The notes under the pieces are model-generated. The model was not told where the DNA came from. It did not search any database and saw only the letters and a list, made by a program, of their open reading frames with translations. This document shows positions 1-64,000 of a stretch of DNA of 64,000 nucleotides, one piece after another. Positions within the stretch are counted from its first letter, which is position 1. The number at the start of each line of letters is the position of its first letter. The stretch is from the NCBI GenBank assembly GCA_951799425.1, contig OX637402.1, forward strand, positions 1,984,501 through 2,048,500, given 5' to 3'. The translations under genes and the position numbers were made by a program. This DNA is from Ilex aquifolium (taxonomy: Eukaryota > Streptophyta > Magnoliopsida > Aquifoliales > Aquifoliaceae).

Positions 1-1449
1 AAAAGTGTAAATATGTAGATATATGTAGTGACATAAGAATAAACCGTAGGAATAAATGCTATGGAGACAATTTGATTGGGAAGTTACGTGTCGAAGATGT
101 TTAAACTTGGAAAGGGTGATTAGACAAGTTTCTAAAAGTTTGTAGGTCAAAATAATGATTCCATTGAATCCGGAAGGTCGAAAAACATTGGGAGTGGTAA
201 TATGGATGTATTGGAAGTTAGGAAGTGTCTCGGAGTTAAAATACACTTTAACGAGAATTTGGGTAAAAATGGGTATTGAACACTACTTAGTGTTTTGGCC
301 ATAACTTTTTATCTTTAAGTCCAATTGATCTGAAATTTTTACAGTAGAGAGTAGACATCTAGGGCTACAAAAGTATGTCTCATGAACATTTTCCAATTCG
401 ACCTCTAAATGAGTCAAAACTGCATTGGAAGTTGAAACAAAAATCTGGCAGTCAAACCATACCGGTACGCCGAACTCCAGTAGCTAAACCGTACCGGTAC
501 GCCCGATAAAGCCAGCCCGATCCGACTGCGGGTCTTTCTCCATTTCCTCCACTATAAATACATTTTTTCACCTCCTTAGCCTTCATTACACCACTCCAAA
601 CCCTAGAAAACATAAGAGAGGAAGAGAGAAAGAGAGAAAACAAGAGATTGAAGGGTTGATTCAAGATCAAAGCCCTAATTTTTCCAAGAACATCAAGGTA
701 GGGGTTTTCTCTCACTCACTTACATTGAGTCTAGGGTATTTATATATGTATGTTTTTGCTATCAATGGTATATATATGCTATAGAATCATCATCTCTTAG
801 GCTTTTTGCAAAGATTACATTGTTAGGGTTTAATACCCATTAAATCTCTTTTCTAGCTTTAAAACCCTAGTTTTTGGGAGAGTGATGTATTTCTTCTTAA
901 ATGCTTCTTTATTATGAACTTCGAAAACCATAGTTGTTTGTGTGGGGTAGAAAAATGATGTTATTGTGATCTCATGTATTTTCCTTGTTGGTTGGGGAAT
1001 TGTTACATAATATATCTTGGGGATTTTGGAGAGATGCGTGTAAAATGATATAAATATTGGAACGGTATGCTTGGTTGGGTTGTTTGTGATGCCTTGAGGG
1101 TGAGAGGTTCCTTATAAGGATGCTCATGCCAAGAGAGGAGAGTATGTGATTTCCCTCAAGAGGTTCCTTATAAGGATGCTTGAGTTTGTGATGCCTTGAG
1201 GGTGAGAGGTTCCTTATAAGGATGTTCATGCCAAGAGAGGAGAGTATGTGATTTTCCTTAAGAAGTTCCTTATAAGGATGCTTAAGAAACTAAGCCTTGA
1301 GGGTGAGAGGTTCCTTATAAGGATGCTCATGCCAAAAGAGGATAGTATGTAATTTTCCTCAAGAGGTTCCTTATAAGGATGCTTGAGTAACCAAGCCTTG
1401 AGGGTGAGAGGTTCCTTATAAGGATGCTCATGCCAAAAGAGGACAATAT
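1..1449 (+). repeat. Monomer M0 (left partial, S class)
   Basis: The copy lacks its first 59 bases because the window starts inside it. The LTR-like part ends at 1007. Tags: AACGAG; TGAGTC; first CpG palindrome altered to CATACC; CTTCTT; spacer TTGTTTG. Confidence 0.95.
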
Positions 1450-1486
1450 TGTAACACCCCGAATTTTCTTTTATATATTTATAGAG

Positions 1487-1501
1487 ATATATATATATAT
1501 A
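1487..1501. repeat. AT dinucleotide microsatellite near the monomer start (reference copy)
   Basis: A pure alternating AT run lies about 37 bases into every monomer. It is two bases shorter in M10, M11, M28, M32, M35, M40 and M41, two bases longer in M20, M37 and M38, and differently bordered in M17 and M18. The short alleles travel with the substitution tag ACCCTAGG about 60 bases downstream, so the tract length is inherited with haplotype and does not vary freely. Confidence 0.9.
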
Positions 1502-1965
1502 GTAAATAAAAAGTGTAAATATGTAGATATATGTAGTGACATAAGAATAAACCGTAGGAATAAATGCTATGGAGACAATTTGATTGGGAAGTTACGTGTC
1601 GAAGATGTTTAAACTTGGAAAGGGTGATTAGACAAGTTTCTAAAAGTTTGTAGGTCAAAATAATGATTCCATTGAATCCGGAAGGTCGAAAAACATTGGG
1701 AGTGGTAATATGGATGTATTGGAAGTTAGGAAGTGTCTCGGAGTTAAAATACACTTTAACGAGAATTTGGGTAAAAATGGGTATTGAACACTACTTAGTG
1801 TTTTGGCCATAAATTTTTATCTTTAAGTCCAATTGATCTGAAATTTTTACAGTAGAGAGTAGACATCTAGGGCTACAAAAGTATGTCTCATGAACATTTT
1901 CCAATTCGACCTCTAAATAAATCAAAACTGCATTGGAAGTTGAAACAAAAATCTGGCAGTCAAAC

Positions 1966-2009
1966 CGTACCGGTACGCCGAACTCCAGTAGCTAAACCGT
2001 ACCGGTACG
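1966..2009. promoter_or_regulatory. Paired 12-bp palindromes in a CpG-dense block, 50 bp upstream of the TATA box (reference copy)
   Basis: The perfect palindrome CGTACCGGTACG occurs at 1966-1977 and again at 1998-2009, start-to-start spacing 32 bp (about three helical turns). The surrounding 80 bases hold about 11 CpG sites, while the other 1.4 kb of the monomer hold about a dozen in total. The position just upstream of the TATA box suggests an upstream promoter element that could bind a dimeric factor on the same DNA face; that role is inference and I recognise no named factor. Most monomers keep both copies; where one is altered the change is nearly always CG to CA or TG. Confidence 0.5.
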
Positions 2010-2060
2010 CCCGATAAAGCCAGCCCGATCCGACTGCGGGTCTTTCTCCATTTCCTCCAC

Positions 2061-2068
2061 TATAAATA
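2061..2068 (+). promoter_or_regulatory. TATA box, candidate LTR promoter (reference copy)
   Basis: The motif TATAAATA follows a pyrimidine-rich run and precedes CA-containing pyrimidine text (CCTTCATTACACC) about 25-35 bases downstream, where a plant RNA polymerase II start would be expected. No ATG occurs from here to about 2248, as in a 5' leader. The box is present in every monomer. Transcription itself is not shown by the sequence. Confidence 0.6.
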
Positions 2069-2105
2069 CATTTTGTCACCTCCTTAGCCTTCATTACACC
2101 ACTCC

Positions 2106-2114
2106 AAACCCTAG
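2106..2114 (+). promoter_or_regulatory. Telo-box 1 (AAACCCTAG), reference copy
   Basis: AAACCCTA is the plant telo-box, equal to a little over one unit of the plant telomere repeat. In plant genes it commonly lies near transcription starts and can bind Myb-type TRB and other telomere-repeat binding factors. Here it lies about 38 bases after the TATA box, next to the GA tract. Confidence 0.55.
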
Positions 2115-2122
2115 AAAACATA

Positions 2123-2155
2123 AGAGAGGAAGAGAGAAAGAGAGAAAACAAGAGA
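2123..2155 (+). promoter_or_regulatory. GA-rich leader tract with three length classes (reference copy, short class)
   Basis: A purine run of AGAGAGGAAGAGAG type lies in the putative transcribed leader. Such GA tracts resemble binding sites of plant BPC (GAGA-binding) proteins. Its 3' part defines the length classes: S has AGAAAACAAGAG, M has AGAAACACAAGAG, and L carries 17 more bases than S, including AGATCAAG. The L form contains the short direct repeats from which S and M can both be explained. L is found in M2, M4, M6, M9, M16, M17, M23, M25-M31, M33, M34, M36 and M39. M is found only in M3, M5, M7, M10-M12, M14 and M15. S is found in the rest. Confidence 0.7.
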
Positions 2156-2205
2156 TTGAAGGGTTGATTCAAGATCAAAGCCCTAATTTTTCCAAGAACA
2201 TCAAG

Positions 2206-2211
2206 GTAGGG
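2206..2211 (+). other. Possible splice donor AAG/GTAGGG after the leader (reference copy)
   Basis: The leader text ends with CATCAAG followed by GTAGGGG and a T/C-rich stretch, a plausible plant 5' splice site about 140 bases after the TATA box. Leader introns occur in some plant transcripts. No acceptor can be chosen with confidence, so this is weak. Confidence 0.2.
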
Positions 2212-2331
2212 GTTTTCTCTCACTCACTTACATTGAGTCTAGGGTATTTATATATGTATGTTTTTGCTATCAATGGTATATATATGCTATAGAATCATCA
2301 TCTCTTAGGCTTTTTGCAAAGATTACATTGT

Positions 2332-2340
2332 TAGGGTTTA
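2332..2340 (-). promoter_or_regulatory. Telo-box 2, inverse orientation (TAGGGTTTA), reference copy
   Basis: The reverse complement of TAAACCCTA lies about 220 bases after telo-box 1 in the putative U5 part. It is kept in the monomers I inspected. Confidence 0.5.
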
Positions 2341-2369
2341 ATACCCATTAAATCTCTTTTCTAGCTTTA

Positions 2370-2378
2370 AAACCCTAG
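2370..2378 (+). promoter_or_regulatory. Telo-box 3 (AAACCCTAG), reference copy
   Basis: A third telo-box, 30 bases after telo-box 2 and opposite in orientation to it, gives each monomer three telo-box motifs. M23 differs at this site by one base outside the core. Confidence 0.5.
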
Positions 2379-2662
2379 TTTTTGGGAGAGTGATGTATTT
2401 CTTCTTAAATGCTTCTTTATTATGAACTTCGAAAACCATAGTTGTTTGTGTGGGGTAGAAAAATGATGTTATTGTGATCTCATGTATTTTCCTTGTTGGT
2501 TGGGGAATTGTTACATAATATATCTTGGGGATTTTGGAGAGATGCGTGTAAAATGATATAAATATTGGAACGGTATGCTTGGTTGGGTTGTTTGTGATGC
2601 CTTGAGGGTGAGAGGTTCCTTATAAGGATGCTCATGCCAAGAGAGGAGAGTATGTGATTTCC

Positions 2663-2692
2663 CTCAAGAGGTTCCTTATAAGGATGCTTGAG
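2663..2692. repeat. 30-bp imperfect palindrome 1 in the minisatellite (reference copy)
   Basis: The outer arms CTCAAG and CTTGAG are inverse complements and flank a central 12-bp perfect palindrome TCCTTATAAGGA, with short unmatched bases between. It could extrude as a hairpin or fold in RNA. Confidence 0.7.
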
Positions 2693-2764
2693 TTTGTGAT
2701 GCCTTGAGGGTGAGAGGTTCCTTATAAGGATGTTCATGCCAAGAGAGGAGAGTATGTGATTTTC

Positions 2765-2794
2765 CTTAAGAAGTTCCTTATAAGGATGCTTAAG
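2765..2794. repeat. 30-bp imperfect palindrome 2, covarying arms (reference copy)
   Basis: The layout matches palindrome 1, but both arms read CTTAAG, so one base pair has changed from C-G to T-A on both sides at once and pairing is kept. A base just inside the left arm (AAG or AGG) varies between monomers. Confidence 0.7.
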
Positions 2795-2865
2795 AAACTA
2801 AGCCTTGAGGGTGAGAGGTTCCTTATAAGGATGCTCATGCCAAAAGAGGATAGTATGTAATTTTC

Positions 2866-2895
2866 CTCAAGAGGTTCCTTATAAGGATGCTTGAG
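2866..2895. repeat. 30-bp imperfect palindrome 3 in the minisatellite (reference copy)
   Basis: The arms are CTCAAG and CTTGAG around TCCTTATAAGGA, as in palindrome 1. Confidence 0.7.
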
Positions 2896-2957
2896 TAACC
2901 AAGCCTTGAGGGTGAGAGGTTCCTTATAAGGATGCTCATGCCAAAAGAGGACAATAT

Positions 2958-4482
2958 TGTAACACCCCGAATTTTCTTTTATATATTTATAGAGATATAT
3001 ATATATATAGTAAATAAAAAGTGTAAATATGTAGATATATGTAGTGACATAAGAAAAAACCGTAGGAATAAATGCTATGGAGACAATTTGATTGGGAAGT
3101 TACGTGTCGAAGATGTTTAAACTTGGAAAGGGTGATTAGACAAGTTTCTAAAAGTTTGTAGGTCAAAATAATGATTCCATTGAATCCGGAAGGTCGAAAA
3201 ACATTGGGAGTGGTAATATGGATGTATTGGAAGTTAGGAAGTGTCTCGGAGTTAAAATACACTTTAACGAGAATTTGGGTAAAAATGGGTATTGAACACT
3301 ACTTAGTGTTTTGGCCATAACTTTTTATCTTTAAATCCAATTGATCTGAAATTTTTACAGTAGAGAGTAGACATCTAGGGCTACAAAAGTATGTCTCATG
3401 AACATTTTCCAATTCGACCTCTAAATAAATCAAAACTGCATTGGAAGTTGAAACAAAAATCTGGCAGTCAAACCGTACCGGTACGCCGAACTCCAGTAGC
3501 TAAACCGTACCGGTACGCCCGATAAAGCCAGCCCGATCCGACTGCGGGTCTTTCTCCATTTCCTCCACTATAAATACATTTTTTCACCTCCTTAGCCTTC
3601 ATTACACCACTCCAAACCCTAGAAAACATAAGAGAGGAAGAGAGAAAGAGAGAAACACAAGATCAAGAGAAAACAAGAGATTGAAGGGTTGATTCAAGAT
3701 CAAAGCCCTAATTTTTCCAAGAACATCAAGGTAGGGGTTTTCTCTCACTCACTTACATTGAGTCTAGGGTATTTATATATGTATGTTTTTGCTATCAATG
3801 GTATATATATGCTATAGAATCATCATCTCTTAGGCTTTTTGCAAAGATTACATTGTTAGGGTTTAATACCCATTAAATCTCTTTTCTAGCTTTAAAACCC
3901 TAGTTTTTGGGAGAGTGATGTATTTCTTTTTAAATGCTTCTTTATTATGAACTTCGAAAACCATAGTTGTTTGTGTGGGGTAGAAAAATGATGTTATTGT
4001 GATCTCATGTATTTTCCTTGTTGGTTGGGGAATTGTTACATAATATATCTTGGGGATTTTGGAGAGATGCGTGTAAAATGATATAAATATTGGAACGGTA
4101 TGCTTGGTTGGGTTTTTTGTGATGCCTTGAGGGTGAGAGGTTCCTTATAAGGATGCTCATGCCAAGAGAGGAGAGTATGTGATTTCCCTCAAGAGGTTCC
4201 TTATAAGGATGCTTGAGTTTGTGATGCCTTGAGGGTGAGAGGTTCCTTATAAGGATGTTCATGCCAAGAGAGGAGAGTATGTGATTTTCCTTAAGAAGTT
4301 CCTTATAAGGATGCTTAAGAAACTAAGCCTTGAGGGTGAGAGGTTCCTTATAAGGATGCTCATGCCAAAAGAGGATAGTATGTAATTTTCCTCAAGAGGT
4401 TCCTTATAAGGATGCTTGAGTAACCAAGCCTTGAGGGTGAGAGGTTCCTTATAAGGATGCTCATGCCAAAAGAGGACAATAT
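2958..4482 (+). repeat. Monomer M2 (L class, 1525 bp)
   Basis: The LTR-like part ends at 4040. Tags: AACGAG, GAGAGTAG, ATAAATC, TTTCTTTTT, spacer GGGTTTTTTG. This is the first half of the first dimer of the 3034-bp higher-order repeat. Confidence 0.97.
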
Positions 4483-5991
4483 TGTAACACCCCGAATTTT
4501 CTTTTATATATTTATAGAGATATATATATATATAGTAAATAAAAAGTGTAAATATGTAGATATATGTAGTGACATAAGAATAAACCGTAGGAATAAATGC
4601 TATGGAGACAATTTGATTGGGAAGTTACGTGTCGAAGATGTTTAAACTTGGAAAGGGTGATTAGACAAGTTTCTAAAAGTTTGTAGGTCAAAATAATGAT
4701 TCCATTGAATCCGGAAGGTCGACAAACATTGGGAGTGGTAATATGGATGTATTGGAAGTTAGGAAGTGTCTCGGAGTTAAAATACACTTTAGCGAGAATT
4801 TGGGTAAAAATGGGTATTGAACACTACTTAGTGTTTTGGCCATAACTTTTTATCTTTAAGTCCAATTGATCTGAAATTTTTACAGTAGATAGTAGACATC
4901 TAGGGCTACAAAAGTATGTCTCATGAACATTTTCCAATTCGACCTCTAAATGAGTCAAAACTGCATTGGAAGTTGAAACAAAAATCTGGCAGTCAAACCG
5001 TACCGGTACGCCGAACTCCAGTAGCTAAACCGTACCGGTACGCCCGATAAAGCCAGCCCGATCCGACTGCGGGTCTTTCTCCATTTCCTCCACTATAAAT
5101 ACATTTTTTCACCTCCTTAGCCTTCATTACACCACTCCAAACCCTAGAAAACATAAGAGAGGAAGAGAGAAAGAGAGAAACACAAGAGATTGAAGGGTTG
5201 ATTCAAGATCAAAGCCCTAATTTTTCCAAGAACATCAAGGTAGGGGTTTTCTCTCACTCACTTACATTGAGTCTAGGGTATTTATATATGTATGTTTTTG
5301 CTATCAATGGTATATATATGCTATAGAATCATCATCTCTTAGGCTTTTTGCAAAGATTACATTGTTAGGGTTTAATACCCATTAAATCTCTTTTCTAGCT
5401 TTAAAACCCTAGTTTTTGGGAGAGTGATGTATTTCTTCTTAAATGCTTCTTTATTATGAACTTCGAAAACCATAGTTGTTTGTGTGGGGTAGAAAAATGA
5501 TGTTATTGTGATCTCATGTATTTTCCTTGTTGGTTGGGGAATTGTTACATAATATATCTTGGGGATTTTGGAGAGATGCGTGTAAAATGATATAAATATT
5601 GGAACGGTATGCTTGGTTGGGTTGTTTGTGATGCCTTGAGGGTGAGAGGTTCCTTATAAGGATGCTCATGCCAAGAGAGGAGAGTATGTGATTTCCCTCA
5701 AGAGGTTCCTTATAAGGATGCTTGAGTTTGTGATGCCTTGAGGGTGAGAGGTTCCTTATAAGGATGTTCATGCCAAGAGAGGAGAGTATGTGATTTTCCT
5801 TAAGAAGTTCCTTATAAGGATGCTTAAGAAACTAAGCCTTGAGGGTGAGAGGTTCCTTATAAGGATGCTCATGCCAAAAGAGGATAGTATGTAATTTTCC
5901 TCAAGAGGTTCCTTATAAGGATGCTTGAGTAACCAAGCCTTGAGGGTGAGAGGTTCCTTATAAGGATGCTCATGCCAAAAGAGGACAATAT
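4483..5991 (+). repeat. Monomer M3 (M class, 1509 bp)
   Basis: The LTR-like part ends at 5549. Tags: GACAAACATT, AGCGAG, GATAGTAG, TGAGTC, CTTCTT, GTTGTTTG. This is the second half of the first dimer. Confidence 0.97.
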
Positions 5992-7516
5992 TGTAACACC
6001 CCGAATTTTCTTTTATATATTTATAGAGATATATATATATATAGTAAATAAAAAGTGTAAATATGTAGATATATGTAGTGACATAAGAATAAACCGTAGG
6101 AATAAATGCTATGGAGACAATTTGATTGGGAAGTTACGTGTCGAAGATGTTTAAACTTGGAAAGGGTGATTAGACAAGTTTCTAAAAGTTTGTAGGTCAA
6201 AATAATGATTCCATTGAATCCGGAAGGTCGAAAAACATTGGGAGTGGTAATATGGATGTATTGGAAGTTAGGAAGTGTCTCGGAGTTAAAATACACTTTA
6301 ACGAGAATTTGGGTAAAAATGGGTATTGAACACTACTTAGTGTTTTGGCCATAACTTTTTATCTTTAAGTCCAATTGATCTGAAATTTTTACAGTAGAGA
6401 GTAGACATCTAGGGCTACAAAAGTATGTCTCCTGAACATTTTCCAATTCCACCTCTAAATAAATCAAAACTGCATTGGAAGTTGAAACAAAAATCTGGCA
6501 GTCAAACCGTACCGGTACGCCGAACTCCAGTAGCTAAACCGTACCGGTACGCCCGATAAAGCCAGCCCGATCCGACTGCGGGTCTTTCTCCATTTCCTCC
6601 ACTATAAATACATTTTTTCACCTCCTTAGCCTTCATTACACCACTCCAAACCCTAGAAAACATAAGAGAGGAAGAGAGAAAGAGAGAAACACAAGATCAA
6701 GAGAAAACAAGAGATTGAAGGGTTGATTCAAGATCAAAGCCCTAATTTTTCCAAGAACATCAAGGTAGGGGTTTTCTCTCACTCACTTACATTGAGTCTA
6801 GGGTATTTATATATGTATGTTTTTGCTATCAATGGTATATATATGCTATAGAATCATCATCTCTTAGGCTTTTTGCAAAGATTACATTGTTAGGGTTTAA
6901 TACCCATTAAATCTCTTTTCTAGCTTTAAAACCCTAGTTTTTGGGAGAGTGATGTATTTCTTTTTAAATGCTTCTTTATTATGAACTTCGAAAACCATAG
7001 TTGTTTGTGTGGGGTAGAAAAATGATGTTATTGTGATCTCATGTATTTTCCTTGTTGGTTGGGGAATTGTTACATAATATATCTTGGGGATTTTGGAGAG
7101 ATGCGTGTAAAATGATATAAATATTGGAACGGTATGCTTGGTTGGGTTTTTTGTGATGCCTTGAGGGTGAGAGGTTCCTTATAAGGATGCTCATGCCAAG
7201 AGAGGAGAGTATGTGATTTCCCTCAAGAGGTTCCTTATAAGGATGCTTGAGTTTGTGATGCCTTGAGGGTGAGAGGTTCCTTATAAGGATGTTCATGCCA
7301 AGAGAGGAGAGTATGTGATTTTCCTTAAGAAGTTCCTTATAAGGATGCTTAAGAAACTAAGCCTTGAGGGTGAGAGGTTCCTTATAAGGATGCTCATGCC
7401 AAAAGAGGATAGTATGTAATTTTCCTCAAGAGGTTCCTTATAAGGATGCTTGAGTAACCAAGCCTTGAGGGTGAGAGGTTCCTTATAAGGATGCTCATGC
7501 CAAAAGAGGACAATAT
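5992..7516 (+). repeat. Monomer M4 (L class, 1525 bp)
   Basis: The LTR-like part ends at 7074. It has the M2 haplotype with the added tag ATTCCACC, and opens the second dimer. Confidence 0.97.
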
Positions 7517-9025
7517 TGTAACACCCCGAATTTTCTTTTATATATTTATAGAGATATATATATATATAGTAAATAAAAAGTGTAAATATGTAGATATATG
7601 TAGTGACATAAGAATAAACCGTAGGAATAAATGCTATGGAGACAATTTGATTGGGAAGTTACGTGTCGAAGATGTTTAAACTTGGAAAGGGTGATTAGAC
7701 AAGTTTCTAAAAGTTTGTAGGTCAAAATAATGATTCCATTGAATCCGGAAGGTCGACAAACATTGGGAGTGGTAATATGGATGTATTGGAAGTTAGGAAG
7801 TGTCTCGGAGTTAAAATACACTTTAGCGAGAATTTGGGTAAAAATGGGTATTGAACACTACTTAGTGTTTTGGCCATAACTTTTTATCTTTAAGTCCAAT
7901 TGATCTGAAATTTTTACAGTAGATAGTAGACATCTAGGGCTACAAAAGTATGTCTCATGAACATTTTCCAATTCGACCTCTAAATGAGTCAAAACTGCAT
8001 TGGAAGTTGAAACAAAAATCTGGCAGTCAAACCGTACCGGTACGCCGAACTCCAGTAGCTAAACCGTACCGGTACGCCCGATAAAGCCAGCCCGATCCGA
8101 CTGCGGGTCTTTCTCCATTTCCTCCACTATAAATACATTTTTTCACCTCCTTAGCCTTCATTACACCACTCCAAACCCTAGAAAACATAAGAGAGGAAGA
8201 GAGAAAGAGAGAAACACAAGAGATTGAAGGGTTGATTCAAGATCAAAGCCCTAATTTTTCCAAGAACATCAAGGTAGGGGTTTTCTCTCACTCACTTACA
8301 TTGAGTCTAGGGTATTTATATATGTATGTTTTTGCTATCAATGGTATATATATGCTATAGAATCATCATCTCTTAGGCTTTTTGCAAAGATTACATTGTT
8401 AGGGTTTAATACCCATTAAATCTCTTTTCTAGCTTTAAAACCCTAGTTTTTGGGAGAGTGATGTATTTCTTCTTAAATGCTTCTTTATTATGAACTTCGA
8501 AAACCATAGTTGTTTGTGTGGGGTAGAAAAATGATGTTATTGTGATCTCATGTATTTTCCTTGTTGGTTGGGGAATTGTTACATAATATATCTTGGGGAT
8601 TTTGGAGAGATGCGTGTAAAATGATATAAATATTGGAACGGTATGCTTGGTTGGGTTGTTTGTGATGCCTTGAGGGTGAGAGGTTCCTTATAAGGATGCT
8701 CATGCCAAGAGAGGAGAGTATGTGATTTCCCTCAAGAGGTTCCTTATAAGGATGCTTGAGTTTGTGATGCCTTGAGGGTGAGAGGTTCCTTATAAGGATG
8801 TTCATGCCAAGAGAGGAGAGTATGTGATTTTCCTTAAGAAGTTCCTTATAAGGATGCTTAAGAAACTAAGCCTTGAGGGTGAGAGGTTCCTTATAAGGAT
8901 GCTCATGCCAAAAGAGGATAGTATGTAATTTTCCTCAAGAGGTTCCTTATAAGGATGCTTGAGTAACCAAGCCTTGAGGGTGAGAGGTTCCTTATAAGGA
9001 TGCTCATGCCAAAAGAGGACAATAT
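7517..9025 (+). repeat. Monomer M5 (M class, 1509 bp)
   Basis: The LTR-like part ends at 8583. I see the same tags as M3 throughout, exactly 3034 bp downstream of it. Confidence 0.97.
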
Positions 9026-10550
9026 TGTAACACCCCGAATTTTCTTTTATATATTTATAGAGATATATATATATATAGTAAATAAAAAGTGTAAATATGT
9101 AGATATATGTAGTGACATAAGAATAAACCGTAGGAATAAATGCTATGGAGACAATTTGATTGGGAAGTTACGTGTCGAAGATGTTTAAACTTGGAAAGGG
9201 TGATTAGACAAGTTTCTAAAAGTTTGTAGGTCAAAATAATGATTCCATTGAATCCGGAAGGTCGAAAAACATTGGGAGTGGTAATATGGATGTATTGGAA
9301 GTTAGGAAGTGTCTCGGAGTTAAAATACACTTTAACGAGAATTTGGGTAAAAATGGGTATTGAACACTACTTAGTGTTTTGGCCATAACTTTTTATCTTT
9401 AAGTCCAATTGATCTGAAATTTTTACAGTAGAGAGTAGACATCTAGGGCTACAAAAGTATGTCTCATGAACATTTTCCAATTCCACCTCTAAATAAATCA
9501 AAACTGCATTGGAAGTTGAAACAAAAATCTGGCAGTCAAACCGTACCGGTACGCCGAACTCCAGTAGCTAAACCGTACCGGTACGCCCGATAAAGCCAGC
9601 CCGATCCGACTGCGGGTCTTTCTCCATTTCCTCCACTATAAATACATTTTTTCACCTCCTTAGCCTTCATTACACCACTCCAAACCCTAGAAAACATAAG
9701 AGAGGAAGAGAGAAAGAGAGAAACACAAGATCAAGAGAAAACAAGAGATTGAAGGGTTGATTCAAGATCAAAGCCCTAATTTTTCCAAGAACATCAAGGT
9801 AGGGGTTTTCTCTCACTCACTTACATTGAGTCTAGGGTATTTATATATGTATGTTTTTGCTATCAATGGTATATATATGCTATAGAATCATCATCTCTTA
9901 GGCTTTTTGCAAAGATTACATTGTTAGGGTTTAATACCCATTAAATCTCTTTTCTAGCTTTAAAACCCTAGTTTTTGGGAGAGTGATGTATTTCTTTTTA
10001 AATGCTTCTTTATTATGAACTTCGAAAACCATAGTTGTTTGTGTGGGGTAGAAAAATGATGTTATTGTGATCTCATGTATTTTCCTTGTTGGTTGGGGAA
10101 TTGTTACATAATATATCTTGGGGATTTTGGAGAGATGCGTGTAAAATGATATAAATATTGGAACGGTATGCTTGGTTGGGTTTTTTGTGATGCCTTGAGG
10201 GTGAGAGGTTCCTTATAAGGATGCTCATGCCAAGAGAGGAGAGTATGTGATTTCCCTCAAGAGGTTCCTTATAAGGATGCTTGAGTTTGTGATGCCTTGA
10301 GGGTGAGAGGTTCCTTATAAGGATGTTCATGCCAAGAGAGGAGAGTATGTGATTTTCCTTAAGAAGTTCCTTATAAGGATGCTTAAGAAACTAAGCCTTG
10401 AGGGTGAGAGGTTCCTTATAAGGATGCTCATGCCAAAAGAGGATAGTATGTAATTTTCCTCAAGAGGTTCCTTATAAGGATGCTTGAGTAACCAAGCCTT
10501 GAGGGTGAGAGGTTCCTTATAAGGATGCTCATGCCAAAAGAGGACAATAT
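9026..10550 (+). repeat. Monomer M6 (L class, 1525 bp)
   Basis: The LTR-like part ends at 10108. It has the M4 haplotype including ATTCCACC and opens the third dimer. Confidence 0.97.
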
Positions 10551-12059
10551 TGTAACACCCCGAATTTTCTTTTATATATTTATAGAGATATATATATATA
10601 TAGTAAATAAAAAGTGTAAATATGTAGATATATGTAGTGACATAAGAATAAACCGTAGGAATAAATGCTATGGAGACAATTTGATTGGGAAGTTACGTGT
10701 CGAAGATGTTTAAACTTGGAAAGGGTGATTAGACAAGTTTCTAAAAGTTTGTAGGTCAAAATAATGATTCCATTGAATCCGGAAGGTCGACAAACATTGG
10801 GAGTGGTAATATGGATGTATTGGAAGTTAGGAAGTGTCTCGGAGTTAAAATACACTTTAGCGAGAATTTGGGTAAAAATGGGTATTGAACACTACTTAGT
10901 GTTTTGGCCATAACTTTTTATCTTTAAGTCCAATTGATCTGAAATTTTTACAGTAGATAGTAGACATCTAGGGCTACAAAAGTATGTCTCATGAACATTT
11001 TCCAATTCGACCTCTAAATGAGTCAAAACTGCATTGGAAGTTGAAACAAAAATCTGGCAGTCAAACCGTACCGGTACGCCGAACTCCAGTAGCTAAACCG
11101 TACCGGTACGCCCGATAAAGCCAGCCCGATCCGACTGCGGGTCTTTCTCCATTTCCTCCACTATAAATACATTTTTTCACCTCCTTAGCCTTCATTACAC
11201 CACTCCAAACCCTAGAAAACATAAGAGAGGAAGAGAGAAAGAGAGAAACACAAGAGATTGAAGGGTTGATTCAAGATCAAAGCCCTAATTTTTCCAAGAA
11301 CATCAAGGTAGGGGTTTTCTCTCACTCACTTACATTGAGTCTAGGGTATTTATATATGTATGTTTTTGCTATCAATGGTATATATATGCTATAGAATCAT
11401 CATCTCTTAGGCTTTTTGCAAAGATTACATTGTTAGGGTTTAATACCCATTAAATCTCTTTTCTAGCTTTAAAACCCTAGTTTTTGGGAGAGTGATGTAT
11501 TTCTTCTTAAATGCTTCTTTATTATGAACTTCGAAAACCATAGTTGTTTGTGTGGGGTAGAAAAATGATGTTATTGTGATCTCATGTATTTTCCTTGTTG
11601 GTTGGGGAATTGTTACATAATATATCTTGGGGATTTTGGAGAGATGCGTGTAAAATGATATAAATATTGGAACGGTATGCTTGGTTGGGTTGTTTGTGAT
11701 GCCTTGAGGGTGAGAGGTTCCTTATAAGGATGCTCATGCCAAGAGAGGAGAGTATGTGATTTCCCTCAAGAGGTTCCTTATAAGGATGCTTGAGTTTGTG
11801 ATGCCTTGAGGGTGAGAGGTTCCTTATAAGGATGTTCATGCCAAGAGAGGAGAGTATGTGATTTTCCTTAAGAAGTTCCTTATAAGGATGCTTAAGAAAC
11901 TAAGCCTTGAGGGTGAGAGGTTCCTTATAAGGATGCTCATGCCAAAAGAGGATAGTATGTAATTTTCCTCAAGAGGTTCCTTATAAGGATGCTTGAGTAA
12001 CCAAGCCTTGAGGGTGAGAGGTTCCTTATAAGGATGCTCATGCCAAAAGAGGACAATAT
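10551..12059 (+). repeat. Monomer M7 (M class, 1509 bp)
   Basis: The LTR-like part ends at 11617. It carries the M3/M5 haplotype and closes the third dimer. Confidence 0.97.
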
Positions 12060-13567
12060 TGTAACACCCCGAATTTTCTTTTATATATTTATAGAGATAT
12101 ATATATATATAGTAAATAAAAAGTGTAAATATGTAGATATATGTAGTGACATAAGAATAAACCGTAGGAATAAATGCTATGGAGACAATTTGATTGGGAA
12201 GTTACGTGTCGAAGATGTTTAAACTTGGAAAGGGTGATTAGACAAGTTTCTAAAAGTTTGTAGGTCAAAATAATGATTCCATTGAATCCGGAAGGTCGAA
12301 AAACATTGGGAGTGGTAATATGGATGTATTGGAAGTTAGGAAGTGTCTCGGAGTTAAAATACACTTTAACGAGAATTTGGGTAAAAATGGGTATTGAACA
12401 CTACTTAGTGTTTTGGCCATAACTTTTTATCTTTAAGTCCAATTGATCTGAAATTTTTACAGTAGAGAGTAGACATCTAGGGCTACAAAAGTATGTCTCA
12501 TGAACATTTTCCAATTCCACCTCTAAATAAATCAAAACTGCATTGGAAGTTGAAACAAAAATCTGGCAGTCAAACCGTACCGGTACGCCGAACTCCAGTA
12601 GCTAAACCGTACCGGTACGCCCGATAAAGCCAGCCCGATCCGACTGCGGGTCTTTCTCCATTTCCTCCACTATAAATACATTTTGTCACCTCCTTAGCCT
12701 TCATTACACCACTCCAAACCCTAGAAAACATAAGAGAGGAAGAGAGAAAGAGAGAAAACAAGAGATTGAAGGGTTGATTCAAGATCAAAGCCCTAATTTT
12801 TCCAAGAACATCAAGGTAGAGGTTTTCTCTCACTCACTTACATTGAGTCTAGGGTATTTATATATGTATGTTTTTGCTATCAATGGTATATATATGCTAT
12901 AGAATCATCATCTCTTAGGCTTTTTGCAAAGATTACATTGTTAGGGTTTAATACCCATTAAATCTCTTTTCTAGCTTTAAAACCCTAGTTTTTGGGAGAG
13001 TGATGTATTTCTTCTTAAATGCTTCTTTATTATGAACTTCGAAAACCATAGTTGTTTGTGTGGGGTAGAAAAATGATGTTATTGTGATCTCATGTATTTT
13101 CCTTGTTGGTTGGGGAATTGTTACATAATATATCTTGGGGATTTTGGAGAGATGCGTGTAAAATGATATAAATATTGGAACGGTATGCTTGGTTGGGTTG
13201 TTTGTGATGCCTTGAGGGTGAGAGGTTCCTTATAAGGATGCTCATGCCAAGAGAGGAGAGGATGTGATTTCCCTCAAGAGGTTCCTTATAAGGATGCTTG
13301 AGTTTGTGATGCCTTGAGGGTGAGAGGTTCCTTATAAGGATGTTCATGCCAAGAGAGGAGAGTATGTGATTTTCCTTAAGAGGTTCCTTATAAGGATGCT
13401 TAAGAAACTAAGCCTTGAGGGTGAGAGGTTCCTTATAAGGATGCTCATGCCAAAAGAGGATAGTATGTAATTTTCCTCAAGAGGTTCCTTATAAGGATGC
13501 TTGAGTAACCAAGCCTTGAGGGTGAGAGGTTCCTTATAAGGATGCTCATGCCAAAAGAGGACAATAT
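12060..13567 (+). repeat. Monomer M8 (S class, 1508 bp), mosaic
   Basis: The LTR-like part ends at 13125. The first half matches M4/M6 (AACGAG, ATTCCACC, ATAAATC), while from TTTTGTCACC onward it matches M1. This suggests an exchange near the CpG block. It is the last copy with AACGAG. Confidence 0.95.
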
Positions 13568-15091
13568 TGTAACACCCCGAATTTTCTTTTATATATTTAT
13601 AGAGATATATATATATATAGTAAATAAAAAGTGTAAATATGTAGATATATGTAGTGACATAAGAATAAACCGTAGGAATAAATGCTATGGAGACAATTTG
13701 ATTGAGAAGTTACGTGTCGAAGATGTTTAAACTTGGAAAGGGTGATTAGACAAGTTTCTAAAAGTTTGTAGGTCAAAATAATGATTCCATTGAATCCGGA
13801 AGGTCGAAAAATATTGGGAGTGGTAATATGGATGTATTGGAAGTTAGGAAGTGTCTCGGAGTTAAAATACACTTTAGCGAGAATTTGGGTAAAAATGGGT
13901 ATTGAACACTACTTAGTGTTTTGGCCATAACTTTTTATCTTTAAGTCCAATTGATCTGAAATTTTTACAGTAGATAGTAGACATCTAGGGCTACAAAAGT
14001 ATGTCTCATGAACATTTTCCAATTCGACCTCTAAATGGGTCAAAACTGCATTGGAAGTTGAAACAAAAATCTGGCAGTCAACCGTACCGGTACGCTGAAC
14101 TCCAGTAGCTAAACCGTACCGGTACGCCCGATAAAGCCAGCCCGATCCGACTGCGGGTCTTTCTCCATTTCCTCCACTATAAATACATTTTTTCACCTCC
14201 TTAGCCTTCATTACACCACTCCAAACCCTAGAAAACATAAGAGAGGAAGAGAGAAAGAGAGAAACACAAGATCAAGAGAAAACAAGAGATTGAAGGGTTG
14301 ATTCAAGATCAAAGCCCTAATTTTTCCAAGAACATCAAGGTAGGGGTTTTCTCTCACTCACTTACATTGAGTCTAGGGTATTTATATATGTATGTTTTTG
14401 CTATCAATGGTATATATATGCTATAGAATCATCATCTCTTAGGCTTTTTGCAAAGATTACATTGTTAGGGTTTAATACCCATTAAATCTCTTTTCTAACT
14501 TTAAAACCCTAGTTTTTGGGAGAGTGATGTATTTCTTTTTAAATGCTTCTTTATTATGAACTTCGAAAACCATAGTTGTTTGTGTGGGGTAGAAAAATGA
14601 TGTTATTGTGATCTCATGTATTTTCCTTGTTGGTTGGGGAATTGTTACATAATATATCTTGGGGATTTTGGAGAGATGCGTGTAAAATGATATAAATATT
14701 GGAACGGTATGCTTGGTTGGGTTTTTTGTGATGCCTTGAGGGTGAGAGGTTCCTTATAAGGATGCTCATGCCAAGAGAGGAGAGTATGTGATTTCCCTCA
14801 AGAGGTTCCTTATAAGGATGCTTGAGTTTGTGATGCCTTGAGGGTGAGAGGTTCCTTATAAGGATGTTCATGCCAAGAGAGGAGAGTATGTGATTTTCCT
14901 TAAGAAGTTCCTTATAAGGATGCTTAAGAAACTAAGCCTTGAGGGTGAGAGGTTCCTTATAAGGATGCTCATGCCAAAAGAGGATAGTATGTAATTTTCC
15001 TCAAGAGGTTCCTTATAAGGATGCTTGAGTAACCAAGCCTTGAGGGTGAGAGGTTTTTTATAAGGATGCTCATGCCAAAAGAGGACAATAT
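13568..15091 (+). repeat. Monomer M9 (L class, 1524 bp)
   Basis: The LTR-like part ends at 14649. This is a divergent copy with several private differences, including a CG to TG change beside the first palindrome, and GGGTCAAAAC in place of GAGTCAAAAC. Its second half is M2-like (TTTCTTTTT, GGGTTTTTTG). Confidence 0.95.
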
Positions 15092-16598
15092 TGTAACACC
15101 CCGAATTTTCTTTTATATATTTATAGAGATATATATATATAGTAAATAAAAAGTGTAAATATGTAGATATATGTAGTGACATAAGAATAAACCCTAGGAA
15201 TAAATGCTATGGAGACAATTTGATTGGGAAGTTACGTGTCGAAGATGTTTAAACTTGTAAATGGTGATTAGACAAGTTTCTAAAAGTTTGTAGGTCAAAA
15301 TAATGATTCCATTGAATCCGGAAGGTCGAAAAACATTGGGAGTGGTAATATGGATGTATTGGAAGTTAGGAAGTGTCTCGGAGTTAAAATACACTTTAGC
15401 GAGAATTTGGGTAAATATGGGTATTGAACACTACTTAGTGTTTTGGCCATAACTTTTTATCTTTAAGTCCAATTGATCTGAAATTTTTACAGTAGATAGT
15501 AGACATCTAGGGCTACAAAAGTATGTCTCATGAACATTTTCCAATTCGACCTCTAAATGAGTCAAAACTGCATTGGAAGTTGAAACAAAAATCTGGCAGT
15601 CAAACCGTACCGGTACGCCGAACTCCAGTAGCTAAACCGTACCGGTACGCCCGATAAAGCCAGCCCGATCCGACTGCGGGTCTTTCTCCATTTCCTCCAC
15701 TATAAATACATTTTTTCACCTCCTTAGCCTTCATTACACCACTCCAAACCCTAGAAAACATAAGAGAGGAAGAGAGAAAGAGAGAAACACAAGAGATTGA
15801 AGGGTTGATTCAAGATCAAAGCCCTAATTTTTCCAAGAACATCAAGGTAGGGGTTTTCTCTCACTCACTTACATTGAGTCTAGGGTATTTATATATGTAT
15901 GTTTTTGCTATCAATGGTATATATATGCTATAGAATCATCATCTCTTAGGCTTTTTGCAAAGATTACATTGTTAGGGTTTAATACCCATTAAATCTCTTT
16001 TCTAGCTTTAAAACCCTAGTTTTTGGGAGAGTGATGTATTTCTTTTTAAATGCTTCTTTATTATGAACTTCGAAAACCATAGTTGTTTGTGTGGGGTAGA
16101 AAAATGATGTTATTGTGATCTCATGTATTTTCCTTGTTGGTTGGGGAATTGTTACATAATATATCTTGGGGATTTTGGAGAGATGCGTGTAAAATGATAT
16201 AAATATTGGAACGGTATGCTTGGTTGGGTTTTTTGTGATGCCTTGAGGGTGAGAGGTTCCTTATAAGGATGCTCATGCCAAGAGAGGAGAGTATGTGATT
16301 TCCCTCAAGAGGTTCCTTATAAGGATGCTTGAGTTTGTGATGCCTTGAGGGTGAGAGGTTCCTTATAAGGATGTTCATGCCAAGAGAGGAGAGTATGTGA
16401 TTTTCCTTAAGAAGTTCCTTATAAGGATGCTTAAGAAACTAAGCCTTGAGGGTGAGAGGTTCCTTATAAGGATGCTCATGCCAAAAGAGGATAGTATGTA
16501 ATTTTCCTCAAGAGGTTCCTTATAAGGATGCTTGAGTAACCAAGCCTTGAGGGTGAGAGGTTCCTTATAAGGATGCTCATGCCAAAAGAGGACAATAT
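15092..16598 (+). repeat. Monomer M10 (M class, 1507 bp, short AT tract)
   Basis: The LTR-like part ends at 16156. Tags: ACCCTAGG, CTTGTAAATGG, GTAAATATGGG. It is nearly identical to M11 next door. Confidence 0.97.
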
Positions 16599-18105
16599 TG
16601 TAACACCCCGAATTTTCTTTTATATATTTATAGAGATATATATATATAGTAAATAAAAAGTGTAAATATGTAGATATATGTAGTGACATAAGAATAAACC
16701 CTAGGAATAAATGCTATGGAGACAATTTGATTGGGAAGTTACGTGTCGAAGATGTTTAAACTTGTAAATGGTGATTAGACAAGTTTCTAAAAGTTTGTAG
16801 GTCAAAATAATGATTCCATTGAATCCGGAAGGTCGAAAAACATTGGGAGTGGTAATATGGATGTATTGGAAGTTAGGAAGTGTCTCGGAGTTAAAATACA
16901 CTTTAGCGAGAATTTGGGTAAATATGGGTATTGAACACTACTTAGTGTTTTGGCCATAACTTTTTATCTTTAAGTCCAATTGATCTGAAATTTTTACAGT
17001 AGATAGTAGACATCTAGGGCTACAAAAGTATGTCTCATGAACATTTTCCAATTCGACCTCTAAATGAGTCAAAACTGCATTGGAAGTTGAAACAAAAATC
17101 TGGCAGTCAAACCGTACCGGTACGCCGAACTCCAGTAGCTAAACCGTACCGGTACGCCCGATAAAGCCAGCCCGATCCGACTGCGGGTCTTTCTCCATTT
17201 CCTCCACTATAAATACATTTTTTCACCTCCTTAGCCTTCATTACACCACTCCAAACCCTAGAAAACATAAGAGAGGAAGAGAGAAAGAGAGAAACACAAG
17301 AGATTGAAGGGTTGATTCAAGATCAAAGCCCTAATTTTTCCAAGAACATCAAGGTAGGGGTTTTCTCTCACTCACTTACATTGAGTCTAGGGTATTTATA
17401 TATGTATGTTTTTGCTATCAATGGTATATATATGCTATAGAATCATCATCTCTTAGGCTTTTTGCAAAGATTACATTGTTAGGGTTTAATACCCATTAAA
17501 TCTCTTTTCTAGCTTTAAAACCCTAGTTTTTGGGAGAGTGATGTATTTCTTTTTAAATGCTTCTTTATTATGAACTTCGAAAACCATAGTTGTTTGTGTG
17601 GGGTAGAAAAATGATGTTATTGTGATCTCATGTATTTTCCTTGTTGGTTGGGGAATTGTTACATAATATATCTTGGGGATTTTGGAGAGATGCGTGTAAA
17701 ATGATATAAATATTGGAACGGTATGCTTGGTTGGGTTTTTTGTGATGCCTTGAGGGTGAGAGGTTCCTTATAAGGATGCTCATGCCAAGAGAGGAGAGTA
17801 TGTGATTTCCCTCAAGAGGTTCCTTATAAGGATGCTTGAGTTTGTGATGCCTTGAGGGTGAGAGGTTCCTTATAAGGATGTTCATGCCAAGAGAGGAGAG
17901 TATGTGATTTTCCTTAAGAAGTTCCTTATAAGGATGCTTAAGAAACTAAGCCTTGAGGGTGAGAGGTTCCTTATAAGGATGCTCATGCCAAAAGAGGATA
18001 GTATGTAATTTTCCTCAAGAGGTTCCTTATAAGGATGCTTGAGTAACCAAGCCTTGAGGGTGAGAGGTTCCTTATAAGGATGCTCATGCCAAAAGAGGAC
18101 AATAT
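16599..18105 (+). repeat. Monomer M11 (M class, 1507 bp, short AT tract)
   Basis: The LTR-like part ends at 17663. It shares the M10 private tags CTTGTAAATGG and GTAAATATGGG, so M10 and M11 are a recent single-monomer duplication. Confidence 0.97.
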
Positions 18106-19614
18106 TGTAACACCCCGAATTTTCTTTTATATATTTATAGAGATATATATATATATAGTAAATAAAAAGTGTAAATATGTAGATATATGTAGTGACATAA
18201 GAATAAACCGTAGGAATAAATGCTATGGAGACAATTTGATTGGGAAGTTACGTGTCGAAGATGTTTAAACTTGGAAAGGGTGATTAGACAAGTTTCTAAA
18301 AGTTTGTAGGTCAAAATAATGATTCCATTGAATCCGGAAGGTCGACAAACATTGGGAGTGGTAATATGGATGTATTGGAAGTTAGGAAGTGTCTCGGAGT
18401 TAAAATACACTTTAGCGAGAATTTGGGTAAAAATGGGTATTGAACACTACTTAGTGTTTTGGCCATAACTTTTTATCTTTAAGTCCAATTGATCTGAAAT
18501 TTTTACAGTAGATAGTAGACATCTAGGGCTACAAAAGTATGTCTCATGAACATTTTCCAATTCGACCTCTAAATGAGTCAAAACTGCATTGGAAGTTGAA
18601 ACAAAAATCTGGCAGTCAAACCGTACCGGTACGCCGAACTCCAGTAGCTAAACCGTACCGGTACGCCCGATAAAGCCAGCCCGATCCGACTGCGGGTCTT
18701 TCTCCATTTCCTCCACTATAAATACATTTTTTCACCTCCTTAGCCTTCATTACACCACTCCAAACCCTAGAAAACATAAGAGAGGAAGAGAGAAAGAGAG
18801 AAACACAAGAGATTGAAGGGTTGATTCAAGATCAAAGCCCTAATTTTTCCAAGAACATCAAGGTAGGGGTTTTCTCTCACTCACTTACATTGAGTCTAGG
18901 GTATTTATATATGTATGTTTTTGCTATCAATGGTATATATATGCTATAGAATCATCATCTCTTAGGCTTTTTGCAAAGATTACATTGTTAGGGTTTAATA
19001 CCCATTAAATCTCTTTTCTAGCTTTAAAACCCTAGTTTTTGGGAGAGTGATGTATTTCTTTTTAAATGCTTCTTTATTATGAACTTCGAAAACCATAGTT
19101 GTTTGTGTGGGGTAGAAAAATGATGTTATTGTGATCTCATGTATTTTCCTTGTTGGTTGGGGAATTGTTACATAATATATCTTGGGGATTTTGGAGAGAT
19201 GCGTGTAAAATGATATAAATATTGGAACGGTATGCTTGGTTGGGTTTTTTGTGATGCCTTGAGGGTGAGAGGTTCCTTATAAGGATGCTCATGCCAAGAG
19301 AGGAGAGTATGTGATTTCCCTCAAGAGGTTCCTTATAAGGATGCTTGAGTTTGTGATGCCTTGAGGGTGAGAGGTTCCTTATAAGGATGTTCATGCCAAG
19401 AGAGGAGAGTATGTGATTTTCCTTAAGAAGTTCCTTATAAGGATGCTTAAGAAACTAAGCCTTGAGGGTGAGAGGTTCCTTATAAGGATGCTCATGCCAA
19501 AAGAGGATAGTATGTAATTTTCCTCAAGAGGTTCCTTATAAGGATGCTTGAGTAACCAAGCCTTGAGGGTGAGAGGTTCCTTATAAGGATGCTCATGCCA
19601 AAAGAGGACAATAT
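18106..19614 (+). repeat. Monomer M12 (M class, 1509 bp)
   Basis: The LTR-like part ends at 19172. Tags: GACAAACATT, TGAGTC, then TTTCTTTTT and GGGTTTTTTG. It combines the M3-type front with the M10-type back. Confidence 0.97.
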
Positions 19615-21122
19615 TGTAACACCCCGAATTTTCTTTTATATATTTATAGAGATATATATATATATAGTAAATAAAAAGTGTAAATATGTAGATATATGTA
19701 GTGACATAAGAATAAACCGTAGGAATAAATGCTATGGAGACAATTTGATTGGGAAGTTACGTGTCGAAGATGTTTAAACTTGGAAAGGGTGATTAGACAA
19801 GTTTCTAAAAGTTTGTAGGTCAAAATAATGATTCCATTGAATCCGGAAGGTCGACAAACATTGGGAGTGGTAATATGGATGTATTGGAAGTTAGGAAGTG
19901 TCTCGGAGTTAAAATACACTTTAGCGAGAATTTGGGTAAAAATGGGTATTGAACACTACTTAGTGTTTTGGCCATAACTTTTTATCTTTAAGTCCAATTG
20001 ATCTGAAATTTTTACAGTAGATAGTAGACATCTAGGGCTACAAAAGTATGTCTCATGAACATTTTCCAATTCGACCTCTAAATGAGTCAAAACTGCATTG
20101 GAAGTTGAAACAAAAATCTGGCAGTCAAACCGTACCGGTACGCCGAACTCCAGTAGCTAAACCGTACCGGTACGCCCGATAAAGCCAGCCCGATCCGACT
20201 GCGGGTCTTTCTCCATTTCCTCCACTATAAATACATTTTTTCACCTCCTTAGCCTTCATTACACCACTCCAAACCCTAGAAAACATAAGAGAGGAAGAGA
20301 GAAAGAGAGAAAACAAGAGATTGAAGGGTTGATTCAAGATCAAAGCCCTAATTTTTCCAAGAACATCAAGGTAGGGGTTTTCTCTCACTCACTTACATTG
20401 AGTCTAGGGTATTTATATATGTATGTTTTTGCTATCAATGGTATATATATGCTATAGAATCATCATCTCTTAGGCTTTTTGCAAAGATTACATTGTTAGG
20501 GTTTAATACCCATTAAATCTCTTTTCTAGCTTTAAAACCCTAGTTTTTGGGAGAGTGATGTATTTCTTCTTAAATGCTTCTTTATTATGAACTTCGAAAA
20601 CCATAGTTGTTTGTGTGGGGTAGAAAAATGATGTTATTGTGATCTCATGTATTTTCCTTGTTGGTTGGGGAATTGTTACATAATATATCTTGGGGATTTT
20701 GGAGAGATGCGTGTAAAATGATATAAATATTGGAACGGTATGCTTGGTTGGGTTGTTTGTGATGCCTTGAGGGTGAGAGGTTCCTTATAAGGATGCTCAT
20801 GCCAAGAGAGGAGAGTATGTGATTTCCCTCAAGAGGTTCCTTATAAGGATGCTTGAGTTTGTGATGCCTTGAGGGTGAGAGGTTCCTTATAAGGATGTTC
20901 ATGCCAAGAGAGGAGAGTATGTGATTTTCCTTAAGAAGTTCCTTATAAGGATGCTTAAGAAACTAAGCCTTGAGGGTGAGAGGTTCCTTATAAGGATGCT
21001 CATGCCAAAAGAGGATAGTATGTAATTTTCCTCAAGAGGTTCCTTATAAGGATGCTTGAGTAACCAAGCCTTGAGGGTGAGAGGTTCCTTATAAGGATGC
21101 TCATGCCAAAAGAGGACAATAT
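19615..21122 (+). repeat. Monomer M13 (S class, 1508 bp)
   Basis: The LTR-like part ends at 20680. The front is as M12 (GACAAACATT), but the back is short class with CTTCTT and GTTGTTTG. Confidence 0.97.
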
Positions 21123-22631
21123 TGTAACACCCCGAATTTTCTTTTATATATTTATAGAGATATATATATATATAGTAAATAAAAAGTGTAAATATGTAGA
21201 TATATGTAGTGACATAAGAATAAACCGTAGGAATAAATGCTATGGAGACAATTTGATTGGGAAGTTACGTGTCGAAGATGTTTAAACTTGGAAAGGGTGA
21301 TTAGACAAGTTTCTAAAAGTTTGTAGGTCAAAATAATGATTCCATTGAATCCGGAAGGTCGAAAAACATTGGGAGTGGTAATATGGATGTATTGGAAGTT
21401 AGGAAGTGTCTCGGAGTTAAAATACACTTTAGCGAGAATTTGGGGAAAAATGGGTATTGAACACTACTTAGTGTTTTGGCCATAAATTTTTATCTTTAAG
21501 TCCAATTGATCTGAAATTTTTACAGTAGATAGTAGACATCTAGGGCTACAAAAGTATGTCTCATGAACATTTTCTAATTCGACCTCTAAATGGGTCAAAA
21601 CTGCATTGGAAGTTGAAACAAAAATCTGGCAGTCAAACCGTACCGGTACGCCGAACTCCAGTAGCTAAACCGTACCGGTACGCCCGATAAAGCCAGCCCG
21701 ATCCGACTGCGGGTCTTTCTCCATTTCCTCCACTATAAATACATTTTTTCACCTCCTTAGCCTTCATTACACCACTCCAAACCCTAGAAAACATAAGAGA
21801 GGAAGAGAGAAAGAGAGAAACACAAGAGATTGAAGGGTTGATTCAAGATCAAAGCCCTAATTTTTCCAAGAACATCAAGGTAGGGGTTTTCTCTCACTCA
21901 CTTACATTGAGTCTAGGGTATTTATATATGTATGTTTTTGCTATCAATGGTATATATATGCTATAGAATCATCATCTCTTAGGCTTTTTGCAAAGATTAC
22001 ATTGTTAGGGTTTAATACCCATTAAATCTCTTTTCTAGCTTTAAAACCCTAGTTTTTGGGAGAGTGATGTATTTCTTTTTAAATGCTTCTTTATTATGAA
22101 CTTCGAAAACCATAGTTGTTTGTGTGGGGTAGAAAAATGATGTTATTGTGATCTCATGTATTTTCCTTGTTGGTTGGGGAATTGTTACATAATATATCTT
22201 GGGGATTTTGGAGAGATGCGTGTAAAATGATATAAATATTGGAACGGTATGCTTGGTTGGGTTTTTTGTGATGCCTTGAGGGTGAGAGGTTCCTTATAAG
22301 GATGCTCATGCCAAGAGAGGAGAGTATGTGATTTCCCTCAAGAGGTTCCTTATAAGGATGCTTGAGTTTGTGATGCCTTGAGGGTGAGAGGTTCCTTATA
22401 AGGATGTTCATGCCAAGAGAGGAGAGTATGTGATTTTCCTTAAGAAGTTCCTTATAAGGATGCTTAAGAAACTAAGCCTTGAGGGTGAGAGGTTCCTTAT
22501 AAGGATGCTCATGCCAAAAGAGGATAGTATGTAATTTTCCTCAAGAGGTTCCTTATAAGGATGCTTGAGTAACCAAGCCTTGAGGGTGAGAGGTTCCTTA
22601 TAAGGATGCTCATGCCAAAAGAGGACAATAT
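21123..22631 (+). repeat. Monomer M14 (M class, 1509 bp)
   Basis: The LTR-like part ends at 22189. Tags: TTGGGGAAAAATGGG, ATAAATTTT, TTTCTAATTCG, TGGGTC. The first tag is shared only with M16. Confidence 0.97.
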
Positions 22632-24140
22632 TGTAACACCCCGAATTTTCTTTTATATATTTATAGAGATATATATATATATAGTAAATAAAAAGTGTAA
22701 ATATGTAGATATATGTAGTGACATAAGAATAAACCGTAGGAATAAATGCTATGGAGACAATTTGATTGGGAAGTTACGTGTCGAAGATGTTTAAACTTGG
22801 AAAGGGTGATTAGACAAGTTTCTAAAAGTTTGTAGGTCAAAATAATGATTCCATTGAATCCGGAAGGTCGACAAACATTGGGAGTGGTAATATGGATGTA
22901 TTGGAAGTTAGGAAGTGTCTCGGAGTTAAAATACACTTTAGCGAGAATTTGGGTAAAAATGGGTATTGAACACTACTTAGTGTTTTGGCCATAACTTTTT
23001 ATCTTTAAGTCCAATTGATCTGAAATTTTTACAGTAGATAGTAGACATCTAGGGCTACAAAAGTATGTCTCATGAACATTTTCCAATTCGACCTCTAAAT
23101 GAGTCAAAACTGCATTGGAAGTTGAAACAAAAATCTGGCAGTCAAACCGTACCGGTACGCCGAACTCCAGTAGCTAAACCGTACCGGTACGCCCGATAAA
23201 GCCAGCCCGATCCGACTGCGGGTCTTTCTCCATTTCCTCCACTATAAATACATTTTTTCACCTCCTTAGCCTTCATTACACCACTCCAAACCCTAGAAAA
23301 CATAAGAGAGGAAGAGAGAAAGAGAGAAACACAAGAGATTGAAGGGTTGATTCAAGATCAAAGCCCTAATTTTTCCAAGAACATCAAGGTAGGGGTTTTC
23401 TCTCACTCACTTACATTGAGTCTAGGGTATTTATATATGTATGTTTTTGCTATCAATGGTATATATATGCTATAGAATCATCATCTCTTAGGCTTTTTGC
23501 AAAGATTACATTGTTAGGGTTTAATACCCATTAAATCTCTTTTCTAGCTTTAAAACCCTAGTTTTTGGGAGAGTGATGTATTTCTTTTTAAATGCTTCTT
23601 TATTATGAACTTCGAAAACCATAGTTGTTTGTGTGGGGTAGAAAAATGATGTTATTGTGATCTCATGTATTTTCCTTGTTGGTTGGGGAATTGTTACATA
23701 ATATATCTTGGGGATTTTGGAGAGATGCGTGTAAAATGATATAAATATTGGAACGGTATGCTTGGTTGGGTTTTTTGTGATGCCTTGAGGGTGAGAGGTT
23801 CCTTATAAGGATGCTCATGCCAAGAGAGGAGAGTATGTGATTTCCCTCAAGAGGTTCCTTATAAGGATGCTTGAGTTTGTGATGCCTTGAGGGTGAGAGG
23901 TTCCTTATAAGGATGTTCATGCCAAGAGAGGAGAGTATGTGATTTTCCTTAAGAAGTTCCTTATAAGGATGCTTAAGAAACTAAGCCTTGAGGGTGAGAG
24001 GTTCCTTATAAGGATGCTCATGCCAAAAGAGGATAGTATGTAATTTTCCTCAAGAGGTTCCTTATAAGGATGCTTGAGTAACCAAGCCTTGAGGGTGAGA
24101 GGTTCCTTATAAGGATGCTCATGCCAAAAGAGGACAATAT
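22632..24140 (+). repeat. Monomer M15 (M class, 1509 bp)
   Basis: The LTR-like part ends at 23698. It carries the M12 haplotype (GACAAACATT, TGAGTC, TTTCTTTTT). It is the last M-class copy in the window. Confidence 0.97.
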
Positions 24141-25665
24141 TGTAACACCCCGAATTTTCTTTTATATATTTATAGAGATATATATATATATAGTAAATAA
24201 AAAGTGTAAATATGTAGATATATGTAGTGACATAAGAATAAACCGTAGGAATAAATGCTATGGAGACAATTTGATTGGGAAGTTACGTGTCGAAGATGTT
24301 TAAACTTGGAAAGGGTGATTAGACAAGTTTCTAAAAGTTTGTAGGTCAAAATAATGATTCCATTGAATCCGGAAGGTCGAAAAACATTGGGAGTGGTAAT
24401 ATGGATGTATTGGAAGTTAGGAAGTGTCTCGGAGTTAAAATACACTTTAGCGAGAATTTGGGGAAAAATGGGTATTGAACACTACTTAGTGTTTTGGCCA
24501 TAAATTTTTATCTTTAAGTCCAATTGATCTGAAATTTTTACAGTAGATAGTAGACATCTAGGGCTACAAAAGTATGTCTCATGAACATTTTCTAATTCGA
24601 CCTCTAAATGGGTCAAAACTGCATTGGAAGTTGAAACAAAAATCTGGCAGTCAAACCGTACCGGTACGCCGAACTCCAGTAGCTAAACCGTACCGGTACG
24701 CCCGATAAAGCCAGCCCGATCCGACTGCGGGTCTTTCTCCATTTCCTCCACTATAAATACATTTTGTCACCTCCTTAGCCTTCATTACACCACTCCAAAC
24801 CCTAGAAAACATAAGAGAGGAAGAGAGAAAGAGAGAAACACAAGATCAAGAGAAAACAAGAGATTGAAGGGTTGATTCAAGATCAAAGCCCTAATTTTTC
24901 CAAGAACATCAAGGTAGGGGTTTTCTCTCACTCACTTACATTGAGTCTAGGGTATTTATATATGTATGTTTTTGCTATCAATGATATATATATGCTATAG
25001 AATCATCATCTCTTAGGCTTTTTGCAAAGATTACATTGTTAGGGTTTAATACCCATTAAATCTCTTTTCTAGCTTTAAAACCCTAGTTTTTGGGAGAGTG
25101 ATGTATTTCTTCTTAAATGCTTCTTTATTATGAACTTCGAAAACCATAGTTGTTTGTGTGGGGTAGAAAAATGATGTTATTGTGATCTCTTGTATTTTCC
25201 TTGTTGGTTGGGGAATTGTTACATAATATATCTTGGGGATTTTGGAGAGATGCGTGTAAAATGATATAAATATTGGAACGGTATGCTTGGTTGGGTTGTT
25301 TGTGATGCCTTGAGGGTGAGAGGTTCCTTATAAGGATGCTCATGCCAAGAGAGGAGAGTATGTGATTTCCCTCAAGAGGTTCCTTATAAGGATGCTTGAG
25401 TTTGTGATGCCTTGAGGGTGAGAGGTTCCTTATAAGGATGTTCATGCCAAGAGAGGAGAGTATGTGATTTTCCTTAAGAAGTTCCTTATAAGGATGCTTA
25501 AGAAACTAAGCCTTGAGGGTGACAGGTTCCTTATAAGGATGCTCATGCCAAAAGAGGATAGTATGTAATTTTCCTCAAGAGGTTCCTTATAAGGATGCTT
25601 GAGTAACCAAGCCTTGAGGGTGAGAGGTTCCTTATAAGGATGCTCATGCCAAAAGAGGACAATAT
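24141..25665 (+). repeat. Monomer M16 (L class, 1525 bp), mosaic
   Basis: The LTR-like part ends at 25223. The front carries the M14-only tag GGGGAAAAATGGG. The back carries CAATGATATA, GATCTCTTG and GTGACAGG, shared only with M17. Confidence 0.96.
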
Positions 25666-27188
25666 TGTAACACCCCGAATTTTCTTTTATATATTTATAG
25701 ATATATATATATATAGTAAATAAAAAGTGTAAATATGTAGATATATGTAGTGACATAAGAATAAACCCTAGGAATAAATGCTATGGAGACAATTTGATTG
25801 GGAAGTTACGTGTCGAAGATGTTTAAACTTGTAAAGGGTGATTAGACAAGTTTCTAAAAGTTTGTAGGTCAAAATAATGATTCCATTGAATCCGGAAGGT
25901 CGAAAAACATTGGGAGTGGTAATATGGATGTATTGGAAGTTAGGAAGTGTCTCGGAGTTAAAATACACTTTAGCGAGAATTTGGGTAAAAATGGGTATTG
26001 AACACTACTTAGTGTTTTGGCCATAACTTTTTATCTTTAAGTCCAATTGATCTGAAATTTTTACAGTAGATAGTAGACATCTAGGGCTACAAAAGTATGT
26101 CTCATGAACATTTTCTAATTCGACCTCTAAATGGGTCAAAACTGCATTGGAAGTTGAAACAAAAATCTGGCAGTCAAACCGTACCGGTACGCCGAACTCC
26201 AGTAGCTAAACCGTACCGGTACGCCCGATAAAGCCAGCCCGATCCGACTGCGGGTCTTTCTCCATTTCCTCCACTATAAATACATTTTGTCACCTCCTTA
26301 GCCTTCATTACACCACTCCAAACCCTAGAAAACATAAGAGAGGAAGAGAGAAAGAGAGAAACACAAGATCAAGAGAAAACAAGAGATTGAAGGGTTGATT
26401 CAAGATCAAAGCCCTAATTTTTCCAAGAACATCAAGGTAGGGGTTTTCTCTCACTCACTTACATTGAGTCTAGGGTATTTATATATGTATGTTTTTGCTA
26501 TCAATGATATATATATGCTATAGAATCATCATCTCTTAGGCTTTTTGCAAAGATTACATTGTTAGGGTTTAATACCCATTAAATCTCTTTTCTAGCTTTA
26601 AAACCCTAGTTTTTGGGAGAGTGATGTATTTCTTCTTAAATGCTTCTTTATTATGAACTTCGAAAACCATAGTTGTTTGTGTGGGGTAGAAAAATGATGT
26701 TATTGTGATCTCTTGTATTTTCCTTGTTGGTTGGGGAATTGTTACATAATATATCTTGGGGATTTTGGAGAGATGCGTGTAAAATGATATAAATATTGGA
26801 ACGGTATGCTTGGTTGGGTTGTTTGTGATGCCTTGAGGGTGAGAGGTTCCTTATAAGGATGCTCATGCCAAGAGAGGAGAGTATGTGATTTCCCTCAAGA
26901 GGTTCCTTATAAGGATGCTTGAGTTTGTGATGCCTTGAGGGTGAGAGGTTCCTTATAAGGATGTTCATGCCAAGAGAGGAGAGTATGTGATTTTCCTTAA
27001 GAAGTTCCTTATAAGGATGCTTAAGAAACTAAGCCTTGAGGGTGACAGGTTCCTTATAAGGATGCTCATGCCAAAAGAGGATAGTATGTAATTTTCCTCA
27101 AGAGGTTCCTTATAAGGATGCTTGAGTAACCAAGCCTTGAGGGTGAGAGGTTCCTTATAAGGATGCTCATGCCAAAAGAGGACAATAT
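25666..27188 (+). repeat. Monomer M17 (L class, 1523 bp)
   Basis: The LTR-like part ends at 26746. Tags: AT tract bordered ATAGATATAT, ACCCTAGG, CTTGTAAAGG. The back half is identical in tags to M16. Confidence 0.97.
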
Positions 27189-28694
27189 TGTAACACCCCG
27201 AATTTTCTTTTATATATTTATAGATATATATATATATAGTAAATAAAAAGTGTAAATATGTAGATATATGTAGTGACATAAGAATAAACCCTAGGAATAA
27301 ATGCTATGGAGACAATTTGATTGGGAAGTTACGTGTCGAAGATGTTTAAACTTGTAAAGGGTGATTAGACAAGTTTCTAAAAGTTTGTAGGTCAAAATAA
27401 TGATTCCATTGAATCCGGAAGGTCGAAAAACATTGGGAGTGGTAATATGGATGTATTGGAAGTTAGGAAGTGTCTCGGAGTTAAAATACACTTTAGCGAG
27501 AATTTGGGTAAAAATGGGTATTGAACACTACTTAGTGTTTTGGCCATAACTTTTTATCTTTAAGTCCAATTGATCTGAAATTTTTACAGTAGATAGTAGA
27601 CATCTAGGGCTACAAAAGTATGTCTCATGAACATTTTCCAATTCGACCTCTAAATGGGTCAAAACTGCATTGGAAGTTGAAACAAAAATCTGGCAGTCAA
27701 ACCGTACCGGTACGCCGAACTCCAGTAGCTAAACCGTACCGGTACGCCCGATAAAGCCAGCCCGATCCGACTGCGGGTCTTTCTCCATTTCCTCCACTAT
27801 AAATACATTTTTTCACCTCCTTAGCCTTCATTACACCACTCCAAACCCTAGAAAACATAAGAGAGGAAGAGAGAAAGAGAGAAAACAAGAGATTGAAGGG
27901 TTGATTCAAGATCAAAGCCCTAATTTTTCCAAGAACATCAAGGTAGGGGTTTTCTCTCACTCACTTACATTGAGTCTAGGGTATTTATATATGTATGTTT
28001 TTGCTATCAATGGTATATATATGCTATAGAATCATCATCTCTTAGGCTTTTTGCAAAGATTACATTGTTAGGGTTTAATACCCATTAAATCTCTTTTCTA
28101 GCTTTAAAACCCTAGTTTTTGGGAGAGTGATGTATTTCTTCTTAAATGCTTCTTTATTATGAACTTCGAAAACCATAGTTGTTTGTGTGGGGTAGAAAAA
28201 TGATGTTATTGTGATCTCATGTATTTTCCTTGTTGGTTGGGGAATTGTTACATAATATATCTTGGGGATTTTGGAGAGATGCGTGTAAAATGATATAAAT
28301 ATTGGAACGGTATGCTTGGTTGGGTTGTTTGTGATGCCTTGAGGGTGAGAGGTTCCTTATAAGGATGCTCATGCCAAGAGAGGAGAGTATGTGATTTCCC
28401 TCAAGAGGTTCCTTATAAGGATGCTTGAGTTTGTGATGCCTTGAGGGTGAGAGGTTCCTTATAAGGATGTTCATGCCAAGAGAGGAGAGTATGTGATTTT
28501 CCTTAAGAAGTTCCTTATAAGGATGCTTAAGAAACTAAGCCTTGAGGGTGAGAGGTTCCTTATAAGGATGCTCATGCCAAAAGAGGATAGTATGTAATTT
28601 TCCTCAAGAGGTTCCTTATAAGGATGCTTGAGTAACCAAGCCTTGAGGGTGAGAGGTTCCTTATAAGGATGCTCATGCCAAAAGAGGACAATAT
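27189..28694 (+). repeat. Monomer M18 (S class, 1506 bp), mosaic
   Basis: The LTR-like part ends at 28252. The front is as M17 (same AT-tract border, ACCCTAGG); the back is short class with CAATGGTATA and GATCTCATG. Confidence 0.96.
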
Positions 28695-30202
28695 TGTAAC
28701 ACCCCGAATTTTCTTTTATATATTTATAGAGATATATATATATATAGTAAATAAAAAGTGTAAATATGTAGATATATGTAGTGACATAAGAATAAACCGT
28801 AGGAATAAATGCTATGGAGACAATTTGATTGGGAAGTTACGTGTCGAAGATGTTTAAACTTGGAAAGGGTGATTAGACAAGTTTCTAAAAGTTTGTAGGT
28901 CAAAATAATGATTCCATTGAATCCGGAAGGTCGAAAAACATTGGGAGTGGTAATATGGATGTATTGGAAGTTAGGAAGTGTCTCGGAGTTAAAATACACT
29001 TTAGCGAGAATTTGGGTAAAAATGGGTATTGAACACTACTTAGTGTTTTGGCCATAAATTTTTATCTTTAAGTCCAATTGATCTGAAATTTTTACAGTAG
29101 ATAGTAGACATCTAGGGCTACAAAAGTATGTCTCATGAACATTTTCCAATTCGACCTCTAAATGGGTCAAAACTGCATTGGAAGTTGAAACAAAAATCTG
29201 GCAGTCAAACCGTACCGGTACGCCGAACTCCAGTAGCTAAACCGTACCGGTACGCCCGATAAAGCCAGCCCGATCCGACTGCGGGTCTTTCTCCATTTCC
29301 TCCACTATAAATACATTTTTTCACCTCCTTAGCCTTCATTACACCACTCCAAACCCTAGAAAACATAAGAGAGGAAGAGAGAAAGAGAGAAAACAAGAGA
29401 TTGAAGGGTTGATTCAAGATCAAAGCCCTAATTTTTCCAAGAACATCAAGGTAGGGGTTTTCTCTCACTCACTTACATTGAGTCTAGGGTATTTATATAT
29501 GTATGTTTTTGCTATCAATGATATATATATGCTATAGAATCATCATCTCTTAGGCTTTTTGCAAAGATTACATTGTTAGGGTTTAATACCCATTAAATCT
29601 CTTTTCTAGCTTTAAAACCCTAGTTTTTGGGAGAGTGATGTATTTCTTTTTAAATGCTTCTTTATTATGAACTTCGAAAACCATAGTTGTTTGTGTGGGG
29701 TAGAAAAATGATGTTATTGTGATCTCATGTATTTTCCTTGTTGGTTGGGGAATTGTTACATAATATATCTTGGGGATTTTGGAGAGATGCGTGTAAAATG
29801 ATATAAATATTGGAACGGTATGCTTGGTTGGGTTGTTTGTGATGCCTTGAGGGTGAGAGGTTCCTTATAAGGATGCTCATGTCAAGAGAGGAGAGTATGT
29901 GATTTCCCTCAAGAGGTTCCTTATAAGGATGCTTGAGTTTGTGATGCCTTGAGGGTGAGAGGTTCCTTATAAGGATGTTCATGCCAAGAGAGGAGAGTAT
30001 GTGATTTTCCTTAAGAGGTTCCTTATAAGGATGCTTAAGAAACTAAGCCTTGAGGGTGAGAGGTTCCTTATAAGGATGCTCATGCCAAAAGAGGATAGTA
30101 TGTAATTTTCCTCAAGAGGTTCCTTATAAGGATGCTTGAGTAACCAAGCCTTGAGGGTGAGAGGTTCCTTATAAGGATGCTCATGCCAAAAGAGGACAAT
30201 AT
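28695..30202 (+). repeat. Monomer M19 (S class, 1508 bp)
   Basis: The LTR-like part ends at 29760. Tags: ATAAATTTT, TGGGTC, CAATGATATA, TTTCTTTTT, ATGTCAAG, TTAAGAGG. It shows the first ATGTCAAG allele, which becomes common in zone D. Confidence 0.97.
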
Positions 30203-31711
30203 TGTAACACCCCGAATTTTCTTTTATATATTTATAGAGATATATATATATATATAGTAAATAAAAAGTGTAAATATGTAGATATATGTAGTGACATAAG
30301 AATAAACCGTAGGAATAAATGCTATGGAGACAATTTGATTGGGAAGTTACGTGTCGAAGATGTTTAAACTTGGAAAGGGTGATTAGACAAGTTTCTAAAA
30401 GTTTGTAGGTCAAAATAATGATTCCATTGAATCCGGAAGGTCGAAAAACATTGGGAGTGGTAATATGGATGTATTGGAAGTTAGGAAGTGTCTCGGAGTT
30501 AAAATACACTTTAGCGAGAATTTGGGTAAAAATGGGTATTGAACACTACTTAGTGTTTTGGCCATAAATTTTTATCTTTAAGTCCAATTGATCTGAAATT
30601 TTTACAGTAGATAGTAGACATCTAGGGCTACAAAAGTATGTCTCAGAACATTTTCCAATTCGACCTCTAAATGGGTCAAAACTGCATTGGAAGTTGAAAC
30701 AAAAATCTGGCAGTCAAACCGTACCGGTACGCCGAACTCCAGTAGCTAAACCGTACCGGTACGCCCGATAAAGCCAGCCCGATCCGACTGCGGGTCTTTC
30801 TCCATTTCCTCCACTATAAATACATTTTTTCACCTCCTTAGCCTTCATTACACAACTCCAAACCCTAGAAAACATAAGAGAGGAAGAGAGAAAGAGAGAA
30901 AACAAGAGATTGAAGGGTTGATTCAAGATCAAAGCCCTAATTTTTCCAAGAACATCAAGGTAGGGGTTTTCTCTCACTCACTTACATTGAGTCTAGGGTA
31001 TTTATATATGTATGTTTTTGCTATCAATGATATATATATGCTATAGAATCATCATCTCTTAGGCTTTTTGCAAAGATTACATTGTTAGGGTTTAATACCC
31101 ATTAAATCTCTTTTCTAGCTTTAAAACCCTAGTTTTTGGGAGAGTGATGTATTTCTTCTTAAATGCTTCTTTATTATGAACTTCGAAAACCATAGTTGTT
31201 TGTGTGGGGTAGAAAAATGATGTTATTGTGATCTCATGTATTTTCCTTGTTGGTTGGGGAATTGTTACATAATATATCTTGGGGATTTTGGAGAGATGCG
31301 TGTAAAATGATATAAATATTGGAACGGTATGCTTGGTTGGGTTGTTTGTGATGCCTTGAGGGTGAGAGGTTCCTTATAAGGATGCTCATGCCAAGAGAGG
31401 AGAGTATGTGATTTCCCTCAAGAGGTTCCTTATAAGGATGCTTGAGTTTGTGATGCCTTGAGGGTGAGAGGTTCCTTATAAGGATGTTCATGCCAAGAGA
31501 GGAGAGTATGTGATTTTCCTTAAGAGGTTCCTTATAAGGATGCTTAAGAAACTAAGCCTTGAGGGTGAGAGGTTCCTTATAAGGATGCTCATGCCAAAAG
31601 AGGATAGTATGTAATTTTCCTCAAGAGGTTCCTTATAAGGATGCTTGAGTAACCAAGCCTTGAGGGTGAGAGGTTCCTTATAAGGATGCTCATGCCAAAA
31701 GAGGACAATAT
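30203..31711 (+). repeat. Monomer M20 (S class, 1509 bp, long AT tract)
   Basis: The LTR-like part ends at 31269. Tags: AT tract two bases longer, ATAAATTTT, CAATGATATA, CTTCTT, TTAAGAGG. Confidence 0.96.
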
Positions 31712-33219
31712 TGTAACACCCCGAATTTTCTTTTATATATTTATAGAGATATATATATATATAGTAAATAAAAAGTGTAAATATGTAGATATATGTAGTG
31801 ACATAAGAATAAACCGTAGGAATAAATGCTATGGAGACAATTTGATTGGGAAGTTACGTGTCGAAGATGTTTAAACTTGGAAAGGGTGATTAGACAAGTT
31901 TCTAAAAGTTTGTAGGTCAAAATAATGATTCCATTGAATCCGGAAGGTCGAAAAACATTGGGAGTGGTAATATGGATGTATTGGAAGTTAGGAAGTGTCT
32001 CGGAGTTAAAATACACTTTAGCGAGAATTTGGGTAAAAATGGGTATTGAACACTACTTAGTGTTTTGGCCATAAATTTTTATCTTTAAGTCCAATTGATC
32101 TGAAATTTTTACAGTAGATAGTAGACATCTAGGGCTACAAAAGTATGTCTCATGAACATTTTCCAATTCGACCTCTAAATGGGTCAAAACTGCATTGGAA
32201 GTTGAAACAAAAATCTGGCAGTCAAACCGTACCGGTACGCCGAACTCCAGTAGCTAAACCGTACCGGTACGCCCGATAAAGCCAGCCCGATCCGACTGCG
32301 GGTCTTTCTCCATTTCCTCCACTATAAATACATTTTTTCACCTCCTTAGCCTTCATTACACCACTCCAAACCCTAGAAAACATAAGAGAGGAAGAGAGAA
32401 AGAGAGAAAACAAGAGATTGAAGGGTTGATTCAAGATCAAAGCCCTAATTTTTCCAAGAACATCAAGGTAGGGGTTTTCTCTCACTCACTTACATTGAGT
32501 CTAGGGTATTTATATATGTATGTTTTTGCTATCAATGGTATATATATGCTATAGAATCATCATCTCTTAGGCTTTTTGCAAAGATTACATTGTTAGGGTT
32601 TAATACCCATTAAATCTCTTTTCTAGCTTTAAAACCCTAGTTTTTGGGAGAGTGATGTATTTCTTCTTAAATGCTTCTTTATTATGAACTTCGAAAACCA
32701 TAGTTGTTTGTGTGGGGTAGAAAAATGATGTTATTGTGATCTCATGTATTTTCCTTGTTGGTTGGGGAATTGTTACATAATATATCTTGGGGATTTTGGA
32801 GAGATGCGTGTAAAATGATATAAATATTGGAACGGTATGCTTGGTTGGGTTGTTTGTGATACCTTGAGGGTGAGAGGTTCCTTATAAGGATGCTCATGCC
32901 AAGAGAGGAGAGTATGTGATTTCCCTCAAGAGGTTCCTTATAAGGATGCTTGAGTTTGTGATGCCTTGAGGGTGAGAGGTTCCTTATAAGGATGTTCATG
33001 CCAAGAGAGGAGAGTATGTGATTTTCCTTAAGAGGTTCCTTATAAGGATGCTTAAGAAACTAAGCCTTGAGGGTGAGAGGTTCCTTATAAGGATGCTCAT
33101 GCCAAAAGAGGATAGTATGTAATTTTCCTCAAGAGGTTCCTTATAAGGATGCTTGAGTAACCAAGCCTTGAGGGTGAGAGGTTCCTTATAAGGATGCTCA
33201 TGCCAAAAGAGGACAATAT
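31712..33219 (+). repeat. Monomer M21 (S class, 1508 bp)
   Basis: The LTR-like part ends at 32777. Tags: ATAAATTTT, TGGGTC, CAATGGTATA, CTTCTT, TTAAGAGG, and private GTGATACC in the spacer. Confidence 0.97.
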
Positions 33220-34727
33220 TGTAACACCCCGAATTTTCTTTTATATATTTATAGAGATATATATATATATAGTAAATAAAAAGTGTAAATATGTAGATAT
33301 ATGTAGTGACATAAGAATAAACCGTAGGAATAAATGCTATGGAGACAATTTGATTGGGAAGTTACGTGTCGAAGATGTTTAAACTTGGAAAGGGTGATTA
33401 GACAAGTTTCTAAAAGTTTGTAGGTCAAAATAATGATTCCATTGAATCCGGAAGGTCGAAAAACATTGGGAGTGGTAATATGGATGTATTGGAAGTTAGG
33501 AAGTGTCTCGGAGTTAAAATACACTTTAGCGAGAATTTGGGTAAAAATGGGTATTGAACACTACTTAGTGTTTTGGCCATAAATTTTTATCTTTAAGTCC
33601 AATTGATCTGAAATTTTTACAGTAGATAGTAGACATCTAGGGCTACAAAAGTATGTCTCATGAATATTTTCTAATTCGACCTCTAAATGGGTCAAAACTG
33701 CATTGGAAGTTGAAACAAAAATCTGGCAGTCAAACCGTACCGGTACGCCGAACTCCAGTAGCTAAACCGTACCGGTACGCCCGATAAAGCCAGCCCGATC
33801 CGACTGCGGGTCTTTCTCCATTTCCTCCACTATAAATACATTTTGTCACCTCCTTAGCCTTCATTACACCACTCCAAACCCTAGAAAACATAAGAGAGGA
33901 AGAGAGAAAGAGAGAAAACAAGAGATTGAAGGGTTGATTCAAGATCAAAGCCCTAATTTTTCCAAGAACATCAAGGTAGGGGTTTTCTCTCACTCACTTA
34001 CATTGAGTCTAGGGTATTTATATATGTATGTTTTTGCTATCAATGGTATATATATGCTATAGAATCATCATCTCTTAGGCTTTTTGCAAAGATTACATTG
34101 TTAGGGTTTAATACCCATTAAATCTCTTTTCTAGCTTTAAAACCCTAGTTTTTGGGAGAGTGATGTATTTCTTCTTAAATGCTTCTTTATTATGAACTTC
34201 GAAAACCATAGTTGTTTGTGTGGGGTAGAAAAATGATGTTATTGTGATCTCATGTATTTTCCTTGTTGGTTGGGATATTGTTACATAATATATCTTGGGG
34301 ATTTTGGAGAGATGCGTGTAAAATGATATAAATATTGGAACGGTATGCTTGGTTGGGTTGTTTGTGATGCCTTGAGGGTGAGAGGTTCCTTATAAGGATG
34401 CTCATGCCAAGAGAGGAGAGTATGTGATTTCCCTCAAGAGGTTCCTTATAAGGATGCTTGAGTTTGTGATGCCTTGAGGGTGAGAGGTTCCTTATAAGGA
34501 TGTTCATGCGAAGAGAGGAGAGTATGTGATTTTCCTTAAGAGGTTCCTTATAAGGATGCTTAAGAAACTAAGCCTTGAGGGTGAGAGGTTCCTTATAAGG
34601 ATGCTCATGCCAAAAGAGGATAGTATGTAATTTTCCTCAAGAGGTTCCTTATAAGGATGCTTGAGTAACCAAGCCTTGAGGGTGAGAGGTTCCTTATAAG
34701 GATGCTCATGCCAAAAGAGGACAATAT
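33220..34727 (+). repeat. Monomer M22 (S class, 1508 bp)
   Basis: The LTR-like part ends at 34285. Tags: TTTTGTCACC, GGGATATTG, TTAAGAGG. It is the first GGGATATTG copy and is close to M24. Confidence 0.97.
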
Positions 34728-36251
34728 TGTAACACCCCGAATTTTCTTTTATATATTTATAGAGATATATATATATATAGTAAATAAAAAGTGTAAATAT
34801 GTAGATATATGTAGTGACATAAGAATAAACCGTAGGAATAAATGCTATGGAGACAATTTGATTGGGAAGTTACGTGTCGAAGATGTTTAAACTTGGAAAG
34901 GGTGATTAGACAAGTTTCTAAAAGTTTGTAGGTCAAAATAATGATTCCATTGAATCCGGAAGGTCGAAAAACATTGGGAGTGGTAATATGGATGTATTGG
35001 AAGTTAGGAAGTGTCTCGGAGTTAAAATACACTTTAGCGAGAATTTGGGTAAAAATGGGTATTGAACACTACTTAGTGATTTGGCCATAAGTTTTTATCT
35101 TTAAGTCCAATTGATCTGAAATTTTTACAGTAGATAGTAGACATCTAGGGCTACAAAAGTATGTCTCATGAACATTTTCCAATTCGACCTCTAAATGGGT
35201 CAAAACTGCATTGGAAGTTGAAACAAAAATCTGGCAGTCAAACCGTACCGGTACGCCGAACTCCAGTAGCTAAACCATACCGGTACGCCCGATAAAGCCA
35301 GCCCGATCCGACTGCGGGTCTTTCTCCATTTCCTCCACTATAAATACATTTTGTCACCTCCTTAGCCTTCATTACACCACTCCAAACCCTAGAAAACATA
35401 AGAGAGGAAGAGAGAAAGAGAGAAACACAAGATCAAGAGAAAACAAGAGATTGAAGGTTGATTCAAGATCAAAGCCCTAATTTTTCCAAGAACATCAAGG
35501 TAGGGGTTTTCTCTCACTCACTTACATTGTGTCTAGGGTATTTATATATGTATGTTTTTGCTATCAATGGTATATATATGCTATAGAATCATCATCTCTT
35601 AGGCTTTTTACAAAGATTACATTGTTAGGGTTTAATACCCATTAAATCTCTTTTCTAGCTTTAAAACCCTAATTTTTGGGAGAGTGATGTATTTCTTCTT
35701 AAATGCTTCTTTATTATGAACTTCGAAAACCATAGTTGTTTGTGTGGGGTAGAAAAATGATGTTATTGTGATCTCATGTATTTTCCTTGTTGGTTGGGGA
35801 ATTGTTACATAATATATCTTGGGGATTTTGGAGAGATGCGTGTAAAATGATATAAATATTGGAACGGTATGCTTGGTTGGGTTGTTTGTGATGCCTTGAG
35901 GGTGAGAGGTTCCTTATAAGGATGCTCATGCCAAGAGAGGAGAGTATGTGATTTCCCTCAAGAGGTTCCTTATAAGGATGCTTGAGTTTGTGATGCCTTG
36001 AGGGTGAGAGGTTCCTTATAAGGATGTTCATGCCAAGAGAGGAGAGTATGTGATTTTCCTTAAGAAGTTCCTTATAAGGATGCTTAAGAAACTAAGCCTT
36101 GAGGGTGAGAGTTTCCTTATAAGGATGCTCATGCCAAAGGAGGATAGTATGTAATTTTCCTCAAGAGGTTCCTTATAAGGATGCTTGAGTAACCAAGCCT
36201 TGAGGGTGAGAGGTTCCTTATAAGGATGCTCATGCCAAAAGAGGACAATAT
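34728..36251 (+). repeat. Monomer M23 (L class, 1524 bp)
   Basis: The LTR-like part ends at 35809. It has many private bases (ATAAGTTTT, ACATTGTGTC) and founder-like tags for zone D: second palindrome CATACC, GAAGGTTG, GAGAGTTTCC, CCAAAGGAGG. Confidence 0.96.
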
Positions 36252-37759
36252 TGTAACACCCCGAATTTTCTTTTATATATTTATAGAGATATATATATAT
36301 ATAGTAAATAAAAAGTGTAAATATGTAGATATATGTAGTGACATAAGAATAAACCGTAGGAATAAATGCTATGGAGACAATTTGATTGGGAAGTTACGTG
36401 TCGAAGATGTTTAAACTTGGAAAGGGTGATTAGACAAGTTTCTAAAAGTTTGTAGGTCAAAATAATGATTCCATTGAATCCGGAAGGTCGAAAAACATTG
36501 GGAGTGGTAATATGGATGTATTGGAAGTTAGGAAGTGTCTCGGAGTTAAAATACACTTTAGCGAGAATTTGGGTAAAAATGGGTATTGAACACTACTTAG
36601 TGTTTTGGCCATAAATTTTTATCTTTAAGTCCAATTGATCTGAAATTTTTACAGTAGATAGTAGACATCTAGGGCTACAAAAGTATGTCTCATGAACATT
36701 TTCCAATTCGACCTCTAAATGGGTCAAAACTGCATTGGAAGTTGAAACAAAAATCTGGCAGTCAAACCGTACCGGTACGCCGAACTCCAGTAGCTAAACC
36801 GTACCGGTACGCCCGATAAAGCCAGCCCGATCCGACTGCGGGTCTTTCTCCATTTCCTCCACTATAAATACATTTTGTCACCTCCTTAGCCTTCATTACA
36901 CCACTCCAAACCCTAGAAAACATAAGAGAGGAAGAGAGAAAGAGAGAAAACAAGAGATTGAAGGGTTGATTCAAGATCAAAGCCCTAATTTTTCCAAGAA
37001 CATCAAGGTAGGGGTTTTCTCTCACTCACTTACATTGAGTCTAGGGTATTTATATATGTATGTTTTTGCTATCAATGGTATATATATGCTATAGAATCAT
37101 CATCTCTTAGGCTTTTTGCAAAGATTACATTGTTAGGGTTTAATACCCATTAAATCTCTTTTCTAGCTTTAAAACCCTAGTTTTTGGGAGAGTGATGTAT
37201 TTCTTCTTAAATGCTTCTTTATTATGAACTTCGAAAACCATAGTTGTTTGTGTGGGGTAGAAAAATGATGTTATTGTGATCTCATGTATTTTCCTTGTTG
37301 GTTGGGATATTGTTACATAATATATCTTGGGGATTTTGGAGAGATGCGTGTAAAATGATATAAATATTGGAACGGTATGCTTGGTTGGGTTGTTTGTGAT
37401 GCCTTGAGGGTGAGAGGTTCCTTATAAGGATGCTCATGCCAAGAGAGGAGAGTATGTGATTTCCCTCAAGAGGTTCCTTATAAGGATGCTTGAGTTTGTG
37501 ATGCCTTGAGGGTGAGAGGTTCCTTATAAGGATGTTCATGCCAAGAGAGGAGAGTATGTGATTTTCCTTAAGAGGTTCCTTATAAGGATGCTTAAGAAAC
37601 TAAGCCTTGAGGGTGAGAGGTTCCTTATAAGGATGCTCATGCCAAAAGAGGATAGTATGTAATTTTCCTCAAGAGGTTCCTTATAAGGATGCTTGAGTAA
37701 CCAAGCCTTGAGGGTGAGAGGTTCCTTATAAGGATGCTCATGCCAAAAGAGGACAATAT
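36252..37759 (+). repeat. Monomer M24 (S class, 1508 bp)
   Basis: The LTR-like part ends at 37317. It has the M22 haplotype (GGGATATTG, TTTTGTCACC, TTAAGAGG), so M22-M23 and M24-M25 form a two-monomer repeat. Confidence 0.97.
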
Positions 37760-39283
37760 TGTAACACCCCGAATTTTCTTTTATATATTTATAGAGATAT
37801 ATATATATATAGTAAATAAAAAGTGTAAATATGTAGATATATGTAGTGACATAAGAATAAACCGTAGGAATAAATGCTATGGAGACAATTTGATTGGGAA
37901 GTTACGTGTCGAAGATGTTTAAACTTGGAAAGGGTGATTAGACAAGTTTCTAAAAGTTTGTAGGTCAAAATAATGATTCCATTGAATCCGGAAGGTCGAA
38001 AAACATTGGGAGTGGTAATATGGATGTATTGGAAGTTAGGAAGTGTCTCGGAGTTAAAATACACTTTAGCGAGAATTTGGGTAAAAATGGGTATTGAACA
38101 CTACTTAGTGTTTTGGCCATAACTTTTTATCTTTAAGTCCAATTGATCTGAAATTTTTACAGTAGATAGTAGACATCTAGGGCTACAAAAGTATGTCTCA
38201 TGAACATTTTCCAATTCGACCTCTAAATGGGTCAAAACTGCATTGGAAGTTGAAACAAAAATCTGGCAGTCAAACCGTACCGGTACGCCGAACTCCAGTA
38301 GCTAAACCATACCGGTACGCCCGATAAAGCCAGCCCGATCCGACTGCGGGTCTTTCTCCATTTCCTCCACTATAAATACATTTTGTCACCTCCTTAGCCT
38401 TCATTACACCACTCCAAACCCTAGAAAACATAAGAGAGGAAGAGAGAAAGAGAGAAACACAAGATCAAGAGAAAACAAGAGATTGAAGGTTGATTCAAGA
38501 TCAAAGCCCTAATTTTTCCAAGAACATCAAGGTAGGGGTTTTCTCTCACTCACTTACATTGAGTCTAGGGTATTTATATATGTATGTTTTTGCTATCAAT
38601 GGTATATATATGCTATAGAATCATCATCTCTTAGGCTTTTTGCAAAGATTACATTGTTAGGGTTTAATACCCATTAAATCTCTTTTCTAGCTTTAAAACC
38701 CTAGTTTTTGGGAGAGTGATGTATTTCTTCTTAAATGCTTCTTTATTATGAACTTCGAAAACCATAGTTGTTTGTGTGGGGTAGAAAAATGATGTTATTT
38801 TGATCTCATGTATTTTCCTTGTTGGTTGGGATATTGTTACATAATATATCTTGGGGATTTTGGAGAGATGCGTGTAAAATGATATAAATATTGGAACGGT
38901 ATGCTTGGTTGGGTTGTTTGTGATGCCTTGAGGGTGAGAGGTTCCTTATAAGGATGCTCATGCCAAGAGAGGAGAGTATGTGATTTCCCTCAAGAGGTTC
39001 CTTATAAGGATGCTTGAGTTTGTGATGCCTTGAGGGTGAGAGGTTCCTTATAAGGATGTTCATGCCAAGAGAGGAGAGTATGTGATTTTCCTTAAGAAGT
39101 TCCTTATAAGGATGCTTAAGAAACTAAGCCTTGAGGGTGAGAGTTTCCTTATAAGGATGCTCATGCCAAAGGAGGATAGTATGTAATTTTCCTCAAGAGG
39201 TTCCTTATAAGGATGCTTGAGTAACCAAGCCTTGAGGGTGAGAGGTTCCTTATAAGGATGCTCATGCCAAAAGAGGACAATAT
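37760..39283 (+). repeat. Monomer M25 (L class, 1524 bp)
   Basis: The LTR-like part ends at 38841. It is M23-like (second palindrome CATACC, GAAGGTTG, GAGAGTTTCC) with TTATTTTGATC and GGGATATTG. Confidence 0.97.
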
Positions 39284-40807
39284 TGTAACACCCCGAATTT
39301 TCTTTTATATATTTATAGAGATATATATATATATAGTAAATAAAAAGTGTAAATATGTAGATATATGTAGTGACATAAGAATAAACCGTAGGAATAAATG
39401 CTATGGAGACAATTTGATTGGGAAGTTACGTGTCGAAGATGTTTAAACTTGGAAAGGGTGATTAGACAAGTTTCTAAAAGTTTGTAGGTCAAAATAATGA
39501 TTCCATTGAATCCGGAAGGTCGAAAAACATTGGGAGTGGTAATATGGATGTATTGGAAGTTAGGAAGTGTCTCGGAGTTAAAATACACTTTAGCGAGAAT
39601 TTGGGTAAAAATGGGTATTGAACACTACTTAGTGTTTTGGCCATAAATTTTTATCTTTAAGTCCAATTGATCTGAAATTTTTACAGTAGATAGTAGACAT
39701 CTAGGGCTACAAAAGTATGTCTCATGAACATTTTCCAATTCGACCTCTAAATGGGTCAAAACTGCATTGGAAGTTGAAACAAAAATCTGGCAGTCAAACC
39801 GTACCGGTACGCCGAACTCCAGTAGCTAAACCATACCGGTACGCCCGATAAAGCCAGCCCGATCCGACTGCGGGTCTTTCTCCATTTCCTCCACTATAAA
39901 TACATTTTGTCACCTCCTTAGCCTTCATTACACCACTCCAAACCCTAGAAAACATAAGAGAGGAAGAGAGAAAGAGAGAAACACAAGATCAAGAGAAAAC
40001 AAGAGATTGAAGGTTGATTCAAGATCAAAGCCCTAATTTTTCCAAGAACATCAAGGTAGGGGTTTTCTCTCACTCACTTACATTGAGTCTAGGGTATTTA
40101 TATATGTATGTTTTTGCTATCAATGGTATATATATGCTATAGAATCATCATCTCTTAGGCTTTTTGCAAAGATTACATTGTTAGGGTTTAATACCCATTA
40201 AATCTCTTTTCTAGCTTTAAAACCCTAGTTTTTGGGAGAGTGATGTATTTCTTCTTAAATGCTTCTTTATTATGAACTTCGAAAACCATAGTTGTTTGTG
40301 TGGGGTAGAAAAATGATGTTATTGTGATCTCATGTATTTTCCTTGTTGGTTGGGGAATTGTTACATAATATATCTTGGGGATTTTGGAGAGATGCGTGTA
40401 AAATGATATAAATATTGGAACGGTATGCTTGGTTGGGTTGTTTGTGATGCCTTGAGGGTGAGAGGTTCCTTATAAGGATGCTCATGCCAAGAGAGGAGAG
40501 TATGTGATTTCCCTCAAGAGGTTCCTTATAAGGATGCTTGATTTTGTGATGCCTTGAGGGTGAGAGGTTCCTTATAAGGATGTTCATGCCAAGAGAGGAG
40601 AGTATGTGATTTTCCTTAAGAAGTTCCTTATAAGGATGCTTAAGAAACTAAGCCTTGAGGGTGAGAGGTTCCTTATAAGGATGCTCATGCCAAAAGAGGA
40701 TAGTATGTAATTTTCCTCAAGAGGTTCCTTATAAGGATGCTTGAGTAACCAAGCCTTGAGGGTGAGAGGTTCCTTATAAGGATGCTCATGCCAAAAGAGG
40801 ACAATAT
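39284..40807 (+). repeat. Monomer M26 (L class, 1524 bp), triplet position 1
   Basis: The LTR-like part ends at 40365. Tags: ATAAATTTT, CATACC, GAAGGTTG, spacer CTTGATTTTG. It opens the first three-monomer higher-order repeat. Confidence 0.97.
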
Positions 40808-42332
40808 TGTAACACCCCGAATTTTCTTTTATATATTTATAGAGATATATATATATATAGTAAATAAAAAGTGTAAATATGTAGATATATGTAGTGACAT
40901 AAGAATAAACCGTAGGAATAAATGCTATGGAGACAATTTGATTGGGAAGTTACGTGTCGAAGATGTTTAAACTTGGAAAGGGTGATTAGACAAGTTTCTA
41001 AAAGTTTGTAGGTCAAAATAATGATTCCATTGAATCCGGAAGGTCGAAAAACATTGGGAGTGGTAATATGGATGTATTGGAAGTTAGGAAGTGTCTCGGA
41101 GTTAAAATACACTTTAGCGAGAATTTGGGTAAAAATGGGTATTGAACACTACTTAGTGTTTTGGCCATAAATTTTTATCTTTAATTCCAATTGATCTGAA
41201 ATTTTTACAGTAGATAGTAGACATCTAGGGCTACAAAAGTATGTCTCATGAACATTTTCCAATTCGACCTCTAAATGGGTCAAAACTGCATTGGAAGTTG
41301 AAACAAAAATCTGGCAGTCAAACCGTACCGGTACGCCGAACTCCAGTAGCTAAACCGTACCGGTACGCCCGATAAAGCCAGCCCGATCCGACTGCGGGTC
41401 TTTCTCCATTTCCTCCACTATAAATACATTTTGTCACCTCCTTAGCCTTCATTACACCACTCCAAACCCTAGAAAACATAAGAGAGGAAGAGAGAAAGAG
41501 AGAAACACAAGATCAAGAGAAAACAAGAGATTGAAGGGTTGATTCAAGATCAAAGCCCTAATTTTTCCAAGAACATCAAGGTAGGGGTTTTCTCTCACTC
41601 ACTTACATTGAGTCTAGGGTATTTATATATGTATGTTTTTGCTATCAATGATATATATATGCTATAGAATCATCATCTCTTAGGCTTTTTGCAAAGATTA
41701 CATTGTTAGGGTTTAATACCCATTAAATCTCTTTTCTAGCTTTAAAACCCTAGTTTTTGGGAGAGTGATGTATTTCTTTTTAAATGCTTCTTTATTATGA
41801 ACTTCGAAAACCATAGTTGTTTGTGTGGGGTAGAAAAATGATGTTATTGTGATCTCATGTATTTTCCTTGTTGGTTGGGGAATTGTTACATAATATATCT
41901 TGGGGATTTTGGAGAGATGCGTGTAAAATGATATAAATATTGGAACGGTATGCTTGGTTGGGTTGTTTGTGATGCCTTGAGGGTGAGAGGTTCCTTATAA
42001 GGATGCTCATGTCAAGAGAGGAGAGTATGTGATTTCCCTCAAGAGGTTCCTTATAAGGATGCTTGAGTTTGTGATGCCTTGAGGGTGAGAGGTTCCTTAT
42101 AAGGATGTTCATGCCAAGAGAGGAGAGTATGTGATTTTCCTTAAGAGGTTCCTTATAAGGATGCTTAAGAAACTAAGCCTTGAGGGTGAGAGGTTCCTTA
42201 TAAGGATGCTCATGCCAAAAGAGGATAGTATGTAATTTTCCTCAAGAGGTTCCTTATAAGGATGCTTGAGTAACCAAGCCTTGAGGGTGAGAGGTTCCTT
42301 ATAAGGATGCTCATGCCAAAAGAGGACAATAT
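40808..42332 (+). repeat. Monomer M27 (L class, 1525 bp), triplet position 2
   Basis: The LTR-like part ends at 41890. Tags: TTTAATTCC, both palindromes intact, CAATGATATA, TTTCTTTTT, ATGTCAAG, TTAAGAGG. Confidence 0.97.
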
Positions 42333-43854
42333 TGTAACACCCCGAATTTTCTTTTATATATTTATAGAGATATATATATATAGTAAATAAAAAGTGTAAA
42401 TATGTAGATATATGTAGTGACATAAGAATAAACCCTAGGAATAAATGCTATGGAGACAATTTGATTGGGAAGTTACGTGTCGAAGATGTTTAAACTTGTA
42501 AAGGGTGATTAGACAAGTTTCTAAAAGTTTGTAGGTCAAAATAATGATTCCATTGAATCCGGAAGGTCGAAAAACATTGGGAGTGGTAATATGGATGTAT
42601 TGGAAGTTAGGAAGTGTCTCGGAGTTAAAATAAACTTTAGCGAGAATTTGGGTAAAAATGGGTATTGAACACTACTTAGTGTTTTGGCCATAACTTTTTA
42701 TCTTTAAGTCCAATTGATCTGAAATTTTTACAGTAGATAGTAGACATCTAGGGCTACAAAAGTATGTCTCATGAACATTTTCCAATTCGACCTCTAAATG
42801 GGTCAAAACTGCATTGGAAGTTGAAACAAAAATCTGGCAGTCAAACCGTACCGGTACGCCGAACTCCAGTAGCTAAACCATACCGGTACGCCCGATAAAG
42901 CCAGCCCGATCCGACTGCGGGTCTTTCTCCATTTTCTCCACTATAAATACATTTTGTCACCTCCTTAGCCTTCATTACACCACTCCAAACCCTAGAAAAC
43001 ATAAGAGAGGAAGAGAGAAAGAGAGAAACACAAGATCAAGAGAAAACAAGAGATTGAAGGTTGATTCAAGATCAAAGCCCTAATTTTTCCAAGAACATCA
43101 AGGTAGGGGTTTTCTCTCACTCACTTACATTGAGTCTAGGGTATTTATATATGTATGTTTTTGCTATCAATGGTATATATATGCTATAGAATCATCATCT
43201 CTTAGGCTTTTTGCAAAGATTACATTGTTAGGGTTTAATACCCATTAAATCTCTTTTCTAGCTTTAAAACCCTAGTTTTTGGGAGAGTGATGTATTTCTT
43301 CTTAAATGCTTCTTTATTATGAACTTCGAAAACCATAGTTGTTTGTGTGGGGTAGAAAAATGATGTTATTTTGATCTCATGTATTTTCCTTGTTGGTTGG
43401 GATATTGTTACATAATATATCTTGGGGATTTTGGAGAGATGCGTGTAAAATGATATAAATATTGGAACGGTATGCTTGGTTGGGTTGTTTGTGATGCCTT
43501 GAGGGTGAGAGGTTCCTTATAAGGATGCTCATGCCAAGAGAGGAGAGTATGTGATTTCCCTCAAGAGGTTCCTTATAAGGATGCTTGAGTTTGTGATGCC
43601 TTGAGGGTGAGAGGTTCCTTATAAGGATGTTCATGCCAAGAGAGGAGAGTATGTGATTTTCCTTAAGAAGTTCCTTATAAGGATGCTTAAGAAACTAAGC
43701 CTTGAGGGTGAGAGTTTCCTTATAAGGATGCTCATGCCAAAGGAGGATAGTATGTAATTTTCCTCAAGAGGTTCCTTATAAGGATGCTTGAGTAACCAAG
43801 CCTTGAGGGTGAGAGGTTCCTTATAAGGATGCTCATGCCAAAAGAGGACAATAT
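42333..43854 (+). repeat. Monomer M28 (L class, 1522 bp), triplet position 3
   Basis: The LTR-like part ends at 43412. Tags: short AT tract, ACCCTAGG, AAATAAAC, CATACC, TTATTTTGATC, GGGATATTG, GAGAGTTTCC. Confidence 0.97.
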
Positions 43855-45378
43855 TGTAACACCCCGAATTTTCTTTTATATATTTATAGAGATATATATA
43901 TATATAGTAAATAAAAAGTGTAAATATGTAGATATATGTAGTGACATAAGAATAAACCGTAGGAATAAATGCTATGGAGACAATTTGATTGGGAAGTTAC
44001 GTGTCGAAGATGTTTAAACTTGGAAAGGGTGATTAGACAAGTTTCTAAAAGTTTGTAGGTCAAAATAATGATTCCATTGAATCCGGAAGGTCGAAAAACA
44101 TTGGGAGTGGTAATATGGATGTATTGGAAGTTAGGAAGTGTCTCGGAGTTAAAATACACTTTAGCGAGAATTTGGGTAAAAATGGGTATTGAACACTACT
44201 TAGTGTTTTGGCCATAAATTTTTATCTTTAAGTCCAATTGATCTGAAATTTTTACAGTAGATAGTAGACATCTAGGGCTACAAAAGTATGTCTCATGAAC
44301 ATTTTCCAATTCGACCTCTAAATGGGTCAAAACTGCATTGGAAGTTGAAACAAAAATCTGGCAGTCAAACCGTACCGGTACGCCGAACTCCAGTAGCTAA
44401 ACCATACCGGTACGCCCGATAAAGCCAGCCCGATCCGACTGCGGGTCTTTCTCCATTTCCTCCACTATAAATACATTTTGTCACCTCCTTAGCCTTCATT
44501 ACACCACTCCAAACCCTAGAAAACATAAGAGAGGAAGAGAGAAAGAGAGAAACACAAGATCAAGAGAAAACAAGAGATTGAAGGTTGATTCAAGATCAAA
44601 GCCCTAATTTTTCCAAGAACATCAAGGTAGGGGTTTTCTCTCACTCACTTACATTGAGTCTAGGGTATTTATATATGTATGTTTTTGCTATCAATGGTAT
44701 ATATATGCTATAGAATCATCATCTCTTAGGCTTTTTGCAAAGATTACATTGTTAGGGTTTAATACCCATTAAATCTCTTTTCTAGCTTTAAAACCCTAGT
44801 TTTTGGGAGAGTGATGTATTTCTTCTTAAATGCTTCTTTATTATGAACTTCGAAAACCATAGTTGTTTGTGTGGGGTAGAAAAATGATGTTATTTTGATC
44901 TCATGTATTTTCCTTGTTGGTTGGGATATTGTTACATAATATATCTTGGGGATTTTGGAGAGATGCGTGTAAAATGATATAAATATTGGAACGGTATGCT
45001 TGGTTGGGTTGTTTGTGATGCCTTGAGGGTGAGAGGTTCCTTATAAGGATGCTCATGCCAAGAGAGGAGAGTATGTGATTTCCCTCAAGAGGTTCCTTAT
45101 AAGGATGCTTGAGTTTGTGATGCCTTGAGGGTGAGAGGTTCCTTATAAGGATGTTCATGCCAAGAGAGGAGAGTATGTGATTTTCCTTAAGAAGTTCCTT
45201 ATAAGGATGCTTAAGAAACTAAGCCTTGAGGGTGAGAGTTTCCTTATAAGGATGCTCATGCCAAAGGAGGATAGTATGTAATTTTCCTCAAGAGGTTCCT
45301 TATAAGGATGCTTGAGTAACCAAGCCTTGAGGGTGAGAGGTTCCTTATAAGGATGCTCATGCCAAAAGAGGACAATAT
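43855..45378 (+). repeat. Monomer M29 (L class, 1524 bp)
   Basis: The LTR-like part ends at 44936. Its back half matches M25 and M28 (TTATTTTGATC, GGGATATTG, CCAAAGGAGG), with an ATAAATTTT front. It sits between two triplets. Confidence 0.97.
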
Positions 45379-46902
45379 TGTAACACCCCGAATTTTCTTT
45401 TATATATTTATAGAGATATATATATATATAGTAAATAAAAAGTGTAAATATGTAGATATATGTAGTGACATAAGAATAAACCGTAGGAATAAATGCTATG
45501 GAGACAATTTGATTGGGAAGTTACGTGTCGAAGATGTTTAAACTTGGAAAGGGTGATTAGACAAGTTTCTAAAAGTTTGTAGGTCAAAATAATGATTCCA
45601 TTGAATCCGGAAGGTCGAAAAACATTGGGAGTGGTAATATGGATGTATTGGAAGTTAGGAAGTGTCTCGGAGTTAAAATACACTTTAGCGAGAATTTGGG
45701 TAAAAATGGGTATTGAACACTACTTAGTGTTTTGGCCATAACTTTTTATCTTTAAGTCCAATTGATCTGAAATTTTTACAGTAGATAGTAGACATCTAGG
45801 GCTACAAAAGTATGTCTCATGAACATTTTCCAATTCGACCTCTAAATGGGTCAAAACTGCATTGGAAGTTGAAACAAAAATCTGGCAGTCAAACCGTACC
45901 GGTACGCCGAACTCCAGTAGCTAAACCATACCGGTACGCCCGATAAAGCCAGCCCGATCCGACTGCGGGTCTTTCTCCATTTCCTCCACTATAAATACAT
46001 TTTGTCACCTCCTTAGCCTTCATTACACCACTCCAAACCCTAGAAAACATAAGAGAGGAAGAGAGAAAGAGAGAAACACAAGATCAAGAGAAAACAAGAG
46101 ATTGAAGGTTGATTCAAGATCAAAGCCCTAATTTTTCCAAGAACATCAAGGTAGGGGTTTTCTCTCACTCACTTACATTGAGTCTAGGGTATTTATATAT
46201 GTATGTTTTTGCTATCAATGGTATATATATGCTATAGAATCATCATCTCTTAGGCTTTTTGCAAAGATTACATTGTTAGGGTTTAATACCCATTAAATCT
46301 CTTTTCTAGCTTTAAAACCCTAGTTTTTGGGAGAGTGATGTATTTCTTCTTAAATGCTTCTTTATTATGAACTTCGAAAACCATAGTTGTTTGTGTGGGG
46401 TAGAAAAATGATGTTATTGTGATCTCATGTATTTTCCTTGTTGGTTGGGGAATTGTTACATAATATATCTTGGGGATTTTGGAGAGATGCGTGTAAAATG
46501 ATATAAATATTGGAACGGTATGCTTGGTTGGGTTGTTTGTGATGCCTTGAGGGTGAGAGGTTCCTTATAAGGATGCTCATGCCAAGAGAGGAGAGTATGT
46601 GATTTCCCTCAAGAGGTTCCTTATAAGGATGCTTGATTTTGTGATGCCTTGAGGGTGAGAGGTTCCTTATAAGGATGTTCATGCCAAGAGAGGAGAGTAT
46701 GTGATTTTCCTTAAGAAGTTCCTTATAAGGATGCTTAAGAAACTAAGCCTTGAGGGTGAGAGGTTCCTTATAAGGATGCTCATGCCAAAAGAGGATAGTA
46801 TGTAATTTTCCTCAAGAGGTTCCTTATAAGGATGCTTCAGTAACCAAGCCTTGAGGGTGAGAGGTTCCTTATAAGGATGCTCATGCCAAAAGAGGACAAT
46901 AT
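45379..46902 (+). repeat. Monomer M30 (L class, 1524 bp), triplet position 1
   Basis: The LTR-like part ends at 46460. It has the M26 tags (CATACC, GAAGGTTG, CTTGATTTTG) but ATAACTTTT, plus a private CTTCAGTAACC. Confidence 0.97.
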
Positions 46903-48427
46903 TGTAACACCCCGAATTTTCTTTTATATATTTATAGAGATATATATATATATAGTAAATAAAAAGTGTAAATATGTAGATATATGTAGTGACATAAGAA
47001 TAAACCGTAGGAATAAATGCTATGGAGACAATTTGATTGGGAAGTTACGTGTCGAAGATGTTTAAACTTGGAAAGGGTGATTAGACAAGTTTCTAAAAGT
47101 TTGTAGGTCAAAATAATGATTCCATTGAATCCGGAAGGTCGAAAAACATTGGGAGTGGTAATATGGATGTATTGGAAGTTAGGAAGTGTCTCGGAGTTAA
47201 AATACACTTTAGCGAGAATTTGGGTAAAAATGGGTATTGAACACTACTTAGTGTTTTGGCCATAAATTTTTATCTTTAATTCCAATTGATCTGAAATTTT
47301 TACAGTAGATAGTAGACATCTAGGGCTACAAAAGTATGTCTCATGAACATTTTCCAATTCGACCTCTAAATGGGTCAAAACTGCATTGGAAGTTGAAACA
47401 AAAATCTGGCAGTCAAACCGTACCGGTACGCCGAACTCCAGTAGCTAAACCGTACCGGTACGCCCGATAAAGCCAGCCCGATCCGACTGCGGGTCTTTCT
47501 CCATTTCCTCCACTATAAATACATTTTGTCACCTCCTTAGCCTTCATTACACCACTCCAAACCCTAGAAAACATAAGAGAGGAAGAGAGAAAGAGAGAAA
47601 CACAAGATCAAGAGAAAACAAGAGATTGAAGGGTTGATTCAAGATCAAAGCCCTAATTTTTCCAAGAACATCAAGGTAGGGGTTTTCTCTCACTCACTTA
47701 CATTGAGTCTAGGGTATTTATATATGTATGTTTTTGCTATCAATGATATATATATGCTATAGAATCATCATCTCTTAGGCTTTTTGCAAAGATTACATTG
47801 TTAGGGTTTAATACCCATTAAATCTCTTTTCTAGCTTTAAAACCCTAGTTTTTGGGAGAGTGATGTATTTCTTTTTAAATGCTTCTTTATTATGAACTTC
47901 GAAAACCATAGTTGTTTGTGTGGGGTAGAAAAATGATGTTATTGTGATCTCATGTATTTTCCTTGTTGGTTGGGGAATTGTTACATAATATATCTTGGGG
48001 ATTTTGGAGAGATGCGTGTAAAATGATATAAATATTGGAACGGTATGCTTGGTTGGGTTGTTTGTGATGCCTTGAGGGTGAGAGGTTCCTTATAAGGATG
48101 CTGATGTCAAGAGAGGAGAGTATGTGATTTCCCTCAAGAGGTTCCTTATAAGGATGCTTGAGTTTGTGATGCCTTGAGGGTGAGAGGTTCCTTATAAGGA
48201 TGTTCATGCCAAGAGAGGAGAGTATGTGATTTTCCTTAAGAGGTTCCTTATAAGGATGCTTAAGAAACTAAGCCTTGAGGGTGAGAGGTTCCTTATAAGG
48301 ATGCTCATGCCAAAAGAGGATAGTATGTAATTTTCCTCAAGAGGTTCCTTATAAGGATGCTTGAGTAACCAAGCCTTGAGGGTGAGAGGTTCCTTATAAG
48401 GATGCTCATGCCAAAAGAGGACAATAT
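46903..48427 (+). repeat. Monomer M31 (L class, 1525 bp), triplet position 2
   Basis: The LTR-like part ends at 47985. It has the M27 tags with GCTGATGTCAAG, shared with M36. Confidence 0.97.
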
Positions 48428-49933
48428 TGTAACACCCCGAATTTTCTTTTATATATTTATAGAGATATATATATATAGTAAATAAAAAGTGTAAATATGT
48501 AGATATATGTAGTGACATAAGAATAAACCCTAGGAATAAATGCTATGGAGACAATTTGATTGGGAAGTTACGTGTCGAAGATGTTTAAACTTGTAAAGGG
48601 TGATTAGACAAGTTTCTAAAAGTTTGTAGGTCAAAATAATGATTCCATTGAATCCGGAAGGTCGAAAAACATTGGGAGTGGTAATATGGATGTATTGGAA
48701 GTTAGGAAGTGTCTCGGAGTTAAAATAAACTTTAGCGAGAATTTGGGTAAAAATGGGTATTGAACACTACTTAGTGTTTTGGCCATAACTTTTTATCTTT
48801 AAGTCCAATTGATCTGAAATTTTTACAGTAGATAGTAGACATCTAGGGCTACAAAAGTATGTCTCATGAACATTTTCCAATTCGACCTCTAAATGGGTCA
48901 AAACTGCATTGGAAGTTGAAACAAAAATCTGGCAGTCAAACCGTACCGGTACGCCGAACTCCAGTAGCTAAACCGTACCGGTACGCCCGATAAAGCCAGC
49001 CCGATCCGACTGCGGGTCTTTCTCCATTTCCTCCACTATAAATACATTTTTTCACCTCCTTAGCCTTCATTACACCACTCCAAACCCTAGAAAACATAAG
49101 AGAGGAAGAGAGAAAGAGAGAAAACAAGAGATTGAAGGGTTGATTCAAGATCAAAGCCCTAATTTTTCCAAGAACATCAAGGTAGGGGTTTTCTCTCACT
49201 CACTTACATTGAGTCTAGGGTATTTATATATGTATGTTTTTGCTATCAATGGTATATATATGCTATAGAATCATCATCTCTTAGGCTTTTTGCAAAGATT
49301 ACATTGTTAGGGTTTAATACCCATTAAATCTCTTTTCTAGCTTTAAAACCCTAGTTTTTGGGAGAGTGATGTATTTCTTCTTAAATGCTTCTTTATTATG
49401 AACTTCGAAAACCATAGTTGTTTGTGTGGGGTAGAAAAATGATGTTATTTTGATCTCATGTATTTTCCTTGTTGGTTGGGATATTGTTACATAATATATC
49501 TTGGGGATTTTGGAGAGATGCGTGTAAAATGATATAAATATTGGAACGGTATGCTTGGTTGGGTTGTTTGTGATGCCTTGAGGGTGAGAGGTTCCTTATA
49601 AGGATGCTCATGCCAAGAGAGGAGAGTATGTGATTTCCCTCAAGAGGTTCCTTATAAGGATGCTTGAGTTTGTGATGCCTTGAGGGTGAGAGGTTCCTTA
49701 TAAGGATGTTCATGCCAAGAGAGGAGAGTATGTGATTTTCCTTAAGAAGTTCCTTATAAGGATGCTTAAGAAACTAAGCCTTGAGGGTGAGAGTTTCCTT
49801 ATAAGGATGCTCATGCCAAAGGAGGATAGTATGTAATTTTCCTCAAGAGGTTCCTTATAAGGATGCTTGAGTAACCAAGCCTTGAGGGTGAGAGGTTCCT
49901 TATAAGGATGCTCATGCCAAAAGAGGACAATAT
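48428..49933 (+). repeat. Monomer M32 (S class, 1506 bp), triplet position 3, mosaic
   Basis: The LTR-like part ends at 49491. The front and back match M28 (AAATAAAC; TTATTTTGATC, GGGATATTG), but the middle is short class with intact palindromes and TTTTTTCACC. This suggests a conversion tract of a few hundred bases. Confidence 0.96.
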
Positions 49934-51457
49934 TGTAACACCCCGAATTTTCTTTTATATATTTATAGAGATATATATATATATAGTAAATAAAAAGTGT
50001 AAATATGTAGATATATGTAGTGACATAAGAATAAACCGTAGGAATAAATGCTATGGAGACAATTTGATTGGGAAGTTACGTGTCGAAGATGTTTAAACTT
50101 GGAAAGGGTGATTAGACAAGTTTCTAAAAGTTTGTAGGTCAAAATAATGATTCCATTGAATCCGGAAGGTCGAAAAACATTGGGAGTGGTAATATGGATG
50201 TATTGGAAGTTAGGAAGTGTCTCGGAGTTAAAATACACTTTAGCGAGAATTTGGGTAAAAATGGGTATTGAACACTACTTAGTGTTTTGGCCATAAATTT
50301 TTATCTTTAAGTCCAATTGATCTGAAATTTTTACAGTAGATAGTAGACATCTAGGGCTACAAAAGTATGTCTCATGAACATTTTCCAATTCGACCTCTAA
50401 ATGGGTCAAAACTGCATTGGAAGTTGAAACAAAAATCTGGCAGTCAAACCGTACCGGTACGCCGAACTCCAGTAGCTAAACCATACCGGTACGCCCGATA
50501 AAGCCAGCCCGATCCGACTGCGGGTCTTTCTCCATTTCCTCCACTATAAATACATTTTGTCACCTCCTTAGCCTTCATTACACCACTCCAAACCCTAGAA
50601 AACATAAGAGAGGAAGAGAGAAAGAGAGAAACACAAGATCAAGAGAAAACAAGAGATTGAAGGTTGATTCAAGATCAAAGCCCTAATTTTTCCAAGAACA
50701 TCAAGGTAGGGGTTTTCTCTCACTCACTTACATTGAGTCTAGGGTATTTATATATGTATGTTTTTGCTATCAATGGTATATATATGCTATAGAATCATCA
50801 TCTCTTAGGCTTTTTGCAAAGATTACATTGTTAGGGTTTAATACCCATTAAATCTCTTTTCTAGCTTTAAAACCCTAGTTTTTGGGAGAGTGATGTATTT
50901 CTTCTTAAATGCTTCTTTATTATGAACTTCGAAAACCATAGTTGTTTGTGTGGGGTAGAAAAATGATGTTATTGTGATCTCATGTATTTTCCTTGTTGGT
51001 TGGGGAATTGTTACATAATATATCTTGGGGATTTTGGAGAGATGCGTGTAAAATGATATAAATATTGGAACGGTATGCTTGGTTGGGTTGTTTGTGATGC
51101 CTTGAGGGTGAGAGGTTCCTTATAAGGATGCTCATGCCAAGAGAGGAGAGTATGTGATTTCCCTCAAGAGGTTCCTTATAAGGATGCTTGATTTTGTGAT
51201 GCCTTGAGGGTGAGAGGTTCCTTATAAGGATGTTCATGCCAAGAGAGGAGAGTATGTGATTTTCCTTAAGAAGTTCCTTATAAGGATGCTTAAGAAACTA
51301 AGCCTTGAGGGTGAGAGGTTCCTTATAAGGATGCTCATGCCAAAAGAGGATAGTATGTAATTTTCCTCAAGAGGTTCCTTATAAGGATGCTTGAGTAACC
51401 AAGCCTTGAGGGTGAGAGGTTCCTTATAAGGATGCTCATGCCAAAAGAGGACAATAT
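49934..51457 (+). repeat. Monomer M33 (L class, 1524 bp), triplet position 1
   Basis: The LTR-like part ends at 51015. It has the same tags as M26. Confidence 0.97.
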
Positions 51458-52982
51458 TGTAACACCCCGAATTTTCTTTTATATATTTATAGAGATATAT
51501 ATATATATAGTAAATAAAAAGTGTAAATATGTAGATATATGTAGTGACATAAGAATAAACCGTAGGAATAAATGCTATGGAGACAATTTGATTGGGAAGT
51601 TACGTGTCGAAGATGTTTAAACTTGGAAAGGGTGATTAGACAAGTTTCTAAAAGTTTGTAGGTCAAAATAATGATTCCATTGAATCCGGAAGGTCGAAAA
51701 ACATTGGGAGTGGTAATATGGATGTATTGGAAGTTAGGAAGTGTCTCGGAGTTAAAATACACTTTAGCGAGAATTTGGGTAAAAATGGGTATTGAACACT
51801 ACTTAGTGTTTTGGCCATAAATTTTTATCTTTAATTCCAATTGATCTGAAATTTTTACAGTAGATAGTAGACATCTAGGGCTACAAAAGTATGTCTCATG
51901 AACATTTTCCAATTCGACCTCTAAATGGGTCAAAACTGCATTGGAAGTTGAAACAAAAATCTGGCAGTCAAACCGTACCGGTACGCCGAACTCCAGTAGC
52001 TAAACCGTACCGGTACGCCCGATAAAGCCAGCCCGATCCGACTGCGGGTCTTTCTCCATTTCCTCCACTATAAATACATTTTGTCACCTCCTTAGCCTTC
52101 ATTACACCACTCCAAACCCTAGAAAACATAAGAGAGGAAGAGAGAAAGAGAGAAACACAAGATCAAGAGAAAACAAGAGATTGAAGGGTTGATTCAAGAT
52201 CAAAGCCCTAATTTTTCCAAGAACATCAAGGTAGGGGTTTTCTCTCACTCACTTACATTGAGTCTAGGGTATTTATATATGTATGTTTTTGCTATCAATG
52301 ATATATATATGCTATAGAATCATCATCTCTTAGGCTTTTTGCAAAGATTACATTGTTAGGGTTTAATACCCATTAAATCTCTTTTCTAGCTTTAAAACCC
52401 TAGTTTTTGGGAGAGTGATGTATTTCTTTTTAAATGCTTCTTTATTATGAACTTCGAAAACCATAGTTGTTTGTGTGGGGTAGAAAAATGATGTTATTGT
52501 GATCTCATGTATTTTCCTTGTTGGTTGGGGAATTGTTACATAATATATCTTGGGGATTTTGGAGAGATGCGTGTAAAATGATATAAATATTGGAACGGTA
52601 TGCTTGGTTGGGTTGTTTGTGATGCCTTGAGGGTGAGAGGTTCCTTATAAGGATGCTCATGTCAAGAGAGGAGAGTATGTGATTTCCCTCAAGAGGTTCC
52701 TTATAAGGATGCTTGAGTTTGTGATGCCTTGAGGGTGAGAGGTTCCTTATAAGGATGTTCATGCCAAGAGAGGAGAGTATGTGATTTTCCTTAAGAGGTT
52801 CCTTATAAGGATGCTTAAGAAACTAAGCCTTGAGGGTGAGAGGTTCCTTATAAGGATGCTCATGCCAAAAGAGGATAGTATGTAATTTTCCTCAAGAGGT
52901 TCCTTATAAGGATGCTTGAGTAACCAAGCCTTGAGGGTGAGAGGTTCCTTATAAGGATGCTCATGCCAAAAGAGGACAATAT
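51458..52982 (+). repeat. Monomer M34 (L class, 1525 bp), triplet position 2
   Basis: The LTR-like part ends at 52540. It has the same tags as M27, including TTTAATTCC and ATGTCAAG. Confidence 0.97.
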
Positions 52983-54488
52983 TGTAACACCCCGAATTTT
53001 CTTTTATATATTTATAGAGATATATATATATAGTAAATAAAAAGTGTAAATATGTAGATATATGTAGTGACATAAGAATAAACCCTAGGAATAAATGCTA
53101 TGGAGACAATTTGATTGGGAAGTTACGTGTCGAAGATGTTTAAACTTGTAAAGGGTGATTAGACAAGTTTCTAAAAGTTTGTAGGTCAAAATAATGATTC
53201 CATTGAATCCGGAAGGTCGAAAAACATTGGGAGTGGTAATATGGATGTATTGGAAGTTAGGAAGTGTCTCGGAGTTAAAATAAACTTTAGCGAGAATTTG
53301 GGTAAAAATGGGTATTGAACACTACTTAGTGTTTTGGCCATAACTTTTTATCTTTAAGTCCAATTGATCTGAAATTTTTACAGTAGATAGTAGACATCTA
53401 GGGCTACAAAAGTATGTCTCATGAACATTTTCCAATTCGACCTCTAAATGGGTCAAAACTGCATTGGAAGTTGAAACAAAAATCTGGCAGTCAAACCGTA
53501 CCGGTACGCCGAACTCCAGTAGCTAAACCGTACCGGTACGCCCGATAAAGCCAGCCCGATCCGACTGCGGGTCTTTCTCCATTTCCTCCACTATAAATAC
53601 ATTTTTTCACCTCCTTAGCCTTCATTACACCACTCCAAACCCTAGAAAACATAAGAGAGGAAGAGAGAAAGAGAGAAAACAAGAGATTGAAGGGTTGATT
53701 CAAGATCAAAGCCCTAATTTTTCCAAGAACATCAAGGTAGGGGTTTTCTCTCACTCACTTACATTGAGTCTAGGGTATTTATATATGTATGTTTTTGCTA
53801 TCAATGGTATATATATGCTATAGAATCATCATCTCTTAGGCTTTTTGCAAAGATTACATTGTTAGGGTTTAATACCCATTAAATCTCTTTTCTAGCTTTA
53901 AAACCCTAGTTTTTGGGAGAGTGATGTATTTCTTCTTAAATGCTTCTTTATTATGAACTTCGAAAACCATAGTTGTTTGTGTGGGGTAGAAAAATGATGT
54001 TATTGTGATCTCATGTATTTTCCTTGTTGGTTGGGGAATTGTTACATAATATATCTTGGGGATTTTGGAGAGATGCGTGTAAAATGATATAAATATTGGA
54101 ACGGTACGCTTGGTTGGGTTGTTTGTGATGCCTTGAGGGTGAGAGGTTCCTTATAAGGATGCTCATGCCAAGAGAGGAGAGTATGTGATTTCCCTCAAGA
54201 GGTTCCTTATAAGGATGCTTGAGTTTGTGATGCCTTGAGGGTGAGAGGTTCCTTATAAGGATGTTCATGCCAAGAGAGGAGAGTATGTGATTTTCCTTAA
54301 GAAGTTCCTTATAAGGATGCTTAAGAAACTAAGCCTTGAGGGTGAGAGGTTCCTTATAAGGATGCTCATGCCAAAAGAGGATAGTATGTAATTTTCCTCA
54401 AGAGGTTCCTTATAAGGATGCTTGAGTAACCAAGCCTTGAGGGTGAGAGGTTCCTTATAAGGATGCTCATGCCAAAAGAGGACAATAT
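52983..54488 (+). repeat. Monomer M35 (S class, 1506 bp), triplet position 3, mosaic
   Basis: The LTR-like part ends at 54046. It has the M28/M32 front (short AT tract, AAATAAAC), then a back without TTATTTTGATC or GGGATATTG. Confidence 0.96.
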
Positions 54489-56013
54489 TGTAACACCCCG
54501 AATTTTCTTTTATATATTTATAGAGATATATATATATATAGTAAATAAAAAGTGTAAATATGTAGATATATGTAGTGACATAAGAATAAACCGTAGGAAT
54601 AAATGCTATGGAGACAATTTGATTGGGAAGTTACGTGTCGAAGATGTTTAAACTTGGAAAGGGTGATTAGACAAGTTTCTAAAAGTTTGTAGGTCAAAAT
54701 AATGATTCCATTGAATCCGGAAGGTCGAAAAACATTGGGAGTGGTAATATGGATGTATTGGAAGTTAGGAAGTGTCTCGGAGTTAAAATACACTTTAGCG
54801 AGAATTTGGGTAAAAATGGGTATTGAACACTACTTAGTGTTTTGGCCATAAATTTTTATCTTTAAGTCCAATTGATCTGAAATTTTTACAGTAGATAGTA
54901 GACATCTAGGGCTACAAAAGTATGTCTCATGAACATTTTCCAATTCGACCTCTAAATGGGTCAAAACTGCATTGGAAGTTGAAACAAAAATCTGGCAGTC
55001 AAACCGTACCGGTACGCCGAACTCCAGTAGCTAAACCGTACCGGTACACCCGATAAAGCCAGCCCGATCCGACTGCGGGTCTTTCTCCATTTCCTCCACT
55101 ATAAATACATTTTTTCACCTCCTTAGCCTTCATTACACCACTCCAAACCCTAGAAAACATAAGAGAGGAAGAGAGAAAGAGAGAAACACAAGATCAAGAG
55201 AAAACAAGAGATTGAAGGGTTGATTCAAGATCAAAGCCCTAATTTTTCCAAGAACATCAAGGTAGGGGTTTTCTCTCACTCACTTACATTGAGTCTAGGG
55301 TATTTATATATGTATGTTTTTGCTATCAATGATATATATATGCTATAGAATCATCATCTCTTAGGCTTTTTGCAAAGATTACATTGTTAGGGTTTAATAC
55401 CCATTAAATCTCTTTTCTAGCTTTAAAACCCTAGTTTTTGGGAGAGTGATGTATTTCTTTTTAAATGCTTCTTTATTATGAACTTCGAAAACCATAGTTG
55501 TTTGTGTGGGGTAGAAAAATGATGTTATTGTGATCTCATGTATTTTCCTTGTTGGTTGGGGAATTGTTACATAATATATCTTGGGGATTTTGGAGAGATG
55601 CGTGTAAAATGATATAAATATTGGAACGGTATGCTTGGTTGGGTTGTTTGTGATGCCTTGAGGGTGAGAGGTTCCTTATAAGGATGCTGATGTCAAGAGA
55701 GGAGAGTATGTGATTTCCCTCAAGAGGTTCCTTATAAGGATGCTTGAGTTTGTGATGCCTTGAGGGTGAGAGGTTCCTTATAAGGATGTTCATGCCAAGA
55801 GAGGAGAGTATGTGATTTTCCTTAAGAGGTTCCTTATAAGGATGCTTAAGAAACTAAGCCTTGAGGGTGAGAGGTTCCTTATAAGGATGCTCATGCCAAA
55901 AGAGGATAGTATGTAATTTTCCTCAAGAGGTTCCTTATAAGGATGCTTGAGTAACCAAGCCTTGAGGGTGAGAGGTTCCTTATAAGGATGCTCATGCCAA
56001 AAGAGGACAATAT
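54489..56013 (+). repeat. Monomer M36 (L class, 1525 bp)
   Basis: The LTR-like part ends at 55571. The back is as M31 (CAATGATATA, GCTGATGTCAAG), the front has TAAGTCC, and the second palindrome has a CG to CA change on its 3' side. Confidence 0.97.
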
Positions 56014-57523
56014 TGTAACACCCCGAATTTTCTTTTATATATTTATAGAGATATATATATATATATAGTAAATAAAAAGTGTAAATATGTAGATATATGT
56101 AGTGACATAAGAATAAACCGTAGGAATAAATGCTATGGAGACAATTTGATTGGGAAGTTACGTGTCGAAGATGTTTAAACTTGGAAAGGGTGATTAGACA
56201 AGTTTCTAAAAGTTTGTAGGTCAAAATAATGATTCCATTGAATCCGGAAGGTCGAAAAACATTGGGAGTGGTAATATGGATGTATTGGAAGTTAGGAAGT
56301 GTCTCGGAGTTAAAATACACTTTAGCGAGAATTTGGGTAAAAATGGGTATTGAACACTACTTAGTGTTTTGGCCATAAATTTTTATCTTTAAGTCCAATT
56401 GATCTGAAATTTTTACAGTAGATAGTAGACATCTAGGGCTACAAAAGTATGTCTCATGAACATTTTCCAATTCGACCTCTAAATGGGTCAAAACTGCATT
56501 GGAAGTTGAAACAAAAATCTGGCAGTCAAACCGTACCGGTACGCCGAACTCCAGTAGCTAAACCGTACCGGTACGCCCGATAAAGCCAGCCCGATCCGAC
56601 TGCGGGTCTTTCTCCATTTCCTCCACTATAAATACATTTTTTCACCTCCTTAGCCTTCATTACACCACTCCAAACCCTAGAAAACATAAGAGAGGAAGAG
56701 AGAAAGAGAGAAAACAAGAGATTGAAGGGTTGATTCAAGATCAAAGCCCTAATTTTTCCAAGAACATCAAGGTAGGGGTTTTCTCTCACTCACTTACATT
56801 GAGTCTAGGGTATTTATATATGTATGTTTTTGCTATCAATGGTATATATATGCTATAGAATCATCATCTCTTAGGCTTTTTGCAAAGATTACATTGTTAG
56901 GGTTTAATACCCATTAAATCTCTTTTCTAGCTTTAAAACCCTAGTTTTTGGGAGAGTGATGTATTTCTTCTTAAATGCTTCTTTATTATGAACTTCGAAA
57001 ACCATAGTTGTTTGTGTGGGGTAGAAAAATGATGTTATTGTGATCTCATGTATTTTCCTTGTTGGTTGGGGAATTGTTACATAATATATCTTGGGGATTT
57101 TGGAGAGATGCGTGTAAAATGATATAAATATTGGAACGGTATGCTTGGTTGGGTTGTTTGTGATGCCTTGAGGGTGAGAGGTTCCTTATAAGGATGCTCA
57201 TGCCAAGAGAGGAGAGTATGTGATTTCCCTCAAGAGGTTCCTTATAAGGATGCTTGATTTTGTGATGCCTTGAGGGTGAGAGGTTCCTTATAAGGATGTT
57301 CATGCCAAGAGAGAAGAGTATGTGATTTTCCTTAAGATGTTCCTTATAAAGATGCTTAAGAAACTAAGCCTTGAGGGTGAGAGGTTCCTTATAAGGATGC
57401 TCATGCCAAAAGAGGATAGTATGTAATTTTCCTCAAGAGGTTCCTTATAAGGATGCTTGAGTAACCAAGCCTTGAGGGTGAGAGGTTCCTTATAAGGATG
57501 CTCATGCCAAAAGAGGACAATAT
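56014..57523 (+). repeat. Monomer M37 (S class, 1510 bp, long AT tract)
   Basis: The LTR-like part ends at 57081. Tags: TAAGTCC, CTTGATTTTG, and private changes in the second hairpin region (AAGATGTTCC). Confidence 0.97.
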
Positions 57524-59033
57524 TGTAACACCCCGAATTTTCTTTTATATATTTATAGAGATATATATATATATATAGTAAATAAAAAGTGTAAATATGT
57601 AGATATATGTAGTGACATAAGAATAAACCGTAGGAATAAATGCTATGGAGACAATTTGATTGGGAAGTTACGTGTCGAAGATGTTTAAACTTGGAAAGGG
57701 TGATTAGACAAGTTTCTAAAAGTTTGTAGGTCAAAATAATGATTCCATTGAATCCGGAAGGTCGAAAAACATTGGGAGTGGTAATATGGATGTATTGGAA
57801 GTTAGGAAGTGTCTCGGAGTTAAAATACACTTTAGCGAGAATTTGGGTAAAAATGGGTATTGAACACTACTTAGTGTTTTGGCCATAAATTTTTATCTTT
57901 AATTCCAATTGATCTGAAATTTTTACAGTAGATAGTAGACATCTAGGGCTACAAAAGTATGTCTCATGAACATTTTCCAATTCGACCTCTAAATGGGTCA
58001 AAACTGCATTGGAAGTTGAAACAAAAATCTGGCAGTCAAACCGTACCGGTACGCCGAACTCCAGTAGCTAAACCGTACCGGTACGCCCGATAAAGCCAGC
58101 CCGATCCGACTGCGGGTCTTTCTCCATTTCCTCCACTATAAATACATTTTTTCACCTCCTTAGCCTTCATTACACCACTCCAAACCCTAGAAAACATAAG
58201 AGAGGAAGAGAGAAAGAGAGAAAACAAGAGATTGAAGGGTTGATTCAAGATCAAAGCCCTAATTTTTCCAAGAACATCAAGGTAGGGGTTTTCTCTCACT
58301 CACTTACATTGAGTCTAGGGTATTTATATATGTATGTTTTTGCTATCAATGGTATATATATGCTATAGAATCATCATCTCTTAGGCTTTTTGCAAAGATT
58401 ACATTGTTAGGGTTTAATACCCATTAAATCTCTTTTCTAGCTTTAAAACCCTAGTTTTTGGGAGAGTGATGTATTTCTTCTTAAATGCTTCTTTATTATG
58501 AACTTCGAAAACCATAGTTGTTTGTGTGGGGTAGAAAAATGATGTTATTGTGATCTCATGTATTTTCCTTGTTGGTTGGGGAATTGTTACATAATATATC
58601 TTGGGGATTTTGGAGAGATGCGTGTAAAATGATATAAATATTGGAACGGTATGCTTGGTTGGGTTGTTTGTGATGCCTTGAGGGTGAGAGGTTCCTTATA
58701 AGGATGCTCATGCCAAGAGAGGAGAGTATGTGATTTCCCTCAAGAGGTTCCTTATAAGGATGCTTGATTTTGTGATGCCTTGAGGGTGAGAGGTTCCTTA
58801 TAAGGATGTTCATGCCAAGAGAGGAGAGTATGTGATTTTCCTTAAGAAGTTCCTTATAAGGATGCTTAAGAAACTAAGCCTTGAGGGTGAGAGGTTCCTT
58901 ATAAGGATGCTCATGCCAAAAGAGGATAGTATGTAATTTTCCTCAAGAGGTTCCTTATAAGGATGCTTGAGTAACCAAGCCTTGAGGGTGAGAGGTTCCT
59001 TATAAGGATGCTCATGCCAAAAGAGGACAATAT
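57524..59033 (+). repeat. Monomer M38 (S class, 1510 bp, long AT tract), triplet position 1
   Basis: The LTR-like part ends at 58591. It has the M37 front with TTTAATTCC and CTTGATTTTG, and opens the fourth triplet in short-class form. Confidence 0.96.
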
Positions 59034-60558
59034 TGTAACACCCCGAATTTTCTTTTATATATTTATAGAGATATATATATATATAGTAAATAAAAAGTGT
59101 AAATATGTAGATATATGTAGTGACATAAGAATAAACCGTAGGAATAAATGCTATGGAGACAATTTGATTGGGAAGTTACGTGTCGAAGATGTTTAAACTT
59201 GGAAAGGGTGATTAGACAAGTTTCTAAAAGTTTGTAGGTCAAAATAATGATTCCATTGAATCCGGAAGGTCGAAAAACATTGGGAGTGGTAATATGGATG
59301 TATTGGAAGTTAGGAAGTGTCTCGGAGTTAAAATACACTTTAGCGAGAATTTGGGTAAAAATGGGTATTGAACACTACTTAGTGTTTTGGCCATAAATTT
59401 TTATCTTTAATTCCAATTGATCTGAAATTTTTACAGTAGATAGTAGACATCTAGGGCTACAAAAGTATGTCTCATGAACATTTTCCAATTCGACCTCTAA
59501 ATGGGTCAAAACTGCATTGGAAGTTGAAACAAAAATCTGGCAGTCAAACCGTACCGGTACGCCGAACTCCAGTAGCTAAACCGTACCGGTACGCCCGATA
59601 AAGCCAGCCCGATCCGACTGCGGGTCTTTCTCCATTTCCTCCACTATAAATACATTTTGTCACCTCCTTAGCCTTCATTACACCACTCCAAACCCTAGAA
59701 AACATAAGAGAGGAAGAGAGAAAGAGAGAAACACAAGATCAAGAGAAAACAAGAGATTGAAGGGTTGATTCAAGATCAAAGCCCTAATTTTTCCAAGAAC
59801 ATCAAGGTAGGGGTTTTCTCTCACTCACTTACATTGAGTCTAGGGTATTTATATATGTATGTTTTTGCTATCAATGATATATATATGCTATAGAATCATC
59901 ATCTCTTAGGCTTTTTGCAAAGATTACATTGTTAGGGTTTAATACCCATTAAATCTCTTTTCTAGCTTTAAAACCCTAGTTTTTGGGAGAGTGATGTATT
60001 TCTTTTTAAATGCTTCTTTATTATGAACTTCGAAAACCATAGTTGTTTGTGTGGGGTAGAAAAATGATGTTATTGTGATCTCATGTATTTTCCTTGTTGG
60101 TTGGGGAATTGTTACATAATATATCTTGGGGATTTTGGAGAGATGCGTGTAAAATGATATAAATATTGGAACGGTATGCTTGGTTGGGTTGTTTGTGATG
60201 CCTTGAGGGTGAGAGGTTCCTTATAAGGATGCTCATGTCAAGAGAGGAGAGTATGTGATTTCCCTCAAGAGGTTCCTTATAAGGATGCTTGAGTTTGTGA
60301 TGCCTTGAGGGTGAGAGGTTCCTTATAAGGATGTTCATGCCAAGAGAGGAGAGTATGTGATTTTCCTTAAGAGGTTCCTTATAAGGATGCTTAAGAAACT
60401 AAGCCTTGAGGGTGAGAGGTTCCTTATAAGGATGCTCATGCCAAAAGAGGATAGTATGTAATTTTCCTCAAGAGGTTCCTTATAAGGATGCTTGAGTAAC
60501 CAAGCCTTGAGGGTGAGAGGTTCCTTATAAGGATGCTCATGCCAAAAGAGGACAATAT
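59034..60558 (+). repeat. Monomer M39 (L class, 1525 bp), triplet position 2
   Basis: The LTR-like part ends at 60116. It has the same tags as M27 and M34. Confidence 0.97.
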
Positions 60559-62064
60559 TGTAACACCCCGAATTTTCTTTTATATATTTATAGAGATATA
60601 TATATATAGTAAATAAAAAGTGTAAATATGTAGATATATGTAGTGACATAAGAATAAACCCTAGGAATAAATGCTATGGAGACAATTTGATTGGGAAGTT
60701 ACGTGTCGAAGATGTTTAAACTTGTAAAGGGTGATTAGACAAGTTTCTAAAAGTTTGTAGGTCAAAATAATGATTCCATTGAATCCGGAAGGTCGAAAAA
60801 CATTGGGAGTGGTAATATGGATGTATTGGAAGTTAGGAAGTGTCTCGGAGTTAAAATAAACTTTAGCGAGAATTTGGGTAAAAATGGGTATTGAACACTA
60901 CTTAGTGTTTTGGCCATAACTTTTTATCTTTAAGTCCAATGGATCTGAAATTTTTACAGTAGATAGTAGACATCTAGGGCTACAAAAGTATGTCTCATGA
61001 ACATTTTCCAATTCGACCTCTAAATGGGTCAAAACTGCATTGGAAGTTGAAACAAAAATCTGGCAGTCAAACCGTACCGGTACGCCGAACTCCAGTAGCT
61101 AAACCGTACCGGTACGCCCGATAAAGCCAGCCCGATCCGACTGCGGGTCTTTCTCCATTTCCTCCACTATAAATACATTTTTTCACCTCCTTAGCCTTCA
61201 TTACACCACTCCAAACCCTAGAAAACATAAGAGAGGAAGAGAGAAAGAGAGAAAACAAGAGATTGAAGGGTTGATTCAAGATCAAAGCCCTAATTTTTCC
61301 AAGAACATCAAGGTAGGGGTTTTCTCTCACTCACTTACATTGAGTCTAGGGTATTTATATATGTATGTTTTTGCTATCAATGGTATATATATGCTATAGA
61401 ATCATCATCTCTTAGGCTTTTTGCAAAGATTACATTGTTAGGGTTTAATACCCATTAAATCTCTTTTCTAGCTTTAAAACCCTAGTTTTTGGGAGAGTGA
61501 TGTATTTCTTTTTAAATGCTTCTTTATTATGAACTTCGAAAACCATAGTTGTTTGTGTGGGGTAGAAAAATGATGTTATTGTGATCTCATGTATTTTCCT
61601 TGTTGGTTGGGGAATTGTTACATAATATATCTTGGGGATTTTGGAGAGATGCGTGTAAAATGATATAAATATTGGAACGGTATGCTTGGTTGGGTTGTTT
61701 GTGATGCCTTGAGGGTGAGAGGTTCCTTATAAGGATGCTCATGTCAAGAGAGGAGAGTATGTGATTTCCCTCAAGAGGTTCCTTATAAGGATGCTTGAGT
61801 TTGTGATGCCTTGAGGGTGAGAGGTTCCTTATAAGGATGTTCATGCCAAGAGAGGAGAGTATGTGATTTTCCTTAAGAGGTTCCTTATAAGGATGCTTAA
61901 GAAACTAAGCCTTGAGGGTGAGAGGTTCCTTATAAGGATGCTCATGCCAAAAGAGGATAGTATGTAATTTTCCTCAAGAGGTTCCTTATAAGGATGCTTG
62001 AGTAACCAAGCCTTGAGGGTGAGAGGTTCCTTATAAGGATGCTCATGCCAAAAGAGGACAATAT
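60559..62064 (+). repeat. Monomer M40 (S class, 1506 bp), triplet position 3
   Basis: The LTR-like part ends at 61622. Tags: short AT tract, AAATAAAC, CCAATGGATC (shared only with M41), TTTCTTTTT, ATGTCAAG. Confidence 0.97.
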
Positions 62065-63570
62065 TGTAACACCCCGAATTTTCTTTTATATATTTATAGA
62101 GATATATATATATAGTAAATAAAAAGTGTAAATATGTAGATATATGTAGTGACATAAGAATAAACCCTAGGAATAAATGCTATGGAGACAATTTGATTGG
62201 GAAGTTACGTGTCGAAGATGTTTAAACTTGTAAAGGGTGATTAGACAAGTTTCTAAAAGTTTGTAGGTCAAAATAATGATTCCATTGAATCCGGAAGGTC
62301 GAAAAACATTGGGAGTGGTAATATGGATGTATTGGAAGTTAGGAAGTGTCTCGGAGTTAAAATAAACTTTAGCGAGAATTTGGGTAAAAATGGGTATTGA
62401 ACACTACTTAGTGTTTTGGCCATAACTTTTTATCTTTAAGTCCAATGGATCTGAAATTTTTACAGTAGATAGTAGACATCTAGGGCTACAAAAGTATGTC
62501 TCATGAACATTTTCCAATTCGACCTCTAAATGGGTCAAAACTGCATTGGAAGTTGAAACAAAAATCTGGCAGTCAAACCGTACCGGTACGCCGAACTCCA
62601 GTAGCTAAACCGTACCGGTACGCCCGATAAAGCCAGCCCGATCCGACTGCGGGTCTTTCTCCATTTCCTCCACTATAAATACATTTTTTCACCTCCTTAG
62701 CCTTCATTACACCACTCCAAACCCTAGAAAACATAAGAGAGGAAGAGAGAAAGAGAGAAAACAAGAGATTGAAGGGTTGATTCAAGATCAAAGCCCTAAT
62801 TTTTCCAAGAACATCAAGGTAGGGGTTTTCTCTCACTCACTTACATTGAGTCTAGGGTATTTATATATGTATGTTTTTGCTATCAATGGTATATATATGC
62901 TATAGAATCATCATCTCTTAGGCTTTTTGCAAAGATTACATTGTTAGGGTTTAATACCCATTAAATCTCTTTTCTAGCTTTAAAACCCTAGTTTTTGGGA
63001 GAGTGATGTATTTCTTCTTAAATGCTTCTTTATTATGAACTTCGAAAACCATAGTTGTTTGTGTGGGGTAGAAAAATGATGTTATTGTGATCTCATGTAT
63101 TTTCCTTGTTGGTTGGGGAATTGTTACATAATATATCTTGGGGATTTTGGAGAGATGCGTGTAAAATGATATAAATATTGGAACGGTATGCTTGGTTGGG
63201 TTGTTTGTGATGCCTTGAGGGTGAGAGGTTCCTTATAAGGATGCTCATGCCAAGAGAGGAGAGTATGTGATTTCCCTCAAGAGGTTCCTTATAAGGATGC
63301 TTGAGTTTGTGATGCCTTGAGGGTGAGAGGTTCCTTATAAGGATGTTCATGCCAAGAGAGGAGAGTATGTGATTTTCCTTAAGAAGTTCCTTATAAGGAT
63401 GCTTAAGAAACTAAGCCTTGAGGGTGAGAGGTTCCTTATAAGGATGCTCATGCCAAAAGAGGATAGTATGTAATTTTCCTCAAGAGGTTCCTTATAAGGA
63501 TGCTTGAGTAACCAAGCCTTGAGGGTGAGAGGTTCCTTATAAGGATGCTCATGCCAAAAGAGGACAATAT
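62065..63570 (+). repeat. Monomer M41 (S class, 1506 bp)
   Basis: The LTR-like part ends at 63128. The front is as M40, including CCAATGGATC. The back is ordinary S class (CTTCTT, ATGCCAAG). Confidence 0.97.
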
Positions 63571-64000
63571 TGTAACACCCCGAATTTTCTTTTATATATT
63601 TATAGAGATATATATATATATAGTAAATAAAAAGTGTAAATATGTAGATATATGTAGTGACATAAGAATAAACCGTAGGAATAAATGCTATGGAGACAAT
63701 TTGATTGGGAAGTTACGTGTCGAAGATGTTTAAACTTGGAAAGGGTGATTAGACAAGTTTCTAAAAGTTTGTAGGTCAAAATAATGATTCCATTGAATCC
63801 GGAAGGTCGAAAAACATTGGGAGTGGTAATATGGATGTATTGGAAGTTAGGAAGTGTCTCGGAGTTAAAATACACTTTAGCGAGAATTTGGGTAAAAATG
63901 GGTATTGAACACTACTTAGTGTTTTGGCCATAAATTTTTATCTTTAAGTCCAATTGATCTGAAATTTTTACAGTAGATAGTAGACATCTAGGGCTACAAA
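63571..64000 (+). repeat. Monomer M42 (right partial, 430 bp)
   Basis: The copy is cut by the window end before the CpG block. Tags: ordinary AT tract, ACCGTAGG, ATAAATTTT, GATAGTAG. Confidence 0.95.

What the first reader, a model, noticed from the sequence alone, without database searches (positions are those of the whole stretch)
1..64000. A pure LTR-derived macrosatellite of about 1.5 kb monomers fills the window
Seen: 42 starts of TGTAACACCCC, one orientation, no unique sequence. Known: plant Ty3/gypsy LTRs typically begin TGTAACACCC and end TGTTACA, and plant satellites can arise from retrotransposon LTR or UTR sequence. Inference: an LTR plus a short spacer was captured and amplified as a satellite unit far longer than the usual 150-400 bp.
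Basis: partly seen in the sequence, partly recalled or inferred. Interest (0 to 1): 0.75.

Follow-up and report, generated by a model that had tools for sequence, protein, structure and literature searches.

The report
Young LTR-derived long-monomer plant satellite
The whole window is one very uniform tandem array of a 1.5-kb non-coding unit that seems to carry the start and promoter of a plant retrotransposon repeat, a known way for long plant satellites to arise, so it is a probable new example of a known kind.

Summary
In detail: 42 exact starts, 41 complete monomers of 1506-1525 bp and two partial ones, all in one orientation, covering 64,000 of 64,000 bases. Monomers differ by 0.64% on average, and blocks up to seven units apart are repeated exactly over up to 4.4 kb, so the array is young and locally homogenised. 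TGTAACACCC is the commonest U3 attachment site of Del/Tekay LTRs in sorghum and maize, and a TATA box and purine-rich leader follow, as in an LTR. The proposed 3' boundary (TGTTACA, a 1066-bp LTR) is not supported: the Del U5 attachment triplet is absent, no initiator-Met primer site follows, no polypurine tract abuts the LTR start, and TGTTACA arises in 163 of 2000 shuffles. The unit is better described as LTR start, promoter and leader fused to 3.5 copies of a 101-bp subrepeat. The source genome and plant LTR libraries were out of reach, so neither host nor parent element was identified. Published parallels are maize CRM4TR (LTR-UTR monomer, ~1386 nt) and potato Sobo (4.7 kb). Probable new member of a known kind; low interest.

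The parts
1..64000 (+). Uninterrupted head-to-tail array: 41 complete monomers of 1506-1525 bp plus a partial monomer at each end; no array boundary inside the window
1450..2957 (+). Example monomer (first complete one, 1508 bp, phased on TGTAACACCCC)
1450..1459 (+). TGTAACACCC, identical to the commonest Del/Tekay U3 attachment site of sorghum and maize (LTR 5' end)
2060..2068 (+). TATA box CTATAAATA, about 610 bp into the LTR-like part; present in 41 of 41 monomers
   Evidence: 34 of 2000 shuffles contain it by chance
2122..2148 (+). GAGA-rich leader (27-nt purine run) downstream of the TATA box; the ~17-bp insertion that separates long (18) and short (23) monomers lies at its end
2509..2515 (+).
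2516..2589 (+). 74-bp linker between TGTTACA and the subrepeats; no initiator-Met primer-binding site
2590..2957 (+). 3.5 copies of a 101-bp subrepeat, with 7 CCTTATAAGG palindromes in this monomer (7 in 39 of 41 monomers, 6 in the other two); abuts the next TGTAACACCCC directly

Best explanation
The window lies inside a long, young plant satellite array whose 1.5-kb unit derives from a Ty3/gypsy (probably Del/Tekay-type chromovirus) LTR region. The unit holds the LTR 5' end, U3, TATA box and leader, joined to a tract of 101-bp subrepeats that came from the same element's distal LTR or UTR. Proposed history: (1) the 101-bp subrepeats expanded first, inside the progenitor (inferred: copies within a monomer differ by 2-12% depending on the stretch, the same stretch across monomers by 0.6%; later homogenisation between monomers could also lower the second figure). 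(2) A deletion or recombination joined the subrepeat tract to an LTR start, giving a direct repeat (inferred). (3) Unequal exchange and gene conversion multiplied the unit and homogenise it locally (the pattern is shown: distance-dependent similarity, multi-monomer exact duplications, mosaic haplotypes; the process is inferred). (4) The array sits in methylated heterochromatin and has no coding role, though each unit keeps an LTR-type promoter that could be transcribed (inferred).
For: The TGTAACACCC start equals the commonest Del U3 att; 81.3% (maize) and 78.2% (sorghum) of att hits were tied to a Del LTR (PMC4029996 passages). None of 2000 shuffles contained it. The order U3 start - TATA - purine leader is present in 41 of 41 monomers. 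No Rfam match at E of 1 or better (first 12.5 of 64 kb), no tRNA in the window, no Pfam match at its curated cut-off in 8 ORFs (8 of the 24 listed for 1-4483, chosen to cover about one unit). Mean pairwise difference is 9.6 substitutions per monomer, gaps excluded. Distance grows with separation (Mantel r 0.27, reached in 1 of 5000 permutations). A dimer pattern appears in monomers 1-8 (lag 2, p 0.0015; best of 7 lags in a block chosen by eye, uncorrected), exact repeats reach 4392 bp at 7 monomers' distance, and pairs of sites showing all four gametes rise from 3 of 40 within 50 bp to 37-41% beyond 400 bp. Within the consensus, the first three subrepeat copies match at 86-89 of 93 positions and four 55-bp cores at 51-54 of 55. 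C>T plus G>A make up 26 of 61 variants at gap-free sites against 3 for the reverse transitions, polarised by the majority base, as expected from deamination of methylated cytosine.
Against: No plant sequence could be compared, so the parent LTR, and the plant origin itself, are inferred. TGTAACACCC is not exclusive to Del: a Linum Cassandra LTR primer contains it, as the reverse complement of the LTR end (PMC4163409 passage). The U5 att, primer-binding site and polypurine tract of a chromovirus were all looked for and not found. The TATA box and TGTTACA arise by chance in 34 and 163 of 2000 shuffles.
Confidence: 0.75

Rival explanations
1. A narrower form of the best explanation: the whole monomer is a shortened LTR (U3, R and a U5 carrying 101-bp subrepeats) with the U5 end lost, so that truncated LTRs lie end to end and there is no separate spacer.
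For: Eudicot Del LTR subgroup means are 1190-3737 bp (PMC4029996 Table 1), so 1066 bp would be short and 1.5 kb ordinary. The subrepeat tract abuts the next TGTAACACCC without a polypurine tract. Diversity is similar in most segments (0.0034-0.0078, apart from the 74-bp linker at 0.0007).
Against: TGTTACA sits where an LTR end could be. CpG is absent from the subrepeat tract while positions 1-610 keep it, which could mean two origins; but CpG is also absent from positions 611-800, so this is weak.
Confidence: 0.35
2. One reading: a complete 1066-bp LTR (TGTAACACCC...TGTTACA) plus a 442-bp spacer was captured and amplified.
For: TGTAACA and TGTTACA form a 7-bp terminal inverted repeat; TGTTACA is present in 41 of 41 monomers.
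Against: No Del U5 att triplet, no initiator-Met primer site, no polypurine tract before the LTR start; TGTTACA is found in 163 of 2000 shuffles. The five bases before TG (AATAT) and after TGTTACA (TAATA) are not an identical target-site duplication, though AATAT recurs one base further on.
Confidence: 0.3
3. A long-monomer satellite unrelated to retrotransposons that contains the LTR-like motifs by coincidence.
For: No parent element is known, since none could be searched for; no coding remnant was recognised.
Against: TGTAACACCC appeared in 0 of 2000 shuffles, and it precedes a TATA box and leader in the right order.
Confidence: 0.12
4. Assembly artefact: a short array stretched into a long one.
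For: Tandem arrays are hard to assemble, and 9 monomer pairs are fully identical.
Against: Monomers carry 33 informative and 25 singleton gap-free sites in varied mosaic combinations, and the array changes in character along its length.
Confidence: 0.04

Closest known systems
CRM4TR and CRM1TR of maize (Sharma et al. 2013, PMC3648361; abstract, passages and one section seen)
   Same: Tandem arrays made of an LTR-UTR segment of a Ty3/gypsy chromovirus. CRM4TR has 39 full-length monomers of 1369-1391 nt that include the TATA box and carry short tandem repeats near the 3' end; CRM1TR has ~100-nt internal repeats; the authors propose deletions followed by gene conversion.
   Different: CRM elements, not Del/Tekay; the CRM monomers start inside the LTR, not at its 5' end; parent elements known.
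Sobo of wild potato (Tek et al. 2005; seen only as cited in PMC3648361 and PMC12628747)
   Same: Long, recently amplified satellite monomer with LTR similarity (Sore1 gypsy element), in a pericentromere.
   Different: 4.7-kb monomer that also resembles another satellite and other genomic DNA.
Ogre 3'UTR-derived satellites of Lathyrus sativus (Vondrak et al. 2019, PMC7004042; abstract and two sections seen)
   Same: Retrotransposon-borne short tandem repeats feed satellite arrays.
   Different: There the subrepeat itself becomes the satellite; here the whole 1.5-kb unit containing it does.
Cassandra tandem arrays (PMC7215508; abstract and discussion seen)
   Same: Alternating LTR and short internal domain in tandem.
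   Different: Discussion reports up to 12 repeats per array (abstract: at least 12), and the LTRs carry 5S sequence; no Rfam match of any kind in the 12.5 kb searched here.

Membership tests
Satellite DNA (long-monomer plant satellite) | Long contiguous head-to-tail array of near-identical units | tested here: met
   64,000 of 64,000 bases, 41 complete monomers, mean difference 0.64%
Satellite DNA (long-monomer plant satellite) | Non-coding unit | tested here: met
   No Pfam match at its cut-off in 8 of 24 listed ORFs, no Rfam match in 12.5 of 64 kb, no tRNA in the window
Del/Tekay LTR retrotransposon LTR | U3 attachment site TGTAACACCC at the LTR 5' end | tested here: met
   Sequence present once per unit, 42 times; consensus given in PMC4029996. 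That it is an LTR end here is inferred, since units were phased on it
Del/Tekay LTR retrotransposon LTR | U5 attachment site with GGG (type A) or TTC (type B) at -10 to -8 | tested here: not met
   Monomer has AAT before TGTTACA; no site in the unit matches GGGTGTTACA with fewer than 3 mismatches
Del/Tekay LTR retrotransposon LTR | Initiator-Met primer-binding site just after the LTR | tested here: not met
   Best match 4 mismatches; 493 of 500 mononucleotide shuffles reach 4 or fewer; motif recalled, placement from PMC3605345
Del/Tekay LTR retrotransposon LTR | Polypurine tract directly upstream of the LTR | tested here: not met
   The 8 bases before TG are GACAATAT; the nearest purine run AAAAGAGGA ends 6 bases away
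Del/Tekay LTR retrotransposon LTR | Homology to dispersed full elements with chromodomain integrase | not testable with these tools
   No genome held for the window
LTR-UTR tandem repeat (CRM4TR type) | Monomer shown to match an LTR-UTR junction of a known element | not testable with these tools
   No plant element library; only architecture compared

The most novel reading that the evidence does not exclude
A large part of a chromosome region, possibly a centromere, in this plant has been rebuilt from head-to-tail truncated Del/Tekay LTRs, each keeping a TATA promoter and a run of CCTTATAAGG palindromes (usually seven), so that the array is a dense field of same-direction retrotransposon promoters which is transcribed and used for centromere or silencing function.
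Probability: 0.1. Interest if true: 0.5.

Novelty: new member of a known kind. Interest (0 to 1): 0.22.

Why it matters
It gives a clean, young case in which the steps by which a retrotransposon's promoter region turns into a long satellite may be read: subrepeats first, then fusion to an LTR start, then multi-monomer duplications. If confirmed it adds a Del/Tekay-type source to the LTR-UTR satellites published for CRM elements. It does not change the general picture.

Tried and rejected
Searching the source genome failed because none is held. Exact LTR-start (18-mer) and subrepeat (21-mer) patterns in viral contigs gave 0 stretches each. Distant BLAST of one monomer in plasmids and phages gave no match. 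These are mostly microbial collections, so their silence says little. A 20-mer LTR-start pattern in genome contigs gave one hit, L001 (7118 of a 15,118-base contig labelled a halobacterial MAG): a 23-bp match at the LTR start (BLAST E 6e-5 against that locus alone; the other listed matches are of 27 bp or less with E 0.11 or more), and none of its five ORFs of 120 aa or more looked like a retrotransposon protein (read by eye, not scanned). By my own arithmetic about 0.5 chance hits are expected, so I reject it as chance. RNA-gene origin was rejected (12.5 of 64 kb searched, about 8 monomers). A solo-LTR insertion into a minisatellite was considered: the flanking pentamers AATAT and TAATA do not make an exact target-site duplication. 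Subrepeat hairpins fold only modestly better than shuffles (z -1.6 to -2.6), and one of four 100-nt control stretches reaches -2.4, so no structural function is claimed. In print: 9 of 10 paper searches used. No title listed there names this satellite, but some lists were capped, sequence similarity cannot be searched and most subscription journals are missing, so I make no claim that it is unpublished.
Full report
Observation. TGTAACACCCC occurs 42 times, all on the + strand and none on the - strand. The 41 complete units between them measure 1506-1525 bp. Hits of the monomer consensus (43 of at least 300 bp, none on the minus strand, lowest identity 97.97%) cover all 64,000 bases. The array therefore fills the window with neither edge visible. 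Two size classes exist, 18 long and 23 short, differing by an insertion of about 17 bp in the leader.

Anatomy of a unit (consensus coordinates; add 1449 for the first complete unit). Position 1: TGTAACACCC. Positions 611-619: CTATAAATA. Positions 673-699: a 27-nt purine run. Positions 1060-1066: TGTTACA. Positions 1067-1140: linker. Positions 1141-1508: 3.5 copies of a 101-bp subrepeat that run directly into the next TGTAACACCCC. CCTTATAAGG occurs 292 times in the window against 0.19 expected, seven per unit in 39 of 41 units and six in two. The TATA box, leader stretch and TGTTACA are present in 41 of 41 units.

Is it an LTR? The start is the exact 10-mer that Cruz et al. (PMC4029996, abstract, passages and one section seen) call the most common Del U3 attachment site in sorghum and maize, with 81.3% and 78.2% of maize and sorghum hits tied to a Del LTR. 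None of 2000 shuffles contained it. The promoter order fits an LTR. The 10-mer is not exclusive: a Linum Cassandra LTR primer carries it, as the reverse complement of the LTR end (PMC4163409, one passage). No plant sequence collection was available, so homology to a real element, and the plant origin itself, are untested.

The proposed LTR end is not supported. Del U5 sites carry GGG (type A) or TTC (type B) at -10 to -8; here the bases are AAT. This test counts only if the element is Del. No initiator-Met primer site is found: best 4 mismatches, which 493 of 500 mononucleotide shuffles reach or beat (motif recalled). No polypurine tract touches the LTR start, though beet chromoviruses have both in fixed places (PMC3605345 passages). 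TGTTACA occurs in 163 of 2000 shuffles. Eudicot Del LTR subgroup means are 1190-3737 bp, so the LTR part may well run on into the subrepeats. I therefore keep the LTR origin but drop the 1066-bp boundary.

History. Within the consensus unit the first three subrepeat copies match at 86-89 of 93 positions, and four 55-bp cores at 51-54 of 55; over the 102-nt register identity falls to 88%. Units differ by only 0.64%. The subrepeats thus look older than the array, although homogenisation between units could also produce this. Similarity falls with distance (Mantel r 0.27; 1 of 5000 permutations as high). In three blocks chosen by eye, with lags 1-7 tested and not corrected, there is a dimer pattern in units 1-8 (lag 2, p 0.0015), near-neighbour similarity in units 9-25 (lag 1, 0 of 2000), and only a weak trimer tendency in units 26-41 (lag 3, p 0.07, not significant). 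Nine unit pairs are fully identical, exact repeats reach 4392 bp seven units apart, and pairs of sites with all four gametes rise with distance from 3 of 40 (up to 50 bp) to 37 of 90 (400-700 bp) and stay at 37-38% beyond. This is the pattern of unequal exchange plus gene conversion. C>T and G>A outnumber the reverse 26 to 3 among 61 variants at gap-free sites, polarised only by the majority base, which fits cytosine methylation. With a recalled LTR substitution rate of about 1.3e-8 per site per year, 0.64% would mean roughly a quarter of a million years; homogenisation makes this a minimum age.

No function was found. No Rfam match in the first 12.5 kb, no tRNA, no Pfam match at its cut-off in 8 of 24 listed ORFs. 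Subrepeat folding is modest and not clearly above control stretches.

Comparison. The nearest published case I saw is CRM4TR of maize: 39 full monomers of 1369-1391 nt from an LTR-UTR segment, with internal repeats near the 3' end, in a paper that proposes deletions followed by gene conversion. Potato Sobo, Ogre-derived Lathyrus satellites and Cassandra arrays are further relatives in kind. Plant centromeric monomers of 979-5390 bp (potato) and about 1.2 kb (Allium) are on record (PMC7644871 passages). The finding is thus a probable new member of a known kind; the host and parent element remain to be found.

Noticed in passing
unit positions 1141-1508, e.g. window 2590-2957: The 101-bp subrepeat contains two CCTTATAAGG palindromes, which resemble a CArG box (MADS-type site; recalled, from no call).
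   Followed up: partly
window 1949-2011: Two copies of a ~31-bp segment (81% alike), 32 bp apart, each holding the 12-bp palindrome CGTACCGGTACG, about 50 bp upstream of the TATA box; possible U3 regulatory repeat.
   Followed up: no
window 1450-12059 (monomers 1-7): Short and long units alternate as a dimeric higher-order repeat, giving way to other patterns further on.
   Followed up: yes
window 1950-2249 (unit positions 501-800): CpG is rich at unit positions 501-610 (observed/expected 1.35) and absent at 611-800 and in the subrepeats; diversity at 611-800 (0.0034) is about half that of 1-610 (0.0078).
   Followed up: no
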